Shown here: positions 1 to 64,000 of the stretch, piece after piece
Layout of the letters: each line of letters starts with the position of its first letter
How positions within the stretch are numbered: the first letter of the stretch is position 1
Notes under the pieces: model-generated
What the model was told of the DNA's origin: nothing
The model's input: only the letters and a program-made list of their open reading frames with translations
Database searches by the model: none
Assembly: GCF_003260995.1 (NCBI RefSeq)
Contig: NZ_CP030040.1
Coordinates: forward strand, 2,035,995-2,099,994
DNA length: 64,000 bases
From: Acetobacterium sp. KB-1
GTDB lineage: Bacteria; Bacillota; Clostridia; Eubacteriales; Eubacteriaceae
Direction of reading: 5' to 3'
Translations under genes and position numbers: made by a program

Positions 1-383
1 TTCCCCATCGCACCGATTAAATAGTCGCGTGCTTCCTCATAGGTATTGTAGGCCACACTATCATTTCCTTCGTCGATGTTCGACGGCCTTTCCAGCCGAA
101 TATAGTCCACATTCATGGCATCACAAGCCCAAATGGCGTTTTCAGAAATTTCCTGAGCATAGGGGTGGGTGGCGTCAATACAGAGATTAATATTGTAAAT
201 GGTAATCGTTTCCCGCAGGGTGCTGGCGTCCAATTGTCCTGAAATCTTGGTCAGAAGGGGGTTTTCAGAGATCTGATCGGTGGCAATATTGGTCAGTGAC
301 GAATAACAGACTTCCTTCCCTTCTTCAAGCAGAAGATTGGTTAATAAGCGGCTGTCGAGGGTTCCTCCCAATACCAGTATCAA
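1..383 (-). CDS. cbiJ: Cobalt-precorrin-6A reductase, 3' end cut by window edge
   Basis: Reduces the macrocycle of (cobalt-)precorrin-6A with NAD(P)H in the cytoplasmic anaerobic cobalamin pathway. The visible N-terminal 127 residues begin with the dinucleotide-binding GGTLDSR motif and contain DATHPYAQEIS, which matches the D-x-T-H-P-F/Y-A signature of the CobK/CbiJ family. The start is inferred as TTG at 383, because GAGAGG lies about 9 nt upstream and the hydrophobic strand plus GGT motif follows at once. It overlaps the cbiH stop codon by 4 nt, so the two are translationally coupled and this is the distal gene seen in the cbiM-led operon. The C-terminal half lies outside the window. Confidence 0.88.
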   Translation of the reverse strand, partial: MILVLGGTLDSRLLTNLLLEEGKEVCYSSLTNIATDQISENPLLTKISGQLDASTLRETITIYNINLCIDATHPYAQEISENAIWACDAMNVDYIRLERPSNIDEGNDSVAYNTYEEARDYLIGAMG

Positions 384-1117
384 AGCTGATAACCTCTCGG
401 GGTAATCATTTTTAGTTGATCCCTAGTCACATAGGTTTTGGAATTACCGATGATAACCATCGAAAACATATCAATATCTGCTTCGTGCATTTTTTTGAGG
501 GTTGTAATCACATAAGACTCGTCCTTACGTTTGGCATTACGAACAATTCCCACTGGGGTTTCCGGAGCTTTATATTCTAGTAAAATTTTCTGGGCACTTT
601 CAATATTGTGGGGACGGCCTTTGCTTTTGGGATTATAGAGACTAATAATAAAATCTCCTTCACCGGCGCAGTGCAAACGTTTTTCAATGACTGCCCAATC
701 AGTGAGCAGGTCGCTAAGACTAATGACGGCGTAGTCATGCATCAGCGGCGCACCGAGGGTTGAAGCGGCCGCATTGGCGGCTGAAATACCGGGAATAATT
801 TCAACTTCCACATCACTATTTTTTGACTCAACGATTTCTAACATAATGCCGGCCATCCCGAAAACACCGGCATCGCCGCTGCTAACCAGGCAGATTTTTT
901 TGCCCTGTTCAGCCAGTTCCAAGGCTTTTTCACAACGGTCAATTTCGCGCCGCATTCCGGAAGAAAGGACTTCCTTGTCGCCAATTAAATCGGCAATAAT
1001 ATCGATGTAGGTTTTGTAGCCGACAATAATATCAGCATCAGCCAGGCTGGCTTTTGCCGCCTCGGTCATATGTTCATACAGTCCGGGACCAATCCCTGTG
1101 ACATAAATTTTGCTCAT
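380..1117 (-). CDS. cbiH: Cobalt-precorrin-3B C17-methyltransferase
   Basis: SAM-dependent methyltransferase that methylates C17 with ring contraction in anaerobic corrin synthesis. The 245-residue protein starts YVTGIGPG, has VSSGDAGVFGMAG (the SAM-binding GD region) and the LYNPKSKGRP segment typical of CbiH/CobJ. An open frame extends 27 codons further upstream, but ATG at 1117 is preceded by AAAGGAG and gives the normal family N-terminus. Length agrees with stand-alone CbiH (about 240 aa). It lies 111 nt after cbiG and overlaps cbiJ, in the middle of a run of corrin-ring genes. Confidence 0.93.
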   Translation of the reverse strand: MSKIYVTGIGPGLYEHMTEAAKASLADADIIVGYKTYIDIIADLIGDKEVLSSGMRREIDRCEKALELAEQGKKICLVSSGDAGVFGMAGIMLEIVESKNSDVEVEIIPGISAANAAASTLGAPLMHDYAVISLSDLLTDWAVIEKRLHCAGEGDFIISLYNPKSKGRPHNIESAQKILLEYKAPETPVGIVRNAKRKDESYVITTLKKMHEADIDMFSMVIIGNSKTYVTRDQLKMITPRGYQL

Positions 1118-1228
1118 CTTTTCTCCTTTTTTTAGCAAGGTTTTTATTACAATAGTGCAGTGCTGCTTTCTTATCCGTTTGTGCGAAACAGACAGCAAAG
1201 CAATTATTGTTTGTAAATTTTCTTATTT

Positions 1229-2284
1229 CTAATTTTCATCCAGCCACACCGATAGAGTGATTCCGCCCAGTTTCTGTTTTTCCCGCAGGCATTTTCCAAA
1301 TCCGGAGGCGACAAAACCACAGGGTTCGGAAACGGCATATAAACCGGTTGTTTTGAAAACGAAATCCGATCCTTCAAAACGGCTTTGGACCATTTGCACC
1401 ATTTCATTGGGGATAATGACTTTTTTAGCCGCGAAAAAGGCACAGGCTTCGATAATTCCCGCTTCTTCGGCTTTTAAGCCGATGGTGGCCAGAGATTTAA
1501 TCCCTTTGACATTAAGATTCAGAGACGCTAAGGTCTCCTGGATCGCCGCGATGATCCGTTCTCCCGGGGTATCCCGACGACAGCCTACGCCCAGCACCAG
1601 TTTTCGGGGAACCAGCTTAACACTGGGAATTGGCAATTCTGCTTTTTTTGTATCCAAAGTCGTAATAATAACGCCCAGATATTTCGTTAGCTCGGTTAAA
1701 TCTGCCACCGTTTCGATGTTCTTAGGCAGGATAACCGCATCCAAATCACAGTTTTCCCGATTAACTAAAGCAATCGGGTCACCATTTAGGATCAAGGCTG
1801 TTACGTCTTTGGCAGCCGTAAAATCATCAATCGCACACTTAATTTTCTGGGCCAACACATCCACAGCCATGGTTCCTTTCACATCGGTGCCAGTGGTAAT
1901 AACCGCCTGGGCCGAAAGGCGTTTAGCCACCAGCCGAGCGGCATCATTGGCACCACCCAAATGACCGGACAGCAGACTAATTACAAACGCCCCCTTGGTA
2001 TCCATCACCAGAATTCCCGGATCAGAGGATTTATGCTTTAGATGGGGGGCTATCGCCCGGACGACAATGCCGGTTGCCATAATGCAACAGATGATCTGAT
2101 ACGCCCCGCTAATGCTGCCCATAAAGGTAGAAATATCCGTGGTGATGATTTTGGTGGTTTCGTTGGCATATTTTTCCTTGGTGTAGATGTGGCATTCGCG
2201 GTCATCCAGATGTTCTGCCAGCCGCTTTGCCAGGGCCACGCCATCTTGTGACAGGGTGACTATGGCCCATTTTTCTGTTTTCAC
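1229..2284 (-). CDS. cbiG: Cobalt-precorrin-5A hydrolase
   Basis: Opens the delta-lactone of cobalt-precorrin-5A and releases acetaldehyde, giving cobalt-precorrin-5B. The 351-residue protein shows the CbiG N-terminal domain (DGVALAKRL, then GIVVRAIAPHLKHKSSDPG), the linker domain with SGHLGGAND, and the C-terminal domain LGVGCRRDTPGERI. A GTG start at 2284 is chosen: AAGGAG lies 12 nt upstream, straddling the end of cbiF, and it gives a sensible N-terminus. An in-frame ATG further upstream would overlap cbiF. Three nucleotides separate it from the cbiF stop. Confidence 0.92.
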   Translation of the reverse strand: MKTEKWAIVTLSQDGVALAKRLAEHLDDRECHIYTKEKYANETTKIITTDISTFMGSISGAYQIICCIMATGIVVRAIAPHLKHKSSDPGILVMDTKGAFVISLLSGHLGGANDAARLVAKRLSAQAVITTGTDVKGTMAVDVLAQKIKCAIDDFTAAKDVTALILNGDPIALVNRENCDLDAVILPKNIETVADLTELTKYLGVIITTLDTKKAELPIPSVKLVPRKLVLGVGCRRDTPGERIIAAIQETLASLNLNVKGIKSLATIGLKAEEAGIIEACAFFAAKKVIIPNEMVQMVQSRFEGSDFVFKTTGLYAVSEPCGFVASGFGKCLREKQKLGGITLSVWLDEN

Positions 2285-2288
2285 GGTT

Positions 2289-3047
2289 TTACAAAACTCC
2301 TTGACGGTATTCATGGGTAAAGCTGGGATCATAAAGCTTGGATAAGCTGTACTGATCGCCCAGGAAATCACCTACTAAAATTTGGGCAGTTTTGGTAATA
2401 TTTTCATCTTTGACTTTCTGAGCAATGGTTTCCAGGGTGCCCATGACAATTTTCTGATCTTCCCAGGTTGCCCGTTGGATAATGGCAATTGGGGTGGTTG
2501 GGGCGTAATGTTTCATGAGTCGTGCCACTACATCATCAATCATTTGGACCGACAGAAAAATACACATGGAAGCCTGATGCGATGCCAGATCTTCCAGCTT
2601 TTCTTTTTCCGGAACGGGGGTTCGACCTTCCAGGCGGGTTAAAATAACCGTTTGGGATACATCCGGCAGGGTAAACTCTTTTTTAAGAGCTGCTGCTGAT
2701 GCGACAAAGGAGCTGACTCCAGGGATCACATCAAAGGGAATTCCGAGTTCGTCAAGTCGGTCCATCTGTTCACGGATAGCGCCATAAATGGAGGGGTCAC
2801 CGGTATGAACCCGGGCAATTTTCTTGCCTTCTTCGGTTCCCCGTTTAATCACGGCGATGACATCATCTAAGGTCATCGATGCGGAATTAAAAATTTCGGC
2901 ATCGGCTTTGTGACCGGCAATAATGGCTTTATTGACTAAAGAACCGGCATAAATAATAATATCTGCTTCATTAACAATTCGTTGACCCTTAACGGTAATC
3001 AGCTCTGGATCTCCTGGGCCTGCACCCACCATATACACTGTATTCAT
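2289..3047 (-). CDS. cbiF: Cobalt-precorrin-4 C11-methyltransferase
   Basis: SAM-dependent methylation of C11 of cobalt-precorrin-4. The 252-residue sequence has the tetrapyrrole methylase signature VGAGPGDPELITVKG near the N-terminus, HTGDPSIYGAIREQ, and VIPGVSSFVASAA, all characteristic of CbiF/CobM. ATG at 3047 follows GGAG by 9 nt; the adjacent upstream TTG is less likely. It sits between cbiK and cbiG. Confidence 0.94.
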   Translation of the reverse strand: MNTVYMVGAGPGDPELITVKGQRIVNEADIIIYAGSLVNKAIIAGHKADAEIFNSASMTLDDVIAVIKRGTEEGKKIARVHTGDPSIYGAIREQMDRLDELGIPFDVIPGVSSFVASAAALKKEFTLPDVSQTVILTRLEGRTPVPEKEKLEDLASHQASMCIFLSVQMIDDVVARLMKHYAPTTPIAIIQRATWEDQKIVMGTLETIAQKVKDENITKTAQILVGDFLGDQYSLSKLYDPSFTHEYRQGVL

Positions 3048-3077
3048 CAAATATTTCTCCTAAACTTTATAATGTCC

Positions 3078-3869
3078 CTACATTTCTGTAACGGGCTGTG
3101 CTTTTTTTAAATGATCTAAAAACATGTTCTGAATGCCGGTGTATTCACCCAAACCTTCGAGGATACACTCCACTTTAAACCGCTCTTCTTCAAGAACCGC
3201 CTTCCAGGAGTCTTCATCATCACTGGCCATGTCATTAATGGCGTGATCACCAGCCACCAGCATAAAGGGCGCCAAATAAATCTTTTTGTATTTCTTCTCC
3301 TGAAGTAATGGCACAATGTTTTCCAGCTCCGGGAAACCTTCTACGGTTCCCACATAAACATCCTCATAGCCCTTCATTTTAAACATATAATCCAGGCACG
3401 GATAGGTTGAATTGGCATGGTGGTCGCTGCCATGGCCCATATAGACCAGGGCTTCGCCTTTTTTGAGTTTGGGCATTTGTTTCATCACGATGTCCACTGT
3501 CTCTTCATAATCTTCCACTGTGGTTAACAGTGGCCGACCCAGGGTCAGAGACTTAAAATCTTTTTCAAAGGCCTTCAGTTCTTTTAGAGTGATATCATAC
3601 TCATGGCCGTTGATGATGTGGGTGGTTTGACACTGCACATGGGTATAACCGGCTGCCTTGAGTTTTTTTAAAACTTCCTGGGGAACATCAACTGCTTCAC
3701 CATCGCGTTTCTTAAGTTTATTAATGATCATCCGGGAGGTAAAGGCGCGATAAAAATCATGGTCCGGGAAAGCCTTTTGTAGATGCTTTTCGGTTGCTGC
3801 AATGGTTTTTTTTCGGGTTTCAGGGTAAGATGTACCAAAACTGATGACCAGTAATGCTTTCTTTTCCAT
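3078..3869 (-). CDS. cbiK: Anaerobic sirohydrochlorin cobaltochelatase
   Basis: Inserts Co2+ into sirohydrochlorin, the committing step towards cobalamin in the oxygen-independent route. At 263 aa it matches Salmonella-type CbiK in length and sequence (SFGTSYPETRKK, AFTSRMIINKL, HIINGHEYD). The metal-binding histidines are visible as H146 in YMGHGSDHH and H209 in VAGDHAINDMASDD. There is no signal peptide, so it is the cytoplasmic biosynthetic form. AGGAG precedes the ATG. A palindromic repeat separates it from hemL upstream. Confidence 0.94.
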   Translation of the reverse strand: MEKKALLVISFGTSYPETRKKTIAATEKHLQKAFPDHDFYRAFTSRMIINKLKKRDGEAVDVPQEVLKKLKAAGYTHVQCQTTHIINGHEYDITLKELKAFEKDFKSLTLGRPLLTTVEDYEETVDIVMKQMPKLKKGEALVYMGHGSDHHANSTYPCLDYMFKMKGYEDVYVGTVEGFPELENIVPLLQEKKYKKIYLAPFMLVAGDHAINDMASDDEDSWKAVLEEERFKVECILEGLGEYTGIQNMFLDHLKKAQPVTEM

Positions 3870-3980
3870 TAAGTGATTCTCCTATTTTATGTTATTTGTT
3901 ATTATAGAACTTGGGGTAGCTTTGCTGACGATCCTAAATACTAAACTGTTTTCGTACCGGCAAGGTTTGTCAAATGTTAC

Positions 3981-4079
3981 CGTGCCGACCAATTGTTAAT
4001 CTGTTGTTCGCCGCGGAATCGGACAGCAATGCCGTGTCCGCTCCGATGCGTACAACATGATGTAACAATTGTCGGTACT
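3981..4079. repeat. Palindromic interspersed element, copy 1
   Basis: Left arm GTGCCGACCAATTGTTAATC and right arm TAACAATTGTCGGTAC are near-perfect inverted complements. A second inner stem is built from CGGACAGC and GCCGTGTCCG. Related copies occur near 5540, 6728 and 12734. It lies in the cbiK-hemL gap and would fold into a long hairpin in the operon mRNA. A degenerate extra arm may precede it near 3953. Confidence 0.8.
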
Positions 4080-4193
4080 ACATCATTTTTATCAACAGCT
4101 TTAGGCTGGATCAATTATGTCTATTTCTAGGCGCCTAAAAAAACAAAGTATTTGGTCTAACAGCAAAGCTTATTAATGCTTGCATTTTTTTAC

Positions 4194-5480
4194 TTATATT
4201 TTTTTTAATGCCTGATAATGGTCAGCGATGGTTTTTTCGAGGTCCGCTTTGGTGTGGGCGGAGGAGAGGAAAATGCCTTCGAATTGGGCTGGCGGCATCA
4301 GGTTACCGGCATTAAGCATCGCTTTGAAATATTTGGTATAGGCTTTGGTATCCGAGGTCATCACGGCAGCGTAGCCATCGATGGGCACATCGGTAAAGAA
4401 GCAGCAGGTCATGCCTTTGAAACGGACCATCTGGGCTTTGACCCCGGTTTTTTTAATGTTGGCCTTAAAGCCGGCTTCTAACAGCTTGGCGTTTTCTTCC
4501 ATTTCGGTATAAACTTCGGGATGATCCCGCAGATAAGTCAGGGTGTTGAGTCCCATTTTCATGGCAATCGGATTCCCGGACAGGGTTCCGGCCTGATAAA
4601 CGCCGCCTAGAGGGGCCACGGTTGCCATGATATCCCGACGTCCGCCATAAGCGCCGACGGGCATTCCGCCGCCGATGATCTTCCCTAAGGTGGTCATATC
4701 CGGTTTAATCTCCAGGACTTCCTGGGCCCCACCGTAAGCCAAACGGAATCCGGTGATGACTTCATCAAAAATCAGCACCGTTTCTTCGGCTGTGGTAATT
4801 TCTCGCAGACCTTTCATAAAATCCAGATCGGGTGGTACAACGCCCATGTTCCCAGCCACCGGTTCGACGATGACAGCGGCAATTTCGCCAGGGTTTTCGG
4901 CAAAGAGCGCTTTGACACTGTTAATGTCGTTATAGGTTGCTACTAAGGTGTCCTTGGCCGTTCCCGGGGTCACCCCTGAGCTGGTCGGGACTCCAAAGGT
5001 CAGCGTGCCGGACCCGGATTTAACCAGCAGTCCATCAGCATGACCGTGGTAACAGCCTTCAAATTTAATGATCTTATCTCGTCCGGTATAGCCTCTGGCG
5101 ACCCGCAGGGCACTCATCGTGGCTTCGGTTCCGGAACTGACCATCCGCACCATTTCCATAGACGGATAGGCTTCGGTGATCAACTTAGCCACTTCAACCT
5201 CGATGGCGGTTGGGGCCCCAAAACTGGTGCCTTTCTCCAGTGCTTCCTGAATCCCTTCAAAGTAAACCGGTGAGGCGTGACCTAAAATCAGTGGCCCCCA
5301 GGAACAGATATAGTCGGTGTACGCGTTACCGTCGACATCATAAATCTTGGCACCTTTGCCATGGTCAATAAAAACCGGTGGCATGTCCACCGATTTAAAC
5401 GCCCGCACCGGACTATTGACGCCGCCGGGAATATATTTTTCTGCTTCAATAAATAATTGTTCTGATTTTTCTCGATTCAT
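4194..5480 (-). CDS. hemL: Glutamate-1-semialdehyde 2,1-aminomutase
   Basis: PLP enzyme that converts glutamate-1-semialdehyde to 5-aminolevulinate, second step of the C5 pathway. The 428-residue protein has the family hallmarks NSPVRAFKSV, SGTEATMSALRVARG, EGCYHGHADG, FDEVITGFR and the Schiff-base lysine K267 in TTLGKIIGGGMPVG. GGAG precedes the ATG. It sits between hemB and cbiK in the riboswitch-led operon, so ALA supply here appears tied to corrinoid need. Palindromic elements flank it on both sides. Confidence 0.97.
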   Translation of the reverse strand: MNREKSEQLFIEAEKYIPGGVNSPVRAFKSVDMPPVFIDHGKGAKIYDVDGNAYTDYICSWGPLILGHASPVYFEGIQEALEKGTSFGAPTAIEVEVAKLITEAYPSMEMVRMVSSGTEATMSALRVARGYTGRDKIIKFEGCYHGHADGLLVKSGSGTLTFGVPTSSGVTPGTAKDTLVATYNDINSVKALFAENPGEIAAVIVEPVAGNMGVVPPDLDFMKGLREITTAEETVLIFDEVITGFRLAYGGAQEVLEIKPDMTTLGKIIGGGMPVGAYGGRRDIMATVAPLGGVYQAGTLSGNPIAMKMGLNTLTYLRDHPEVYTEMEENAKLLEAGFKANIKKTGVKAQMVRFKGMTCCFFTDVPIDGYAAVMTSDTKAYTKYFKAMLNAGNLMPPAQFEGIFLSSAHTKADLEKTIADHYQALKKI

Positions 5481-5539
5481 AATATCTCCAATAATAATTA
5501 TTTCACTATCATGTAAAACTCAGGTGTTCGCTCCCTACC

Positions 5540-5673
5540 GTACCGACCAATTGTTAATCTGTTGTATGCGCGCAATTCGTACAGTTGCTAATTCACTAAT
5601 CGTCGAGTAATCAGTCGCTGGCTCGCAACTGTTCGCCTTGAGGCATACAACATGATGTAACAATTGTCGGTAC
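5540..5673. repeat. Palindromic interspersed element, copy 2 (longest)
   Basis: Arms GTACCGACCAATTGTTAATC and TAACAATTGTCGGTAC as in the other copies. The centre differs: a longer stem pairing around CAGTTGC and GCAACTG replaces the CGGACAGGC inner stem. It fills the hemL-hemB gap. Confidence 0.82.
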
Positions 5674-5720
5674 TGCGTTTGTCTTAAACAATAGATTCAT
5701 GACTTATAAATGATTTGCTG

Positions 5721-6686
5721 TTATTGATAATCCTTCAGCATGGCCTGCAGTTCTTTGGCAAAATAAGTGATGATGATATCGGCTCCGGCCCGTTTGATAC
5801 TAAGCAGGCTTTCAAAGATCGCCCGACGATCCATCAGATCGGCATCGACAGCATTTTTAATCATCGCATATTCGCCGCTGACCTGATAGGCGGCCATCGG
5901 TAAATAGGAAAGTTCCTTGCTCTGGACGATAACATCCAGATAAGGCATGGCTGGTTTAACCATCACAATATCGGCACCTTCAGCGATATCCAGAACCATT
6001 TCCTTTAAGGCTTCCCGGGAATTGGCCGGGTCCATCTGATAGCTGCGACGGTCGCCAAAGGCTGGTGCTGAGTTTGCGGCATCCCGGAAGGGGCCGTAAA
6101 AACTGGAAGCAAATTTAGCCGAGTAGGCCATAATCGGAATCGACTCATAACCGGCTAGATTCAGGGTTTCTCGCATATGGTCAATGCGACCATCCATCAT
6201 ATCCGAAGGAGCGACCATATCGGCTCCAGCGCGGACATGACTGAGCGCCGTTCTGCTTAAGGTCTCTAAGGTCTGGGCTCGTCGGATCTCACCGTTTTCT
6301 TCAAAGAAACAGCAATGGCCATCACTTTTATATTCACACAAACAGACATCGGTGATCACATACATTTTTGGATCAACCTTTTTGATCACCCGAATGGCTT
6401 CCTGAACCAAACCATCATCCACAAAGGCGGGAGTGGCTTCGTTATCCTTTTCATCGGGAACCCCAAACAAAATGACATAACGGATGCCCAGTTCTTTTAG
6501 CGCCAGGGTTTCGGCCTCCAGCATATCCAAAGACAGATGGTACTGATCTTTCATGGAGCCGATTTCTTTGCGCACGCCAGTTCCGTCGACGATAAACAGT
6601 GGATAAACCACATCATTCATGGACAGCTGGGTTTCTCTGATTAAATTCCTGACCGCTGTATTTTTTCGTAATCGTGTTGGCAACAT
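5721..6686 (-). CDS. hemB: Porphobilinogen synthase (ALA dehydratase)
   Basis: Condenses two 5-aminolevulinate molecules to porphobilinogen. The 321-residue protein carries a zinc-type cysteine cluster, C115, C117 and C125 in DVCLCEYKSDGHC, and the two active-site lysines K191 (YSAKFASSFYGPF) and K244 (MVKPAMPYL). AGGAGG precedes the ATG. Palindromic repeats separate it from hemL and from the hemC fusion, so the hem genes are spaced more widely than the overlapping cbi genes. Confidence 0.97.
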   Translation of the reverse strand: MLPTRLRKNTAVRNLIRETQLSMNDVVYPLFIVDGTGVRKEIGSMKDQYHLSLDMLEAETLALKELGIRYVILFGVPDEKDNEATPAFVDDGLVQEAIRVIKKVDPKMYVITDVCLCEYKSDGHCCFFEENGEIRRAQTLETLSRTALSHVRAGADMVAPSDMMDGRIDHMRETLNLAGYESIPIMAYSAKFASSFYGPFRDAANSAPAFGDRRSYQMDPANSREALKEMVLDIAEGADIVMVKPAMPYLDVIVQSKELSYLPMAAYQVSGEYAMIKNAVDADLMDRRAIFESLLSIKRAGADIIITYFAKELQAMLKDYQ

Positions 6687-6727
6687 CTTGCTGACCTCCT
6701 ATTTACTTCTAGTTATTTGCATGTCCC

Positions 6728-6825
6728 GTACCGACCAATTGTTAATCTGTTGTCTGCTGCAAGCTCGGACAGGCTCTGCCGTGTCCGCCTTGATGCAGAC
6801 AACATGATATAACAATTGTCGGTAC
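6728..6825. repeat. Palindromic interspersed element, copy 3 (compact form)
   Basis: This is the cleanest copy, about 98 bp. Outer arms GTACCGACCAATTGTTAATC and TAACAATTGTCGGTAC pair, then TGTTGTCTGC pairs with GCAGACAACA, then CGGACAGGC with GCCGTGTCCG, making one long hairpin. It lies in the hemB to hemC-fusion gap. Confidence 0.85.
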
Positions 6826-6849
6826 TACCTCGGCTTTTTTACTCAAATC

Positions 6850-9267
6850 TTATTTCTGAGCATCCTTCAAAATCGCATCCAGCATTCCCTGGATGGTATA
6901 TGTTTCGGCTTCGATGTCCACAGCGATGCCCAGTTCCAGGCATTTCTTTGAGGTTTGGGGGCCGATTGACACCGCTTTTGCCGAGTTGATCGCGTTGATG
7001 TGCGCGGCGCCGATTTTTTCGACAAAAAACTCGGCGGTAGTGGAACTGGTAAAGGTAATATAATCAATTTCTTTGTTCTTTAACATTTCCAGTGGATCAA
7101 CAGTGGCGTGATCTTCGCGGATGGTTTCGTAGCTTTTCACCTCGTCGACCGGACAGATTTTAGCTAGTTCTTCAACCACATAGATCCGAGCATTTTGGGA
7201 ACGGGGAATCAGCACCCGGCTGTCTTTATTAAGCAACGGCGCCAACCCGCTAACTAATTCTTCGCCGACATATTTATCCGGCACAAAATCGGCCTGGAGG
7301 CCCCGGGCTAAGAGGGCCTTTTTAGTTCCTTCACCAATGGCGGTGATATGCAGATTGGCAAAGGCGCGGGCGTCTTTGCCACAGCGGGCCAGGGAGTCAA
7401 AAAAGATTTCCACGCCGTTGATGCTGGTAAAAATAATGTGACTGTAGTCCTTAAGGCACTTTACCTTTTCATCACAGGCCGCTTCGTTGATGGGGACAAT
7501 TTTGATGGTTGGAAATTCAATCGCATTACCACCCAACTCAGTGATTTTTTCAACCATCTGGGAACTTTGTTCCCGGGACCTTGTGACGATAATGTTTTTT
7601 CCAAACAATGGTTTTTGATCAAAGAACCGCAGTTTTTGCCTTTTATTGACGACTTCCCCGACCACAATCAGGCTGGGGGCGGTGATTTTTGCTGCCGTTG
7701 CAATGTCGTAGATGGTGGTCAGGTTTCCGGTTACGACCCGCTGATAGGGGGTCGATGCCCGATGAACCACAGCCACCGGCATTTCGGGATTCATGCCATT
7801 TTTAACCAGTTCGTCACAAATCTTTTCCAGATTCTTGACGCCCATCAAAAAGACGATGGTGCCTTTTAACTTACCGAGCACCGGCCAATCCAGATCCGAT
7901 GAGCCATCATAGGCGTTGGATTTTAAATGTCCGGTGATGACATGAAACGAAGACACGCAGTCCCGGTGGGTAATCGGAATCCCGGCATAAGCCAGTCCAC
8001 CGATAACCGAGGTAATCCCGGGAATCACTTCAAACGGGACGCCAGCATCATAGAGGTCTTCCCCTTCTTCGCCGCCACGGCCAAAGACATAAGGATCTCC
8101 GCCTTTTAAGCGCAATACCAGTTTGCCTTCTAAGCCTTTTTGGACAAGTAAGGCATTGATATCTTCCTGGCGCATGGCATGATTGCCAGCTCGTTTGCCG
8201 ACATAAACAATTTCGGCATCTGCTCGGGCATCATTTAAAAAGCTTTCATTGACCAGGGCATCATAAACCACCACATCGGCTTTGGTTAAAATAGCCTTGG
8301 CTTTAACGGTTAAGAGACCAGGATCTCCGCATCCGCCACCAGCCAGATAAACCTTCCCAACTTTTTTATGCACTGCGGTATAACATGCTGCTGCTAATTG
8401 TTTTCCCAACTTTTCTGCCTCCTCGGGTGTGCCTTCAATCGACTTTGTGACCACATGGCTACCATCTTCCAAACCATAAAGTCCATAAAGCACAATGGTG
8501 TCTGCTTTTATTTCACAAAATGCACCAACCGGAATATGACAGCTGCCGTTTAAGGCCTTTAAAAAACTGCGTTCGGCACTCATCTGAATGATCGTGTTGT
8601 GATCACTAATGGCAGCCATCAATTCTTTGACCGTCTCATTATCTTCCCGGACTTCGACTGCCAGAATTCCCTGAGCCGGTGCCGGAATAAAGGTGTTCTC
8701 CGGCAAGGCTACCGTCTGATAGGTGCTATCATTAAGCCGACCAATCCGCTTGAGACCAGCCGCGGCCAGAATAATACCATCTAACTGCTGTTCCTGCATT
8801 TTGCGAATCCGGGTATCGATATTTCCGCGAATGCCAACGATTTCTACATCCGGCCGCAGTTTTTGTAGTTGACTGATCCGGCGTTTGCTTCCGGTTGCTA
8901 CGACCGCACCCTTTGGCAACTCATCCAGTGAAGAAATCTGATGGGGCGTCAGCAGGACATCCCGGGGATCTTCCCGAACGGTTGGAACCGTCAAAGCTAA
9001 GCCATCGGGCAGTTTTGAGGGCATATCCTTCATGCTGTGAATGGCCATATGGATGTCGCCGGATAGCAGCGCATCTTCTAACTCCTTGGTAAACAATCCC
9101 TTATCACCGATTTTATCAAGCGGTTTATCCTGAACCAGATCGCCTTTTGTTTTAATGATCACCATCTCGAAGTTTATTTGCGGATGGGCTTTGGCCAGGA
9201 CATCAATCAGCCACTGGCTTTGGGTTCGGGCCAGAGTACTGCCTCTTGTTCCAACTTTTATATTCAT
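6850..9267 (-). CDS. hemC-cobA-hemD: Trifunctional HemC-CobA-HemD fusion (PBG deaminase, uroporphyrinogen-III C-methyltransferase, uroporphyrinogen-III synthase)
   Basis: One 805-residue chain covers porphobilinogen to precorrin-2. Residues 1-300 are hydroxymethylbilane synthase (VGTRGSTLARTQSQ, dipyrromethane-cofactor cysteine C243 in LNGSCHIPVG). Residues 303-555 are SUMT/CobA (LRLKGGDPYVFGRGGEE, HRDCVSSFHVITGH). Residues 557-805 are a HemD-like synthase (NIIVTRSREQSSQ, FTSINGVEIFF, TFTSSTTAEFF). ATG at 9267 follows GGAG and gives the normal HemC start. The SUMT N-terminal loop reads AGGGCGDPGLLT instead of the usual AGPGDPELLT, keeping G-x-G-x-G-D-P. No internal stop was found. CobA-HemD fusions are well known; the triple form is less common. 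Confidence 0.93.
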   Translation of the reverse strand: MNIKVGTRGSTLARTQSQWLIDVLAKAHPQINFEMVIIKTKGDLVQDKPLDKIGDKGLFTKELEDALLSGDIHMAIHSMKDMPSKLPDGLALTVPTVREDPRDVLLTPHQISSLDELPKGAVVATGSKRRISQLQKLRPDVEIVGIRGNIDTRIRKMQEQQLDGIILAAAGLKRIGRLNDSTYQTVALPENTFIPAPAQGILAVEVREDNETVKELMAAISDHNTIIQMSAERSFLKALNGSCHIPVGAFCEIKADTIVLYGLYGLEDGSHVVTKSIEGTPEEAEKLGKQLAAACYTAVHKKVGKVYLAGGGCGDPGLLTVKAKAILTKADVVVYDALVNESFLNDARADAEIVYVGKRAGNHAMRQEDINALLVQKGLEGKLVLRLKGGDPYVFGRGGEEGEDLYDAGVPFEVIPGITSVIGGLAYAGIPITHRDCVSSFHVITGHLKSNAYDGSSDLDWPVLGKLKGTIVFLMGVKNLEKICDELVKNGMNPEMPVAVVHRASTPYQRVVTGNLTTIYDIATAAKITAPSLIVVGEVVNKRQKLRFFDQKPLFGKNIIVTRSREQSSQMVEKITELGGNAIEFPTIKIVPINEAACDEKVKCLKDYSHIIFTSINGVEIFFDSLARCGKDARAFANLHITAIGEGTKKALLARGLQADFVPDKYVGEELVSGLAPLLNKDSRVLIPRSQNARIYVVEELAKICPVDEVKSYETIREDHATVDPLEMLKNKEIDYITFTSSTTAEFFVEKIGAAHINAINSAKAVSIGPQTSKKCLELGIAVDIEAETYTIQGMLDAILKDAQK

Positions 9268-9285
9268 TTCTCTTATCTCCAATTG

Positions 9286-9873
9286 TCAGTTATTTCCTAG
9301 TTTTGACCTGAGTTCTGCATTGGAACATCGGGACAATTCTTTAAGTTTTTCAGTTTTTTCATTCGGCGCACCATCACCCGCTAAAACAGCCTGTCGCAGT
9401 AATCGCAGTAAGGCTGTTTTTTCGGTATAGCTTTCATCGTAGCGGTCGGCCAGATCGTCGATAATGTGCTTCGTTAAAGAAGGACTGGCCCCTTCGGTAC
9501 AGACCGACAGGGTTAAATCACCCCGGCGAATAACGCAAGGAAAAATAAAATCCGAATCCTTCGGATCATCGACCCGATTGCACCATATTTTTTGGGACGC
9601 ACAGTCTCTTTTAATTTGTCCATTGAGCTCATGATTGTCAGTTGCCGCTACTACCAAATCGACACCAATGAGCTGCTCTTTGTGATAGCCGGAATCAATC
9701 CGGGTTAGCTGACCATTCTCAGTTTTAATGATCGACTCCAAAAAAACAGGACTCACCGCGATAACCTGCATGCCGTTTTCCAACAAGGTGACAATCCGTC
9801 TGGCAGCAACCTTGCCACCGCCGACAACCAGAACCTTTTTGCTTTCCAAGTTAAATAATAGCGGTGTCATCAT
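9286..9873 (-). CDS. Precorrin-2 dehydrogenase (SirC/Met8/CysG-N type)
   Basis: NAD-dependent oxidation of precorrin-2 to sirohydrochlorin, the substrate of CbiK. The 195-residue protein opens with LFNLESKKVLVVGGGKVAARR (Rossmann nucleotide-binding motif), followed by VVAATDNHELN and FIFPCVIRRGDLTLSVCTEGASPSLTKHI pieces typical of CysG N-terminal and SirC proteins. Its size fits the stand-alone dehydrogenase without a methylase domain, which is supplied by the neighbouring fusion. AGGAAG precedes the tandem ATG. The gene overlaps the hemA 3' end by 23 nt. Confidence 0.92.
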   Translation of the reverse strand: MMTPLLFNLESKKVLVVGGGKVAARRIVTLLENGMQVIAVSPVFLESIIKTENGQLTRIDSGYHKEQLIGVDLVVAATDNHELNGQIKRDCASQKIWCNRVDDPKDSDFIFPCVIRRGDLTLSVCTEGASPSLTKHIIDDLADRYDESYTEKTALLRLLRQAVLAGDGAPNEKTEKLKELSRCSNAELRSKLGNN

Positions 9874-11143
9874 TTTGTTGATCTTCCTGTGTTTTTTTGT
9901 CTTGAATTCCCGGGAACAGATAGGTCACGGTTTTTTCAATGCCAATAATTTGTTCTTCACACTCCAGTGACTTTAGTTGTTTAATCGGCGGCATCACCAT
10001 TTCCCGAAATTTGGAGCGGATCACCTTAGCCAAATAAACCGCTTCTTTTTCACTTAAGGTTAATCGGCCGCAGAGGGTTTCAATGGTTTCCTCAGCCAGT
10101 TGCCGGGAGGTTTCGTTTAAATCACGAACCATATTATCGACCTTGGCGTGGGTCACCCAGGACAACAGACCATCGATTTCATCCTGAATTTCGGCCGCTA
10201 TTTTTTTTGCAATCTTGACCCGATAAGCCATTTTTTCATCCATCATATTTTTAAAATCATCAATGGTCAGCAGTTTTACCTGAGGTAAGCTGCCAACGGC
10301 TTCTTCGACATCCCGGGGCAGTGCTAAATCGATCACGGTTAGCGGTTTACGCAGCGATTTCATTTCCGCGGCCTTCAAAACAACATGAGGCGATGCGGTG
10401 GCAGTAATAATCACATCCATGTCGGGAATGACTTGATAGCGGTCTTCATAATGGATCATCTGGACGTTTTCATGAATGGCCTCGCACTGATCCATATTAT
10501 GAAAGGTACGGTTAGTCATGTAGGGGTTACAAAAGCCTTCGGCCTTCATATAGCGCAGTGCCAGCACACCCATTTTCCCGGACCCGATGATGAGTATTTT
10601 TTTATCGCCATAATCCTCGGGATACGCCCGTTTGATATGCTTTACCGCGGTTGAGCTTAAGGATAAGGGGGTTTCGGATATTTTATAATCGGTTTTCACT
10701 TTTTTAGTAAAGGTTATCGCTTCCCGAAACATTTTCGTCAGGTATTTACCACAGCCCTTGATGGCCTGGGATTTTTCCAACGCATCCTTGACCTGACCCA
10801 AAATCTGATCTTCGCCCAAAATCATCGAGTCCAAACCGGTAACCACCTCATAGAGATGGACCATCGCTTCCCGCTCTTTTTTAACAAAAAGATAGGGTGC
10901 CAGTTCCGCTGATTTTTCATGAAGATAAAAATCGGTTAAAATTTCCCCAGCCGCATCCTGGTCTCGGGTCGAGACGTAGATCTCACTGCGGTTACAAGTT
11001 GAAAGAATTATCACCTCGGCTATATCCGCTTCATTCAAAAGGGTCTGGATGGCCTCATTCAAGGTGCGATGAAGAAAAGCCCCTTTTTCCCGAATTTCCA
11101 AAGGTGTATCCTTATGATTAATTCCCGCTACTACCAGTTTCAT
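9851..11143 (-). CDS. hemA: Glutamyl-tRNA reductase
   Basis: NADPH-dependent reduction of glutamyl-tRNA to glutamate-1-semialdehyde, the entry to the C5 tetrapyrrole route. The 430-residue protein has the catalytic cysteine C50 in ILSTCNRSEIY, YLFVKKEREAMVHLYEVVTGLDSMILGEDQILGQVK, and the Rossmann motif IIGSGKMG. ATG at 11143 follows AAAGGAGG at 9 nt. It overlaps the cbiO end by 26 nt and the next gene by 23 nt, so the cobalt importer and tetrapyrrole genes are translationally linked. Confidence 0.96.
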   Translation of the reverse strand: MKLVVAGINHKDTPLEIREKGAFLHRTLNEAIQTLLNEADIAEVIILSTCNRSEIYVSTRDQDAAGEILTDFYLHEKSAELAPYLFVKKEREAMVHLYEVVTGLDSMILGEDQILGQVKDALEKSQAIKGCGKYLTKMFREAITFTKKVKTDYKISETPLSLSSTAVKHIKRAYPEDYGDKKILIIGSGKMGVLALRYMKAEGFCNPYMTNRTFHNMDQCEAIHENVQMIHYEDRYQVIPDMDVIITATASPHVVLKAAEMKSLRKPLTVIDLALPRDVEEAVGSLPQVKLLTIDDFKNMMDEKMAYRVKIAKKIAAEIQDEIDGLLSWVTHAKVDNMVRDLNETSRQLAEETIETLCGRLTLSEKEAVYLAKVIRSKFREMVMPPIKQLKSLECEEQIIGIEKTVTYLFPGIQDKKTQEDQQNDDTAII

Positions 11144-11960
11144 CCACTTGAACCTCCTTTTTCTGATTTCTGATTGCTTCTTCCAGGGCAGCAATGCTGC
11201 GAAACCCTTTAATCCCCAGACACTGTTCCAGCCGGGTCATGGTTGCCTGTTCCAAACTGGCGGTTTCCAGGGCTTCAGTATTTTTAAAAACCGCAGTGGT
11301 TTCACCTTCTACCAGCACGCCGCCATGATGGAGCACATAGGTGTAATCACAAAATTCATAAATAAAATCCATATCATGGCTGGATAAAATAATCTTGATG
11401 CCCTTAGCCAGTGCCCCTTTGATGATCGCTTTGACCCCAGCCTTGCTTTTAGGATCGAGCCCTAAGGTGGGTTCATCCATCAGGATGATCTCCGGTTCGA
11501 CGGCTAAAACCCCGGCCATCGCCACCCGTTTTTTTTGCCCATAACTGAGATAATGCACTGGCCGATCGGCCAAAAGTGTGATGCCGGTGGCTTCCATCGC
11601 CGCCTTCACCCGCTCATCGATGACCGCACTAGCCATGCCCATATTCCTCAGAGCAAAGGCCACATCATCATATATGCCGGAATAAAAGACCTGCTTATCC
11701 GATTCCTGAATCACCAGCCCAATCGATTTGCGAAATTCATAGAGATTTTTTTTCTTATAGGATAAGGGTTCTTCTTTAAAAAAAACGGTTCCTTCCGTTG
11801 GTTTGATCAACCCAATCAGCGCCGACATCAAGGTCGATTTTCCAGCTCCGTTTTCACCGATCAGGGCGATGCAATTCCCTTTACTTCCGTCAATAGAGAC
11901 ACTTTTTAAGGCCTTAGTGCCGTCCGGATATTGATATGTCAAATTATTAGTTTTAATCAT
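11118..11960 (-). CDS. cbiO: Cobalt ECF transporter ATP-binding protein
   Basis: ATPase of the CbiMNQO cobalt importer. The 280-residue protein has Walker A GENGAGKST (35-43), Q-loop LVIQESDKQVF, signature LSYGQKKRVAMAG, Walker B ILMDEPTLGLD and the switch histidine in LSSHDMDFI. It overlaps cbiQ by 8 nt. The QESDKQ segment resembles group I ECF/cobalt ATPases. Confidence 0.94.
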   Translation of the reverse strand: MIKTNNLTYQYPDGTKALKSVSIDGSKGNCIALIGENGAGKSTLMSALIGLIKPTEGTVFFKEEPLSYKKKNLYEFRKSIGLVIQESDKQVFYSGIYDDVAFALRNMGMASAVIDERVKAAMEATGITLLADRPVHYLSYGQKKRVAMAGVLAVEPEIILMDEPTLGLDPKSKAGVKAIIKGALAKGIKIILSSHDMDFIYEFCDYTYVLHHGGVLVEGETTAVFKNTEALETASLEQATMTRLEQCLGIKGFRSIAALEEAIRNQKKEVQVDETGSSGN

Positions 11961-12663
11961 TTTTCAGACCTTTCCGATAGCTTACATGAAAATCTCCCTG
12001 ATATTGCTTTAATTCCAGGGTTTGTGTCATCTCCTCGTAGCTCTGAATGGCCATGAGAAACAAATTGCTTAACATCATTGCAATGGATTGGATGGCAACT
12101 TTAAAATTGCGATAGCCAAACCGCAATTCCTGGGCAGTTGCCATGACTTTAAGTTTATCCCAGTAATCAAAGATGAAGCGGTAGGTTAAAACAAATATTT
12201 CTAAAAAAGTATTGCTGATATGGGCTTTTTTCATGACTCCGGCGATCTGCATCACCGGGGTTGTGTAAATTAAAAAAAGCATACAGGAAACTCCTGCCAT
12301 CGCTCGACAGAAAACCAGGCTGGCCAGCACCAGATTGGTGGCAGTGATACCGATGGTAAACTGAAAAAAGTTAAATGCAAATAAATAATCACCACTACCA
12401 CGACTTCCGCTGGCGATGGTAAACAATAACGCCAGGGCTCCGGGGATAATAAAGAGGGAGTCAAAAATCAGGGTATGCAGATAAATCCGCACCGGAATTT
12501 TTGCCCACAATAGGGTACACCCCACCATAACACCAAAAACCCCTGCCATATACAGGGGTTCATTGATGAAGAAAACCGAAAGGAGCATGACTAACGAAAC
12601 CACTACCTTCACAGTAGGATTGGCATTGTTTAGTTTATTGGTATGGGCAAAACGATCAATCAT
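11953..12663 (-). CDS. cbiQ: Cobalt ECF transporter transmembrane (T) protein
   Basis: Integral membrane coupling subunit of CbiMNQO. The 236-residue protein has several hydrophobic helices, N-terminal DRFAHTNKLNNANPTVKV (the usual position of the CbiQ/EcfT start motif) and C-terminal cytoplasmic coupling helices around MATAQELRFGYRN. AGGAGA precedes the ATG at 12663. It is followed at once by cbiO; cbiN upstream is separated by a palindromic element. Confidence 0.92.
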   Translation of the reverse strand: MIDRFAHTNKLNNANPTVKVVVSLVMLLSVFFINEPLYMAGVFGVMVGCTLLWAKIPVRIYLHTLIFDSLFIIPGALALLFTIASGSRGSGDYLFAFNFFQFTIGITATNLVLASLVFCRAMAGVSCMLFLIYTTPVMQIAGVMKKAHISNTFLEIFVLTYRFIFDYWDKLKVMATAQELRFGYRNFKVAIQSIAMMLSNLFLMAIQSYEEMTQTLELKQYQGDFHVSYRKGLKND

Positions 12664-12733
12664 GGTTGTCTCCTTCTAAGATGCAGTTAATATTTATATA
12701 AGTCGCCGGACTTCAGGTTGGTGACAAACTCCC

Positions 12734-12851
12734 GTACCGACCAATTGTTAATCTGATGTATACTGCAAGCTCGGACAGGCTCCCGCCGTGTCCGCCTTGA
12801 TGCACAGGGTCTGACCCCTAGGTCACAACATGATGTAACAAGTGTCGGTAC
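12734..12851. repeat. Palindromic interspersed element, copy 4, with a nested insertion
   Basis: Arms GTACCGACCAATTGTTAATC and TAACAAGTGTCGGTAC flank the same inner CGGACAGGC/GCCGTGTCCG stem as copy 3. About 20 extra bases that include GGGTCTGACCCC (itself palindromic) interrupt the right arm near 12806-12825. It lies in the cbiN-cbiQ gap. Confidence 0.8.
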
Positions 12852-12867
12852 TGCTTTATCTTACTAT

Positions 12868-13167
12868 TTACACTGATTTATCGGCTTTTTCATTTTTTTT
12901 CGACTTTTTATAAAGGTAGAAAAAGCAGATTCCCAGACCGCCGACACCTAAAATCTGTTGGAAGAGGAATAGGTTTTCTTCCATCTCGCCGGGATCAAAC
13001 AAGCTTTCAAACCAGGGCACATAATTTTCATCGATTGCGGTGATGGCTGTTCCAGCAGCATCATCTGCGCCTGAAAACTCAGCGTCCGGCAAAGCAATCT
13101 GAGGGATAATAATCAGTGCGCCAATTAATAAAATCAGAACAACCTTAGTTATCGGTGAGAGTTTCAT
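12868..13167 (-). CDS. cbiN: Cobalt transport protein CbiN
   Basis: Small two-helix accessory subunit of the CbiMNQO cobalt importer. The 99-residue protein has an N-terminal hydrophobic helix ([15 protein letters not shown]), an extracytoplasmic acidic segment with [12 protein letters not shown] and [12 protein letters not shown], and a second helix near [11 protein letters not shown] with a positively charged tail. That is the standard CbiN layout and length. Its start overlaps the 3' end of cbiM by 23 nt. Confidence 0.93.
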
Positions 13168-13891
13168 TTGAAATAATCCCCTTTTCTTTATATTGGTAAA
13201 TGGCGTTAACCACCAGTACGGTTAAAATGCCTTCGATAATTGCCAGTGGTATCTGGGTAATCGCAAAAATACTTAAGAACTTAACAACGGAAGCTACAAT
13301 CCCCCCGACCGGGTCCGGAAAGGCTAGTCCCAACTGGATGGAGGTGGTTACATAGGTTGCCAGATCGGCAATAAAGGCGGCTAAAAAAACGGTTAAGGCT
13401 TTGGGAACATTGATTTTTGACAGCCCTTTGTAAATCCCGTAAGCCACAAAAGATCCGACAATTGCCATCGAAAAGGCGTTGGCACCCAAAGTTGTCAGCC
13501 CGCCATGAGCCAGCAGCAGCGCCTGAAACAAAAGCGCAATGGTACCAACTACTACAGTGGCAAAGGGTCCCAAGAGGATCGCGCCCAAGCCGATCCCTGT
13601 CATATGAGAAGAACTCCCCGTTACCGAAGGCAGTTTAAACGCTGATAAGGCAAAGGTAAAAGCCGTTGCTATGGCTAAAAGAACTTTTTGCTCAGGTTTG
13701 TCTTTGAATATCTTCCCAACCTGATAGAGTCCGAAGGCGATAAACGGCAGGGCTAGCACCCACCAGAAAACAGCCCAACCAATGGGTAAAAAGCCTTCCA
13801 TAATATGCATAGCGTTTACAGGCTGGGCAGCCAAAACAACCATTAAAAACGCGATTCCCACAACGGTCATGGTTTTTTTCATTTTCTCCAT
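13145..13891 (-). CDS. cbiM: Cobalt ECF transporter substrate-binding (S) protein
   Basis: Membrane S component that binds Co2+. The 248-residue protein has a cleavable signal sequence whose cleavage after PVNA would expose MHIMEGFLP, the conserved N-terminal metal ligand segment of CbiM. Further hallmarks are [17 protein letters not shown] and [14 protein letters not shown]. An open frame extends upstream, but ATG at 13891 has GGAGG 5 nt upstream and yields the proper signal peptide. It is the first gene after the cobalamin riboswitch and its terminator. Confidence 0.95.
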
Positions 13892-13920
13892 GCTAACCTC
13901 CATTTTATGATAATTTACCG

Positions 13921-13963
13921 AAAAAAAACCTTTTCCCCACAATACTATGGGAAAAAAGGTTTT
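13921..13963 (-). terminator. Riboswitch-associated intrinsic terminator before cbiM
   Basis: On the minus strand AAAACCTTTTTTCCC and GGGGAAAAGGTTTTTTTT form a strong stem ending in eight T. It lies between the cobalamin riboswitch and the cbiM ribosome site, as expected for a transcription-terminating expression platform. Confidence 0.88.
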
Positions 13964-14054
13964 ATCATTACACATATCCATCAATTCTATGATTCACACC
14001 AAGAACCAACTTTTGTTAATGTTACTAACTTCCCTTTTCCCTGGAAGGACACTT

Positions 14055-14240
14055 TAGTACATCATATTAGTAGGTTTCCTGACTTATAGCTTTTATTCTC
14101 CTCGCCTTCCCAGACAAAACGTGCCCAGTGGCCAATTTAAGGAGACATAACTAATTACAGTGACCGGATCGTTCTGGATTCTAACCAGATTCCCTCAATG
14201 AAATTTTTCATCCTAAATGATTTTTTACATTTTTATTTAA
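14055..14240 (-). promoter_or_regulatory. Cobalamin riboswitch (long form) upstream of cbiM
   Basis: Minus-strand core elements are in the correct order: GGGAATCTGGTTAGAATCC, GGTCACTGTAATT, GCCACTG, GGGAAGGC and the B12 box AGTCAGGAAACCT (about 14072-14084). This is the long architecture with a P8-P12-size segment between the ACTGTA and GCCACTG elements. It should shut off the 13 kb cbiM-cbiJ operon when adenosylcobalamin is plentiful. Confidence 0.93.
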
Positions 14241-14250
14241 TTGTGGTTAT

Positions 14251-14278
14251 ATTATAACATGGATACGATAAATGTACA
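14251..14278 (-). promoter_or_regulatory. Predicted sigma-A promoter of the cbiM operon
   Basis: Minus-strand TGTACA (-35), 16 nt, TATAAT (-10). Transcription would begin about 14244, just before the riboswitch. Confidence 0.55.
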
Positions 14279-14453
14279 GTTTTTTTTAAGTGAATTAAGG
14301 CTAAAAGCAGTTTTACATGTAGCTTTGATGCCTCCCTCTATTTTTTTACAAACCTTCAATAAGGCCCATTAACTGCCCCTATTACGATAGGCAACACTGA
14401 TCTTTTAATTAAATGAACTGGGAGGGATTCTTATTAACCAATCGTTGTAACTA
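14279..14453. other. Intergenic spacer without recognised content
   Basis: AT-rich gap between the cbiM promoter and the end of the permease gene. No gene, RNA or clear terminator was recognised. Confidence 0.5.
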
Positions 14454-16454
14454 TTAATGAATCATCTTATAATAGGATCTGGCCGTGAGTAGATAAACCC
14501 CAGTATACACTAAAGCATAAACAACAACCCCCACAAGCGTGCATAAAAGAATTAGGGGTATATTGGTCAGCCGGAAGGCGGCTAACATTTTAGTAATAAC
14601 CGGAAAGGCAAAAGCCACGTGGATGATGGCTCCGGCCAGGGGCAGAAAAAATACCATTAAGATCTGCTTGCCAATAGTTTTTTTAACCTCGGTTTTATCC
14701 ATCCCCACCTTCTGCATAATGACAAACCGTTCGCTGTCTTCATAACCTTCAGAAATCTGTTTAAAATAGATAATTAACACCGTGGCCATCATAAAGAGGG
14801 AGCCCAGAAATACACCCAGGAATAAAAAACCACCAAATATTCCATAAAGTTCTGCCAGTGATTCATAAATATTTCTTATCTCAATATCCGGATTGAGCTG
14901 ACTAACCGAAGCCCTCACCTGTTTTGAAAAATGGTTAATATTATCTTCACTGCCACTGAGATTAAACATCATGGCGTGATGAATCGCTGGTGACTCACTG
15001 TCAGCATTGTCTTTATTGGCATTCATGGCCGTGTAAATAGTCGACATCATCTGTTCGTCATTGACAATGATATAATAGCTATTTCCGGTAATCAATTTCT
15101 TTTTGAAGTCCATCGGCACTGATTCGAGCTGTTCAACCACCAAAAACAGATTTTCGCCAAAAACCACGGTTTGTTCCTGGTAATTCTCACCGGCTGAAAA
15201 AATCATTACTTCATTTTCTGCCAGGGTTTTGTTTTGATTCGTCATCCGGTTGTAATCTTCTAGCGGTACCGTGGTAATCTTACTGATCGTATTATAATAC
15301 GTTAGATCCAAGTTCTCATCCGTTACCATATCCGGCAGAAAATGGCTGCCCTCCTTAAAGGCCGTAAAGGTACTCATATCAAAAGACAGTTCATTTGTTG
15401 TTTCCACCTTGGCACTGGTCTTTTCGGCTACAACAATTTTTTCAATCTCCGAAAAATCGGTGGTTTCAGCCGCACCAATAAAGCTCACATCCATGGGATA
15501 GTAATCCCGCCGCATACTTTCCTGACCGATGTATAAGGATACCGTCGTGGAGATCGTGACCAATACCATGGTGCTGAGAATACAAATATTAGCCAGACCG
15601 ACAGCATTTTGTTTCATTCGATAAATCATCCCGGAAACTGAAATAAAATTTCGGGACTGGTAATAGAACTTTTTATTCTTCTTCAAGCATTTTAGCAGTG
15701 TGACGCTCCCCGCTGTAAACAAAGCATAGGTTCCGATGATGACAAAAATAACGGCCACAAAGAAAAGCAGTATCGCTTCAATGGGATCTTGCACTGATAA
15801 AGCAATCGCATAGCCAATTCCCAGCGAAATCACGCCGATGAGCGTCATCAGCCATGAAGATTTTGGTTCTTTTTCACCATGCTCCCCACCTCTTAATAAA
15901 TCAATGGGGTTGGTAAGCTTTACCTGCAAAAAATTAGTTAATAGGGTCAAGCCAAAAATAGCCAGAAATACAACCGTCGTATATAACAAACCCATCTGAT
16001 CAATCTTAAAAGCAAGTGGACTTTTAATATGAGCAAGGTTAAGAAGGATTAGAAACATCAGTTTCCCAATCAGGACCCCACCAAGGAGCCCTAAACTCAA
16101 ACTGATTACCGTCACAAATAGCGTTTCATAGAATAACACTCTGGCAATATGCTTCTTTTCCATTCCCAGAATACTGTATAATCCCAGTTCTTTTTTTCGT
16201 CGTTTAATCAAAAAACTGTTGGTATAGAAGAGAAAGATCACCGCAAAAATGCCAATAACAATAATCCCGAGGAATAATAATATTTTCAAGCTTTCCGAAC
16301 CTTGCATTGCGTCTAATCCCTTATTGCTTTGGATTGAAACGATGGTATAAAAAGCCATAATCGATCCGATACAAGTCAGTATATAAGGGATGTAGGTGTT
16401 CCCGTTTTTCTTTAAATTGACCAGCGCCAACTTGGGATAAAAAAACTTATTCAA
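14454..16454 (-). CDS. BceB-type ABC transporter permease (peptide antibiotic resistance)
   Basis: FtsX/MacB-like permease of the Bce family, partner of the adjoining ATPase and of a Bce-type sensor kinase. The 666-residue protein shows about seven N-terminal membrane helices, a large extracytoplasmic domain (roughly 310-525) and three C-terminal helices, which is the 10-helix BceB layout. The motif KRRKKELGLYSILGMEKKHI is typical. A TTG start at 16454 is preferred over GTG at 16463, because GGAGG is 8 nt from TTG and is too close to the GTG. It overlaps the ATPase by 8 nt. The substrate cannot be told from sequence; cationic antimicrobial peptides are usual for the family. Confidence 0.85.
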   Translation of the reverse strand: MNKFFYPKLALVNLKKNGNTYIPYILTCIGSIMAFYTIVSIQSNKGLDAMQGSESLKILLFLGIIVIGIFAVIFLFYTNSFLIKRRKKELGLYSILGMEKKHIARVLFYETLFVTVISLSLGLLGGVLIGKLMFLILLNLAHIKSPLAFKIDQMGLLYTTVVFLAIFGLTLLTNFLQVKLTNPIDLLRGGEHGEKEPKSSWLMTLIGVISLGIGYAIALSVQDPIEAILLFFVAVIFVIIGTYALFTAGSVTLLKCLKKNKKFYYQSRNFISVSGMIYRMKQNAVGLANICILSTMVLVTISTTVSLYIGQESMRRDYYPMDVSFIGAAETTDFSEIEKIVVAEKTSAKVETTNELSFDMSTFTAFKEGSHFLPDMVTDENLDLTYYNTISKITTVPLEDYNRMTNQNKTLAENEVMIFSAGENYQEQTVVFGENLFLVVEQLESVPMDFKKKLITGNSYYIIVNDEQMMSTIYTAMNANKDNADSESPAIHHAMMFNLSGSEDNINHFSKQVRASVSQLNPDIEIRNIYESLAELYGIFGGFLFLGVFLGSLFMMATVLIIYFKQISEGYEDSERFVIMQKVGMDKTEVKKTIGKQILMVFFLPLAGAIIHVAFAFPVITKMLAAFRLTNIPLILLCTLVGVVVYALVYTGVYLLTARSYYKMIH

Positions 16455-17214
16455 GGTTCTCACCTCCGGTTGCCAGTATCGACAAGGTAAAGGATATTTT
16501 CTGATACATGTCGTCGTTACTCATCGAACCCCGATAGATCTGATTGTATATTTCGCCATCTTTGATAAATAACACCCGGTTGGCATGACTGGCTGCTGCC
16601 ACTGAGTGAGTAACCATCAGGATCGTCTGACCCAGGTCATTGATGGTTGAAAAGATCTTTAGCAGATTCATCGCCGCCTTGGAATCCAAGGCACCGGTGG
16701 GTTCATCAGCGAGCACCAGTTTGGGCTCGGTAATCAGTGCCCGGGCCACTGCGGCCCGCTGTTTTTGCCCTCCGGAAACCTCGTAGGGGAATTTTTGTAG
16801 CAGTTCCTCGATTTCTAATCGCTGCGAAAGGGGCTTAATCCGGCTGTTCATTTCTTCAAATTTTTTCTGAGCCAATACCAGCGGCAAAAAGATATTATCC
16901 TGAATCGAAAAGGTATCTAAAAGATTAAAGTCCTGAAAGACAAAACCCAGATTATCCCGACGAAAGGCCGAAATGTCACTGTCTTTGATAGTGACAATAT
17001 TTTTACCGTCCAGAAACACCTCCCCACTGGTGGGTTTATCAAGCGATGCCAGAATATTGAGCAGGGTTGTTTTTCCTGAACCGGATTCTCCCATGATGGC
17101 CACGTATTCGCCCTGTTCAACCGAGAAACTAACATTAGACAGCGCCTGTACCTGATTCCCGCCAAACCGGGTGGTATAGATCTTTTTTAAATTCTTTACT
17201 TCGAGTAATCGCAT
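16447..17214 (-). CDS. BceA-type ABC transporter ATP-binding protein
   Basis: Cytoplasmic ATPase for the BceB-like permease. The 255-residue protein has Walker A GESGSGKTT, Q-loop FVFQDFNLLD, signature VSGGQKQRAAVARAL and Walker B LVLADEPTGALD. ATG at 17214 has GGGAG 7 nt upstream. A BceR-like operator lies about 105 nt upstream, so expression probably needs the adjacent response regulator. Confidence 0.9.
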   Translation of the reverse strand: MRLLEVKNLKKIYTTRFGGNQVQALSNVSFSVEQGEYVAIMGESGSGKTTLLNILASLDKPTSGEVFLDGKNIVTIKDSDISAFRRDNLGFVFQDFNLLDTFSIQDNIFLPLVLAQKKFEEMNSRIKPLSQRLEIEELLQKFPYEVSGGQKQRAAVARALITEPKLVLADEPTGALDSKAAMNLLKIFSTINDLGQTILMVTHSVAAASHANRVLFIKDGEIYNQIYRGSMSNDDMYQKISFTLSILATGGENLE

Positions 17215-17259
17215 TATTTTTCTCCCTCTATGATTTGAAATTTTCTTATCGACAACTAA

Positions 17260-17265
17260 AGTATA
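17260..17265 (-). promoter_or_regulatory. Predicted -10 element of the bceAB-like promoter
   Basis: Minus-strand TATACT with no good -35 hexamer at 16-18 nt. This fits an activator-dependent promoter driven from the BceR-like site at 17319. Confidence 0.4.
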
Positions 17266-17318
17266 AAGGAAACGCAGCTGCCCTGCCATCGCTTCGACTT
17301 ACATTTCGACTTCTAATC

Positions 17319-17332
17319 TTACACTTTTGTAA
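17319..17332. promoter_or_regulatory. Predicted BceR-type operator
   Basis: TTACACTTTTGTAA matches the inverted-repeat TNACA-N4-TGTAA described for BceR-like regulators. It sits directly upstream of the bceA-like promoter. A further half-site TTACA lies about 20 nt away. Confidence 0.65.
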
Positions 17333-17339
17333 GGTTGTC

Positions 17340-18350
17340 TTATAAGGCTTCAAACCGCTTAGTGGCCAGATCAATGCTGACTCGGGTGCCCTTTCCCACC
17401 TGGGAGGTTACAGTAATTACGTGGGAGAGCTTATTTAATACTTGCTGACTCAAGTAAAGACCGATGCCGGTAGATTTTTTATCCATTCTGCCGTTGTAAC
17501 CGGTAAAGCCCCGATCAAAAATCCGTTTAATATCTTCTTCTCTGATTCCAACACCGGTGTCAGAAATAATTAGGTTTTTTTCTGAATGTTCATCCAAATA
17601 AATGGATATCTTCCCCTGATTGGTGTATTTCAGAGCGTTTGAAATAATCTGTTCCAGAACAAAGATCAGCCATTTTTCGTCGGTTAGAACACGGCAATTC
17701 ATTTCTTCCAACTCCAACGATATTTTTTTATTGATAAAAATAATGCTATATTTTTTCACCGCCTGTCTGATGAGGTCTGCCAAATCATACTCAACCAACA
17801 GCAAATCTGATGACATACTTTCAAGCCTTAAATACTGGAGCACCATCTCGACGTATTGTTCAATTTTGAAAAGTTCCTGGGCATAGGTGCTGGTGCGTTC
17901 CCTATCACCTTCCTCCGTCTGAAGTAACAGTCCCATTGCTGAGATAGGGGTTTTAATCTGATGGGCCCATAAGGTGTAGTAGTCAATCATATCCGTTTGC
18001 CGGTTATCGAACTGGGAGATCAGCTCAGCCCGATTCTCCGCCAATACCCGGGTCAGGGTTTGATAGTCTACTTCCAGCAAATCCCGAGGCTTTGGTAATT
18101 CCCCCACCCCAGCGGTGGCCCTACTGATCGCCTCTGTCAGGCGCTGATGCTTTTGATAAAACTGCACAAAATCCAGACCGGCAAAAACAACGGCCAGAGC
18201 CATAACCAGTTCAGTACTATAAACAATCGGCTCCAGCGGCAAATAATACAGGGCATATACCATGGCAAAGACAAGTATGAATAAGACAAAGGCGACCATT
18301 ACCTTAATCCGACTTTTCAAGTAAGCACCCAATACAAATAATATTTTCAT
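17340..18350 (-). CDS. BceS-type intramembrane-sensing histidine kinase
   Basis: The 336-residue kinase has two closely spaced N-terminal membrane helices (about 12-56) with almost no extracytoplasmic loop, then a DHp domain with phospho-acceptor H130 in LWAHQIKTPISAMG and a HATPase domain (QIISNALKYTNQG, ISDTGVGI, KSTGIGLYLSQQV). This architecture is diagnostic for kinases that sense through a BceAB transporter. It follows the response regulator by 12 nt and is transcribed with it. Confidence 0.92.
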   Translation of the reverse strand: MKILFVLGAYLKSRIKVMVAFVLFILVFAMVYALYYLPLEPIVYSTELVMALAVVFAGLDFVQFYQKHQRLTEAISRATAGVGELPKPRDLLEVDYQTLTRVLAENRAELISQFDNRQTDMIDYYTLWAHQIKTPISAMGLLLQTEEGDRERTSTYAQELFKIEQYVEMVLQYLRLESMSSDLLLVEYDLADLIRQAVKKYSIIFINKKISLELEEMNCRVLTDEKWLIFVLEQIISNALKYTNQGKISIYLDEHSEKNLIISDTGVGIREEDIKRIFDRGFTGYNGRMDKKSTGIGLYLSQQVLNKLSHVITVTSQVGKGTRVSIDLATKRFEAL

Positions 18351-18362
18351 TTTACACCTCGA

Positions 18363-19037
18363 TTAATCCCCAATTAAATAGCCGACGCCTTTTTTAGTGG
18401 CAATAAAATCGGCCAGCCCGGCTGTTTCCAATTTCTTGCGCAGCCTGGCAATATTTACCGTCAAGGTGTTATCGTCCACAAAGCAGTCGCTGTCCCAAAG
18501 CCGTTTCATAATCACATCCCGAGAGACCACCTTGCCCTTATTTTCCAGTAAAATTTGAAGGGTTTTAAACTCATTTTTACTTAGCTCCACTTTTTGATCC
18601 ACATAGATAATGCTGGCATCATTAAGATTTAGAATCGCGCCCTTATGTTCCAGTAGGCTTACTTGGCCCTGAAAGGAGTAGGTCCGCCTAAGCAGAGCTT
18701 GAATCTTTGCCACCACCACCGCCAGATCAAAGGGCTTGGCAATAAAGTCATCGCCGCCCATGTTCATTGCCATAACAATATTCATGTTATCACTGGTCGA
18801 CGAAATAAAAATAATCGGCACCTTAGAAAGCTTGCGGATTTCGCTGCACCAATGGTAGCCGTTAAAAAATGGCAGGGAGATATCCAAAAGGACAAGCTGC
18901 GGATCATAGGCCACAAACTCATCCATAATATGATGGAAATCCGCAACGATTTGGGTTTCAAGTTCCCATTTATCCAAATGATTTTTTAGTGCTTTTGCTA
19001 TAATCTGATCGTCTTCTACAATTAGTATTTTATACAT
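18363..19037 (-). CDS. BceR-type OmpR-family response regulator
   Basis: The 224-residue protein has a receiver domain with the phosphorylatable D52 (LVLLDISLPFFNGY), conserved ED pair near the N-terminus and K in FIAKPFD, then a winged-helix OmpR/PhoB DNA-binding domain (SKNEFKTLQILLENKG, LTVNIARLRKKL). ATG at 19037 with AGGA about 9 nt upstream gives the standard MYKILIVEDD start. It heads the kinase gene and likely activates bceAB from the operator near 17319. Confidence 0.94.
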   Translation of the reverse strand: MYKILIVEDDQIIAKALKNHLDKWELETQIVADFHHIMDEFVAYDPQLVLLDISLPFFNGYHWCSEIRKLSKVPIIFISSTSDNMNIVMAMNMGGDDFIAKPFDLAVVVAKIQALLRRTYSFQGQVSLLEHKGAILNLNDASIIYVDQKVELSKNEFKTLQILLENKGKVVSRDVIMKRLWDSDCFVDDNTLTVNIARLRKKLETAGLADFIATKKGVGYLIGD

Positions 19038-19119
19038 ACCGAACCATCCTATCCTTTTCTGACCGTGGGCAAAGTAAAACACTGATGCTTTGTTGCCGCT
19101 TTGTTGCCGCTTAACTCCC

Positions 19120-19147
19120 ATTATAAATCAAAGTAGCCCAATTTCAA
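19120..19147 (-). promoter_or_regulatory. Predicted promoter of the bceRS-like operon
   Basis: Minus-strand TTGAAA, 16 nt, TATAAT. An 11-bp unit GCGGCAACAAA is repeated in tandem just downstream in the leader. Confidence 0.7.
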
Positions 19148-19195
19148 AATCGATCTGAAATTCGACTGTCAGATTTGTTCTTATCGATAACGTTA

Positions 19196-19227
19196 AAACT
19201 CCCCATTGCATGACGGGGAGTTTTTTT
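19196..19227. terminator. Intrinsic terminator after the MORN lipoprotein gene
   Basis: AACTCCCC and GGGGAGTT pair around a 9-nt loop. T runs follow on both strands (TTTTTTT on plus, TTTT on minus), so it may work in both directions. Confidence 0.7.
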
Positions 19228-19240
19228 GTATCGCTAAAAT

Positions 19241-20086
19241 TTATTCCACACTCCAGGCTTCCACATTGGGGATGGAGTATTGCTGACCATCATCAGTGGT
19301 GTCGGTATAAAGGTATTCAACAGTTCCCCATACGGTTACCATTTGGCCTTCAACAAAGGGGGATTCTCCAGAGTTTAAGCGATAATAGACCTGTACCATT
19401 TGATTAGGATCATCGTTTAAATCCATGATAAAATCACAGAAGTAGTGTTGATTTTCAAAGTTTTCATAAACCTGATAAACCCGTCCCGTCATCTTGACCT
19501 TATTTCCGGTTTCATTTTTAGCCGTTTCAACTACATCGGCATAAGATAACTCTGTGGTCTGAGCTTTAAACGGATCCAATCGGGCCTTTCTCTGGACAGT
19601 CGTCTCGTCGTAATAGCCCATGTCAAAATTACCCTCGTAAATTATATCGCCATAATAATTGTAAAGCGTGCCCTGTCCATCATAACGATTATCGGTGTAA
19701 TTGCCATCATATAAGAGCTTCTTATCAAGATACTCTTGTCCCGGCCCATTTAAAAGATCATTCTGATAATTACCTTCCTGTGTGAACCCATCTTCCCAAA
19801 CGGTTTCTCCCATTCCCTGAAAATGGCCTTGTTCCCATGTACCGTCATAGGTCCAGGCAACTTCAGCATCATTGGAAACCGTAAACACGCCAGTTCCCTG
19901 AGGCAAACCTTTTACCAATTGGCCGTTATAGGTGCCGGTTTTTTCGCCAAATGATAAGGCTAAGGTAATTTCCTGGTTTTTTACCGACTCCGATTTATTG
20001 CCAAAAATGCTCGGAATCAGCGAGCAGCCTGACAGCAATAGCGCTAAGCCAAGGGCTGTCAGTATCAATGTTATCTTTTTCATCAT
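19241..20086 (-). CDS. MORN-repeat lipoprotein
   Basis: The 281-residue protein has a lipoprotein signal (hydrophobic stretch, lipobox LLSGC, acylated cysteine C21). MORN repeats occupy about residues 50-165 (G-x-Y-x-G-x-x-x-x-G-x-G patterns such as GTYNGQLVKGLPQGTG, YDGTWEQGHFQGMG, YDGNYTDNRYDGQG). The C-terminal domain (about 180-281) has an OB-fold-like look. It is probably anchored to the outer face of the membrane. The function is unknown; MORN repeats usually mediate binding. Either of two tandem ATG codons could start it, as AAAGGA lies just upstream. Confidence 0.8.
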   Translation of the reverse strand: MMKKITLILTALGLALLLSGCSLIPSIFGNKSESVKNQEITLALSFGEKTGTYNGQLVKGLPQGTGVFTVSNDAEVAWTYDGTWEQGHFQGMGETVWEDGFTQEGNYQNDLLNGPGQEYLDKKLLYDGNYTDNRYDGQGTLYNYYGDIIYEGNFDMGYYDETTVQRKARLDPFKAQTTELSYADVVETAKNETGNKVKMTGRVYQVYENFENQHYFCDFIMDLNDDPNQMVQVYYRLNSGESPFVEGQMVTVWGTVEYLYTDTTDDGQQYSIPNVEAWSVE

Positions 20087-20176
20087 ACATTCCTTTCAAA
20101 ACTAAATGTTTGCAAACCATTTGCTTGGTATTTACCCATTCTTTCACCAGTCATTTGTTTTTGCCAAAAATTTTTA

Positions 20177-20890
20177 TTAAAGATCGTCAACCTCAACCAT
20201 CTGTTTTAGTTGGGTCAGAAAGGCGGCCATCCACTGATTATCCTGACGGATGTATTCCGGATGGGCTAAGACCTCTTTTGGCAACTGGACATAATCATCC
20301 GGAACCATTTCATCGCCGCAATTTGCAATCAGATCATTAATAATCGGCAGGGTGTTTTCCAGGTGAAACTGAAAGCCAAAAACTCTTTTGTTATAAATGA
20401 AGGCCTGATTTTTGCAGGCGGTGCTTGCGGCAATGACCGTGGCCGCCTCAGGCAGCTCGACAAAGGTATCACCATGCCAGTGAAAAACCACCGGGTTGTC
20501 CGGAAAAAATGCAAACAGCGGTGACACTTTGGCTTCTTTAGAAAACGTGATCGGGAGCCAGCCGATTTCTTTTTGTTTGTTCTGAACAACCTTCCCGCCA
20601 ATGCTATCAGCAATTAACTGACTGCCGAGACACATACCAAGGACCACCTTGTTAGCTTTTATGGCGGCTTTGATCAAATTTTTTTCGGCCCTCAGCCAGG
20701 GGTATTGATCTTCTTCATAAATGTTCATGGGACCTCCCATCACCACCAGCCAGTCAAATTCATTTACCTCCGGCAGTGCTTCATCGTTATACAATTGCGT
20801 CGAGGTAATAATACTTTGATTGGTTTTTGCCCACACTAGAATACTGCCGGGATTTTCAAAGGGTACGTGCTGTAAATAGTGAATTCTCAT
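20177..20890 (-). CDS. Class I glutamine amidotransferase (GMP synthase-like)
   Basis: The 237-residue protein has the triad residues of the family: nucleophile C87 in GMCLGSQLIAD and H176 in FGFQFHLENT, with VVMGGPMNIYEEDQYPWL typical of stand-alone GMP synthase-like amidotransferases. ATG at 20890 follows AGGAAGG. No synthetase domain is present, so the acceptor substrate is unknown. It lies downstream of the B12-riboswitch RNA unit at 21.0-21.6 kb, but a terminator separates them, so co-regulation is not supported. Confidence 0.85.
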   Translation of the reverse strand: MRIHYLQHVPFENPGSILVWAKTNQSIITSTQLYNDEALPEVNEFDWLVVMGGPMNIYEEDQYPWLRAEKNLIKAAIKANKVVLGMCLGSQLIADSIGGKVVQNKQKEIGWLPITFSKEAKVSPLFAFFPDNPVVFHWHGDTFVELPEAATVIAASTACKNQAFIYNKRVFGFQFHLENTLPIINDLIANCGDEMVPDDYVQLPKEVLAHPEYIRQDNQWMAAFLTQLKQMVEVDDL

Positions 20891-20983
20891 CTGTGACCTT
20901 CCTATCTGATTATTGATTATTATCCTTATTTTTATGCAAGTATACCATTTTAAACGCATTTTTTAAATTTTTTTATTTAAAGG

Positions 20984-21026
20984 CAAATAAAAAAAGCACA
21001 ACCAGAACTGGATGCACTTTTTTTAT
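20984..21026 (-). terminator. Intrinsic terminator ending the riboswitch-led non-coding unit
   Basis: AAAAAAAGTGCA-TCCAG pairs with CTGG-TGTGCTTTTTTT (with two G-U pairs) on the minus strand. It closes the transcript that starts at 21.54 kb and stands 93 nt before the amidotransferase start. Confidence 0.8.
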
Positions 21027-21276
21027 TGGTACTCAGATTTTTGGCCAGAAAAATCTAAGCAGAAATGAGGAATAATATTCTATCAAAAATGTAAATTAAT
21101 GAAAGCAAGGTAAATTCGGGGATGTCACACACCATCCCCGAGGAAGGGAATTAAATACTGACTTGGAGATGTCCTTCTATTCGAAGAGATTCTACTTTTG
21201 GCTAGGAGAAATTAACCAACTCCCAAGAATCACACACTTCCTGGGTTCGCTTGCAATCGTTGTCGACAACAAGACG
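21027..21276 (-). ncRNA. Candidate cobalamin-riboswitch-controlled small RNA
   Basis: A stretch of about 250 nt between two terminators and downstream of a cobalamin riboswitch, with no convincing ORF on the minus strand. Two hairpins at 21222-21245 (8-bp stem, one mismatch) and 21116-21141 (9-bp stem) present the identical 8-nt loop, GUGUGUGA in the minus-strand RNA. A third inverted repeat AGATTTTT/AAAAATCT lies at 21036-21057. B12-riboswitch-controlled sRNAs (Rli55 of Listeria, EutX of Enterococcus) are a known precedent, but no ANTAR-type A1/G4 hexaloop was seen. Confidence 0.5.
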
Positions 21277-21306
21277 AAAAAAAATCCTTCTCCAGTGGAG
21301 AAGGAT
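21277..21306 (-). terminator. Terminator of the 21.4 kb riboswitch
   Basis: ATCCTTCTCC and GGAGAAGGAT form a perfect stem, followed on the minus strand by eight T. This is the expression platform of the riboswitch. Confidence 0.9.
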
Positions 21307-21359
21307 AAAAGAATCATACTTACAAATTTAAATATAATGCTCTTACAGCCCTCTAAATC

Positions 21360-21530
21360 GGAGGTTGTTAAGAAATCACTACAAACAGGTCTTCTGGCTC
21401 AACAATCAACTTTCCATCTCCCTTCCCGTTAAGTTCTTAACAGTGGTTATGAGACGGTCATCATGTTTTACAGCTGCGATTACAGCAAAGGATTTACACC
21501 TTTTTCCCTTGAATATAGGACAAGTTCACT
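21360..21530 (-). promoter_or_regulatory. Cobalamin riboswitch (long form) without a downstream coding gene
   Basis: Ordered minus-strand core: GGGAAAAAGGTGTAAATCC, CGCAGCTGTAAA, ACCACTG, GGGAAGG, B12 box GAGCCAGAAGACCTG (about 21387-21401). A terminator follows within 80 nt. The next coding gene on this strand starts 380 nt beyond the riboswitch/terminator and behind a second terminator. Confidence 0.9.
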
Positions 21531-21544
21531 ATTTAATTAAGTTT

Positions 21545-21573
21545 ATTTTACACCAGGTTGCACTTCTTGTCAA
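21545..21573 (-). promoter_or_regulatory. Promoter of the riboswitch-led non-coding unit
   Basis: Minus-strand TTGACA, 17 nt, TAAAAT, close to the sigma-A consensus. It begins 24 nt after the cbiT stop codon. Confidence 0.8.
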
Positions 21574-21596
21574 TAGCATTTTGAACCTTTGAGTCG

Positions 21597-22181
21597 TTAA
21601 TTTAATTCAGCATCCCCAGTGATAATAAAAATCGGGTTGGCGGCCTTTAGCATCGTTAAACCACCAATGCCTTCGCCCCGGCTGATGCCCACTTGAACCA
21701 GTTCTACATTTTCAAAATACTGGTTCATCAGGGTGGTGGCCTGGGCGGCGTTCTCCAGGGTGACAAAATTGGCAATGACCCGACCACTGGCCCGGAGATT
21801 GGCCTTACACCACTGAAACAGGCCTTCCATATTACCGCCGGAACCACCGATGATGACCCGATCCACTGGCTCTTTAATTTCAGCCAGCACTTCTGGCGCC
21901 TTACCGGGGATAATGACCACATGGTTGGCATTAAAATGTTCTTTATTCTTTTTTACCAGTTCCAGCGCCGTTTCTTTGGCTTCCACAGCATAGACCTTAC
22001 CATGGTCGGCGGCATAAGCTGCTTCCATAGTGAGACCCCCGGTGCCGGCGCCGATATCTACGACCACATCGCCGGGGTTTATCCCCAGCAACGAAATGGT
22101 GAGGATGCGGATTTCGCGTTTAGTCATCGGTGCCTTACCCCGAATATAGGCCTCGTCCTTGTATCCTGCTATCTTACTCAT
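21597..22181 (-). CDS. cbiT: Cobalt-precorrin-6B C15-methyltransferase (decarboxylating)
   Basis: SAM-dependent C15 methylation with acetate-chain decarboxylation. The 194-residue protein has the class I methyltransferase motif VDIGAGTGGLTMEAA (about 42-55) and the N-terminal PMTKREIRILTISLLG typical of CbiT. It is separate from CbiE here, whereas aerobic CobL fuses them. It overlaps cbiE by 8 nt (ATGAGTAA). It is the last gene of its operon, and the riboswitch-led RNA unit begins right after it. Confidence 0.94.
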   Translation of the reverse strand: MSKIAGYKDEAYIRGKAPMTKREIRILTISLLGINPGDVVVDIGAGTGGLTMEAAYAADHGKVYAVEAKETALELVKKNKEHFNANHVVIIPGKAPEVLAEIKEPVDRVIIGGSGGNMEGLFQWCKANLRASGRVIANFVTLENAAQATTLMNQYFENVELVQVGISRGEGIGGLTMLKAANPIFIITGDAELN

Positions 22182-22800
22182 TGATGACCACCACGACTGC
22201 CAGCCCTTCCTCCTGATAGCTCAGGGCTTCTGTTACGGTTAAGCGGGTTATTTTCTCATTAGGATAGGATAACTCTTCACCAACATAAAGCAAGCTGTTT
22301 TCACAACCGACTGATTTAAGAATCCCGGCAATAAACGCAGTATTATTATTTTTGTCAGTAAGAATGCCCAGCTTTTTATTTTTTGCCAGAGCTGCCGCCA
22401 AATCCTGATCCCGGCCATGAAGGCTCATCAGCTTAGCATCTTCCCAACACATTGCCAGTTTGGCAAAAAAATACTGCAACGAACTAATCCCGGGGATGCA
22501 GACAATGTCCTTTTCCGGTACTACTTTTTTGGCATAGGTCAGCAGACTATAAAAGCCGCAGTCACCGGAAACAACCAGCGCGGTTTTCTTAGTCTTGTAT
22601 ACCTGGGCAACCTTTTCCATCAGCTCACTTAGGGGGGTTCCCTTGCCGATAAAAAGCATTTCTTTACCACTGGCATCAAAACTTTCAGCATGGCGGGTGC
22701 CACAGAGAATCACTTCTGCCGCTTCAATTTCTTTTAATGCGATCGGCAGTATATAATCCGGATGTCCCGGTCCCAGTCCAATAATTTTTAATGGGTACAT
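22174..22800 (-). CDS. cbiE: Cobalt-precorrin-7 C5-methyltransferase
   Basis: SAM-dependent methylation of C5. The 208-residue protein has the tetrapyrrole methylase start IIGLGPGHPDYILP, VVSGDCGFYSLL, and CIPGISSLQYFFAKLAMCWEDAKLMSLHGRD, characteristic of CbiE. It overlaps cbiD by 13 nt and cbiT by 8 nt, so all three are translationally coupled. Confidence 0.94.
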   Translation of the reverse strand: MYPLKIIGLGPGHPDYILPIALKEIEAAEVILCGTRHAESFDASGKEMLFIGKGTPLSELMEKVAQVYKTKKTALVVSGDCGFYSLLTYAKKVVPEKDIVCIPGISSLQYFFAKLAMCWEDAKLMSLHGRDQDLAAALAKNKKLGILTDKNNNTAFIAGILKSVGCENSLLYVGEELSYPNEKITRLTVTEALSYQEEGLAVVVVINE

Positions 22801-23933
22801 AATCGTTTCCTCAACTCTTCTGCGTCTTTGCTTTGTCCTAAAAAGCCATGGATCTTGGAAAACAACACCACTTCCATTTCAATGGTGCCATAAACCCGAT
22901 CGGTGACCTTTTTCTTTATGACCTCGGCCAGATGATCAAAATAGTCCGGCAAATTTTTGCTCAGAATTAAATCGGTTGCTTCATCGGTGGTTTTAGAGGT
23001 CATGATTTTTTCCATCGTTTTCTGGGTTGCGCCGAGCAAACCGGCGTGGGCGGTTAGAATTTCCATCCGTCCGTCGGCAACACTGCTATGGGTATTAAAA
23101 ATCCCCCCAGCCAGCTTCACCAGTTTTCCCAGATGGCCAATCAGCAGAATCTTATCAAAACCCATCCGTTCAGCCTCATCCAGCATAAAACCGATATAAT
23201 TACTGGTTTTTACCAGTACCTCCTCAGAAAGTCCCAGTTCCTCGGAAAAGTCTTTCCCATAATTGCCGGGGACAAAGATGATTTCTTTAAAGCCTTTGGC
23301 ATGGAGCACTGAGAGTTCCAGTTTCAGGGACGCCTTAAGGGCATCTTCACTCATCGGCTCAACAATCCCGGAAGTGCCGATAATCGACAGTCCGCCTTTA
23401 ATCCCCAGCTTGGGATTAAAGGTTCGTTTGGCCAGTTCCACACCCTGGGGAATGGACAGCTCGACCCGCCAACCTTTCGGTAAATCCGTGATCTGACGTG
23501 CGGCTTCAGAAGCTAAAACCGTTTTAATCTCCCGGGTAATCATCTCCCTTGGGGTCGGATTAATGGCCGGTTCACCCGGAGGAATACTGAGTCCCACTGA
23601 GGTGACCGTACCGACACCAATACCGGCTGCAAACTCAATTCCGGCCTGGTCTGATGGGGTGATTTTCGAAAAAACCTTGACGCCATTGGTCACATCCGGA
23701 TCGTCCCCAGAGTCTTTGATCACTGAGCAGGAGGCTTCGTTTTCTGAAAAAGTCTGATCGTGCAGCACCAGATCCAGGGTCCAGCCCTTGGGTGTACTGA
23801 TTTCAATGGTTTCCCATTTCTGTTGATTTAAAAACATTAACAGTGCCGCTTTGGTGGCGGCGGTGGCGCAAGAGCCGGTGGTATAGCCGTAGCGCAGGGT
23901 CTTGCCATTTTTTTCAATGGTTTTATTTAACAT
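22788..23933 (-). CDS. cbiD: Cobalt-precorrin-5B C1-methyltransferase
   Basis: SAM-dependent methylation of C1 in the anaerobic route. The 381-residue protein begins with RYGYTTGSCATAATKAAL, the CbiD signature, and contains VEPMSEDALKASLKLEL and LIGHLGKLVKLAGGIFNTHS as in family members. GGGAGG precedes the ATG. Confidence 0.95.
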   Translation of the reverse strand: MLNKTIEKNGKTLRYGYTTGSCATAATKAALLMFLNQQKWETIEISTPKGWTLDLVLHDQTFSENEASCSVIKDSGDDPDVTNGVKVFSKITPSDQAGIEFAAGIGVGTVTSVGLSIPPGEPAINPTPREMITREIKTVLASEAARQITDLPKGWRVELSIPQGVELAKRTFNPKLGIKGGLSIIGTSGIVEPMSEDALKASLKLELSVLHAKGFKEIIFVPGNYGKDFSEELGLSEEVLVKTSNYIGFMLDEAERMGFDKILLIGHLGKLVKLAGGIFNTHSSVADGRMEILTAHAGLLGATQKTMEKIMTSKTTDEATDLILSKNLPDYFDHLAEVIKKKVTDRVYGTIEMEVVLFSKIHGFLGQSKDAEELRKRLCTH

Positions 23934-23945
23934 GGCTTACCTCCC

Positions 23946-24686
23946 TTACTGAAGGGGATAATTCTTTTTGATTAATAAGGTCGATAAATACGGGATCTTA
24001 CCTTTTAAGACATCAATATCCCGGACCACTTGCTGGGTGTCCATACCGATGTTGGATACCAGCACAAAGCTTTTTTCCAGCCCGCGGGCTTCCAGTTCCT
24101 CAGCCATCCAGGCATTATTGGCGGAAATTTTCATCACCACAATATTCTGGTGGGCATCCAAAATCGCCCGGATTTCTTCTACTGGCTGAGTCATCGCCAC
24201 AATCCCCAAGGATTCTTCTCCCTGGGTCAGGGGAATATTGAGTTGCGCCCCGAGATTGCAAAATGACGGCACCCCTGACAGGGTGATCACTTCAATACTA
24301 CGTTTTAGTAGATATTCCATCACATAAGAATAGGTGCTAAAGACCATCGGATCACCCAGAGTAATAAAGGCGACGTCCTTGCCCTGATTAAGCAGCACTT
24401 CAATTTCATCGGCATTTTCTTTCCATTGTTTTTGCAAGGCTTCCCGTTCCTGAGACAGGGAAATCATCGGAAAATTCATTTCCAGAACTTTTGACAAATC
24501 GGAGATATGACTTTTGACAATTTCAAAGGCAACACTGGTGCTGCCCACTTTTTTTACCGGGGTAATCACCATATCACAGGCATCTAAAACCTTAGCCGCT
24601 TTAACGGTGAGCAGATCGGGATCGCCGGGGCCAACTCCGATGCCATAAAAATTTCCTTTTTTTGTAGCGCTCATCATTCTTACCAT
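23946..24686 (-). CDS. cbiL: Cobalt-precorrin-2 C20-methyltransferase
   Basis: SAM-dependent methylation of C20, the first methylation after cobalt insertion. The 246-residue protein has YGIGVGPGDPDLLTVKAAKVL, ITLGDPMVFSTYSYVMEYL and GVPSFCNLGAQLNIPLTQG, typical of CbiL/CobI. The start is uncertain: ATG at 24686 overlaps the cbiC stop (ATGGTAA), while the tandem ATG at 24677 and 24674 also fit. Confidence 0.93.
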   Translation of the reverse strand: MVRMMSATKKGNFYGIGVGPGDPDLLTVKAAKVLDACDMVITPVKKVGSTSVAFEIVKSHISDLSKVLEMNFPMISLSQEREALQKQWKENADEIEVLLNQGKDVAFITLGDPMVFSTYSYVMEYLLKRSIEVITLSGVPSFCNLGAQLNIPLTQGEESLGIVAMTQPVEEIRAILDAHQNIVVMKISANNAWMAEELEARGLEKSFVLVSNIGMDTQQVVRDIDVLKGKIPYLSTLLIKKNYPLQ

Positions 24687-25309
24687 TCTCTTCCCAGTTG
24701 ATAAAGCATGGCATTAAGAATCGCCGCCACGACCGGACTGCCGCCTTTTCGTCCGTTGATCCGAATGATGGGACTGTCAATCTGATCCAAAGCTTCCTTG
24801 GATTCCGCCGCGCCGACAAAACCGATTGGCGCACCGATAATCAGGGCTGGTTTGGCATTGCCAAGCTTGACCTGTTCAATCAGGGTATATAAGGCGGTTG
24901 GCGCATTACCGATGGCAAAGATGCCCACACTGTCGTCCTTCAACGCTCTTTCCATGCTGACCGTGGAGCGGGTGACGCCGCGCTTTTTGGCTTCTGCGGC
25001 GACATCGGCATCGTGGACAAAATTGACAATTTCAATGCCGTGGTCAGCCAGTGCTTTTTTATTAACTCCGACCTGAATCATCCGGGTGTCGGCATAAATT
25101 TTCTTGCCCTGTTTCAGTGCTTCGATGCCACTTTCATAACCGTTGTTTAAAATTTCCAGTAAATCCGCATATTCAAAATCAGCGGTGGTATGGATGATCC
25201 GTTTAACCATCGGGGCAATGGCTTCCGGGAAAACCTTATCGCCCATTTCAGCGGTAATAATCTCAAAACTACGCTCTTCAATTTCTCGGGGGTTGTTAAT
25301 GTATTCCAT
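24680..25309 (-). CDS. cbiC: Cobalt-precorrin-8 methylmutase
   Basis: Moves the C11 methyl to C12, giving cobyrinic acid. The 209-residue protein has the catalytic histidine H40 in KRIIHTTADFEYADLL and the family segments GVTRSTVSMERAL, GNAPTALYTLIE, IGAPIGFVGAAESKEAL and GRKGGSPVVAAILNAMLY. It overlaps cbiL by 7 nt. Confidence 0.96.
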   Translation of the reverse strand: MEYINNPREIEERSFEIITAEMGDKVFPEAIAPMVKRIIHTTADFEYADLLEILNNGYESGIEALKQGKKIYADTRMIQVGVNKKALADHGIEIVNFVHDADVAAEAKKRGVTRSTVSMERALKDDSVGIFAIGNAPTALYTLIEQVKLGNAKPALIIGAPIGFVGAAESKEALDQIDSPIIRINGRKGGSPVVAAILNAMLYQLGREW

Positions 25310-25362
25310 TTTTTCTCACTTTCTTAAGTCGATTTATTTCTTTATTATTCAAAGCTCTATGA

Positions 25363-26247
25363 TCACACCTCTTCGGTGGTTATTTTTATTCCGCCCGGGA
25401 TCAGGCGGTTTTGGTAGATTTCGGCATAGGCCGATTCGGGAACAACCTGCTTGAATGCATTTAGAAACTCAGCTTCTTGAAAATCACCATTGTCATACAT
25501 GACGCCAATCACTGTGCCGCTATGACCGATGACGGTTCCCAGACCACCAAAATCCCGAGATAGGCCAATCAAATCATCGAGATAATTCTTTTTTAAGCGT
25601 TTCTGGTTAAGAATAGCGCTTTTAGTACAGGCCGCGCCAATCTCCTTGAGGCTTTCGGTGCGAACCCCTTTTTCAAATTGAGTGACAATTTCGACAAAGA
25701 TGGCTAAGTCGTCTGAGGAATAATCATCCTGACTTTCATTAAAGGTCATCGTATCAATGCCACCGTTAAAATCAATGATTAGGATATCTGCTTCCACGGT
25801 GCCATCAAATTCCTTTAGTACCGAGCCACTGAGATGATTAAAAAGGTTTAAGCGCTCAAACATCAGATTGTCTGATGGCTCAATACCGGTGCAAAGCGAA
25901 CCGATCTCCTTTGGGATCAGATCCAGACCAAAATAAGCACAAAGCCCGGCAGCCATTCCGGCAATATCGGCAGTGCTGCTGGCCATTCCCTTTTCCACGG
26001 GAATATCACTAACCATGGAAAAATGCAAATGTTTTTTTTCCAGCTCTGGAATCGCAAAGCGCCGAAAAACCGCTTCGACCTGTTTTCTGGTTTTGGGCTT
26101 TAACACCTCAAGATTCCCCGGGCCTTCAGCAATCGTAATCCGGGAATAGCGGTCAATCGGGCTGGATACCAGACAGGGACTGCCATCATACCAGCCCTGA
26201 ATATATTCGCCACAGGTGCCCGGGGTTTCGACCTTAACCCGCCTCAT
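25363..26247 (-). CDS. PduX-like GHMP kinase (probable L-threonine kinase)
   Basis: Likely phosphorylates L-threonine to supply the aminopropanol arm of cobalamin. The 294-residue protein has the GHMP kinase fold with VETPGTCGEYIQG at the N-terminus, which matches PduX, and the ATP-binding motif PVEKGMASSTADIAG (about 83-97). It overlaps the cbiA stop codon (ATGA), so it is translationally coupled to cobyrinate amidation. That context supports the threonine-kinase assignment over other GHMP kinases, though the substrate is inferred. Confidence 0.85.
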   Translation of the reverse strand: MRRVKVETPGTCGEYIQGWYDGSPCLVSSPIDRYSRITIAEGPGNLEVLKPKTRKQVEAVFRRFAIPELEKKHLHFSMVSDIPVEKGMASSTADIAGMAAGLCAYFGLDLIPKEIGSLCTGIEPSDNLMFERLNLFNHLSGSVLKEFDGTVEADILIIDFNGGIDTMTFNESQDDYSSDDLAIFVEIVTQFEKGVRTESLKEIGAACTKSAILNQKRLKKNYLDDLIGLSRDFGGLGTVIGHSGTVIGVMYDNGDFQEAEFLNAFKQVVPESAYAEIYQNRLIPGGIKITTEEV

Positions 26248-27611
26248 GCCTGCCCCGCTTTGTGCTCCAGAACGACATTTAGGAGACTGCTTAAAAACAT
26301 CGGGTTGCTGTAAAAATGAATATGCGGATAACCAGCCAGGACATTTTTCTGGCGGTACCCACAGGTCCAGGTTTTCCCTTTTTTGGTGATTACATAGGCC
26401 GTCGGCAAGACTTCATCACTAGAAACCAGGCTGTGATGAAATTCATGTCCGCGAACCGCAATGCTTTTTCCACCAAGATAGGCCGAAATATCAACATATC
26501 CAAACCGCTGCAACCGTTTGGTCATTGTGGAATCGGCATCGAAAAATCCCACCGCCGGATTCGTTTCACCGCTGTTTAGAGTCATCGAATTGGTCAGATA
26601 CATAAGCCCCCCGCACTCCGCATAACAGGGCAATCCGGCTTCCAGCTTATCCTTGATATCAGCAATCATCAACGTGTTGGCGGCCAGCTCGGCGCCGAAT
26701 ATTTCCGGAAAGCCACCACCGATATATAAACCATCGAGATGCTCTGGGAGACGCGCATCATTTAAGGGACTGAAAGTAACCACTTCCACTCCGGCGTTTG
26801 CCAGGGCTTTAAAATTGTCATCATAGTAAAAATTAAAGGCCCGATCTTTGGGAACGCCAATCCGCAACCCCTGATATTTATCGGCATAAGCTAAAAAGGG
26901 ATCGATAAAAGCACTCACCGGTTGGTCATGCTTGCTAATTTCCCATAATTTATCCAGATCAATATAGGCTTCGGCCAACGCTCCGGCCTTGTCCACCTTT
27001 TCCCTGAAATCAGCAATCTCTTCCACCGGTACCAGCCCGAGGTGACGACTGTCCATGACAATGTCCGGATTATTAGGAAAATAACCCAGGCAGGTCACAT
27101 CATTATAGGCTTCAATCATTTCTTTTAACAACAGGTAATGAGACTTTGATGAAATGCGATTGATGATGACCCCCACAATATTCGCTTCGGGGTCAAAATC
27201 GACATAACCCTTTACCAGTGCTGCGGCGCTCTTAGCCATGCCCCGGCCATCAATGATCAAAATCACCGGTGCGCCAATGGTTTTGGCCAGATAGGCACTG
27301 CTGCCCACCTCCGACTCCAGACTATGGCCGTCATAGAGACCCATGACCCCTTCAGCAATCCCCAGACCATTTTCTTCGTCCAGCCGTCTAAAAAAGAGCC
27401 CCCTGATGATTTCCTCGTCCAGCATCCAGGTGTCCAGATTAATGGAAGGTTCACCAGTAACAAAGCGATGAAACATCGGATCAATATAATCCGGACCGGT
27501 TTTAAAAGGCTTTACCCGGAGACCCCGCTTTTTAAAGGCCGCCATGATGCCCATGGTAACCGTTGTTTTGCCAACATTGCTGCTGGTTCCCGCCAGCATA
27601 AAATAATTCAT
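26244..27611 (-). CDS. cbiA: Cobyrinic acid a,c-diamide synthase
   Basis: ATP- and glutamine-dependent amidation of the a and c side chains. The 455-residue protein has the DTBS-like P-loop MLAGTSSNVGKTTVTMG (5-21), EGVMGLYDG, and a C-terminal class I amidotransferase domain with nucleophile C333 in YAECGGLMYLT and the histidine in HEFHHS. AAGGAG precedes the ATG. It begins a run of overlapping genes to cbiT; a 212-nt gap precedes it. Confidence 0.96.
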   Translation of the reverse strand: MNYFMLAGTSSNVGKTTVTMGIMAAFKKRGLRVKPFKTGPDYIDPMFHRFVTGEPSINLDTWMLDEEIIRGLFFRRLDEENGLGIAEGVMGLYDGHSLESEVGSSAYLAKTIGAPVILIIDGRGMAKSAAALVKGYVDFDPEANIVGVIINRISSKSHYLLLKEMIEAYNDVTCLGYFPNNPDIVMDSRHLGLVPVEEIADFREKVDKAGALAEAYIDLDKLWEISKHDQPVSAFIDPFLAYADKYQGLRIGVPKDRAFNFYYDDNFKALANAGVEVVTFSPLNDARLPEHLDGLYIGGGFPEIFGAELAANTLMIADIKDKLEAGLPCYAECGGLMYLTNSMTLNSGETNPAVGFFDADSTMTKRLQRFGYVDISAYLGGKSIAVRGHEFHHSLVSSDEVLPTAYVITKKGKTWTCGYRQKNVLAGYPHIHFYSNPMFLSSLLNVVLEHKAGQA

Positions 27612-27823
27612 ATTTCTGTCTCCTTTTTTTAATGACTTGTATCACACGCTTATATTGTTATTAAAATTGCTCTATACGTTGAATTAAAGAATTTTGCAAA
27701 TTGAACCGGTAATTGTGCAGTATGCGGGCGATTAATAATCGCCCCTACATTAAATATTTAATCCGACTCATATATTAAAAACTTCACCGCACAGCGGCTG
27801 CTTCCAGCCAACCATTTGCGAAG
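27612..27823. other. Spacer upstream of cbiA
   Basis: The 212 nt hold a small dyad repeat (27724-27747) and a weak GC hairpin with TTTTT on the minus strand (CCGCTGTGCGG, near 27790), which could attenuate read-through from btuD. No gene was seen. A separate cbiA promoter may be present but was not recognised. Confidence 0.4.
27724..27747. repeat. Short GGGCGA dyad repeat, copy A
   Basis: GCGGGCGATTAATAATCGCCCC forms a short stem with a TAGGGGCGA-type end. A related dyad is at 30202-30226. Such TAGGGGCGA dyads are dispersed in many bacterial genomes. Confidence 0.5.
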
Positions 27824-29101
27824 CTATTTTTCATTAATCAGGGTCCGTTCTTTGATCATTTTTATAAACTCCTGATGACTATTCATTTCGTTGACCGTTT
27901 TCTTCTTTTTGATAAGCTCAAGCTGTTTAACCAGCTCGCCTTCGGTAAAATCGTTGTTCAGACAATTTCGATGGAAATAAAGCTCACCCCGCAGGTTTTC
28001 CAAACCCATCAGGTTATTAATATTACCATGACCAAAAGGCAGATCCGAAATCAAAATCAGGTCACTTTCTGCCATCACCGCCAGGTTTTCTTCCTGCTTT
28101 TCCCTGCTGATGGCGGTAAAAGGACTTTCTTCAACCATCGGAATCCCCAGCACATCACAGATGGTCCAGTCATCACTGCCCTGGTTGACCACTCCGGCTG
28201 TGACCTGATGGCCCATGGCCTCCAGTTCTTCTAACACCTGAGAAGCCTGATTGCCTCCACAGATCACGTGAATTTTCAAACTGCGATAGTTTTCCGATTC
28301 CTTAATCACCCGCAGTGGGATAATCTCCGGTTTACAAAAAAGCTTATTCTCCTGAATAAACATTTTCATTTCATAGACTTTTTTGAGATTGGCTTCGGTG
28401 ATTACTTCTTTCGGTGTTCCGTCGATGATGACCCGGCCGTCTTTCATTAAAATAAGCCGGTTGCAATATCGGGCCGCCAGATTGATGTCGTGAAGCACTG
28501 CCACCACGGTCATCGATTTTTTTAAATTCAGGTTGCGGATCAGCTCCATCACTTCAATCTGATGGTGGATATCCAAAGCCGAGGTGGGTTCATCCAGAAG
28601 AATGATATCCGGTTCCTGAGCGATGGCCCGGGCAATAATCACTCGTTGCTTTTCGCCACCGCTAAGATTATTATAAAACCGTTTTCTAAAATTTAAGGTC
28701 TTGGTAGCCCGCATGGCCTCGGTTACAATATTATAATCATTCTGAGTTTCTCTGGTGCGATAACTCAGATAGGGGTTTCGCCCCATCAGAACGATGTCCT
28801 CCACGGTAAAATCGTAGTCGATATCAAAAGACTGGGGCACCACGGCGATCATCTGGGCCCGTTCCCGTTGGGTATAGTTAGTATTGTTCTTTTCTTCCAG
28901 GGTAATCACCCCGGATTTAATCGGCAGCAGTCCGGACAAGCATTTTAACAGGGTTGACTTGCCGGTGCCGTTAGGACCAATCAGCCCGACAAACTCGCCC
29001 TGGCAGATGGTCGCGCTAAATCCCTGTAGGATATCTTTTTCGCCATAACCGGATACCACATCCTTGAAATCGAGCATGATTCTTGGCATTAACCGTTCCA
29101 T
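27824..29101 (-). CDS. btuD: BtuD/FecE-type ABC ATPase with an extra C-terminal domain
   Basis: ATPase of the adjoining BtuFC-like corrinoid importer. Residues 1-260 are a FecE/BtuD ATPase with Walker A GPNGTGKST (42-50), Q-loop VPQSFD, signature LSGGEKQRVIIARAIA and Walker B IILLDEPTSALD. Residues about 265-425 form an additional domain, not part of the minimal ATPase, with IHVICGGNQASQVLEELEAMG (Rossmann-like), QGSDDWTICDVLGI and LILISDLPFGHGN. ATG at 29101 has AGGGGGG upstream, and its start overlaps the btuC stop. Cobalamin rather than iron-siderophore transport is inferred from the riboswitch and gene context. Confidence 0.85.
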   Translation of the reverse strand: MERLMPRIMLDFKDVVSGYGEKDILQGFSATICQGEFVGLIGPNGTGKSTLLKCLSGLLPIKSGVITLEEKNNTNYTQRERAQMIAVVPQSFDIDYDFTVEDIVLMGRNPYLSYRTRETQNDYNIVTEAMRATKTLNFRKRFYNNLSGGEKQRVIIARAIAQEPDIILLDEPTSALDIHHQIEVMELIRNLNLKKSMTVVAVLHDINLAARYCNRLILMKDGRVIIDGTPKEVITEANLKKVYEMKMFIQENKLFCKPEIIPLRVIKESENYRSLKIHVICGGNQASQVLEELEAMGHQVTAGVVNQGSDDWTICDVLGIPMVEESPFTAISREKQEENLAVMAESDLILISDLPFGHGNINNLMGLENLRGELYFHRNCLNNDFTEGELVKQLELIKKKKTVNEMNSHQEFIKMIKERTLINEK

Positions 29102-29102
29102 C

Positions 29103-30134
29103 TCAGAGCCCCCCTTTTTTTCTTTTGCGGAGCAGATAAACAAAGAAAGGACCGCCAAAGGCGGCGGTGATTACACCCACCGGAATTTCCTGAGAGGTCA
29201 CCGACCGGGCCAGGGTGTCGCAAAGAATGAGAAAAGCACCGCCAAAGAGCACTGAAAAGGGTACCAATGTGCGGTGTTTGGGACCGGTGATCATGCGGAC
29301 AATATGGGGCACAATCAGCCCAACAAATCCGATAATCCCCGTGGCCGCAACCACTGCTGCCGTTATAAGGGATGAGGAAAAGAGGATTTTCTTCTTAAGC
29401 GCCTCGGTATCAACGCCCAATTGAGTGGCCGTTTCTTCGCCCAGCAGCATAATATCCAGCTCTCTGACGGAGGTTAACATGATGACGCAGCCAATCACTA
29501 CATAGGGCAATACAATCAGGACCTGATCCCAACCCTTACCATTTAAACTTCCCATCACCCAAAAAATAATTTGCGTCATGCTATCATTATTAAAGATCAT
29601 CAGTAATGACATAAAGGCTCCCAGTGATTGGCCAATGGCGATGCCACTGAGTAAAAGCGTGGCCACCGGCACCTTACGACCGACCCGGGAAATATTATAA
29701 ACCAACAGGATGGTTAAAAAAGAACCGCCAAAAGCCAGGATAGCAACCCCATTGGATCCTAAAAAATTACTGGAGAAATTCATCACAATACCAATCGAGG
29801 CACCCAATGCCGCCCCGGAGGATACCCCTAAAATGTAGGGGTCGGCCATCGGATTTTTAAAGATTCCCTGATAGGCAGCCCCGCACAGTGCCAAAGCACC
29901 ACCGGTCAGAAAAGCGAGAATGACCCGGGGTAGGCGAACATTCCAGATAATCGCCGTTGCGCCCTCATTGATATTTTCCATCCCCAGATTAATATGAAAG
30001 ATCTGATTTAACAGAATTTTATTGGTATCCCCAAACGAAATGGTCGTAATCCCCGTAAGGGTGCACAGATAAATCGTGCCGATGCAGATTGCAATCGACA
30101 ATGGCAACGCGTATTTTTTCAGTTTTTTTTTCAT
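29103..30134 (-). CDS. btuC: BtuC/FecCD-type permease, probable corrinoid importer
   Basis: Membrane permease of an ABC importer of the type that carries vitamin B12 or siderophores. The 343-residue protein has about ten helices and the FecCD family motifs GGALALCGAAYQGIFKNPMADPYILGVSSGAALGA and GFVGLIVPHIVRMITG (shown here in part only by position, about 75-110 and 265-285). ATG at 30134 has GGAGTC upstream. It is linked to btuD by a stop/start overlap. Confidence 0.88.
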   Translation of the reverse strand: MKKKLKKYALPLSIAICIGTIYLCTLTGITTISFGDTNKILLNQIFHINLGMENINEGATAIIWNVRLPRVILAFLTGGALALCGAAYQGIFKNPMADPYILGVSSGAALGASIGIVMNFSSNFLGSNGVAILAFGGSFLTILLVYNISRVGRKVPVATLLLSGIAIGQSLGAFMSLLMIFNNDSMTQIIFWVMGSLNGKGWDQVLIVLPYVVIGCVIMLTSVRELDIMLLGEETATQLGVDTEALKKKILFSSSLITAAVVAATGIIGFVGLIVPHIVRMITGPKHRTLVPFSVLFGGAFLILCDTLARSVTSQEIPVGVITAAFGGPFFVYLLRKRKKGGL

Positions 30135-30201
30135 GCTGACTCCATTTTCTCCATTTAATCTGTTCACTCCTGAATTCTCTCTTCTTCATCTGATAAAATT
30201 C

Positions 30202-30226
30202 AGGGGCGAACAGATTTCACCCCTAC
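30202..30226. repeat. Short GGGCGA dyad repeat, copy B
   Basis: AGGGGCGAACAGATTTCACCCCT is an imperfect dyad in the btuF-btuC gap, related to the dyad near 27724. Confidence 0.45.
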
Positions 30227-30248
30227 CAATTTTGGTTTAACAGACACT

Positions 30249-31205
30249 TTATTTTGCAAATATTTCCGGATAAATATCCTTAGCCAACAATGCCAGCCCC
30301 TGTACAATCCGGGGGCCCGGTCGTTGAATTAAATCGCTTTCCGGGGTTAAAAATTCGTAATATGCGATCTCGTTATTTTTAATCGCGGTAACCTTGTCAA
30401 AGCCGGGCGTCGCCTTTACCTGTTCTGGTGTGTTGTAAAGGGAAATATACACATCCGGATTGCTCGCAATAATTTGTTCAGTACTAAGCTGAGGCCATGG
30501 CGTAGCTGCATCAGCAGCGATATTTTTGGCATTAAGATCAATAAGCATTGCATCCATCATCGAGTTAGGACCAGCACTGAAGAAGTCACCCACATCAATA
30601 AAGACTGATTTCTGGGTTTTAGCGGTTTTGGCCCGATCAACGATCACCTGACGATCCGTCATCATTTTTTTAACCACATCCCCAGCCGCATCATTAGCGT
30701 TTGCCACTTCACCCGCAATCACAATATCTTTCATAACCCCATCTATACTGATCGGACTAAAGAGGATGACCTTTGCACCCGTGGCTTCCAGTTGTTTTCT
30801 GACATCATCGGAAACAAAATCTGAAGCCAGTACTAAATCGGGTGACAGAGCAATGATTTTTTCCACATTGGGCGCATTGTAGTCACCGATGCTCGGCACG
30901 GTTAGCGCCTGTTCGGGATAATTATCATACTCGGTGCGACCCACCACCTGATCCCCTACACCAATGGCGAATAAAATCTCGGTTGCAGCGGGAGACAGTG
31001 AGACAATTTTCTGGGGTTCTTTTTCAATCTTGACGGCGTTTCCAAGATCATCGGTTATTGTCACCGGATAGGTGGTAGCACCGCTTTTGGGTGAGACGCC
31101 GGAACCATCTGCGGATGACTCGCCACTCTGGCAGCCGGTAAAGGATACCATCAGCGCTAATACGGTAAAAATCACCAACAACCTTCTCATACTTTTCTTT
31201 TTCAT
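30249..31205 (-). CDS. btuF: BtuF-like corrinoid-binding lipoprotein
   Basis: Extracytoplasmic substrate-binding protein for the BtuCD-like importer. The 318-residue protein has a lipoprotein signal with lipobox SFTGC (C25), a Ser/Gly-rich linker, then a helical-backbone binding protein fold: YPVTITDDLGNAVKIEKEPQKIVSLSP-like start (about 46-72), SIGDYNAPNVEKIIALSPDLVL and a long connecting helix. GAAGGAAG precedes the ATG. The cobalamin riboswitch upstream makes B12 or a precursor the likely ligand. Confidence 0.88.
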   Translation of the reverse strand: MKKKSMRRLLVIFTVLALMVSFTGCQSGESSADGSGVSPKSGATTYPVTITDDLGNAVKIEKEPQKIVSLSPAATEILFAIGVGDQVVGRTEYDNYPEQALTVPSIGDYNAPNVEKIIALSPDLVLASDFVSDDVRKQLEATGAKVILFSPISIDGVMKDIVIAGEVANANDAAGDVVKKMMTDRQVIVDRAKTAKTQKSVFIDVGDFFSAGPNSMMDAMLIDLNAKNIAADAATPWPQLSTEQIIASNPDVYISLYNTPEQVKATPGFDKVTAIKNNEIAYYEFLTPESDLIQRPGPRIVQGLALLAKDIYPEIFAK

Positions 31206-31242
31206 TTTCTTCCTTCTTTTTCTTTATTTTTTTGCTTTTTTC

Positions 31243-31277
31243 GCAAAAATAAATCCAGCTTCCTGTGGAGGCTGGAT
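31243..31277 (-). terminator. Riboswitch terminator before btuF
   Basis: ATCCAGCCT and AGCTGGAT form a stem on the minus strand, followed by TTATTTTTG. It lies between the riboswitch and the btuF ribosome site. Confidence 0.78.
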
Positions 31278-31319
31278 ACTAAACAAAAGGTTTAATTCTT
31301 TTCTTCCCACCGAAGAATT

Positions 31320-31466
31320 TCTATGATTATGAGTGTCCTGACTCTTGCTTCATCCTCAGTTCTCCCTTCCCATCGGTTAGACAGTGGATTAAAAACGTCG
31401 TCAGCAATTACAGTAGCGGGGGCTGTAGGGGTCTTACACCCCTTTCCTCATCACTTTCCTATTATA
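31320..31466 (-). promoter_or_regulatory. Cobalamin riboswitch (long form) upstream of btuF
   Basis: Ordered minus-strand core: GGAAAGGGGTGTAAGACCCC, CCCGCTACTGTAATTG, CCACTG, GGGAAGG, B12 box GAGTCAGGACACTC (about 31331-31345). It controls the btuFCD genes and probably the following cbi genes. Confidence 0.92.
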
Positions 31467-31474
31467 TTAGTGGA

Positions 31475-31503
31475 AGTGTATCATAGAACGGGAAATTTTT
31501 CAA
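31475..31503 (-). promoter_or_regulatory. Predicted promoter of the btuF operon
   Basis: Minus-strand TTGAAA, 17 nt, TACACT, placing the start site a few nucleotides before the riboswitch. Confidence 0.65.
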
Positions 31504-31572
31504 TTGAATATTTTAGCGAGCTTCATCCCAAGCCAAGCATTTGATCGTCTAAATTCTAGTTATTGAAGTCCT

Positions 31573-32403
31573 TTATTTTTTCGCAACATTATTTACGTAT
31601 TCTGTTCGAAACTCCTGGGATTGGCAATAGTGATCCACCCGGGAACCCTTTATGCAGCGAATTATGGTATCATTTTTATTAATAATCCATTCGCCGATTT
31701 CATCAATATTATGAAGAATAGTCAGATATTTAAGCCGCGAGCAGCCATGAAAAGTCCATTTTCCCAGCCGCTTGACACTACCGGGAATGAACACCTCGGT
31801 CAGGTTTTTACACCTAAAAAAAGCACTCTCTTCAATTTCTGTCACGCCCTCTGGGATCATCAGTTTTCCTTCCAGTCCGGAAAAATAGAATGCTTCTTTG
31901 CCAATAAAGGTCAGATTTTCTGGGAATACCACGCTTTTCATATTCTTGGTCCGATAAAAGGTGCGTCGTTCAATCCGGCTGACCCCATTGGGGATCGCAA
32001 TGGTTTTTAATTCCCGACAGGATTCGAAGGCACTTTCTCCAATACCGGTTAAGCAACTACTTGGCGAAAGTGTGATCTGAGTCAGGGCCAGACAATTTTT
32101 AAACGTTCTCGGCGGAATTGACCGAATGCCATTCGGGATTTCGATCATCAACAAATTGGTGCAGCCCATCCACGCTGCTTCCCCAATTTCTTTGAGCGTT
32201 ACTGGAACATGAAGGGTTTTCAGGGCCGTACAACCTTTAAAGGCATTTTTATCAATTCGAATCAAACCTTCCGGTAAGGTCAATTTTTTTAAACTCATCT
32301 TATTTTCAAATGCACCAAAACCAATCGCATCATAGTTTTCGTTGATGACAATTTTTTCCTGTTTATAAATTCTCACCTGATTCTTTCCCAATGTCCTGAT
32401 CAT
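31573..32403 (-). CDS. BspA-like leucine-rich repeat protein
   Basis: The 276-residue protein is built of LRR_5 (BspA/TpLRR) repeats of about 23 residues, with the phase I-G-x-x-A-F-x-x-C-x-x-L-x-x-I-x-I-P (for example IGESAFESCRELKTIAIPNG). It ends in a short domain with CIKGSRVDHYCQSQ. No signal peptide or anchor is visible, so it is probably cytoplasmic. GAGGAG precedes the ATG. It is the last gene after the ECF operon and a tandem paralogue of the next gene. The function is unknown. Confidence 0.85.
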   Translation of the reverse strand: MIRTLGKNQVRIYKQEKIVINENYDAIGFGAFENKMSLKKLTLPEGLIRIDKNAFKGCTALKTLHVPVTLKEIGEAAWMGCTNLLMIEIPNGIRSIPPRTFKNCLALTQITLSPSSCLTGIGESAFESCRELKTIAIPNGVSRIERRTFYRTKNMKSVVFPENLTFIGKEAFYFSGLEGKLMIPEGVTEIEESAFFRCKNLTEVFIPGSVKRLGKWTFHGCSRLKYLTILHNIDEIGEWIINKNDTIIRCIKGSRVDHYCQSQEFRTEYVNNVAKK

Positions 32404-32442
32404 CCCGCCTGCTCCTCATCATTATTTATACAAACACCGTTA

Positions 32443-33315
32443 TTATAAATACTCCGTCTGATACTCGTAATTTTGACAATACTGATCGACCCGAGATCCC
32501 TTTTTACAGAATATTCTAACACTTTTTCGATTGAAAAGCCATTCACCCAAATATTCCGGGTCACTACGGAAAGTTACTTTTACCAGTTTTGGACAGCCAT
32601 GAAAGGCCCATTTCCCGATGTGCTTTACACTTTTGGGGATTTCAATTTCCTCAAGAACTTTACATTTCAGAAAGGCACTTTCTTCAATTGACTCCAACTG
32701 GTCATTGAGCTCAATTGATAATAGTCCACAATTGTAAAATGCTTCTCTACCGATGCTTTTTAAATTCATCGGCAACTTCACCGCTTGCAAATTCTTGCAT
32801 CCACAAAAAGCTCTGAAATTGATCGCTTCCACTTTTTCCGGTATAGAAATTCCAGCTAATGCCTCACATTCCAGAAAGGCACTCTCCCCAATGTACTCAA
32901 TATTGTCATGCAAAACAAGATCATTCAAAGACCGGCACTTCTTAAAGGTCTTTTCTTCGATCCGCCTGACCTGCCAGGGGATATCGATAGTTCTTAGTCG
33001 CAGACAATCGTAAAAGGCACCCTTGCCAATGCGCCAGATTTGTTTTGATAGTTCAATCCGATTTAACATGGTGCAACCCCGGAAGGCTTCATTGCCGATA
33101 ATTTTGACGCTGTTTGACAAAACTACCCGCCGCACCTTTGTGATTCCTTTAAAGGCACCCGTGCCAATCTCCCTAAAGGGTTCCGTGACCTCCATCTGTT
33201 TGTTTTTTATACTTTTCGCATCGCTGCAATCAAAGAGACCCTCTTGTTTTACTCTCTGATTCACATGCCATACCTGGGTTTGCCGCGTTTCTACTGCTTT
33301 ACTATACTCTTCCAT
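32443..33315 (-). CDS. BspA-like leucine-rich repeat protein, tandem paralogue
   Basis: A 290-residue LRR_5 protein with the same layout as the gene at 31573: a short N-terminal segment, about nine repeats (IGNEAFRGCTMLNRIEL and similar), and the C-terminal block FCKKGSRVDQYCQN. ATG at 33315 is preferred, because GGAG lies 10 nt upstream; the upstream in-frame start has none. No signal peptide is evident. A decayed relative of the C-terminal block occurs at 57998-58173. Confidence 0.85.
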   Translation of the reverse strand: MEEYSKAVETRQTQVWHVNQRVKQEGLFDCSDAKSIKNKQMEVTEPFREIGTGAFKGITKVRRVVLSNSVKIIGNEAFRGCTMLNRIELSKQIWRIGKGAFYDCLRLRTIDIPWQVRRIEEKTFKKCRSLNDLVLHDNIEYIGESAFLECEALAGISIPEKVEAINFRAFCGCKNLQAVKLPMNLKSIGREAFYNCGLLSIELNDQLESIEESAFLKCKVLEEIEIPKSVKHIGKWAFHGCPKLVKVTFRSDPEYLGEWLFNRKSVRIFCKKGSRVDQYCQNYEYQTEYL

Positions 33316-33402
33316 TTCGTCATTTCTCCATCTCAGCATCCGCTGTCATCATCAAAAGAAACTCTCCCTGTCACTTTTGATCTTTTTTCACTAAAACAAA
33401 AT

Positions 33403-34191
33403 CTATTTTGGATCAATCAGACCATATTTTTTCTTGATCCGTTCCAATTTTTCAATCATCGGGTTAGCTGCAACAAATAAGAAAAACACAGTGGCACTGG
33501 CATGAATCAAATCAAAGGGTGCCCCAGTGATATAAGTGGCTAAAATCGTTTTCCAGTTAATAATGCTGGACCACATCAGCAAGGATGCCATATTCATAAT
33601 TCCGCCATAGATAAAAAAGGTTGCCAGAAAGCCATACAGACAGAGCTGACCCTTGCTTTTTTTCATGGCACCCTTCTTTACCAGAATGCCCGCCAGAAAA
33701 CCAATAATACCGAAGGCAAACATCTGCCAGGGGGTCCAGGGGCCTTGACCAAAAAAGAAGTTGGACACAAAACAAACCATGGCTCCCACCAGAAAGCCGG
33801 ATTCGGCACCAAAACAAACCCCGGCAATGATGACAATGGCCACCACCGGTTTAAACTGTGGCAACATGAAAAAGGCGGCCCGTCCAGCGACACCGATAGC
33901 CGCCAGCACGGCGATGATAATCAGCTCTCGAGCCTGGGGCTTACGTCCTTCAAACACCATCAAAAAAGGGATGCAGGTATAGATAATAATAAACAGGCTG
34001 ATAAAATAATATTTACGATCTTCCATAAAATAAATACCAAACCAGATCGTCAGAGGAATCATCATCAGAATCATCATCAGGGCGGCCCATGTCCGTTTGC
34101 TCAGCCTTCTTTTGCTCAGATTTTTTTTGCCAGGTGGTTCGACCTGTTCTTCAACCTCATCTCGGTCATCTAGAAATTCATCTGACAACAT
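33403..34191 (-). CDS. ECF transporter S component, CbrT-like (predicted corrinoid specificity), second paralogue
   Basis: The 262-residue membrane protein has a charged N-terminal tail (1-32) and about seven helices. It carries GAMVCFVSNFFFGQGPWTPWQM and YGGIMNMASLLM, shared with the protein at 38221. The size, helix pattern and adjacency to EcfT and a double EcfA mark it as an ECF S component. Cobalamin-specific ECF-CbrT is known from Lactobacillus. Specificity here is inferred from the riboswitch-led operon. It overlaps the ATPase gene by 22 nt. Confidence 0.78.
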   Translation of the reverse strand: MLSDEFLDDRDEVEEQVEPPGKKNLSKRRLSKRTWAALMMILMMIPLTIWFGIYFMEDRKYYFISLFIIIYTCIPFLMVFEGRKPQARELIIIAVLAAIGVAGRAAFFMLPQFKPVVAIVIIAGVCFGAESGFLVGAMVCFVSNFFFGQGPWTPWQMFAFGIIGFLAGILVKKGAMKKSKGQLCLYGFLATFFIYGGIMNMASLLMWSSIINWKTILATYITGAPFDLIHASATVFFLFVAANPMIEKLERIKKKYGLIDPK

Positions 34192-35864
34192 GTAATCACA
34201 TCCTTTACTGTAATTGCATTTTCAAAGATATGCCGGGACATCCGGTTTGCTGAGGTGGTATAAAAACTGTTGCCCGAAAAAAAAGCCCGCGGTGAATTAC
34301 TGGTGACAATACTGCCATCAAAAAACAAGCCGCAAACATCCCCGAACAAGGCACAAAATTCAATGTCATGGGAAACCATAATAATGGTCACCCCCTGTTT
34401 TTGAAGTGCTCTCAAAATCTCGCCCAGTTCCCGCTTAAAGTGGTTATCCAGGCCTTTTGTTGGTTCATCGAGCAATAGAATCTGCGGTTCCAGTAGCATG
34501 ATCTTGGCCAGGGCCAGCCGTTGCTGTTCGCCGCCGCTGAGGTCGTAAGGGTGCTGATCCAACAAATGTTCAAGATGCATCAGTTTAACAAACTTATCCA
34601 CCATTGTTTTTTGGTTCTGATCGCAGTCAGAGGTGCTACCTTTTATCGCTCTGGTTCCGCCAATCATTTCATATAAATCCCGTTCCACCGTCTTTTTAAC
34701 AAACAGACTTTGGGGGCTTTGTGGCAGTACCCCCAACATGCCATGAAACAATTCTTTATCGGTTAGCTTTCTGACATCTCGGCCATTAAGTAGCACCTTG
34801 CCCCGATACGGTTTGTTGATCCCCGAAATCAGCGATAGTGAGGTTGTTTTCCCGGTGCCATTTCCGCCTACCAGACAGTAAAACTCGCCTTTTCGAACCC
34901 GCAGTGATAAGTCTTTAACCACATCCGGCAAGTTCTTATCATAGCGAAACCAAACCTCTTTAAGCTCCACGACCGGGTCACTTAATGCTGGCTCCGGGGT
35001 TTCCAGCGGCATGACTGTTTTTAGACCCGGATTATTGCAAAACAGTTCGCTCATCCACTTGCGGCCTTCTCTCACCGTAATCGGGCATTCCAGATCCGAT
35101 TCCACCTCGGCAAAAATCTGCATCGGGGCCGGCATCGATAAAAACATATCGTGACCAAGGGTCCGTAGTTTTTTTCCGATTTGGCGGGGGGTTCCCGTGG
35201 CGATGATTTCGCCTTCATCCATGACCACCACCTGATCGGCAACCGGGAGAACATCCTCCAGACGATGTTCGGTCATAATAATGGTGGTTCCCAGTTCGCG
35301 GTTGATTTTTTTAACCGTTTCCAGAAAATCCGAAGCTGCAATAGGATCAAGCTGAGAGGTTGGTTCATCCAGAATCAGCACCGCGGGATGCATGGCCATA
35401 ATCGAGGCCAGATTCAGTAGCTGCTTTTGTCCCCCGGACAATTCCACGACATTGCGTTTAAACCAGCCCTGGATGCCAAAGTAGGAGGCCATTTCAGCGA
35501 CTCGCAGACGAATGGTCGGGGTATCATAGCCCAGGCTTTCAAGACCAAAGGCCAGTTCATGCCAGACCTTATCAGTGACAATCTGATTTTCCGGGCTTTG
35601 CAGCACGTAGCCAATTTCCTGACTCTGGGTTCTTAAATCGGCTTCTTCCAGGGGTTTTTCCCGATACAGGATTTCTCCGGTGCGTGTCCCATAAGGGGTC
35701 AGGACCGACTTAAAATGCCGGAGCAGGGTGCTTTTACCACAGCCACTTTTGCCGCACAGCACCACAAAATCCCCCTCCTCAATGGCTAGATTCATATTTT
35801 TCAGGGCCGGTTTATTCATCTCCGGGTAGGTAAAGCTCAGGTTGTTTATTCTTAATACTGTCAT
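34170..35864 (-). CDS. Duplicated ECF transporter ATPase (fused EcfA-EcfA')
   Basis: A 564-residue protein with two complete ABC ATPase domains. Domain 1 (about 1-240) has Walker A GKSGCGKST (38-46), VLQSPENQIV, LSGGQKQLLNLASIMA and LILDEPTSQLD. Domain 2 (about 290-545) has GGNGTGKTT, VLPQSPQSLF, LSGGEQQRLALAKIML and LLLDEPTKGLD. The Q-loop SPE-x-Q motif of domain 1 is typical of ECF ATPases. It lies between EcfT and the S component, forming the energising module of the operon. Confidence 0.9.
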   Translation of the reverse strand: MTVLRINNLSFTYPEMNKPALKNMNLAIEEGDFVVLCGKSGCGKSTLLRHFKSVLTPYGTRTGEILYREKPLEEADLRTQSQEIGYVLQSPENQIVTDKVWHELAFGLESLGYDTPTIRLRVAEMASYFGIQGWFKRNVVELSGGQKQLLNLASIMAMHPAVLILDEPTSQLDPIAASDFLETVKKINRELGTTIIMTEHRLEDVLPVADQVVVMDEGEIIATGTPRQIGKKLRTLGHDMFLSMPAPMQIFAEVESDLECPITVREGRKWMSELFCNNPGLKTVMPLETPEPALSDPVVELKEVWFRYDKNLPDVVKDLSLRVRKGEFYCLVGGNGTGKTTSLSLISGINKPYRGKVLLNGRDVRKLTDKELFHGMLGVLPQSPQSLFVKKTVERDLYEMIGGTRAIKGSTSDCDQNQKTMVDKFVKLMHLEHLLDQHPYDLSGGEQQRLALAKIMLLEPQILLLDEPTKGLDNHFKRELGEILRALQKQGVTIIMVSHDIEFCALFGDVCGLFFDGSIVTSNSPRAFFSGNSFYTTSANRMSRHIFENAITVKDVITCCQMNF

Positions 35865-35958
35865 CCTTTAATTGATTGATTGATAAAAATCATCAATGCC
35901 TCCTTCTTAAAGATCTACTGTAAAGATCAACGTCATTCACGTTCTTATTTTTGTGTGT

Positions 35959-36909
35959 TTATGGTGCTTCCACACTCACCTGCATTTCCATATGGAACTC
36001 TTTTTCCGGTATCACCGCCTTCATTTTTTCCCATCTCAGGTAAGACAGACCGTCTACTGCCACTGGCATCAAACAAAAGGCTCCAAAAATGAAATAAGTA
36101 AAAAAACTAAAAAAGGTGACCGGGTTAATGCCACTTATAACAATAGCGGGATTATATTGAACAAAGGTGTTACCCATCGATACCCCGACAATAAACAACA
36201 GCAGCAAGCCCAGCATCATTGCCAGCATTCCCTTATCCCGTTTATCAAAACGATAGAGGGAAAAGGCCGTTCTACCGCTTAGCCCATAGCCTCTCGCCTT
36301 CATGCTGTCCGCGGTTTCAATGGCATTTTCCAGCGCCCAGGTGACCATAATCGAGAGAATGGTTACCCCATGTCTGGCCCGCATTAAGATATTACCGTTG
36401 GTAATATCCCGACCAATGCATTTCTGTCCATTACTGATCACCTTAAGCTGAGCCTTGAATTTTGGTACAAACCGCAAAACCATGGAAAAAATCAGCGACA
36501 GTGCCGGGATGATTCGCCCAAACAGATAGATAAACTTGTCCGATGTCATAATAATGTTATAACAGGAAAACCAGATTATCACCTGGACCAGCATCACCGA
36601 CATCACAATGCCATAAATGATGGATTCCAAGGTGATGGGATTGCCATTTTTCAAGTAAAACAAGATGGTTACCCCAGCATGATTAAAGAGCGGGTTAATC
36701 AGCGCTACAATAATTAACATTGGCAGCATAAATAAGAAATTAAATTTCAGCACCTTCTGCCAGCCTTGAAGCACCATAGAATAGATGATTGCCGATATAA
36801 GCGACACGCCCAAAATCACCGGGTGATTAAAAAACACACTGATGGTCAGGACGACTACAAAATAGAAAAAATTTATGATCGGATGATAGGTCGAAAAAGC
36901 ATCTTCCAT
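35959..36909 (-). CDS. ECF transporter T component
   Basis: The 316-residue protein has several helices near the N-terminus and a long cytoplasmic region with the coupling motif VTWALENAIETADSMKARGYGLSGR, the A-R-G signature of EcfT proteins. ATG at 36909 follows AAGGAGG and is preferred over an upstream in-frame start. It couples the S components on either side to the double ATPase. A perfect stem-loop separates it from the lipoprotein gene upstream. Confidence 0.88.
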   Translation of the reverse strand: MEDAFSTYHPIINFFYFVVVLTISVFFNHPVILGVSLISAIIYSMVLQGWQKVLKFNFLFMLPMLIIVALINPLFNHAGVTILFYLKNGNPITLESIIYGIVMSVMLVQVIIWFSCYNIIMTSDKFIYLFGRIIPALSLIFSMVLRFVPKFKAQLKVISNGQKCIGRDITNGNILMRARHGVTILSIMVTWALENAIETADSMKARGYGLSGRTAFSLYRFDKRDKGMLAMMLGLLLLFIVGVSMGNTFVQYNPAIVISGINPVTFFSFFTYFIFGAFCLMPVAVDGLSYLRWEKMKAVIPEKEFHMEMQVSVEAP

Positions 36910-36972
36910 TGACACCCTCCTTAATGATTTGTTGATAAACAATTACGAAACAAAAAACATTGAGCGGCCATT

Positions 36973-36998
36973 GCTTTGCGCCAAAGCGGGCGCAAAGC
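36973..36998. other. Perfect stem-loop in the operon between lipoprotein and EcfT genes
   Basis: GCTTTGCGCC and GGCGCAAAGC form a 10-bp stem around a 6-nt loop. No T run follows, so it may stabilise or cleave mRNA rather than terminate it. Confidence 0.5.
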
Positions 36999-37039
36999 TG
37001 ATAGCTCCTACTTAACTGACAAGATTCACTTCTTAAATC

Positions 37040-38140
37040 CTACCACATGCTATTATCCCCAACATCTCTGCCCAGATCGCAGGTGTAAACCCAGTTAATG
37101 ACATCACCCTGTTTGACGGCGTATTGACTGCACCCGTAATTGGGGAACCAACCATTGACATTATACATCCATCCGGAACGCTCCCCACCGTCAAACTCAT
37201 AAAGCTGGTTGATACCCTCAACATAAGCGGAGTTATAAGCCGGTGTAAAACTGGATTCCATGTGAATACCATTGTCCCGACAGACCCGTTGAAGCACATC
37301 GTGAACCGATTCTCCCGCGTTAAAGCTCACTTCCGAGGGGTAAAGAATCCAGCCGTTGGCCGGAACAAAGGCACCCTTTCCTGAAGGCAATCGGTCCATA
37401 TGATCGAGCAGGGTCGAACAATTAATTGAAAGGGTACAGACATTGCCAGCCGAACTGCTACTGCTTGAACCATCCGCTGCTGCCATACCGTCTCCTGTTG
37501 TTCCTGATTCACCTGAACTGGCATTCTGGATCGGTGCAATGGTTTTGCCAGCCACAACATAATAATCATCTCCAGTCTCAATGACCTTAAAGGATAAGCG
37601 AGTCGTAGCTGATTGGGGATCAAAGGTGGCATTACTCATCTTAGCAACGCTTCCGGCATTGACTTTACACAGCGCAGCACTGTCTGCGTCCCATTTTTCC
37701 GCAAGGGTGATGGTTAAGGTTGGAACGGTAATCAGCCCGTTACTCCCAGCTATTTTCATCCCAATGCCATAGGGCGCATTTCCGGCCCCTGCTTTAATTC
37801 GATTAAGGGTGTCACCCTGGGTGCTAAATTCAATTTTCAAGTTCTGATCAACCGGGTTTTTGATATCCTTACCACTAAACGACCAAACGTAATTGATGCC
37901 ATTTTCCCCGGTGCCCGAAAAAGTTACCGTTCGATCCTGACCGGCGATGGAGCGAAACTGGGCCGCAGTAATTACGCCATCCTCCGGGATCGCAGTATCA
38001 TCTGCTAATTCCACGACATCCTGTGACTCCGCATCACTGGATAATGCTGCATTAATATTGCTGCACCCCAAGGTTGTTACTGCCATTAAAATAAACATAA
38101 GCAGTAGCAACAGCCACCTCTTTTGCAAACCTTCCTTCAT
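37040..38140 (-). CDS. DUF4430 (transcobalamin C-terminal-like) lipoprotein
   Basis: The 366-residue protein has a lipoprotein signal with lipobox TTLGC (C26), a middle beta-rich region (about 60-205), a Ser/Gly linker (about 208-232) and a C-terminal DUF4430 domain (about 235-360) with VHDVLQRVCRDNGI, SGWMYNVNGWFPNYG and QGDVINWVYTCDLG. DUF4430 corresponds to the beta domain of intrinsic factor and transcobalamin. Its place between the S component and EcfT genes suggests it hands corrinoid to the ECF transporter. That role is inferred. Confidence 0.82.
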   Translation of the reverse strand: MKEGLQKRWLLLLLMFILMAVTTLGCSNINAALSSDAESQDVVELADDTAIPEDGVITAAQFRSIAGQDRTVTFSGTGENGINYVWSFSGKDIKNPVDQNLKIEFSTQGDTLNRIKAGAGNAPYGIGMKIAGSNGLITVPTLTITLAEKWDADSAALCKVNAGSVAKMSNATFDPQSATTRLSFKVIETGDDYYVVAGKTIAPIQNASSGESGTTGDGMAAADGSSSSSSAGNVCTLSINCSTLLDHMDRLPSGKGAFVPANGWILYPSEVSFNAGESVHDVLQRVCRDNGIHMESSFTPAYNSAYVEGINQLYEFDGGERSGWMYNVNGWFPNYGCSQYAVKQGDVINWVYTCDLGRDVGDNSMW

Positions 38141-38207
38141 GTTCTTCTCCTCAACAATTCTTCCTGACTCATTTTAGTCATTTTCTATGCCATCAACAAA
38201 CAACGTC

Positions 38208-38223
38208 GTACCGGCAATTGTTA
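38208..38223. repeat. Possible solo arm of the palindromic element
   Basis: GTACCGGCAATTGTTA resembles the outer arm GTACCGACCAATTGTTA of the elements at 4-13 kb. No matching second arm was seen. It overlaps the end of the downstream S component gene. Confidence 0.3.
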
Positions 38224-39168
38224 TTGATACAGACCGAATTTTATTTTTACCCGCTCCAGCTTCTCGACCATCACCGGACCCAACATCGCCCCAAAAAACG
38301 CCGTCCCCAGCGCGTGAACCGCATCATAGGGTACACCGGAAATATATAAAAGCTTCATGGAGCTCCAATCCATGGCCATTCCGGAACCAGAAACACCGAC
38401 TGACATCACCAATGCAGCGATGTTCATGATTCCCCCATAAATGATGAAGGTCGTCAGAAAACCAAAGACCCCGATGGTTAGCCGATCGACAGGTAGCCGC
38501 TTGTGCTGAATCAGAATGCCAATTAAAAGACCAATAGCGCCATATCCATAAAGCTGCCACCCCATAAAGGTCCCGCCTACATTGAGAAACAGGTGCATCA
38601 GCAGGCCAATTAGAATTGCGAAAAGCACACCCATAACCGGACCCAAAACGATTTTAAAATCGCTTTCCTTTTTAACAAATTCCAGGTCTTTATTAAAGCA
38701 GAGCCCCGCTAAAAATCCCAATAAGCCCCAGCAAAACATCTGCCAGGGGGTCCAGGGTCCCTGACCGGCAAACATATTTACCACCAGCCGGGCCATGGCC
38801 CCGGTTAGAAATCCCTGTTCCGGACCCAGACAAATTCCAGCAATGATAATCAGTGCACCGCCAGCCTGGAACGGGGTAATCATAAAAAAGGCCAGATTCC
38901 CACAGGCAGCAATGGCGGCCATTGCTGCAATCAACACCAGTTCCCGAGCTTCCGGCTTTCTATTTTCAAAAGACAAGCCAAACGGAATAAAGCTGTAAAA
39001 AATAATCAGCAAACTAATAAATAAGTATTTCCGATCCCCCAAATAGGTAATCCCCACCCAGATAGTCAGGGGGATCAGGATAAAAACTAATAGTGATGAA
39101 ATCAGGGTGCGATTCTTAAAAAGCCGTGTCCATGGCGAATTTTTAATTTTGTTATCAACCGTATTCAT
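38221..39168 (-). CDS. ECF transporter S component, CbrT-like (predicted corrinoid specificity), first paralogue
   Basis: The 315-residue protein has about eight hydrophobic helices, with the shared motif MFAGQGPWTPWQMFCWGLLGF and YGGIMNIAALVM, and is paralogous to the S component at 33403. It is longer by an inserted segment (about 165-205). Its start overlaps the stop of the membrane-anchored DUF4430/toroid gene (ATGA), which implies coupled synthesis and a physical partnership. Corrinoid specificity is inferred from context. Confidence 0.8.
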   Translation of the reverse strand: MNTVDNKIKNSPWTRLFKNRTLISSLLVFILIPLTIWVGITYLGDRKYLFISLLIIFYSFIPFGLSFENRKPEARELVLIAAMAAIAACGNLAFFMITPFQAGGALIIIAGICLGPEQGFLTGAMARLVVNMFAGQGPWTPWQMFCWGLLGFLAGLCFNKDLEFVKKESDFKIVLGPVMGVLFAILIGLLMHLFLNVGGTFMGWQLYGYGAIGLLIGILIQHKRLPVDRLTIGVFGFLTTFIIYGGIMNIAALVMSVGVSGSGMAMDWSSMKLLYISGVPYDAVHALGTAFFGAMLGPVMVEKLERVKIKFGLYQ

Positions 39169-42100
39169 GCCCGTTTCATTCTCTTTTTCTTAACCAGATA
39201 CATGGTTGCTCCCACAATACCGGTCAGTAGAATCACAACACCGCCAAAAATCATCGGACCATTGATTTGATCAATGATCATGGCCCCAGAATTTTCCGCC
39301 TCAGCAGTTTTTGCGTTTGGAGTATAGGTACCATCAAACGACCAGGGTGTAAAATTCTCAGCAGACGTTCCACCCTTTGAAGCAGCCGTCGCCGTCGTGC
39401 CGGTAGCAGATCCGGCGGCCGTTGTTCCACCACTCGCTTTTGCAACCGTACCACTTCCGCCTGATTTTGTAGTACCAAAACTCTGTTCATATTCTTTTTT
39501 TATATCATCGAGGCTTTTTTCTTTGTCAATGACTGGGTTAAAGCCATCGGTAATCCCAAAAATCCAGGGTTTCCCACTTTTTAAGCGATTATAGGAAATC
39601 ATCGCTTGCATGGCCTGATAAGAAGCCATCCCATTGAGCGTGCCGGGTTCGCCGCCACCGTTGCCGGTACCGCCGGCTTTTATATGCATAAAGCCGCCTC
39701 CGTCGACATAATAGTTCATCAAATCGGATAAGATCCAATGATCACCCTTGATAAAACGGGGATCAGCGGCGGGATCAATGCCCAGCGAGGTCAATGCTAG
39801 AATGACCTGGGATGTGCTCTCAGAGGTTTCCGGTGCACCAAAGGTGCCATAACTGCCGTTGCTATTCTGAAGTTCAGCCAAGGTGTTCACGGCCCGGTCA
39901 ACGACTGGTTTAACATCTTCCCGATCTTTATATTTCGCCAACGACTGAAGCGTCATCGCCGTCACATCCGTATCCGGAGCCGCATCAGCACTGTCTGAAT
40001 ACAGTGAAAAGCCACCCCGGACCCCGGCACTGGTTACCACTTCCCGATCCAGAATGGTTTGAATCAGAAGTTCCCGGGTGGTTTGCACACCCGTTGTATT
40101 GAGCGGTATCTCGTAATTATTTGAATCCAACGCAATCAGTGCCCAAACATAGGCCATCATGCCACCCCGCTTAATCTGGGTAAAATTGGACAGTTTACTC
40201 AGCAGATTATAACCACCAACATCGGTAGGATCTTTGCCAATGGCAGTTAAAGCCAAAATGGTTTTTGAATAGTCGGTATTGGTCCGATCACCGGAAATTG
40301 ATCCGCCCCCTTCGTTTAACTCCTTTACCACATTACTGTAGAACAGTTCATAATAGCCTTCCGGCACCGCATACCCCCCTCTGGCAAAGCAGACGGTTTC
40401 CCAGAGACCGCTTTGAATGGTCGGATTTGCCGCTGCTATTAGCATATAATCCGATGTTTTCTCCAGCGCTTTGGTGATTTCCGGTTCCAACGGATTAATC
40501 TGTTCGGTATTGATCGTTGTTTGCAAGGTTTTAAGGGAAGTTCTATCCACGATAATTCCCAGCAGTGAAGGATTGACGCTTTTGAATTCAATTCGATTTT
40601 CTAAAAGTGTATACTGGTCTTTGTCAATCACTGTAACGGTTCCATCTTTTTGCTGGGTAACAATGCTTAACTGATCATAAGCCAGAACATCGTTACTCAC
40701 CGATAATGATATGGTTAATCGCTCATCTGAAGTAGGCATATAGTCCAGGTTGTAGTTTGTCATATCTTTTAAGGATATGGTGTATAAATTTAATAATTGG
40801 GTTGATTCCGAACTAATTTTTTCGTTTTTCAGCAGCTCGATAAATTTGCTATAGGCTATCTGTGTAACCTTAACCTGATCCACCTGTTGACTGACATACC
40901 AGGGCGTATCAACAACAATATCGCCGCCTGCCTTATTTTGTGCTTTCACTCGTTTCTGAAGCCCCAGAATTTTATCTTTCACGCTGGTGTCCAGGAGTCT
41001 CTGCTGACTTTCTGCTAAACAGTCATATGCTTTTCCCAGTTCTAAGAATGTTAAAAACTGATAAGAACCAATCGTTAACGTCTGCTCATCAATGTCTGAA
41101 GTCGCAAGCTGGATCTGCTTAACAATCTCTAGTTCCGCCGTATTTAAGATCTCACTATTTTCAACCAGCCCCTGCTGGTCGGTATTTAATGCTTCATAAT
41201 CTTTGCGGGCAGCGGATACCTGTTTAACATCAGCCAGCGTTAATGCTTGAGGTAAGTCTGCAATGGTTGCCATGACGATTCTTGCAGCATTCTGATTGTT
41301 TTTTTTGATCAGCTTGATCATTTTTTCGCAGGCCGTCAGTTTATCAAGTGCTTCTTTGGGAACAAGACTTTGTTGCTCAGCGGTTAATCCACTGACAAAA
41401 TCAGCTCTCGCCGATACCACTGCCGCTTCGTTTATTAGCTTAGTCTGATCGGGCTCTGGGAGCAGATTAATGGCGGCAATCACCTGATTTGCCAGCGCCT
41501 GATTTACCTCCAGTTCAGCCATCCGATTGAGCAAAGCCGTCAGCTTCTCGATTGCCGAAACACTCACCAGCCGCTTGGTATTTTCGGGACTAACCTCGTA
41601 CTCGGCTTTGATCGCTTCCAGCATCGGCTTATCCGAAAGCACCAACGCTTTAATTTTTGGTAAAGCGTTTATTTTTGCCGTGATGCCATCCGCCAATTCC
41701 CGCGGCGTGGCCACCGTCACCTCACACTTCGCGGTGTGGCCACCGGCTGTTTGGGCAGTAATCGTTGCCGTTCCCTTGCCAGTTGCCGTAACCAAACCCG
41801 ATGTGGATACCTCCACAACTCCAGTATCCGAACTTAACCATCGCACCTCTTTTGCGTCCGTTGTGCTCTCCGGCGTATAAAAGACACTCAACTGATGGAT
41901 TCCCGCCGTCTCCAGGGCCAATCCATTTAAACTAAGCTTAATACCGGTCATCGGGATGGCTCTTACATCGACCAAACAGGTCGCGCTTAAATCGCCACTT
42001 TGTGTTGTTGCCAAAACCGTTGTCAGACCTGGCCCCATCCCGGTAACCACACCATTATCATCAACCATCGCCACGTCCGGATTAGCGGACTGCCAGTTCA

Positions 42101-42974
42101 CTACTTTGCCAAGGGTCGCGTTTTCCGGATAAACCGTCACCTTTAGTTCATAGGTTTGAGCCACATTCATTTCCAGATTTCCAACCGATAGCGTGATTGA
42201 CTCAGCGGGAATTGGCTGTAGCGTTTTTAATTGATCTGTCACCGCATCGACGGCCCCCTGTGAGGCCTGTAAGTTCTTCGCTATACTCATGGCCTGATCA
42301 TAGGCATCACTAAAAGCCGCATCGGTCATAAACTGATTAAAATACGGGCTGTTCCGTACTTGAGCTAAGGCTTCTAAAAGTGGGTCTTTGTCCGCCACAA
42401 AGATAGCTGGTACGTTTCCAGAAAGAGTCTGCCCCAGATCGGCACCGTTTCCCCATAATGAAAACTGCACCCGGATAACATCGCCAGGATTCGGAACATA
42501 GCCTGCCATTTCGCTGCCGATCAGTTGATTGTTAATCGTGCACATCCACGCCGACATGGAGTTGTAATCGCGTTCTCCGAGTTGTCCAGGGGACAAAAGT
42601 CCAACTTCATTTAAGCTAGCCTGGGTTGGCGATACCTCATTATTTTCGTTAACTCCCATTGCCGAAATAACAGTAGGTACCGAATCGCCTGAAGACTGCG
42701 CTCCAACCACCGCATAAAGCCGATCACCTTGCCAGATCATCTGGTTTCCGACCACCCGATCCAGGATACTGCCAAGACTTTCACCGCTGCCAACGGTTAC
42801 CTTAGTCGGTGCTAAAACAAACCCATCCATTAGCGTCAGTTTTTCCACCGTTACCGTCACGCTACTCTGCTGTGGCTTAACCTCTCCGACTGCTAATACC
42901 ATCGCGTTGGATGTGAGCAACAGTGTTACACTTAACACAAAGGAGCTGACTTTTTTTATTAAATTGTGTTTCAT
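39165..42974 (-). CDS. Membrane-anchored transcobalamin-like protein (DUF4430, BIG2, helical repeats, alpha/alpha toroid)
   Basis: A 1269-residue secreted protein. In order: signal peptide (1-29); DUF4430 domain (about 38-178, with SAWMCTINNQLIG, PGDVIRVQFSLWGNGADLG); two BIG2 Ig-like domains (about 255-425); helical repeats (425-670); a beta region (690-820); an alpha/alpha-toroid, prenyltransferase-like domain (about 830-1140, with TDVTAMTLQSLAKY and NGSYGTFGAPETSESTSQV); a Ser/Thr/Gly linker; and one membrane helix near 1236-1258 followed by KKKRMKR. Toroid plus DUF4430 is the domain pair of animal B12 carriers. It is tethered to the membrane next to an ECF S component. Corrinoid binding is inferred. 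Confidence 0.8.
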   Translation of the reverse strand: MKHNLIKKVSSFVLSVTLLLTSNAMVLAVGEVKPQQSSVTVTVEKLTLMDGFVLAPTKVTVGSGESLGSILDRVVGNQMIWQGDRLYAVVGAQSSGDSVPTVISAMGVNENNEVSPTQASLNEVGLLSPGQLGERDYNSMSAWMCTINNQLIGSEMAGYVPNPGDVIRVQFSLWGNGADLGQTLSGNVPAIFVADKDPLLEALAQVRNSPYFNQFMTDAAFSDAYDQAMSIAKNLQASQGAVDAVTDQLKTLQPIPAESITLSVGNLEMNVAQTYELKVTVYPENATLGKVVNWQSANPDVAMVDDNGVVTGMGPGLTTVLATTQSGDLSATCLVDVRAIPMTGIKLSLNGLALETAGIHQLSVFYTPESTTDAKEVRWLSSDTGVVEVSTSGLVTATGKGTATITAQTAGGHTAKCEVTVATPRELADGITAKINALPKIKALVLSDKPMLEAIKAEYEVSPENTKRLVSVSAIEKLTALLNRMAELEVNQALANQVIAAINLLPEPDQTKLINEAAVVSARADFVSGLTAEQQSLVPKEALDKLTACEKMIKLIKKNNQNAARIVMATIADLPQALTLADVKQVSAARKDYEALNTDQQGLVENSEILNTAELEIVKQIQLATSDIDEQTLTIGSYQFLTFLELGKAYDCLAESQQRLLDTSVKDKILGLQKRVKAQNKAGGDIVVDTPWYVSQQVDQVKVTQIAYSKFIELLKNEKISSESTQLLNLYTISLKDMTNYNLDYMPTSDERLTISLSVSNDVLAYDQLSIVTQQKDGTVTVIDKDQYTLLENRIEFKSVNPSLLGIIVDRTSLKTLQTTINTEQINPLEPEITKALEKTSDYMLIAAANPTIQSGLWETVCFARGGYAVPEGYYELFYSNVVKELNEGGGSISGDRTNTDYSKTILALTAIGKDPTDVGGYNLLSKLSNFTQIKRGGMMAYVWALIALDSNNYEIPLNTTGVQTTRELLIQTILDREVVTSAGVRGGFSLYSDSADAAPDTDVTAMTLQSLAKYKDREDVKPVVDRAVNTLAELQNSNGSYGTFGAPETSESTSQVILALTSLGIDPAADPRFIKGDHWILSDLMNYYVDGGGFMHIKAGGTGNGGGEPGTLNGMASYQAMQAMISYNRLKSGKPWIFGITDGFNPVIDKEKSLDDIKKEYEQSFGTTKSGGSGTVAKASGGTTAAGSATGTTATAASKGGTSAENFTPWSFDGTYTPNAKTAEAENSGAMIIDQINGPMIFGGVVILLTGIVGATMYLVKKKRMKRA

Positions 42975-43069
42975 TTTTTCACATCACTTTCATCTCAACG
43001 CAATCATTGATTAACTTCTATCCTGACAACTCCAGCCCGCTTAAGCATCATTTACTTCTGTTGGCTTGA

Positions 43070-44323
43070 TTAGTTATTGGTAACAAAAGGTCTTTCCGTT
43101 GAGCCCGGTGCTGCTTCGCCAGCGGGTACAACCACAATCCGAATGCCTTCCAACCGGTAGCCAAAGCCCGCGGTTCCGGCACTTTCACCATTTTTAGCCC
43201 AATCCAGCCAGCCAAAATTCTGGGCATGAACCTGGTAATATACATCAAACTGCCCGGCATCTGCCCCTGTCAGATCAATGTCAATCCCTTCTAGTCGCAG
43301 GCCCCGTCCCTTGGTGCCACTCATTACACCATCAGCTTTCCAATCGTTTTCCCAACCGATGTTCTCGATATGGGTTTTATACCGAATGCCTAAATCATGG
43401 CCTTCAGTTCCACTGAGTTTAACTTCAATCCCTTCCAGTCGTAAGCCCCGACCGGAGGTTCCACTCATCACCCCATCTGTTTTCCAGATTTCTTCCCAAC
43501 CAACGTTTTGAATATGGGTATGATAGGTGGCACTGACGGGCTCAGTTACCACGGGAATAGCGGCTTTTAGTTCATTATATAATTCACGCGCTTGTTTTGT
43601 CGTTGCTTCAAAATTCATCATCATTTTGTAGGCCTGATCATACAATGTTTTAAACTGAGTATCCTGTAGATACTGACTTTTTTTGCTGCTGGAGTTAATC
43701 TCTGCCAGCAGTTTTGTCAGATCGCTTTTGTCCGTTTGATTAATGGGTGCCATTCCGCCCATAAAATCCTGACCTAAATCGGCACCGTAACCCCAGAGGG
43801 TGAATTGCAACCGAAAAACATCGCCATTAGCTGGCGTATACCCGTCCAGTCCATAACCGGGAAAAACATTGTTAACCGAATACATCCATCCGGACATGGG
43901 GCTGTAATCTTTCTCTGATAGCCGATCCGGGTAAGTCAGACCTTCGGCCAGGGCCGTTTCTGTTGTTGGTGCGTCGCCAAAATCCTGATGGGATTCCATT
44001 TTAGAGATACTGGCGGGTACATTGAGTTCTCCAGTCTGAGCACCGTAAATGCCAACCAGATAATTACTTTTCCATACAATTTTATCGCTTCCTAAAAAAC
44101 GGTTTAACACTGTTATTCCGGTATCCCCAGTATAAATAGGGATTTGCACCGGTTCGACATAATAACCTTCGCCCAAGGAAAATTTTTCCACCGAAATACT
44201 GATGGTTCCGGTCTGTGCCTCTTCCTGAACCGGCACATTCTCTTCGGCTTGCACCGGTCCTGAAAAAAGCAGGACGGTCATCATTAATCCCAGCATCAAC
44301 ATCTTCTTCATTAACTTCTTCAT
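43070..44323 (-). CDS. Secreted DUF4430 protein with three ChW repeats
   Basis: The 417-residue protein has a signal peptide ending near PVQAEE, a DUF4430 domain (about 35-180: FSLGEGYYVEPVQIPIY, SGWMYSVNNVFPGYG, NGDVFRLQFTLWGYGADLG), a helical segment (190-260), then three ChW repeats (about 265-400: HIQNVGWEE..GRGLRLEGIEVKL pattern, G-W-x-x-W then G-x-x-x-R-x-E-G/A-I). ChW repeats are typical of clostridial surface proteins. ATG at 44323 is preferred for its GAGG site. It is the first gene after the riboswitch at 44.5 kb and leads the ECF operon. Confidence 0.85.
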   Translation of the reverse strand: MKKLMKKMLMLGLMMTVLLFSGPVQAEENVPVQEEAQTGTISISVEKFSLGEGYYVEPVQIPIYTGDTGITVLNRFLGSDKIVWKSNYLVGIYGAQTGELNVPASISKMESHQDFGDAPTTETALAEGLTYPDRLSEKDYSPMSGWMYSVNNVFPGYGLDGYTPANGDVFRLQFTLWGYGADLGQDFMGGMAPINQTDKSDLTKLLAEINSSSKKSQYLQDTQFKTLYDQAYKMMMNFEATTKQARELYNELKAAIPVVTEPVSATYHTHIQNVGWEEIWKTDGVMSGTSGRGLRLEGIEVKLSGTEGHDLGIRYKTHIENIGWENDWKADGVMSGTKGRGLRLEGIDIDLTGADAGQFDVYYQVHAQNFGWLDWAKNGESAGTAGFGYRLEGIRIVVVPAGEAAPGSTERPFVTNN

Positions 44324-44373
44324 CTTCTCCCTCACTTCATTAATCAAAATTTTTTTACATTTTCCAAACAATT

Positions 44374-44427
44374 ACAAAAAAAGAGCTCCCGTCTCAATCA
44401 AAAAATGACTGACGACAGAAGCTCCAG
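44374..44427 (-). terminator. Terminator of the 44.5 kb riboswitch
   Basis: GAGCTTCTGTC and GACGGGAGCTC form an 11-bp stem (two G-U pairs), then TTTTTTTG on the minus strand. The same design is seen at 49464 and 57653. Confidence 0.85.
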
Positions 44428-44474
44428 AATATGCTGTAGAACTTTGTTTGGCATGTATCCTCAAGTGCGAAGGA

Positions 44475-44655
44475 TTATACCGGTTAATAAAGAATAGGTT
44501 CCCGACTCATGCCCAAAGGCAATTACGGTAGCGCATCTGTTCAGGACTTTCACCTGGATTCCCCTAAGATAATTTGATCGATAAATCTGATCACCTTATC
44601 AAGCCTAATAGAATTGACTGAGATCAAACTCACCATTCCCGGCATTCTTTATAAC
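44475..44655 (-). promoter_or_regulatory. Cobalamin riboswitch (short form) upstream of the surface/ECF operon
   Basis: Minus-strand core GGGGAATCCAGGTGAAAGTCC, GCGCTACCGTAATTGCC, then after only about ten nucleotides the B12 box GAGTCGGGAACCTATTC. The long P8-P12 segment and GCCACTG element of the other riboswitches are missing. A 5' segment GAATGCCGGGAATGG is conserved with the copy at 49.6 kb. Confidence 0.87.
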
Positions 44656-44885
44656 AATTATTAAGTTGTCAAAATAATCTTATTCAAAATCTTTTTACTT
44701 CGTATTTTGAATAACGAAACTCCAATTAAATTCCAGTCAGTAATTAACCGCATTTAATAGATCAATTAAATATTAACACCAGGAATCTGAAATTGCAACC
44801 GTTTTTTAGTTTTTATTGCCATTAATTAGTACCATTTAACAAAAAACTATTTATTATTCTCTTTTCAGTAATTATTCTGCTCTGG
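44656..44885. other. AT-rich spacer
   Basis: Between the TIM-barrel gene and the next riboswitch. It must hold the promoter for the ECF operon (a TTGAAT-17-TTAATA pair on the minus strand near 44680 is a weak candidate). No gene or terminator was recognised. Confidence 0.4.
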
Positions 44886-45860
44886 TCAAATACATCCCAT
44901 AGCCTGATTTTGAATCGCCATGTAGGCATCCAGACTTTCATAATCTTTGGCCAACAACTCATACACGATATATTCAGGCGTCACCGACTCAATAATATTT
45001 TTAACCAGTGGATGATCAAAAGGCACATGCCAGTCAATTTTTTTAATATGTCCCACCGTTTTAAGATAGCGTTCAAACTGATCTTCAGTTGCCAGGATTT
45101 CTTGATACTGTGTACGATGATCTGATAACAGATAGTCTCCTGGTAATGACAGATTCACATGTACGCCCTTGATCCAGTCTTTTAAGCTACCCAGCTTCTC
45201 AATGCAATCCAATATGTATTCGGCACCTTCTTGAGCTGTTTTTAGCTTGGGGTTTGTGATCATCAAATGACTGAGATCCAGCATGATGCCTTTATTTTCA
45301 TAGTTGATCTGATCCAGAAACCGCTGGGCTTTGTCCCTATCTAAGAGGGTTAACCCCGGCCACCATAGATTTTCGAACAGCAGCAGTACATCACTATTGG
45401 TATCAAAAGCCCGGTTGACCAGATCCACAGTTGCATCCAGTACCTCATCATCGGTGTAATCAAAAGCCCCGGTAAATGAATGCTCCGTGGTTACGTGGGA
45501 AACGTGATAGACCATATACTCCACCTCAAATTCCCGGGCTCGCTGATATTCCTGCCGAAAGGCCTCCACCAGAATGTCAGGATGGGTACCGCCATAATAT
45601 TGACGAACCCCCTTCATCCCACCAAACATCTCCGACACCTTTGCCATATCATTTTGATAAAATTCCAGCCAGGTGGGAAAATATTTCAAGTGAAGTCCTT
45701 TTAATATCTGTCGTGGTAGCGTATCCAGATAATCTTCTTCATAACAAATCAACTCCACACCATCCAGTTGGTGTTTTTCTAAAAAACTCTGCACATTCTT
45801 CCAGTCGCCTTCAAATTTTTCCAGATCGCCGGAGTAATTTGAAATATTCATCAGAATCAT
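44886..45860 (-). CDS. TIM-barrel protein of the sugar phosphate isomerase/AP endonuclease 2 superfamily
   Basis: The 324-residue cytoplasmic protein has no signal peptide. Segments such as LDGVELICYEEDY, VEYMVYHVSHV, DVLLLFENLWWPG, NKGIMLDLSHLMI, WIKGVHVNLSLPG and KKIDWHVPFDH place metal-binding type E, H, D and H residues at strand ends as in xylose-isomerase-like barrels. AAGGAGG precedes the ATG. It follows the toroid-ChW gene by 54 nt and so seems to belong to the riboswitch-led surface operon. Its substrate is unknown, and an intracellular enzyme here is unexpected. Confidence 0.8.
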   Translation of the reverse strand: MILMNISNYSGDLEKFEGDWKNVQSFLEKHQLDGVELICYEEDYLDTLPRQILKGLHLKYFPTWLEFYQNDMAKVSEMFGGMKGVRQYYGGTHPDILVEAFRQEYQRAREFEVEYMVYHVSHVTTEHSFTGAFDYTDDEVLDATVDLVNRAFDTNSDVLLLFENLWWPGLTLLDRDKAQRFLDQINYENKGIMLDLSHLMITNPKLKTAQEGAEYILDCIEKLGSLKDWIKGVHVNLSLPGDYLLSDHRTQYQEILATEDQFERYLKTVGHIKKIDWHVPFDHPLVKNIIESVTPEYIVYELLAKDYESLDAYMAIQNQAMGCI

Positions 45861-45914
45861 CTAATGCTCACCTCCTTGATTTATGCTGGCATTATAACCC
45901 AGTTTACCTTAACA

Positions 45915-48068
45915 TCAGTTGTTGTTGATAAAGGCTAAGTCATTGGTTCCTGTTTCTACCGCCGGAGGTGTTTCACCTTTTGGCACCACCACAATTTTGA
46001 TGCCCTCCAGTCGGTAACCAAAACCGGCGGTTCCGGCACTATCACCATTTTTAGCCCAGTTTAACCAGCCAGAATTTTGCGCATGAACACGGTAGTACAC
46101 GTCAAATTTATCGGCATCGGCTCCGGTTAGTTTTATGTCAATGGCTTCCAGGCGTAATCCCTGTCCTTTGGTACCACTCATGTCGCCATTGGCTTTCCAT
46201 GCGTCTTCCCAGCCGATGTTTTCAATATGGGTTTTGTACTCAATACCCAGGTCTGCATCACCTTGTAGTTTTACCTCAATGCCTTCTAAGCGAAGCGAAC
46301 GGCCAGCGGTACCACTCATCTTTCCATTGGCTTTAAACTCTTTTTCCCAACCATCATTTTGAATATGGGTTCGATACAAACAATTGACGGTCGGAACCGT
46401 TGGTTCAACGGGGTCGGTGGGATCTTCCGTTGCTTCAACCTTCGCTTTAACCGCATTATACTTTGTCATATCAATGTTGCTTTTCTGACTCGCCGTTAAA
46501 TCGAGCGAACCAAGTACTGCATCCACCGCATCCAAGCCTTGCTGAGCTGCTGCCTTGTTGGCTGCCGTGATTGCAGAGGCCTCTGGCAGGGACCAAATGG
46601 CGTCATTCACCTTAACGGTAGAATTGCTGACATCGGTACAGTCAAAAAGCTTATTCTGATTCCGATAAGCTCGCACAATGGCTTCATAACCCCTGGCGAT
46701 CTGACCTTCATCGGCAGAGAAGGATTTATTTATGTCAGTCAACTGATCCAACATGGTGTAACCATTCTTTATAAACTCTGCTTGAAAAATATCAACATTT
46801 CCGGTTCCTAACATGATAAAACTTTGGGCATTGGACCAGGCATTATTATATTCAATACCACTGTAAAAGAGACCCGTGTAACCTTGAATCCTGGTGAAAT
46901 AAGGAATAAGCACCGTTTCCATTGCCTGTTTTACATCGTAAAACTCATCGCCAACCTTGGCATTGGGATCATAAAATGGTGCAATCGGTTGAAACTCCAT
47001 GATATACATATCAACTAATGGATCGCTGTGTGAAACTGACCCCGCTAACGCATTAGCTGCCAGTTCGTGAATATAGTCATGGTCACGGTCCGGCAAGTAA
47101 TTATAAGAATCAATGGCAAATTCACTGACCTGTTTAACAAAATACCCATCGGATGGGTTCTTGCCATTGGTCAGCATTTCAATCAGATTATAGCCGCCAA
47201 CATTTCTGGCATCATAACCCATGGCGGTGATTGCCAGGGCATCCTTGGCTACCTCATTGGCATCAAAGCCTTCGTTTAAAGGCTTGCCTTGAGCATCTTT
47301 TTTGTCTGATTTCTGATATTTCTGCACAAAGGCATCATAACATTCGGCATAAAAGCCACTGTGTGGCGTATAATCGGCCCGGGCTGCCGTAAAGATCAAC
47401 CATGAGCCATAGGCCTGGGTTGTTGTTCCAAATACCGCATCCTGTCCCGATACCGTAGACGGCAAGCGGTAAACCAGTGAATCCTGAATCAATTTTTCAG
47501 CCGAACTGATCAATGCTTCCTGTTTAGCGCCATCAGGTACCGTTGTGTTGCCATTATAGCTAAGCGAAGGCATGTTGGCTTCAAAATCTTTCCCAGCTAA
47601 GGGTGTTCGTTCTTCTTCGTACCAGTAGGTCAATTGATAGTTACCAGCCAGTGCTTCGTCATACTCAATGAGGTACTGATTCAAAAGTGCCGGAATAGCG
47701 CCACTAAAATCATAAGCTTTTGATTCCAGCCCACTAAACATCAGTGGATTTTGGATTGTACTTTCCGGGTACATCGGGACCAGTTTGGCCTGACTTTTAT
47801 CAATAATTGCCTGACTCGCACTGGTACCATCTGCCGCCACTAACTTAGTCGTGTAGCTGGCTAGCAGGAATTCATCATAATTCTCATTGATTCCCTGAGC
47901 CGGAACCACCTTGTTTTCGATGGTGTAGACCACCTTCACCGCAATGGCTGTTTTGTTATCGGCGGCTTTGACCGGCATCATCCACCCTAGGGCAGACACC
48001 AAAACTAAAATCAGCAAACCGGCCATTAGCCAGCTTTTTCTTTTAACGTCTTTTAACAAGCTTTTCAT
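45915..48068 (-). CDS. Secreted alpha/alpha-toroid protein with three ChW repeats
   Basis: The 717-residue protein has a signal peptide (cleavage near PVKAADN), an N-terminal beta domain (about 37-140), an alpha/alpha-toroid domain (about 145-480: GSWLIFTAARADYTPHSGFY, AKDALAITAMGYDARNVGGYNLIEML, NNAWSNAQSFIMLGTGN), a helical segment, and three C-terminal ChW repeats (about 545-690). ATG at 48068 follows AAAGGTG; an upstream start overlapping the previous stop is possible. It is paired with the DUF4430-ChW gene before it, so the two transcobalamin-type domains are on separate chains in this operon. Confidence 0.83.
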   Translation of the reverse strand: MKSLLKDVKRKSWLMAGLLILVLVSALGWMMPVKAADNKTAIAVKVVYTIENKVVPAQGINENYDEFLLASYTTKLVAADGTSASQAIIDKSQAKLVPMYPESTIQNPLMFSGLESKAYDFSGAIPALLNQYLIEYDEALAGNYQLTYWYEEERTPLAGKDFEANMPSLSYNGNTTVPDGAKQEALISSAEKLIQDSLVYRLPSTVSGQDAVFGTTTQAYGSWLIFTAARADYTPHSGFYAECYDAFVQKYQKSDKKDAQGKPLNEGFDANEVAKDALAITAMGYDARNVGGYNLIEMLTNGKNPSDGYFVKQVSEFAIDSYNYLPDRDHDYIHELAANALAGSVSHSDPLVDMYIMEFQPIAPFYDPNAKVGDEFYDVKQAMETVLIPYFTRIQGYTGLFYSGIEYNNAWSNAQSFIMLGTGNVDIFQAEFIKNGYTMLDQLTDINKSFSADEGQIARGYEAIVRAYRNQNKLFDCTDVSNSTVKVNDAIWSLPEASAITAANKAAAQQGLDAVDAVLGSLDLTASQKSNIDMTKYNAVKAKVEATEDPTDPVEPTVPTVNCLYRTHIQNDGWEKEFKANGKMSGTAGRSLRLEGIEVKLQGDADLGIEYKTHIENIGWEDAWKANGDMSGTKGQGLRLEAIDIKLTGADADKFDVYYRVHAQNSGWLNWAKNGDSAGTAGFGYRLEGIKIVVVPKGETPPAVETGTNDLAFINNN

Positions 48069-48082
48069 TTTTTCACCTTTCA

Positions 48083-49327
48083 TTACTTAGTTATAAATGC
48101 ATTACCCGCAGTGCCCTCAGCCGCCACTGGTGCCGGTGCACCATGGGATACTACCTGTATTTTTATACCTTCCAGTCGGTAACCAAAACCTGCCGTTCCG
48201 GCACTCTCACCGTTTTTAGCATAACCCATCCAACCCACATTCTGGGCATGCACCTGATAATAAACATCAAATTGATCGGCATCAGCGCCAGTCAATTGAA
48301 TATCAATGGCTTCCAGACGTAAACCCTGTTTTTCTGTGCCACTCATTTGCCCATTGCTTTTCCATTGCTCTTCCCAGCCCAGATTTTCAATGTGGGTCTT
48401 GTATTCCACACCAAGGTCATACTCGGCATTTTCTTCCAGGTTTATCTCAATCCCTTCCAGCCGCAGTGATTCGCCAATCGTTCCGCTTACCTCCCCGTTT
48501 TTCCTTAGCGTTTGCCATCCCTCATTTTGTACATGAGTCCGATAACTAGCGTTAACACTAAAGGCGGCAACGGCATTGTTAAGTTCTGCGGTTGCGACAT
48601 TTATTTCGTTTTGTGATGCAACCATGTTTGTCGATACTGCAATGGCATTGTCATAGGCCGTTTTTATGATATCATTACTTAAATAAATTTCTTTCATCTC
48701 GGTGTTAACGATAGCAACTGCTTTTAAAAGGGCATCCTTATTACCGATTATCACCTTCGGTTCCGGTGAGCCCCATTCATAACCAGTCAGATCAGCTCCA
48801 TAGCCCCAGTAACTAAAAGCAATCCGGACAACATCGCCGTCTTTAACCACATAATCGCCCATACCGACATCCGGACTGAGGTTATTGACTAAATACATCC
48901 ATCCTCCCTGTTGACTGTAAGAGGTGGTCCCTAATGCATTATCCGTGCCAGCATTTCCAAAGGCTTTGGCTGTTGCGGTATCACCACCGCCAAGCTTTTC
49001 GACAATATAATTGGGGATCACCACCGATTCTACTCCGGCATCAGTTCCTTTAATACCATTGATGTAAACCTTACTCCCGATAATGTTGTCAGGCCCAGCC
49101 AATCGTGAAACCAGATCAAAGACGGTTTCACCTTCTGTAAAGTTGATCTTAACCGGTTCGATGAAAAATCCCTGGCCAATCGTTGACCGCTCCATATCAA
49201 TAACAACCGAACCACCGGCATTGCCGCTTTCCACCTCGTTAACCGCTGCCATAACCGACAAGGGTGTGAACATCCCTAAAACCAATAGAATAGCCAAAAC
49301 CCCATTTGATTTCTTAAACATTTTCAT
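48083..49327 (-). CDS. Secreted DUF4430 protein with three ChW repeats
   Basis: The 414-residue protein has a signal peptide (cleavage near SVMAAVN), a DUF4430 domain (about 40-185: STIGQGFFIEPVKINF, GGWMYLVNNLSPDVGMGDY, DGDVVRIAFSYWGYGADLTG), a helical linker and three ChW repeats (about 260-400). ATG at 49327 follows GGAG at 10 nt. It is a paralogue of the protein at 43070 and the first gene after the riboswitch near 49.6 kb. Confidence 0.85.
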   Translation of the reverse strand: MKMFKKSNGVLAILLVLGMFTPLSVMAAVNEVESGNAGGSVVIDMERSTIGQGFFIEPVKINFTEGETVFDLVSRLAGPDNIIGSKVYINGIKGTDAGVESVVIPNYIVEKLGGGDTATAKAFGNAGTDNALGTTSYSQQGGWMYLVNNLSPDVGMGDYVVKDGDVVRIAFSYWGYGADLTGYEWGSPEPKVIIGNKDALLKAVAIVNTEMKEIYLSNDIIKTAYDNAIAVSTNMVASQNEINVATAELNNAVAAFSVNASYRTHVQNEGWQTLRKNGEVSGTIGESLRLEGIEINLEENAEYDLGVEYKTHIENLGWEEQWKSNGQMSGTEKQGLRLEAIDIQLTGADADQFDVYYQVHAQNVGWMGYAKNGESAGTAGFGYRLEGIKIQVVSHGAPAPVAAEGTAGNAFITK

Positions 49328-49463
49328 TTCGCTTTTTCTCCTTCTTTTTAAATGATTATCAAACCGTTGACTCAAGCTTTGTTCCCTCTCTATCCCTCCT
49401 TGTTCCAAACTGTACTAATTACAATAACTGATTTTTATCTTAATGATATAAGCGAAAAATCAA

Positions 49464-49516
49464 CAAAAAAAGAACTTCCATCCAAGTCAAAAAATGACCT
49501 GTGATCGAAGTTCCAG
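49464..49516 (-). terminator. Terminator of the 49.6 kb riboswitch
   Basis: GGAACTTCGATC and GGATGGAAGTTC pair on the minus strand, then TTTTTTTG. Same plan as the terminators at 44374 and 57653. Confidence 0.83.
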
Positions 49517-49551
49517 TAGTTGCTGTAGAACTTTTTGTTGCTCAACCGCCT

Positions 49552-49735
49552 TAATTGCGAAGGTCGATTGCTGTTGCTAAAGAATAGGTTCCCGGCTTAT
49601 GCTTTTGGCAATTACGGTAGCGCATCTGTTCGGGATTTTCACCCGGATTCCCCTGAAGCAAACAAAAAGGCCTTGCCTGCTTAAGCCTAATGGAATAATG
49701 TGATTGACTAACACCATTCCCGGCATTCTTTATGA
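49552..49735 (-). promoter_or_regulatory. Cobalamin riboswitch (short form) upstream of the DUF4430-ChW/toroid-ChW operon
   Basis: Minus-strand core GGGGAATCCGGGTGAAAATCC, GCGCTACCGTAATTGCC, B12 box AAGCCGGGAACCTATTC, with the conserved 5' segment GAATGCCGGGAATGG. It lacks the long P8-P12 segment. Confidence 0.87.
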
Positions 49736-49920
49736 CATGATTAAATTTTACACCACTGATTGTATAACAAACAGCTTTGCATCTTATTATATAAAGCTTA
49801 TCATCTGCTGTATGAAATTGCAATATTTTTTATTAACAATTGCTTCATTTTAAAATATCATCACTCGAAAATAATTGGTGTCGTTTTGAGTTTATAATCC
49901 TCAAATAACTATTTTAATTT
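49736..49920. other. AT-rich spacer between divergent units
   Basis: Separates the minus-strand riboswitch from the plus-strand promoter at 49921. It probably holds the riboswitch promoter, but no convincing -35/-10 pair was found. No gene was seen. Confidence 0.4.
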
Positions 49921-49949
49921 TTGACAAACTAAGGTATAATAATATAAAT
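49921..49949 (+). promoter_or_regulatory. Promoter of the small coiled-coil gene
   Basis: TTGACA, 17 nt, TATAAA on the plus strand; a TATAAT also lies between them. Confidence 0.65.
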
Positions 49950-49969
49950 TAAAATGATCTGCAAGATGA

Positions 49970-50113
49970 ACTCGACATATCCGATCGTTGAAAGGGGAAT
50001 TTATGACTAACGAAGAGACTCGACATATCCGATCGTTGAAAGGGGAATTTATGACTAACGAAGAGACTCGACATATCCGATCGTTGAAAGGGGAATTTAT
50101 GACTAACGAAGAG
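49970..50113 (+). repeat. Three tandem copies of a 48-bp unit spanning a translation start region
   Basis: Copies begin at 49970, 50018 and 50066. Each contains GAAAGGGGAATTT followed by ATGACTAACGAAGAG. The period is a multiple of three, so all three start codons are in one frame. Confidence 0.92.
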
Positions 50114-50359
50114 TTTCAAACCATTGTGCTAAAAAAGTTTGATACCATGGAGGGTCGCTTTGATACCTTGGAATCTGATTTAACTAGTGTCAAAACTAAG
50201 TTAGATGCTGTCGCCGATCAGGTTGCTGTTTTAACCGAATTCAAAACTGATACCGAGCAATATTTCACCGACACCAAAGAGACGCTTAATTTCATTTTAC
50301 ACAAAGAATTGCTAAATGAAAAAGAAGTGTTTTTACTGAGAAAAAAGCAAGCTCAATAA
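50003..50359 (+). CDS. Small coiled-coil protein with triplicated start
   Basis: The only plus-strand gene recognised. Three in-frame ATG codons (50003, 50051, 50099) each follow AAAGGGG. From the first start the protein has 118 residues, from the third 86 residues. The unique part is a heptad-rich helix (FDTMEGRFDTLESDLTSVKTKLDAVADQVAVLTEF in the middle, given by residue pattern) ending in LLRKKQ, similar to the short coiled-coil proteins seen in many Firmicutes. The function is unknown. It has its own promoter and terminator and stands alone between two surface-protein clusters. Confidence 0.75.
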   Translation: MTNEETRHIRSLKGEFMTNEETRHIRSLKGEFMTNEEFQTIVLKKFDTMEGRFDTLESDLTSVKTKLDAVADQVAVLTEFKTDTEQYFTDTKETLNFILHKELLNEKEVFLLRKKQAQ

Positions 50360-50370
50360 AATGATAGCAT

Positions 50371-50402
50371 AAAAGAGCAGCCAACACGCTGCTCTTTTTT
50401 TA
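50371..50402 (+). terminator. Intrinsic terminator of the coiled-coil gene
   Basis: AAGAGCAGC and GCTGCTCTT with a 6-nt loop, then TTTTTTT. Confidence 0.88.
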
Positions 50403-50453
50403 TTTAAGTACTACCGAACGGACCGGTTTTACAATTGTTTTTCTGGTCGCCAT
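50400..50453 (-). pseudogene. Truncated relic of the small gene found at 57261-57624
   Basis: Minus-strand ATG after GGGAGG encodes MATRKTIVKPVR, then diverges to a stop after 17 codons. The leader, including the T run and GTATAAAAA of a riboswitch terminator, matches that at 57.62-57.67 kb. It is a leftover of the duplicated riboswitch plus small-gene unit. It overlaps the terminator of the plus-strand gene. Confidence 0.7.
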
Positions 50454-50508
50454 TGAAGCCTCCCATTTTCTTTTTTTTATACAAAAAAAGAACTCCTATT
50501 TATATTTT

Positions 50509-50533
50509 GGGATGAAGGCTAAGCCTCCATCCC
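50509..50533. other. Conserved hairpin after giant gene 1
   Basis: GGGATGAAGGC and GCCTCCATCCC pair around a TAA loop. An identical hairpin follows the second giant gene at 58466-58490. There is no clear T run, so whether it terminates is uncertain. Confidence 0.6.
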
Positions 50534-50579
50534 GTAGGGGTCTGTGTTTGTTTACTGCCTTAACTGATTCGTTTATTAC

Positions 50580-53500
50580 TCAGTTTTTAACCAGAAACGC
50601 GGTCTCAATGCTTCCTTCTTCTGGTGTCGGTGCGGCTTGTCCTTTGGGTACCACAATCACGTGAATACCTTCCAGGCGGTAGCCAAATCCTGCTGTTCCG
50701 GCGTCTTCACCGTTTTTGGCAAAGGCCATCCAGCCGGTATTTTGAGCATGCACCTGATAATAAACATCGTAGTTTTCGGCAGCGGCTCCGGTTAGTTCAA
50801 TCCGGATCGCTTCCAGTCGCAGGGCTTTCCCTTCGGTACCGCTCATGATGCCATCGGCTTTCCAGCTGTCTTCCCAGCCGATATTTTCGATATGGGTTTC
50901 GTAGCGAATGCCCATGTCGACGTCAGCGGTATCGGCTCGCTTAATTTCGATCCCTTCCAACCGCAGAGATTGTCCCTGGGTTCCACTCATGGCACCGTTA
51001 TTCTTCCAGTCCTGCCAGCCCACATTCTGAACATGGGTGCGGTAACTGAAATCAACGGTGGGGATCTCAACAGCCTTTGTTGCCACGACGCCAAACTCGG
51101 AGAAGGCATTGACTTTAAAGAGCAGTGATTTTCCATCGGCGGACAGGATTGGGGTAATCCATTCCACGGTGCCGTCGGTTTTCTTATGATAAATCTTATA
51201 GCTGTCATAACCCTGCTGGTCATCGCCTAACGGCATCGTCAGGGTGACAAAGCTGTCGGGATTGTTATTAAATTCAGCCAACGCTTCGTCACTCATATCT
51301 GGCTTGATGCTGTAGAGGCTGACGACCTTGGCATCTTTGATGCCGGCTTCTGTAGCTGCCTTTTCCGCTTCGTCGGTCTTGTCGGCGTCGCCGCTTTCGG
51401 GTTCAACCTTCAGGCCAACGCCTTCAGGGAGACCAACCACTTCAATACCGGTGGCTTCATCTTTTGCCGGTGGCGTTGCCGCTTCCAGCTCGGCAATCCG
51501 AGCTTCAGCCACAGCTAACGCATCCAGGTTGGAGACCAACGCTTTTTGAATGTCGGTCAGTTTGTTATAGGCAGTGCGAGCTGCCACCACATCAGCCTTG
51601 CTGCCCAGGGCCAGTTTGTCGCCAGATGGCAATCCACTAATCTGTCCGCTGACAGCTTTAGCCGCGGCCTTGTCGGCTTCGGTGGCTTCGCCAGCCAGCA
51701 GCTTGGCCATTTGTGTTTCGACGGCCGTCAATGTACTAAGATTCGTGACCAGCTTTTTCTGGGCTTCGCTTAACGCGTCATAGACAGCCCGGGCGGCAGC
51801 AACCGCATCTTTGTCGGTCAGTGCCAGCTTATCCACTGCTGGCAAAGCGGCAATCTGATCACTAACAGCCTTGGCAGCAACCTTATCGGCGGCGGTCTGA
51901 AGCTCGGTGATCTTGGCTTCAGCGGCTGTCAGGGTGCCAAGGTTGGTCACCAGTGCTTTCTGGGCCGTTGTCAACGCATCATAGGCGGTCCGAGCGGCGG
52001 TGACAGCGGCTTTATCAGTTAAGGTCAACTTGGCCACTGCCGGTAGTGCAGCGATCTGATCAGTAACAACCTTGGCCAGCTTAGCATCATTTGCCGGATC
52101 TCCTGGTTTATAGTCGGCAATGGCTTTGTTCAGGGCGGTGGTTGCGTCGTTAATCGGTTTTATTTTTGCAGTCATATCCTGTACAATAGTCATGGCTGCT
52201 TCATAAGCTTCACTGATGGCCGCGTCACTTAGGTAGGCGGTATTGCCATTGACCTTGGCCAATGCTTTAAGAAGGGAATCTCGATTTTCAGGAGTAAAGC
52301 TCATTTCGTAAGTAACATTATTTCCGTCAGTACCTTTTCCCGTTACATCCGCCCCGGTTCCCCAATAGGTAAAGGCCAAACGAAGTACATCTCCATTTTT
52401 TAAGGTGCTACCTTTCATCCCAACACTTGGGGAACTATTATTGACAAAATACATCCAGCCAGAATAATCGCTATAATCTTTTTCACCAAGGGTGTTGCCT
52501 GATTGCGTTTTCCCATGCGATTTAGCTGCATTGGTATCGCCGGCATTTAACTCATCGATTATATACTTCGGTATGGAGACAGCACCAGAATCCGCACCTT
52601 TAATTGCTGCAAGATATCCGGGATCATTACCGATAACCATATTCTCGGCACCTAACAACTTCTCAACGGCATCCCAGGCAGTATCGCCCTGCTTAATAGT
52701 TAGGGTTTGAGGTTCAATATAGAAGCCCTGCCCGATAGTGAAGCGCTCAATGGTTACAGTAATCGTGCATTCCGGTGTTAGGGCAATGATTTTTGCTTCT
52801 GCTGCTTCCAGCTGGCTGAGGTTCGTAACTAAATTTCTCTGATAAGTGGTAAGTGATGTATAAGCTGCTCTGGCCGCATCAACAGTTGCTTTTTGACTAT
52901 AGCTTAAAATGCTACCCAATGCGTTAATCTTTTCAATCACTGCATTAGCAGCCTTCTGATCGGCACTAATTTCTCCTGCCCCTTCCAATGCTTTAATTTT
53001 CGCTTCACTATCAGTCAATTTTTGAAGTGTTGTCGCACTGATAAGCAGCTTTTGACTTTCCGTCAAGAGATCATAGGCACTTCTTACTCCCATAACCGCC
53101 GTTTTATGATCAATGGTGATCGATTCCAGTGAAGGTAAGGCATTAATCAAAATCGTTACTTCCCCGGCAATGTCACTATCATCCAGAATTAAGCTGCGGT
53201 TTGTGACAAGTTTTTTCTGGGTATCGTTAAGGGCATAATAGGCCAACCTGGTCGGCTTTTTTGCATCTGAAGTTGCACCTGTCGGCAACGCACTTATTAA
53301 ACCAATGACATAATCTGCCTGAACCTGATCACTGCCAATAGTTACATCTGGTTTGATGGTTGAGTCAACTAATGCAAGAGCATTTTTTAAGGCATAGTAG
53401 GATTCACCTAAACCAGTTACAATATTTTCGCCAACACTTTGGGCGGCTGTTTTTGTGGCCGTTAATTTTTCTTTTAGATTGTCCTTTTTTAATCCATCAT

Positions 53501-56090
53501 CTGCAGAAGCAAGTGCTGTCTCCGCCTGTGCAACCAGTTGATCGACCTCTTCTCGTGTCAAAGCGGCCCGCTGCCAGACACTGCTGCCGTTATAAACGTC
53601 ACCTAACGCAATAATATATTGAGTGCTATTAAGACCGACAAACTCATCTCTCTCTAGATAAGTTAGGGCACTCTTATCGCCATTTGCCCATAGCGCTCCG
53701 TTAATATCTAATCCCGAGGCCGCCAAACCAGATACCACACAAGAATGAGTTAAAATATTATAGTTCGTATACTGTGGATTTTGGAAAGCACCATTATAGT
53801 CCCCTTCAGTTTCCTGGTAATTCTTAATATCACGAACTGCTGAAACGATTTTAGCTTCGACTCCCGGGACATCGTTATGGCTGGCCAATGCAATCAAGGC
53901 CCACCCCCGCATATCCAGATCAAAACTGCTACTGGCCGCCTCCGAAGCTACTTTATTTATGAGTATATCCTGTTTGTTGTATTGAGCCCCGGCAGCATCA
54001 AGGGCCATCAAGGCCCAGATATTGCTCCCCCACGGACCAAAACTGCCGCCTTCCCCTTGCTCTCCTAAGAGCTTTTCGACATAGTTAATACCATGGTAAT
54101 TATACGGGTTTTCGCCGCTGAGTACCAGCTCCAAAATAATCGCACCATAACTGGTTGCTGATGTGGAGTTGTGGGTTTCGACATTATAGGCATATTTCCT
54201 GTTCAGATCGCCATTGGCTGCCGCATATGCAAAAACATCCCAATAAGTATTGGTCAGTTGATCTCCTTGACTTGCTTCAAAATTCTTTATGGATTTATCC
54301 AGTAACGTTTTTGCCCGCTGTTTAGTATCGTCTGAAACAGTTTCTTTAACCAGGGGAAATTCGAAATAGTAAGCATTGCTAAAGGAAACTCCATCGGAAG
54401 TTGCGTCGACCGTAACGATTAACTCCTGTGTGTCAGCACCCACGGTGATTGTATTATTATTTAATACTGTTGTATCGGTAACATCGAGTTCCGTCCAGTT
54501 TTTGGAAATTGCCGAAATCTTCGCTCCCTCTGTTAGCGTAAATGTAAAACTTATGTCCTCACTGCCTGTTGAGGTTACCAGATAGCGAGACAAGTCACTT
54601 TTAAATGATTGATCCAAGGTCGCATTAGTGATTTCTACCCCTTCCATATTGGCTCCACCTTGCGTCCACTTAATATAGATATCATGGAGCTCTTCTTTTG
54701 TTTCATCCCCATTAGCCGGAGTAATACTAATCGAAATAGGCGTTTCTTCGTTTAATACGTCAGGATCAAGGTAAAGAAGATAGCTCCCGCCAACTTTTTG
54801 TGTAGCGCCATTAATCCCAATGATAGCGTTCGTATCAGTTGGCAAAACTTTCGCACACAAGTATTGATCCGTGGTTTTTAAATCAATATAGTTTTTCCCA
54901 TTTTCTTCATAAATCTTATGTTCTTTAAAAACTTCACCGGGTTTATTTGTATTTGGTGCCAGCGCCCGATATAATTGAATCGGCTCTTTTAGTGAAACAT
55001 CTTCGCCAGGTGTTACCAAGTAGGTATTATCACCTTCACGCATTAATAAAATCACTCGGGTTGAATAATTGATTGGTATATTATAAGATGAAGATGGTCG
55101 TACTTCACCATCACTTCTACTTCTAATCTGTAAGATATTCAGTCCCTGATTTAATACCAGCTCCTGACTAATGCCCGTTCCGTTACCATCAACACGAGAC
55201 CATGCTCCCCCATTAATAGAGACATAATTACTATTCTGTTGATAAAACTCACTTAAATACTCTCCACTTTCAACATAGGGATAGGTTGTCGTGACTAATC
55301 CACGTTTTAAAGATAAACGAATGGATCTAATCTCATCCGGCAACTGATTTTCCAAATTGATTCCAGCATAACTATCCGCTTTCACGTACTGATAGTCATC
55401 TTCGAGTACCGCCTTTGTTTCCCCATTATAGAGCGTAATATCTTGATAATCGATTTTTCGATCAGAACTATGTGATGCTGGAGAAATACCCGTTCCGTTA
55501 TCATTTAAGATTAAATAGTAGACCTCGCTTTCATTGTTATCTGTGACAGTTATTTTAAAGCAGGTCATTCCATAATGAACGCTAAGAAAATTATCAGGAC
55601 TTGGCACTGGACCAGTTGTAATAAAAGGGTTTTCCGGCTCAATAGGCGTTGCCCCTAAAGCTATGCCTGCCCCCGTATAACCCATGGTATAATCAATCGC
55701 CAGATTCTTTTCATTCAGATTATTTGGATCAGACAAATCACTAATTTCTACGGTTGCAGTGGGCGATTTTCGTTCACCGGCAATAAACAGATAACAATTT
55801 TTAGTATTATCTTTTATATCTGCATAATAAATGTTATGTTCACCATCCAGCAATTGGGGCTGAAAATACGTCGTTCTGAACGCGCTAATTTTTTGGTACA
55901 TATTGAAATCAGTGTAAGGCATCGCTGATTTCTTTGTAGTTCCAATGGTTAAACTTTTTAGCTCTGATGAATAAACAACCGGGGCGCTATCATCCAACTC
56001 CTCGGCATGAATCATTTGAGGAATTACTCCCCCTAATATAAACAATAATAAAAATACCGAAAAAAAGACTATATACTTCTTTGTTTTCAT
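50580..56090 (-). CDS. Giant surface protein 1: beta domains, alpha/alpha toroid, DUF4430, helical repeats, three ChW repeats
   Basis: The 1836-residue protein has a signal peptide (about 1-29), beta-rich cadherin-like domains (about 45-585), an alpha/alpha toroid (about 590-840: TSATSYGAIILELVLSG, GGSFGPWGSNIWALMALDAAG, LDMRGWALIALASH), helical repeats (850-1100), DUF4430 (about 1108-1252: SGWMYFVNNSSPSVGM, NGDVLRLAFTYWGTGADVTG), more helical repeats of the pattern ALPAVxKLxLTDK..YDALT..QKxLVTNL (1270-1530), a beta domain (1535-1665) and three ChW repeats (1675-1815). AGGAG precedes the ATG. It contains both transcobalamin-type domains on one chain; corrinoid binding is inferred. Confidence 0.82.
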   Translation of the reverse strand: MKTKKYIVFFSVFLLLFILGGVIPQMIHAEELDDSAPVVYSSELKSLTIGTTKKSAMPYTDFNMYQKISAFRTTYFQPQLLDGEHNIYYADIKDNTKNCYLFIAGERKSPTATVEISDLSDPNNLNEKNLAIDYTMGYTGAGIALGATPIEPENPFITTGPVPSPDNFLSVHYGMTCFKITVTDNNESEVYYLILNDNGTGISPASHSSDRKIDYQDITLYNGETKAVLEDDYQYVKADSYAGINLENQLPDEIRSIRLSLKRGLVTTTYPYVESGEYLSEFYQQNSNYVSINGGAWSRVDGNGTGISQELVLNQGLNILQIRSRSDGEVRPSSSYNIPINYSTRVILLMREGDNTYLVTPGEDVSLKEPIQLYRALAPNTNKPGEVFKEHKIYEENGKNYIDLKTTDQYLCAKVLPTDTNAIIGINGATQKVGGSYLLYLDPDVLNEETPISISITPANGDETKEELHDIYIKWTQGGANMEGVEITNATLDQSFKSDLSRYLVTSTGSEDISFTFTLTEGAKISAISKNWTELDVTDTTVLNNNTITVGADTQELIVTVDATSDGVSFSNAYYFEFPLVKETVSDDTKQRAKTLLDKSIKNFEASQGDQLTNTYWDVFAYAAANGDLNRKYAYNVETHNSTSATSYGAIILELVLSGENPYNYHGINYVEKLLGEQGEGGSFGPWGSNIWALMALDAAGAQYNKQDILINKVASEAASSSFDLDMRGWALIALASHNDVPGVEAKIVSAVRDIKNYQETEGDYNGAFQNPQYTNYNILTHSCVVSGLAASGLDINGALWANGDKSALTYLERDEFVGLNSTQYIIALGDVYNGSSVWQRAALTREEVDQLVAQAETALASADDGLKKDNLKEKLTATKTAAQSVGENIVTGLGESYYALKNALALVDSTIKPDVTIGSDQVQADYVIGLISALPTGATSDAKKPTRLAYYALNDTQKKLVTNRSLILDDSDIAGEVTILINALPSLESITIDHKTAVMGVRSAYDLLTESQKLLISATTLQKLTDSEAKIKALEGAGEISADQKAANAVIEKINALGSILSYSQKATVDAARAAYTSLTTYQRNLVTNLSQLEAAEAKIIALTPECTITVTIERFTIGQGFYIEPQTLTIKQGDTAWDAVEKLLGAENMVIGNDPGYLAAIKGADSGAVSIPKYIIDELNAGDTNAAKSHGKTQSGNTLGEKDYSDYSGWMYFVNNSSPSVGMKGSTLKNGDVLRLAFTYWGTGADVTGKGTDGNNVTYEMSFTPENRDSLLKALAKVNGNTAYLSDAAISEAYEAAMTIVQDMTAKIKPINDATTALNKAIADYKPGDPANDAKLAKVVTDQIAALPAVAKLTLTDKAAVTAARTAYDALTTAQKALVTNLGTLTAAEAKITELQTAADKVAAKAVSDQIAALPAVDKLALTDKDAVAAARAVYDALSEAQKKLVTNLSTLTAVETQMAKLLAGEATEADKAAAKAVSGQISGLPSGDKLALGSKADVVAARTAYNKLTDIQKALVSNLDALAVAEARIAELEAATPPAKDEATGIEVVGLPEGVGLKVEPESGDADKTDEAEKAATEAGIKDAKVVSLYSIKPDMSDEALAEFNNNPDSFVTLTMPLGDDQQGYDSYKIYHKKTDGTVEWITPILSADGKSLLFKVNAFSEFGVVATKAVEIPTVDFSYRTHVQNVGWQDWKNNGAMSGTQGQSLRLEGIEIKRADTADVDMGIRYETHIENIGWEDSWKADGIMSGTEGKALRLEAIRIELTGAAAENYDVYYQVHAQNTGWMAFAKNGEDAGTAGFGYRLEGIHVIVVPKGQAAPTPEEGSIETAFLVKN

Positions 56091-56127
56091 TCACTTTTCT
56101 CCTAAAATAATTAATAGCTTATACTTA

Positions 56128-56170
56128 AAAACAGGCTATATAAAAACTTATATAACCTGTTCGTTTTTTT
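56128..56170. terminator. Terminator after the small DUF4430 gene
   Basis: AACAGG-TATATAA and TTATATA-CCTGTT form a stem with T runs on both strands, between the small DUF4430 gene and giant gene 1. It may limit read-through into the giant gene. Confidence 0.7.
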
Positions 56171-56186
56171 ACACAGTTAATTCATT

Positions 56187-56738
56187 CTACCAAGTAGTTT
56201 CAACATATTTATAATCCCAAACAATCGTATCATCATCATCTAAAACAACATTGCTAGCGTAAAGATTGCTTTCCGAACCATTGATATACAATACCCAGCT
56301 ATAACCATGCCAATAAGACTGACCTGGTGTCCCGCTATAATATGATTCAACTTCGCTCATTGGTGTATAAAAAAACTCGTTTACATAATATCCTGTGCCT
56401 ACAGAATCATAACCATATGTCATTCCGTCGAGTGACTGAGATCCCATTGCATCATAATAAGCTGAGATGGTTGCATCAAAAGCTGTTGGCGTTCCAGAAT
56501 TGGGATAATTTGCTGGAAGTGGTGCTAAAACCGCAGCTGTATCATCAACAGTTACTGACATATCTTCCAGTGATGAATCAATGGGCACACCATCTTCACA
56601 AAAAGAAACCTTCACAGTTACCGGAGTAGCTGCTTTTACCACATTCATTCCCGGCAATACCACCATCGCTAATGTCAGCAACGTCGCTAGTACCAACATC
56701 ATCAACTTATTCTTTTGCAAACTTAAACTTTTAAACAT
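56187..56738 (-). CDS. Small secreted DUF4430-like protein
   Basis: The 183-residue protein has a signal peptide (cleavage near NVVKAAT) and a single DUF4430-like domain with WHGYSWVLYINGSESNLY and LDDDDTIVWDYKYVETTW, which matches the W-x-x-Y-x-N-G ... D-x-I-x-W-x-Y pattern of the family. There are no ChW repeats and no anchor, so it may be released or held by a partner. GGAGG precedes the ATG. A divergent loop rich in Gly and Tyr (about 90-130) sets it apart from the other DUF4430 proteins here. Confidence 0.75.
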   Translation of the reverse strand: MFKSLSLQKNKLMMLVLATLLTLAMVVLPGMNVVKAATPVTVKVSFCEDGVPIDSSLEDMSVTVDDTAAVLAPLPANYPNSGTPTAFDATISAYYDAMGSQSLDGMTYGYDSVGTGYYVNEFFYTPMSEVESYYSGTPGQSYWHGYSWVLYINGSESNLYASNVVLDDDDTIVWDYKYVETTW

Positions 56739-56812
56739 TTTAATCCTCCATAAATTTTGAAATTTTGCTTAAACAGCAATTTGAATCTTGACATCACTGT
56801 CAATAGAGGGTA

Positions 56813-56849
56813 AGCTAAATTATAATTATCTAATGTGACTTGTTGTCAC
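56813..56849 (-). promoter_or_regulatory. Possible promoter with an operator-like palindrome before the small DUF4430 gene
   Basis: Minus-strand TGACAA, 18 nt, TATAAT. A palindrome GTGAC-N5-GTCAC overlaps the -35 side (56835-56849), where a repressor or activator could bind. Confidence 0.4.
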
Positions 56850-56850
56850 C

Positions 56851-56887
56851 CACCTCGGGAATCTGTCAATTCCTGAGGTTTTTTATT
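56851..56887 (+). terminator. Plus-strand intrinsic terminator with no upstream plus-strand gene
   Basis: CCTCGGGAAT and ATTCCTGAGG pair, then TTTTTT. No plus-strand gene precedes it. Confidence 0.6.
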
Positions 56888-57260
56888 TGCCCTCGTTGCC
56901 AAAAACCATCGTTGAACCGGTGCTCCTGCAGTCAATTGGCCGGTTCCTCCAATCGGATAAGACTGCAGCTCTGCTCTTCCTGCTTTTTCACACGCGCCCC
57001 CTTTCTGTTTGTTAACCAAACCATGAAGCCCAATGCTTCACATCTATTCTCAAGGTGTAGCTACCTGGAGTATCTTTTTAAGAGGTTGTACTATTTAGTT
57101 TTCAATGATCATTTATTTTTCTTTATCTTAATGTGATAACCAAAAGCCTTCTTATTGATTTTGTAGATCTTTTTTAAGTTCTTTTGATTTCACCGTAAGC
57201 ATCATTTTGTAGTGTTTGTGGATTTTTATTAAGCTGTATCCGCTTTGTCGCTCATAAGGT
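56888..57260. other. Intergenic stretch with decayed or foreign-looking sequence
   Basis: No family was recognised in either direction. The minus strand has AAAGGGGG followed by a GTG-started 19-codon reading frame near 57000, and an ATTGAAAACTAAATAG motif near 57097-57112. The base composition is more mixed than in neighbouring spacers, which suggests an old insertion. Confidence 0.35.
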
Positions 57261-57624
57261 TTAGACAATCCGCAGCTTATCAATCCCCGCGCCCCAGCCC
57301 TCGTCAATCTGGTACAGTCCTTCCGCTTCTTCAAATTGATGGCGGAGGAGGCTTTTTTTGAGCAGATACTCATAGTCTCGGGTCGGGGTGGTAACAAAGA
57401 TGGGTTTGGGGGAGCTGCTGAGCAGCCCAAAGTTAAGCTCTCCTGCTTTGCCTTTTATGGAATCAAACAGGGCTTTATGGACCCGGATTGGCGGTTTTGC
57501 GTTTTTCATTTTCAGGGTAATATCATCCTTGATCTTGTGGCCCAGATAGGTAACGATCTTATCATTGAGGCCAGCACTGAAAACAGGACGGACAGGTTTT
57601 TACAATTGTTTTTCTGGTCGCCAT
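57261..57624 (-). pseudogene. Frameshifted small gene downstream of the third short-form riboswitch
   Basis: Minus-strand ATG at 57624 after GGAGG encodes MATRKTIVK. A run of five A (four in the relic at 50.43 kb) then shifts the frame to an early stop. Removing one base restores a continuous 120-residue protein: VRPVFSAGLNDKIVTYLGHK, then PPIRVHKALFDSIKG, and the end GWGAGIDKLRIV. No family was recognised. It is the first gene after the riboswitch and terminator at 57.65-57.89 kb. A homopolymer sequencing error could mimic the frameshift. Confidence 0.6.
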
Positions 57625-57652
57625 TGGAACCTCCAATTTTCTGTTTTTTATA

Positions 57653-57703
57653 CAAAAAAAGAACTCCCATCAAAGCCAAAAAAGGCCTTAGACAGAAGTT
57701 CCA
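57653..57703 (-). terminator. Terminator of the 57.8 kb riboswitch
   Basis: GGAACTTCTGTC and GATGGGAGTTC pair on the minus strand, then TTTTTTTG. Same design as at 44374 and 49464. Confidence 0.83.
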
Positions 57704-57749
57704 GTGTTGCTGTAGAACTTTTATGATCTGATCCACTCTGCGTTGAATC

Positions 57750-57890
57750 GTATCTGTCGATAAAGCTTGAGTTCCCGACTGATGCCTTGCGGCAATCACG
57801 GTAGCGCATCTGCTTGGGAATTTCACCCGATTCCTCGCGGTAAAAACATCACTGTTTTTACCATAGCCAATATAATTCGGCGACTTTATC
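57750..57890 (-). promoter_or_regulatory. Cobalamin riboswitch (short form), third copy
   Basis: Minus-strand core GAGGAATCGGGTGAAATTCCC, GCGCTACCGTGATTGCC, B12 box CAGTCGGGAACTCAAGC. It lacks the long P8-P12 segment and the GAATGCCGGG 5' segment of the other two short copies. Confidence 0.83.
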
Positions 57891-57997
57891 ATCTCATAAT
57901 ATTTAATTTATTGTTGCTCGTATCTTAATCTCATTTAAGTTACAAGGCAATTTTAACATTCGGTTTTAAAAATTGCAACCGTTTTTCGTTAATTTTT

Positions 57998-58173
57998 TCA
58001 TTTCTGGTTTTCCACCGTAAACCCATTTTCCCGGCAATAGCGATCTACCTGGGAGCCTTTTTTACACACCACCGTTGTATCCAGACGATTAAAGAACCCA
58101 CTACCCAGTATCTCAGGATCACCCTCAAAAACCGCCCGGTGCAGAAAATCCTCAATGGTTAGTTGCTCATGTC
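57998..58173 (-). pseudogene. Relic of a BspA-like LRR protein C-terminus
   Basis: The minus-strand frame reads FEGDPEILGSGFFNRLDTT, then VVCKKGSQVDRYC, then a stop. It aligns with the C-terminal block of the LRR proteins at 32443 (DPEYLGEWLFNR, FCKKGSRVDQYC) and 31573. A stop codon lies just upstream in frame and no start or repeats remain, so it is a fragment. Confidence 0.65.
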
Positions 58174-58313
58174 ACGGATCAGTTCCAGTATTTCTCTATT
58201 CAATTTTATCTTTTACTCATTTAAATCTTAGTTTTTATTGTACCTGATCTGGTTTTAAGATGCTACAAATTTTTGGACAACGATAAAATTGATCACCTGC
58301 GGTTAATCCATAG

Positions 58314-58358
58314 ACAAAAAAAGCAACGGCACAGGTGACTACCCCTGTACCGCTGCCC
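58314..58358 (-). terminator. Intrinsic terminator downstream of giant gene 2
   Basis: GCAGCGGTACAGG and CCTGTGCCGTTGC pair on the minus strand, then TTTTTTTG. Confidence 0.85.
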
Positions 58359-58465
58359 GGCTTAGTGTTACAAACGTTTTGCCGTGTTAAAAAGAAAGAA
58401 GGATTTTATCTAAAAAGTCAGCCAGTCGATACCAGACGGTTCCTTTTTAAACCATTTTATATTTT

Positions 58466-58490
58466 GGGATGAAGGCTAAGCCTCCATCCC
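58466..58490. other. Conserved hairpin after giant gene 2
   Basis: Same GGGATGAAGGC/GCCTCCATCCC hairpin as at 50509, with flanks conserved down to the stop codon of the giant gene. This marks the edge of the duplicated unit. Confidence 0.6.
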
Positions 58491-58536
58491 GTAGGGGTCT
58501 GTGTTTGTTTACTGCTTTAACTGATTCGTTTATTAC

Positions 58537-61500
58537 TCAGTTTTTAACCAGAAAAGCGGTCTCAATGCTTCCGTCTTCAGGTGTCGGTGCAGCTTGACCT
58601 TTGGGTACCACAATCACGTGAATCCCTTCCAGGCGATAGCCAAATCCTGCTGTTCCGGCATCTTCACCGTTTTTGGCAAAGGCCATCCAACCAGTGTTCT
58701 GAGCATGAACCTGATAATAGACATCATAGTTTTCAGCATCGGCTCCGGTTAATTCAATCCGGATCGCTTCCAGTCTTAATGACCGGCCTTCAGTACCACT
58801 CATGATGCCGTCAGCTTTCCATGAATCTTCCCAGCCGATATTTTCTATGTGGGTTTCGTAACGAATCCCGAGATCCACGTCAGCAGTATCGGTCCGTTTG
58901 ATTTCGATCCCTTCCAATCGTAACGATCGACCCTGGGTTCCACTCATAGCCCCATTATTTTTCCAATCCTGCCAGCCTACATTCTGGACATGAGTGCGGT
59001 AGCTGAAATCAACGGTGGGGATTTCAGTTGGTGCTTCTGTTCCCACTACGCCAAATTCCGAGAAAGCACTCACTTTAAAGATCAGCGATTTCCCATCGGC
59101 AGACAGGGTTGGGGTAATCCATTCCACCGTGCCGTCAGTTTTTTTGTGATAGATTTTGTAACTGTTATACCCCTGTTGATCATCCCCCAACGGCAGTGTC
59201 AAGGTCACAAAACTTTCCGGATCGTTATTAAATTTGGCCAGATCTTCGTCACTCATATCCGGCTTGATGCTATAGAGACTGACGATTTTAGCATCTTTGA
59301 TATCCGCTTCTTTCGCCGCTTTTTTAGCTGCTTCCGTTTTGTCGGTATCATTTGTTTCGGGTTCAACCTTCAGACCAACGCCTTTGGGTAATCCGACCGC
59401 TTCAATGCCGGTCGCTTCGTCTTTTACCGGCGGAGTAGCCTTTTCTAACTCGGCTAATTTCGCTTCGGCAGCAACCAAAGTATCCAAGTTTGTAATCAGA
59501 GATTTTTGAATATCCGATAAAGCATTATAAGCAACACGAACAGCAACCACATCAGCCTTGCTGCCCAGGGCCAGTTTGTCGCCAGATGGCAATCCACTAA
59601 TCTGTCCGCTGACAGCTTTAGCCGCGGCCTTGTCGGCTTCGGTGGCTTCGCCAGCCAGCAGCTTGGCCATTTGTGTTTCGACGGCCGTCAATGTACTAAG
59701 ATTCGTGACCAGCTTTTTCTGGGCTTCGCTTAACGCGTCATAGACAGCCCGGGCGGCAGCAACCGCATCTTTGTCGGTCAGTGCCAGCTTATCCACTGCC
59801 GGTAAAGCGGCAATCTGATCACTAACAGCCTTGGCAGCAACCTTATCGGCGGCGGTCTGAAGCTCGGTGATCTTGGTTTCGGCGGCAGTTAAGCTACTCA
59901 GGTTGCTAACCAACGCTTTCTGAGCGCTCGTTAATGCATCATAAGCAGTTCGAGCAGCTACTACCGCAGCTTTATCAGTCAGTGCCAGTTTAGTTATTGC
60001 CGGCAATCCGGCGATCTGATCGCTGACTGCTTTGGCCAGTTTGGCATCATTAGCTGTGTCTCCACCTGGTTTATATGCAGATATGGCTTTATTTAAATTA
60101 GTGGTAGCGTTATTGGTGACACTCGGCGACGAAGTCATGTCCTGCACTACCGTCATGGCGGTTTCATAGGCTTCACTGATCGCTGCATCACTTAAGTACG
60201 CGGAATTTCCGTTAACCTTGGCAATGGCTTCAAGCAGACCGTCTTTATTGGCCGGTGTAAAACTCATTTTAATCGGAGTCCGATCTATTCCACTTCCGAT
60301 ATAGCCACTTCCGGTTAAATCAGCACCGGTTGCCCAATAGGTAAAGGCTAATCGCAACACATCACCATCGTTTAATTTTTTTTGATCCATACCCACGTTA
60401 GGTGTATTATTATTGACAAAGTACATCCAACCGGAATAAGAGCTATAGTCAAATTCTTCCAGGTCACTGCCAGTGTATTTCTGTCCATAGGCATTGGCAA
60501 CACTGCTGTCTCCAGCGTTTAATTCTTTTACAATGTACGAAGGAATGGTAGCCGTTCCGGTATCAGCACCTTTAATTCCGGCAAGATAACCCACGTTGCC
60601 AAGCAGATTCCCGCTACCCAACAACTTTTCAATGGCTGTTCTCGCCGTATCACCTTCTTTAATTGACAGGGTCGTTGGTTTCACATAAAAACCCTGGCCA
60701 ATGGTGAAACGTTCCACGTCAACCGTAATCGTAATCGCTTTGGGCTCTTCAGTTTCACCACCTGGCTCTTCACCTGTTCCAGCATTTTTAAGGACCGTTA
60801 TTTGATCTTCAAGGTCTTTCAGTTTCGCCAAATTGGTGACCAATTTTTGTGGATCAGGCAAAAGGTTATTATAAGCATTTCGGGCGGCTACAACAGCCGC
60901 TTCATCCGTAAGTTTTAACTGATCCTTTGCCGGCAAAGCATCGATTTGATCGCTTACCACCTTGGCTGCAATCTCATCAGCCGATAGACTTTTAGTAATT
61001 CCGAAGGTTGAAAAAGAATTGACTTTAAAGATTAACGATTTGCTATCATCTGAGATAATCGGGGTTATCCATTCGGTGGTACTATTAGCTTTCTGATGGT
61101 ATACCCGATAATTGGTCGCTCCTTGCTGTCCATCAGGTATCGGCAAGATAATGGTCACATAGGTATCTGTTGAGTTATTAAAGGTTTCCAGATCTGCAGG
61201 ACTCATATCTGGTTTGATATCGTACAAAGTTACGATTTCGATATTTTTTAACCCTTCTTTTTCGGCTGCGTCTGCTGCTGCTTTTTTCAGATCGACATCA
61301 CTAATTTTATCTGTTATGGTCAATGCCGTTACAGTATTTGGTAAACCAACGACTTCAATGCCAGTGGCATCATTTTTTATACTTGATTCTTTTAACAATT
61401 CTATAATTTTTGCTTCCCGCGCTGCCAAGTCGCTTAAGTTCGTTACCAGTTCCTGCGCTTGCGAACTCGTTAATGCTTTATAAGCTGCGCGAACTGCCAT

Positions 61501-64000
61501 AACATCAGCTTTATCGCTGGCTTTCAGATCGTCTTTCGCAGGCAAGTTATTAATTAAATCAACAATACCCAAAGCCGTTATTCTTTCCTGATTCACCTTG
61601 CCAATTGAAGCTTTTTTTACATCACTCAAAGCCTCATAAGCATCTTTTGCAGCCTTGATATCATCAGTACTACTCGTACTAGTTAGTGCATTCAGCAAAT
61701 CATTTACCGGTTTGGTGGCCCCGACAATATCACTGGTATCAAAGATCTGGTTGCGACCTTCATACTGGCGAATGACGGCGGTAAAACCCCGAGTGAGCTG
61801 GGTGATTTCATAAGTCAATCCACCATAATTCTTGTTGTCAAAATCGATGAAATTAAATTGCGAATCCAGAACCGTGTTGCCGTTTTGAATGAAATGGTCA
61901 TCAAACACGTTCATATTAAAACAACCCAAGGCAATCATCATCTGGGCATTGTTATAGGCATTTAAGTCATAACCGGTAGTGGTAAAGGAGCCGTCTCCAT
62001 TTTGAAGGATTGGATTGTCACCACCCACGCGGTTATACATCAGGTTTTCAATCGCTGCCTTTAAATCCGTATTATCATTCATGTAAAAACCGTAATACTG
62101 GATAAACATGGCGTTATCCCCATTTGTAAGACTGCTGTCTTGCCATCCGTTAATATACGCTGCACCATTTTGCGCGATGGTTGCAAAATCAACGATGGGA
62201 TTCTCCGTTGTAACTGGATAGCCCCCACCAACTAGGGCAAGAATGGCGGTCTCTTTTTGCAGTATCAAGCTATTGTTCAGATACGACTTATCTGAAATGA
62301 TCTTAATCAGGTCATAGTCTTCAATATCCCGGGCATCATAACCGGCAGCGGTGATGGCCAGCACCAGCTTGGTCCAGGCGGTCACCTTCATATCGGTTGC
62401 CTCTAGGCCGCCTTCCTTAAGGGTATGAAGGCTGGTTTTGACATTGGCAAACCACTTGTCATAGAACGCGGTATCCCCACCGGGGACATAATCGCCCCGG
62501 GCTGCAGAGAACATGGCCCAAAAATCCTGCATGAATTCTTTGTCACCAACCGGACTGTCATTCACAGTAAGCGGCGTTAAATAGGCACTGCCATCGCCGA
62601 TATATTTCTCAAAGATGATGGTGTTGGCTTCCTTGGCTTTGGCAATTTGCGCATCCTGTTCGGTTTTATTTGGACCGGCGGCACCGTTATCCACAATTCT
62701 TGCTTGACCAGTAACAGCGCCATCAAAAACAAAGGTATAGCCATCAGTACTGGCTGCTTCTGTTTCACCAACGGTAATGGTAGGCTGAGTATTATATTCT
62801 ACTGTAACATCCCGCCAACCCAAATTCTGCATGCTCTTAAATACGGCGCTTTTGATATCGTTGGTTGGATCAAAGTTTATGGTAATTTTATATTTTTCTA
62901 CCAATGCTTTTTCCGCTTCGCTCAGTCCTGCAAACTCCATCCCGGTTACTTTGGCGGTCAAATCACTGCCGTCATTCCATATTTTTTCTTCAAAGGTTGG
63001 TTTAACGGACAACCTTTTAACAGCGGTTCGTATATCTAAATACGGGTATCCATCATTCGTTTCTGGTGAAATATTCCATATTTTATCAAAATCCCATCCA
63101 GAAAACGTGGATTGATCTTTTAGCTCTGCCGTTGTCTTACCAATAACCTTCTCTGGCGTATCTTTATATGCCACATCACTTCCAAATACAACTGCCGGTG
63201 TCAAGTTTTCGCTGTTATAGTACGATACCCCTTGTCCAGTTCCTGATGAATACACCGCTAAGCCAATTGCAACCCTCCCCTTTGTTGCCGTTGGTTTGGC
63301 AAAATCTGAATTTGTTACTTTACCCAGTGAATAGCATTTATTTAAATCCCCTTGACCACTTGCATAGAATTGGTAAAGCGAGACCCCTTGTGTTCTGCCT
63401 TGATATGCTTCGATTTCTTCAGGTGTTCCATCTAATGTATAATTGATGCTGCTAATGGAGTTTTCAATTATTTCTCCCCCAGCACCGTTTGAGCCAGTAA
63501 TACCAGCTACTGTTATTGTTTTTGTATTGGCGGCAGCTATTTTTATGTTACCTTCTACCTTAACATACTCAATTCTTCCATAATTGGCATCACATAACGG
63601 TGAACGCGCTGCCGTTGTTTCTGTTTTTGTTGTCCCATCATTAACAAGCACGTTGAGGTCTTTTATGATCCCATAGTTTCTTGGAATAATCGAACGTTGA
63701 GCAACAACTTCCAGATTATTTAATGTGATTTTATGCCCTAGCCCATCGAAAGTACCGTTGAAATTGCTATTATTGCTATTTATAATACTTAACTCATTAC
63801 CTTCTTCGATTTGAATATCTGCTGTTAAAACTACAGTTTCATTAAGGTAACCGGTTGAACCGGTAGCTGCCAGATCGGCCCGGAAGCTTTCCAATTGCGC
63901 CAATGTGCTAATCGTGTAAACCCCATCTGTTTTAGTCAGACTGGGGGTATAGTCTGCTGCAAAAGCAGTTAGTGGAAATATCAATCCAATAATCAGTAAT
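58537..64000 (-). CDS. Giant surface protein 2 (5' end cut by window edge): GLUG-like beta domain, toroid, DUF4430, helical repeats, three ChW repeats
   Basis: At least 1815 residues. The visible start lies inside a signal peptide (LLIIGLIFPLTAFAADYTP), so the true start is just beyond the window. In order: a GLUG/beta-helix-like domain (about 12-310, FNGTFDGLGHKITLNNLEV), a beta domain, an alpha/alpha toroid (about 445-770: FWAMFSAARGDYVPGG, VLAITAAGYDARDIEDYDL, NAYNNAQMMIALGCFN), helical repeats, DUF4430 (about 1115-1250: SGWMYFVNNNTPNVGMD), helical repeats, a beta domain and three ChW repeats at the end. From DUF4430 onwards it parallels giant protein 1, with one stretch nearly identical in DNA. 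Confidence 0.82.
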   Translation of the reverse strand, partial: LLIIGLIFPLTAFAADYTPSLTKTDGVYTISTLAQLESFRADLAATGSTGYLNETVVLTADIQIEEGNELSIINSNNSNFNGTFDGLGHKITLNNLEVVAQRSIIPRNYGIIKDLNVLVNDGTTKTETTAARSPLCDANYGRIEYVKVEGNIKIAAANTKTITVAGITGSNGAGGEIIENSISSINYTLDGTPEEIEAYQGRTQGVSLYQFYASGQGDLNKCYSLGKVTNSDFAKPTATKGRVAIGLAVYSSGTGQGVSYYNSENLTPAVVFGSDVAYKDTPEKVIGKTTAELKDQSTFSGWDFDKIWNISPETNDGYPYLDIRTAVKRLSVKPTFEEKIWNDGSDLTAKVTGMEFAGLSEAEKALVEKYKITINFDPTNDIKSAVFKSMQNLGWRDVTVEYNTQPTITVGETEAASTDGYTFVFDGAVTGQARIVDNGAAGPNKTEQDAQIAKAKEANTIIFEKYIGDGSAYLTPLTVNDSPVGDKEFMQDFWAMFSAARGDYVPGGDTAFYDKWFANVKTSLHTLKEGGLEATDMKVTAWTKLVLAITAAGYDARDIEDYDLIKIISDKSYLNNSLILQKETAILALVGGGYPVTTENPIVDFATIAQNGAAYINGWQDSSLTNGDNAMFIQYYGFYMNDNTDLKAAIENLMYNRVGGDNPILQNGDGSFTTTGYDLNAYNNAQMMIALGCFNMNVFDDHFIQNGNTVLDSQFNFIDFDNKNYGGLTYEITQLTRGFTAVIRQYEGRNQIFDTSDIVGATKPVNDLLNALTSTSSTDDIKAAKDAYEALSDVKKASIGKVNQERITALGIVDLINNLPAKDDLKASDKADVMAVRAAYKALTSSQAQELVTNLSDLAAREAKIIELLKESSIKNDATGIEVVGLPNTVTALTITDKISDVDLKKAAADAAEKEGLKNIEIVTLYDIKPDMSPADLETFNNSTDTYVTIILPIPDGQQGATNYRVYHQKANSTTEWITPIISDDSKSLIFKVNSFSTFGITKSLSADEIAAKVVSDQIDALPAKDQLKLTDEAAVVAARNAYNNLLPDPQKLVTNLAKLKDLEDQITVLKNAGTGEEPGGETEEPKAITITVDVERFTIGQGFYVKPTTLSIKEGDTARTAIEKLLGSGNLLGNVGYLAGIKGADTGTATIPSYIVKELNAGDSSVANAYGQKYTGSDLEEFDYSSYSGWMYFVNNNTPNVGMDQKKLNDGDVLRLAFTYWATGADLTGSGYIGSGIDRTPIKMSFTPANKDGLLEAIAKVNGNSAYLSDAAISEAYETAMTVVQDMTSSPSVTNNATTNLNKAISAYKPGGDTANDAKLAKAVSDQIAGLPAITKLALTDKAAVVAARTAYDALTSAQKALVSNLSSLTAAETKITELQTAADKVAAKAVSDQIAALPAVDKLALTDKDAVAAARAVYDALSEAQKKLVTNLSTLTAVETQMAKLLAGEATEADKAAAKAVSGQISGLPSGDKLALGSKADVVAVRVAYNALSDIQKSLITNLDTLVAAEAKLAELEKATPPVKDEATGIEAVGLPKGVGLKVEPETNDTDKTEAAKKAAKEADIKDAKIVSLYSIKPDMSDEDLAKFNNDPESFVTLTLPLGDDQQGYNSYKIYHKKTDGTVEWITPTLSADGKSLIFKVSAFSEFGVVGTEAPTEIPTVDFSYRTHVQNVGWQDWKNNGAMSGTQGRSLRLEGIEIKRTDTADVDLGIRYETHIENIGWEDSWKADGIMSGTEGRSLRLEAIRIELTGADAENYDVYYQVHAQNTGWMAFAKNGEDAGTAGFGYRLEGIHVIVVPKGQAAPTPEDGSIETAFLVKN

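Follow-up and report, generated by a model that had tools for sequence, protein, structure and literature searches.

A likely B12-repressed system for corrinoid capture and import encoded by a surface-protein array in Acetobacterium

Introduction

The acetate-forming anaerobe Acetobacterium sp. KB-1 encodes a series of secreted proteins built from toroid and DUF4430 domains, the pair found in the animal B12 carriers. Do these proteins capture corrinoid at the cell surface, and is their production controlled by B12? We addressed this question computationally in a window of 64,000 nucleotides, this being the whole stretch of DNA analysed, and in related genomes. Extracellular B12 capture by Gram-positive bacteria is, to our knowledge, little studied. 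B12 scavenging by SLBB/toroid proteins of Gram-positive bacteria was proposed by Burroughs et al. 2007 (PMC1796856), so the core idea of the array is not new. The proteins treated in the relevant section of that paper are like those of the array in being secreted and paralogous, in combining SLBB (that is, DUF4430-type) domains and toroids in either order, and in their predicted operons with CbiO- and CbiQ-like genes; their carriers are usually without key B12 synthesis enzymes (PMC1796856). In Bacteroides, BtuG and BtuH are described as surface B12 binders, a comparable arrangement in which B12 is captured at the surface and feeds an importer (PMC6143338, PMC8941943). Unlike the array, theirs is the outer-membrane system of a Gram-negative organism. 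The folds of BtuG and BtuH are other than the toroid/DUF4430 type.

Results

Organisation of the array

Alongside an ECF transporter, the Acetobacterium locus encodes six DUF4430 domains, a further borderline DUF4430, four alpha/alpha toroids and ChW anchors. All features lie on the reverse (-) strand and genes are named by their lower coordinate. The ECF unit holds a CbrT-like S component (33403..34191; PF12822), a fused double ECF ATPase (34170..35864), a T component (35959..36942; PF02361, 27.4 bits), a DUF4430 protein with a lipoprotein-like N-terminus and the atypical lipobox TLGC (37040..38140), and a second CbrT-like S component (38221..39168), identified by Pfam and profile search. It continues with a secreted protein carrying DUF4430, two Big_2 domains, a toroid and a membrane segment at its C-terminus (39165..42974), and with a DUF4430 protein bearing three ChW domains (43070..44371). 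A second unit, that of riboswitch R2, ends in a TIM-barrel protein (44886..45860; PF01261) and includes a toroid protein with three ChW domains and without DUF4430 (45915..48083) as well as another DUF4430 protein with three ChW domains (48083..49408). Further along are a giant protein composed of toroid, helical repeats, DUF4430 and three ChW domains (50580..56090), a small secreted protein with the borderline DUF4430 (56187..56738), and a giant toroid, DUF4430 and three-ChW protein (58537..64000, the window end) whose gene starts at 64044 in window numbering. Past this gene, in locus L007, are a fourth riboswitch, R4, and two further genes. For 43070 and 48083 the listed TTG starts probably lie too far upstream, as a terminator ends 5 bases ahead of the first one.

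DUF4430 domains were called with PF14478, whose Pfam cut-off is 23.8 bits. Five proteins exceeded it, namely 37040 (65.3 bits), 43070 (32.5), 48083 (30.5), 50580 (30.8) and 58537 (33.4). The domain of 39165 scored below the cut-off (15.3 bits, E 0.027) and was picked up at residues 24-181 by an iterated profile seeded with the 37040 domain. The same profile did not recover 56187, which is borderline for PF14478 at 22.4 bits, or 23.9 bits with its neighbours in the genome search. Searching the 3.99 Mb genome with PF14478 gave 6 matches, all within the window and not including 39165; the iterated profile added one domain outside the window (L007:1645-2397), which is without a Pfam family at E 0.01. 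The four toroids were recovered by iterated profile in 39165 (residues 836-1125), 45915 (209-464), 50580 (588-816) and 58537 (492-753 of the full 1835-aa frame); the sole trace of them in Pfam was a squalene-cyclase match below cut-off in 39165. Both domains occur in one chain in 39165, 50580 and 58537. The counts of at least six DUF4430 domains with a divergent seventh and of four toroids, first made in an earlier note on this DNA, stand, as does its placing of an ECF transporter beside the surface proteins.

Pfam placed ChW triplets in 43070, 45915, 48083, 50580 and 58537. ChW had been counted as part of the B12 relay, and we rejected it as a B12 mark: with 99 matches in the host genome and a presence in 19/19 genus genomes it is a general anchor of Acetobacterium, uninformative on B12.

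The S components are related to the B12 transporter CbrT

The unit contains a T component and two ATPase domains in addition to the S components at 33403 and 38221. When the S-component profile was compared with solved structures, the best match was CbrT (6fnp, E 5.9e-17), followed by a riboflavin S component (4.9e-5). 6FNP is ECF-CbrT of Lactobacillus delbrueckii, in which CbrT is the B12 S component. As reported, ECF-CbrT transports cobinamide too and CbrT uses a module common to other S components (PMC5997447). The array S components are relatives of CbrT by profile; unlike the ECF-CbrT described there (PMC5997447), the array unit brings a fused ATPase and a T gene together with surface proteins and a pair of S genes. 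A literature search on CbrU and CbrV returned nothing useful.

Four divergent riboswitches head the array units

Three cobalamin riboswitches in the window reach gathering level, at 14.1, 21.4 and 31.3 kb. They precede cbiM, a glutamine amidotransferase gene and btuF, and none precedes the surface genes. The last of them (31311..31497; RF00174, 81.1 bits) is canonical, was considered as regulator of the array and was rejected, as it stands outside the array, 5' of btuF in a set of btuD-, btuC- and btuF-like ABC importer genes (27824..31205; NCBIfam matches). The array units are instead headed by four divergent cobalamin riboswitches with terminators: R1 (44424..44599), which heads the ECF unit, R2 (49513..49688), R3 (57700..57869) and R4, just past the window. 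The B12-riboswitch control claimed earlier does not come from the strong riboswitches, which serve other operons, and would be borne by the divergent ones.

In a genome-wide search with RF00174, 16 riboswitches exceeded the gathering score and the four of the array came next, at ranks 17-20 (E 2.2e-4, 3.0e-4, 6.1e-4 and 0.047). All four are under gathering, at 17.6-25.7 bits against a cut-off of 31.5 (R2, 25.3; R3, 24.2), and R1 scored 35.8 bits with RF01482 against a cut-off of 50. Our own variant model gave R1 158.6 bits, R1 being a training member of that model. Each of R1-R4 is followed by a terminator hairpin (-23.0 to -27.4 kcal/mol) with a U run, and an upstream pairing competes with the hairpin; these elements were located at 44376..44444 for R1 (-27.4 kcal/mol), 49465..49533 for R2 (-24.0) and 57654..57720 for R3 (-23.0). 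An alignment of 23 distinct copies from the genus showed pairing in 91.7% of cells and 26 double-sided changes, compared to a shuffle mean of 10.2. A loop-loop pairing of 4 bp is near-invariant, and pairing of a P13-like helix reaches only 80% of cells. The variants hence display core helices with covariation, loop-loop pairing and an expression platform. They resemble RF00174/RF01482 riboswitches in their core helices, loop-loop pairing and terminator-type switch, and differ in that all four array copies fall under gathering and in the array core CAGATGCGCTACCGT. Among 61 genomes, strong matches to the variant model were confined to the five array-bearing ones, and DUF4430, the variant riboswitch and CbrT-like S genes occur in the same 5/19 genus genomes.

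Co-occurrence across the phylum

The riboswitch survey covered 40 of 126 genomes (own included), hand-picked among the matches listed (E up to about 3e-14) so that each genus was represented once and no assembly exceeded 70 contigs; some qualifying genomes, G430 and G255 for example, were left out. A same-strand cobalamin riboswitch lay <=5 kb upstream of the best DUF4430 hit in 32/40 of these hand-picked genomes, compared to 0.18 expected. Riboswitches were accepted at E 0.01; among the 32, that of G319 falls short of the gathering score, and counting over-gathering matches gives 31/40. For the control family, taken as the best SBP_bac_3 hit in the 36/40 genomes having one at E 1e-20, the count was 0/36. 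The same 40 DUF4430 regions contained S components in 34, T components in 31, ATPases in 32 (any ABC ATPase accepted) and toroids in 31. The result is favourable to the association of DUF4430, toroid, ECF genes and cobalamin riboswitches that had been put forward. Tallies for 79 named loci (S 66, T 70, ATPase 72, DUF4430 77) are biased, since the loci were drawn from the 80 of 556 that ranked highest in toroid similarity, and we base no claim on them.

The host encodes an anaerobic B12 pathway that is nearly complete. cbiD was present in 24/40 sampled DUF4430 genomes compared to 10/20 without DUF4430, the latter being those that happened to be listed (Fisher P 0.58). The view that DUF4430 carriers are usually without B12 synthesis was not upheld in this sample.

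Likeness to animal B12 carriers

The 39165 toroid was modelled with a pLDDT of 92.8. For the toroid alone, structure comparison gave terpene cyclases as the closest folds, and by sequence it matched squalene-hopene cyclase and alpha-2-macroglobulin and no carrier. We therefore rejected the toroid as proof of B12 function. A DUF4430 profile searched against PDB sequences found no carrier up to E 1. Among the alignments for the second model built, A6 and A7 gave way to A8, A7 because of a misaligned toroid end. A model was also made of a relative with toroid and DUF4430 in one chain (L119, 68% identical to 43070). Foldseek returned eight matches at E < 0.001 for this relative, all of them animal B12 carriers (transcobalamin, intrinsic factor and haptocorrin; E 3.4e-7 to 1.6e-5), and the next match was at 0.024. 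The carrier matches span 536-559 columns and take in both domains together. The DUF4430 part shares in these full-length matches at middling model confidence; in this region the isolated beta domain (5no0, 5np4) matched at E 0.13 and 0.16 only. The expected resemblance to transcobalamin thus holds for the relative's two domains together and not for the toroid alone.

Like the animal carriers, the fused relative's model combines a toroid with a beta-grasp fold in a single chain. The two domains are placed differently (rmsd about 17 to 21 Å, pTM 0.62), the closed arrangement of the carriers is not reproduced, and identity is only 10-13%. Unlike the carriers, the array proteins are wall- or membrane-anchored, with the halves on separate chains too.

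Discussion

Riboswitch control, CbrT-like S components and two-domain carrier-type folds support the corrinoid capture and import proposed earlier, and we consider it likely that the locus is a B12-repressed system of this kind. When corrinoid is scarce, the four genus-specific variant riboswitches would permit transcription past their terminators; comparison establishes their RNA structure, while ligand and switching direction are predicted. The cell surface would then carry toroid and DUF4430 domains on ChW anchors, with a tethered DUF4430/toroid protein and a membrane-anchored DUF4430 protein on the membrane side. Judging from the relative's model, toroid and DUF4430 together may hold corrinoid between them in a transcobalamin-like manner. 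The corrinoid would pass to two S components with one fused ATPase and one T component in common; these belong to the CbrT-like family by profile, and corrinoid is their predicted substrate. The ordered relay of the earlier note, in which corrinoid would move from the wall to the lipoprotein and on to the S component, was not supported as stated and is a guess. A simpler picture would be a dense surface store raising the local corrinoid concentration beside the ECF and BtuFCD importers.

The captured molecule may differ from B12 itself. Since the host pathway is near-complete and anaerobic, cbiD occurs in 24/40 sampled DUF4430 genomes and ECF-CbrT reportedly also carries cobinamide (PMC5997447), the proteins could take up precursors or damaged or foreign corrinoids (cobinamide, other cobamides) for remodelling by a B12-making host. 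Nothing in the analysis separates B12 from other corrinoids, and we regard this narrower form of the main reading, which may hold together with it, as a credible possibility that we would not favour. It appears improbable that B12 regulates the array while the surface proteins bind something else, as in a B12-independent replacement system or an adhesion layer produced under B12 shortage. Many toroids bind lipid- or sugar-like ligands, and those of the array would in that case do likewise; their nearest folds are terpene cyclases and sugar epimerases, and adhesins typically contain LRR, Big_2 and ChW modules. However, CbrT-like S genes lie in the same unit as the surface proteins, and B12 carriers are the best Foldseek matches of the two domains taken together. 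Transport of cobalt by the ECF system, with an unrelated role for the surface proteins, is very hard to credit: the T and ATPase families are common to cobalt transporters, but the S components are not CbiM-like, their best solved relative is CbrT, and CbiM, CbiQ and CbiO are present elsewhere in the window.

Within corrinoid capture, the separate chains allow a more speculative reading, which we think rather unlikely. The array may include a split transcobalamin, in which toroid (45915) and DUF4430 (43070, 48083) chains on ChW anchors close in trans around a corrinoid and form a wall-wide net under a riboswitch variant of its own. The changed core of this variant may tune the riboswitch to another corrinoid than that of the 16 canonical switches in the genome. 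A sister genome joins both halves in a single ChW protein, which shares 70% identity with 45915 and 68% with 43070.

The text of Burroughs et al. 2007 makes no mention of riboswitch, ChW or ECF, and separate toroid and DUF4430 proteins on ChW are absent from its relevant section (PMC1796856); unlike what is usual for the carriers described there, the host here has a B12 pathway. The points that seem new are the link to CbrT, a riboswitch variant that shares its 5/19 genus genomes with DUF4430 and the CbrT-like S genes, toroid/DUF4430 proteins that occur on ChW anchors both as separate and as fused chains, and the presence of a B12 pathway in the host. Given riboswitch control in most sampled carriers, CbrT-like S genes and carrier-like folds, the 2007 proposal gains a defined system that can be put to the test in acetogens amenable to culture, where the two carrier domains occur on one chain as well as on different ones. 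Bacteria that bear a B12 pathway also carry this candidate capture system.

Organisation of the array and its surroundings

The surface genes lie on the minus strand of the window (2,035,995-2,099,994 of the 3.99 Mb single-contig Acetobacterium genome), in units headed by the divergent cobalamin riboswitches R1-R4. From the right, the R4 unit begins just beyond the window in the adjoining stretch L007, which holds R4 with a CpXC gene and a small DUF4430-like one, and ends with the giant gene 58537 (numbers are the genes' left-hand coordinates in the window). The R3 unit holds R3, the small DUF4430 gene 56187 and the giant 50580, and the R2 unit holds R2, the DUF4430-ChW gene 48083, the toroid-ChW gene 45915 and the TIM-barrel gene 44886. 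R1 is followed by the DUF4430-ChW gene 43070, the membrane-tethered DUF4430/toroid gene 39165, the S component 38221, the DUF4430 gene 37040, the T component 35959, fused ATPases (34170), the S component 33403 and two LRR genes. Gene order and strand suggest that each array riboswitch drives its entire downstream unit.

The lipobox of 37040 is atypical. Among 72 relatives from the named loci (79 loci, from the best 80 of 556 by toroid similarity and thus a biased sample), a simple pattern found a lipobox in 18, and many of those lacking one have an N-terminal hydrophobic segment, as judged by eye. The final gene of the R2 unit (44886-45860) encodes a xylose-isomerase-like TIM barrel, a kind rare near relatives' loci (2/20 and 1/40 loci). 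Upstream of the array, separated by one LRR gene, is an S-adenosylmethionine synthetase gene (L007:5022-6254). The 50580 and 58537 genes have a common 3' stretch behind them, and CpXC gene copies or remnants lie behind the riboswitches. These shared stretches and CpXC remnants (50431-50579, 57602-57624 and 58517-58536; L007:2806-3510) are apparent leftovers of tandem duplication of the array units. In the printed sequence, the spacer 49409-50579 contains three tandem copies of a ~47-base unit.

A riboswitch variant accompanies the array

Three riboswitch matches in the window exceeded the gathering score, all belonging to operons other than the array. Lowering the threshold revealed two additional riboswitches, directly before 43070 and 48083, whose core is common to two others, giving R1-R4. 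In a whole-genome cobalamin riboswitch search, R1-R4 ranked 17 to 20, after 16 canonical ones, and E was near 1 at ranks 21 and 22. Each of the four has a strong terminator behind it and an upstream segment able to compete with that terminator.

A core search of 19 genus genomes gave 23 sites confined to five genomes; the reversed core gave none in the same 19. Alignment of the 23 distinct copies showed that the named helices were retained, with double-sided changes in three of five (the shuffle control ignores relatedness). Each pair of the TGCG/CGCA loop-loop pairing was retained in 22 or 23 copies, and the last helix paired in only 80% of cells. Across 61 genomes, a model built from these copies gave 24 strong matches (at least 104 bits), all in the same five genomes, and the best match beyond them scored 43 bits. 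DUF4430 and CbrT-like S genes co-occurred with the variant in these five, and none of the three was found when each was searched for in the other 14 genus genomes. The chance of two such 5/19 sets coinciding is 1 in 11,628 assuming independent genomes, which they are not. Gene order is constant and domains are variable in the sister arrays; where KB-1 has two separate proteins, genome G006 has a single ChW protein with toroid and DUF4430 fused.

No recognised toroid/DUF4430 gene lies behind the copies in stretches L221, L222 and L223, and L227, L228 and L229 are too short to judge. The variant therefore keeps to genomes that carry the array but does not always head its genes. In L223 (G009:C28:50500-59200), it is followed by CpXC, LRR and other genes, the last being a second btuFCD-like set.

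DUF4430 and the ECF importer

PF14478 was present in 126 of 398 phylum genomes. For 40 genomes chosen by hand among these, 32 of the best DUF4430 matches had a cobalamin riboswitch on the same strand and at most 5 kb upstream, against 0.18 expected, and 35 had one at most 10 kb upstream. For secreted ABC binding proteins, a control family, the count was 0/36 at both distances. The surrounding regions (mostly 20 kb) held S (34/40), T (31/40), ATPase (32/40) and toroid (31/40) genes, and 36 frames in 60 loci combined toroid and DUF4430. Counting against this link, five family relatives had no gathering-level riboswitch in the 20 kb of sequence covered; at that threshold divergent ones like R1-R4 would escape notice.

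In a search of PDB sequences with 38221, only 6fnp_A (E 0.0055) matched at E 1 or below. A profile from 25 relatives improved this to 5.9e-17, followed by a riboflavin S component at 4.9e-5. The 6FNP structure is that of ECF-CbrT, a transporter of cobalamin and cobinamide (PMC5997447).

Probable corrinoid capture beside a B12 pathway

The core idea was put forward by Burroughs et al. 2007 (PMC1796856). Among papers retrieved for transcobalamin-like, PF14478 and IPR027954, only that one covers bacteria by title and abstract; experimental work may exist, as subscription literature lay mostly outside the search.

To the left of the array are btuFCD and cbiM, Q and O. A near-complete anaerobic B12 pathway (380-27611) also lies on this side of the array, comprising cbiA, C, D, E, F, G, H, K, L and T, hemA, B, C, D and L, and cobA by best NCBIfam match, some below their own cut-offs. 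The next listed frame after the canonical cobalamin riboswitch at 21367-21551 is a class-I glutamine amidotransferase gene (20177-20959).

Regulation, importer and folds, three differing routes, point to corrinoids. The order of a relay, the idea of a split carrier and the ligand that the riboswitch variant prefers are inferences. Collectively, the array probably serves corrinoid capture and import, in a host that, given the near-complete pathway beside it, itself looks like a B12 producer.
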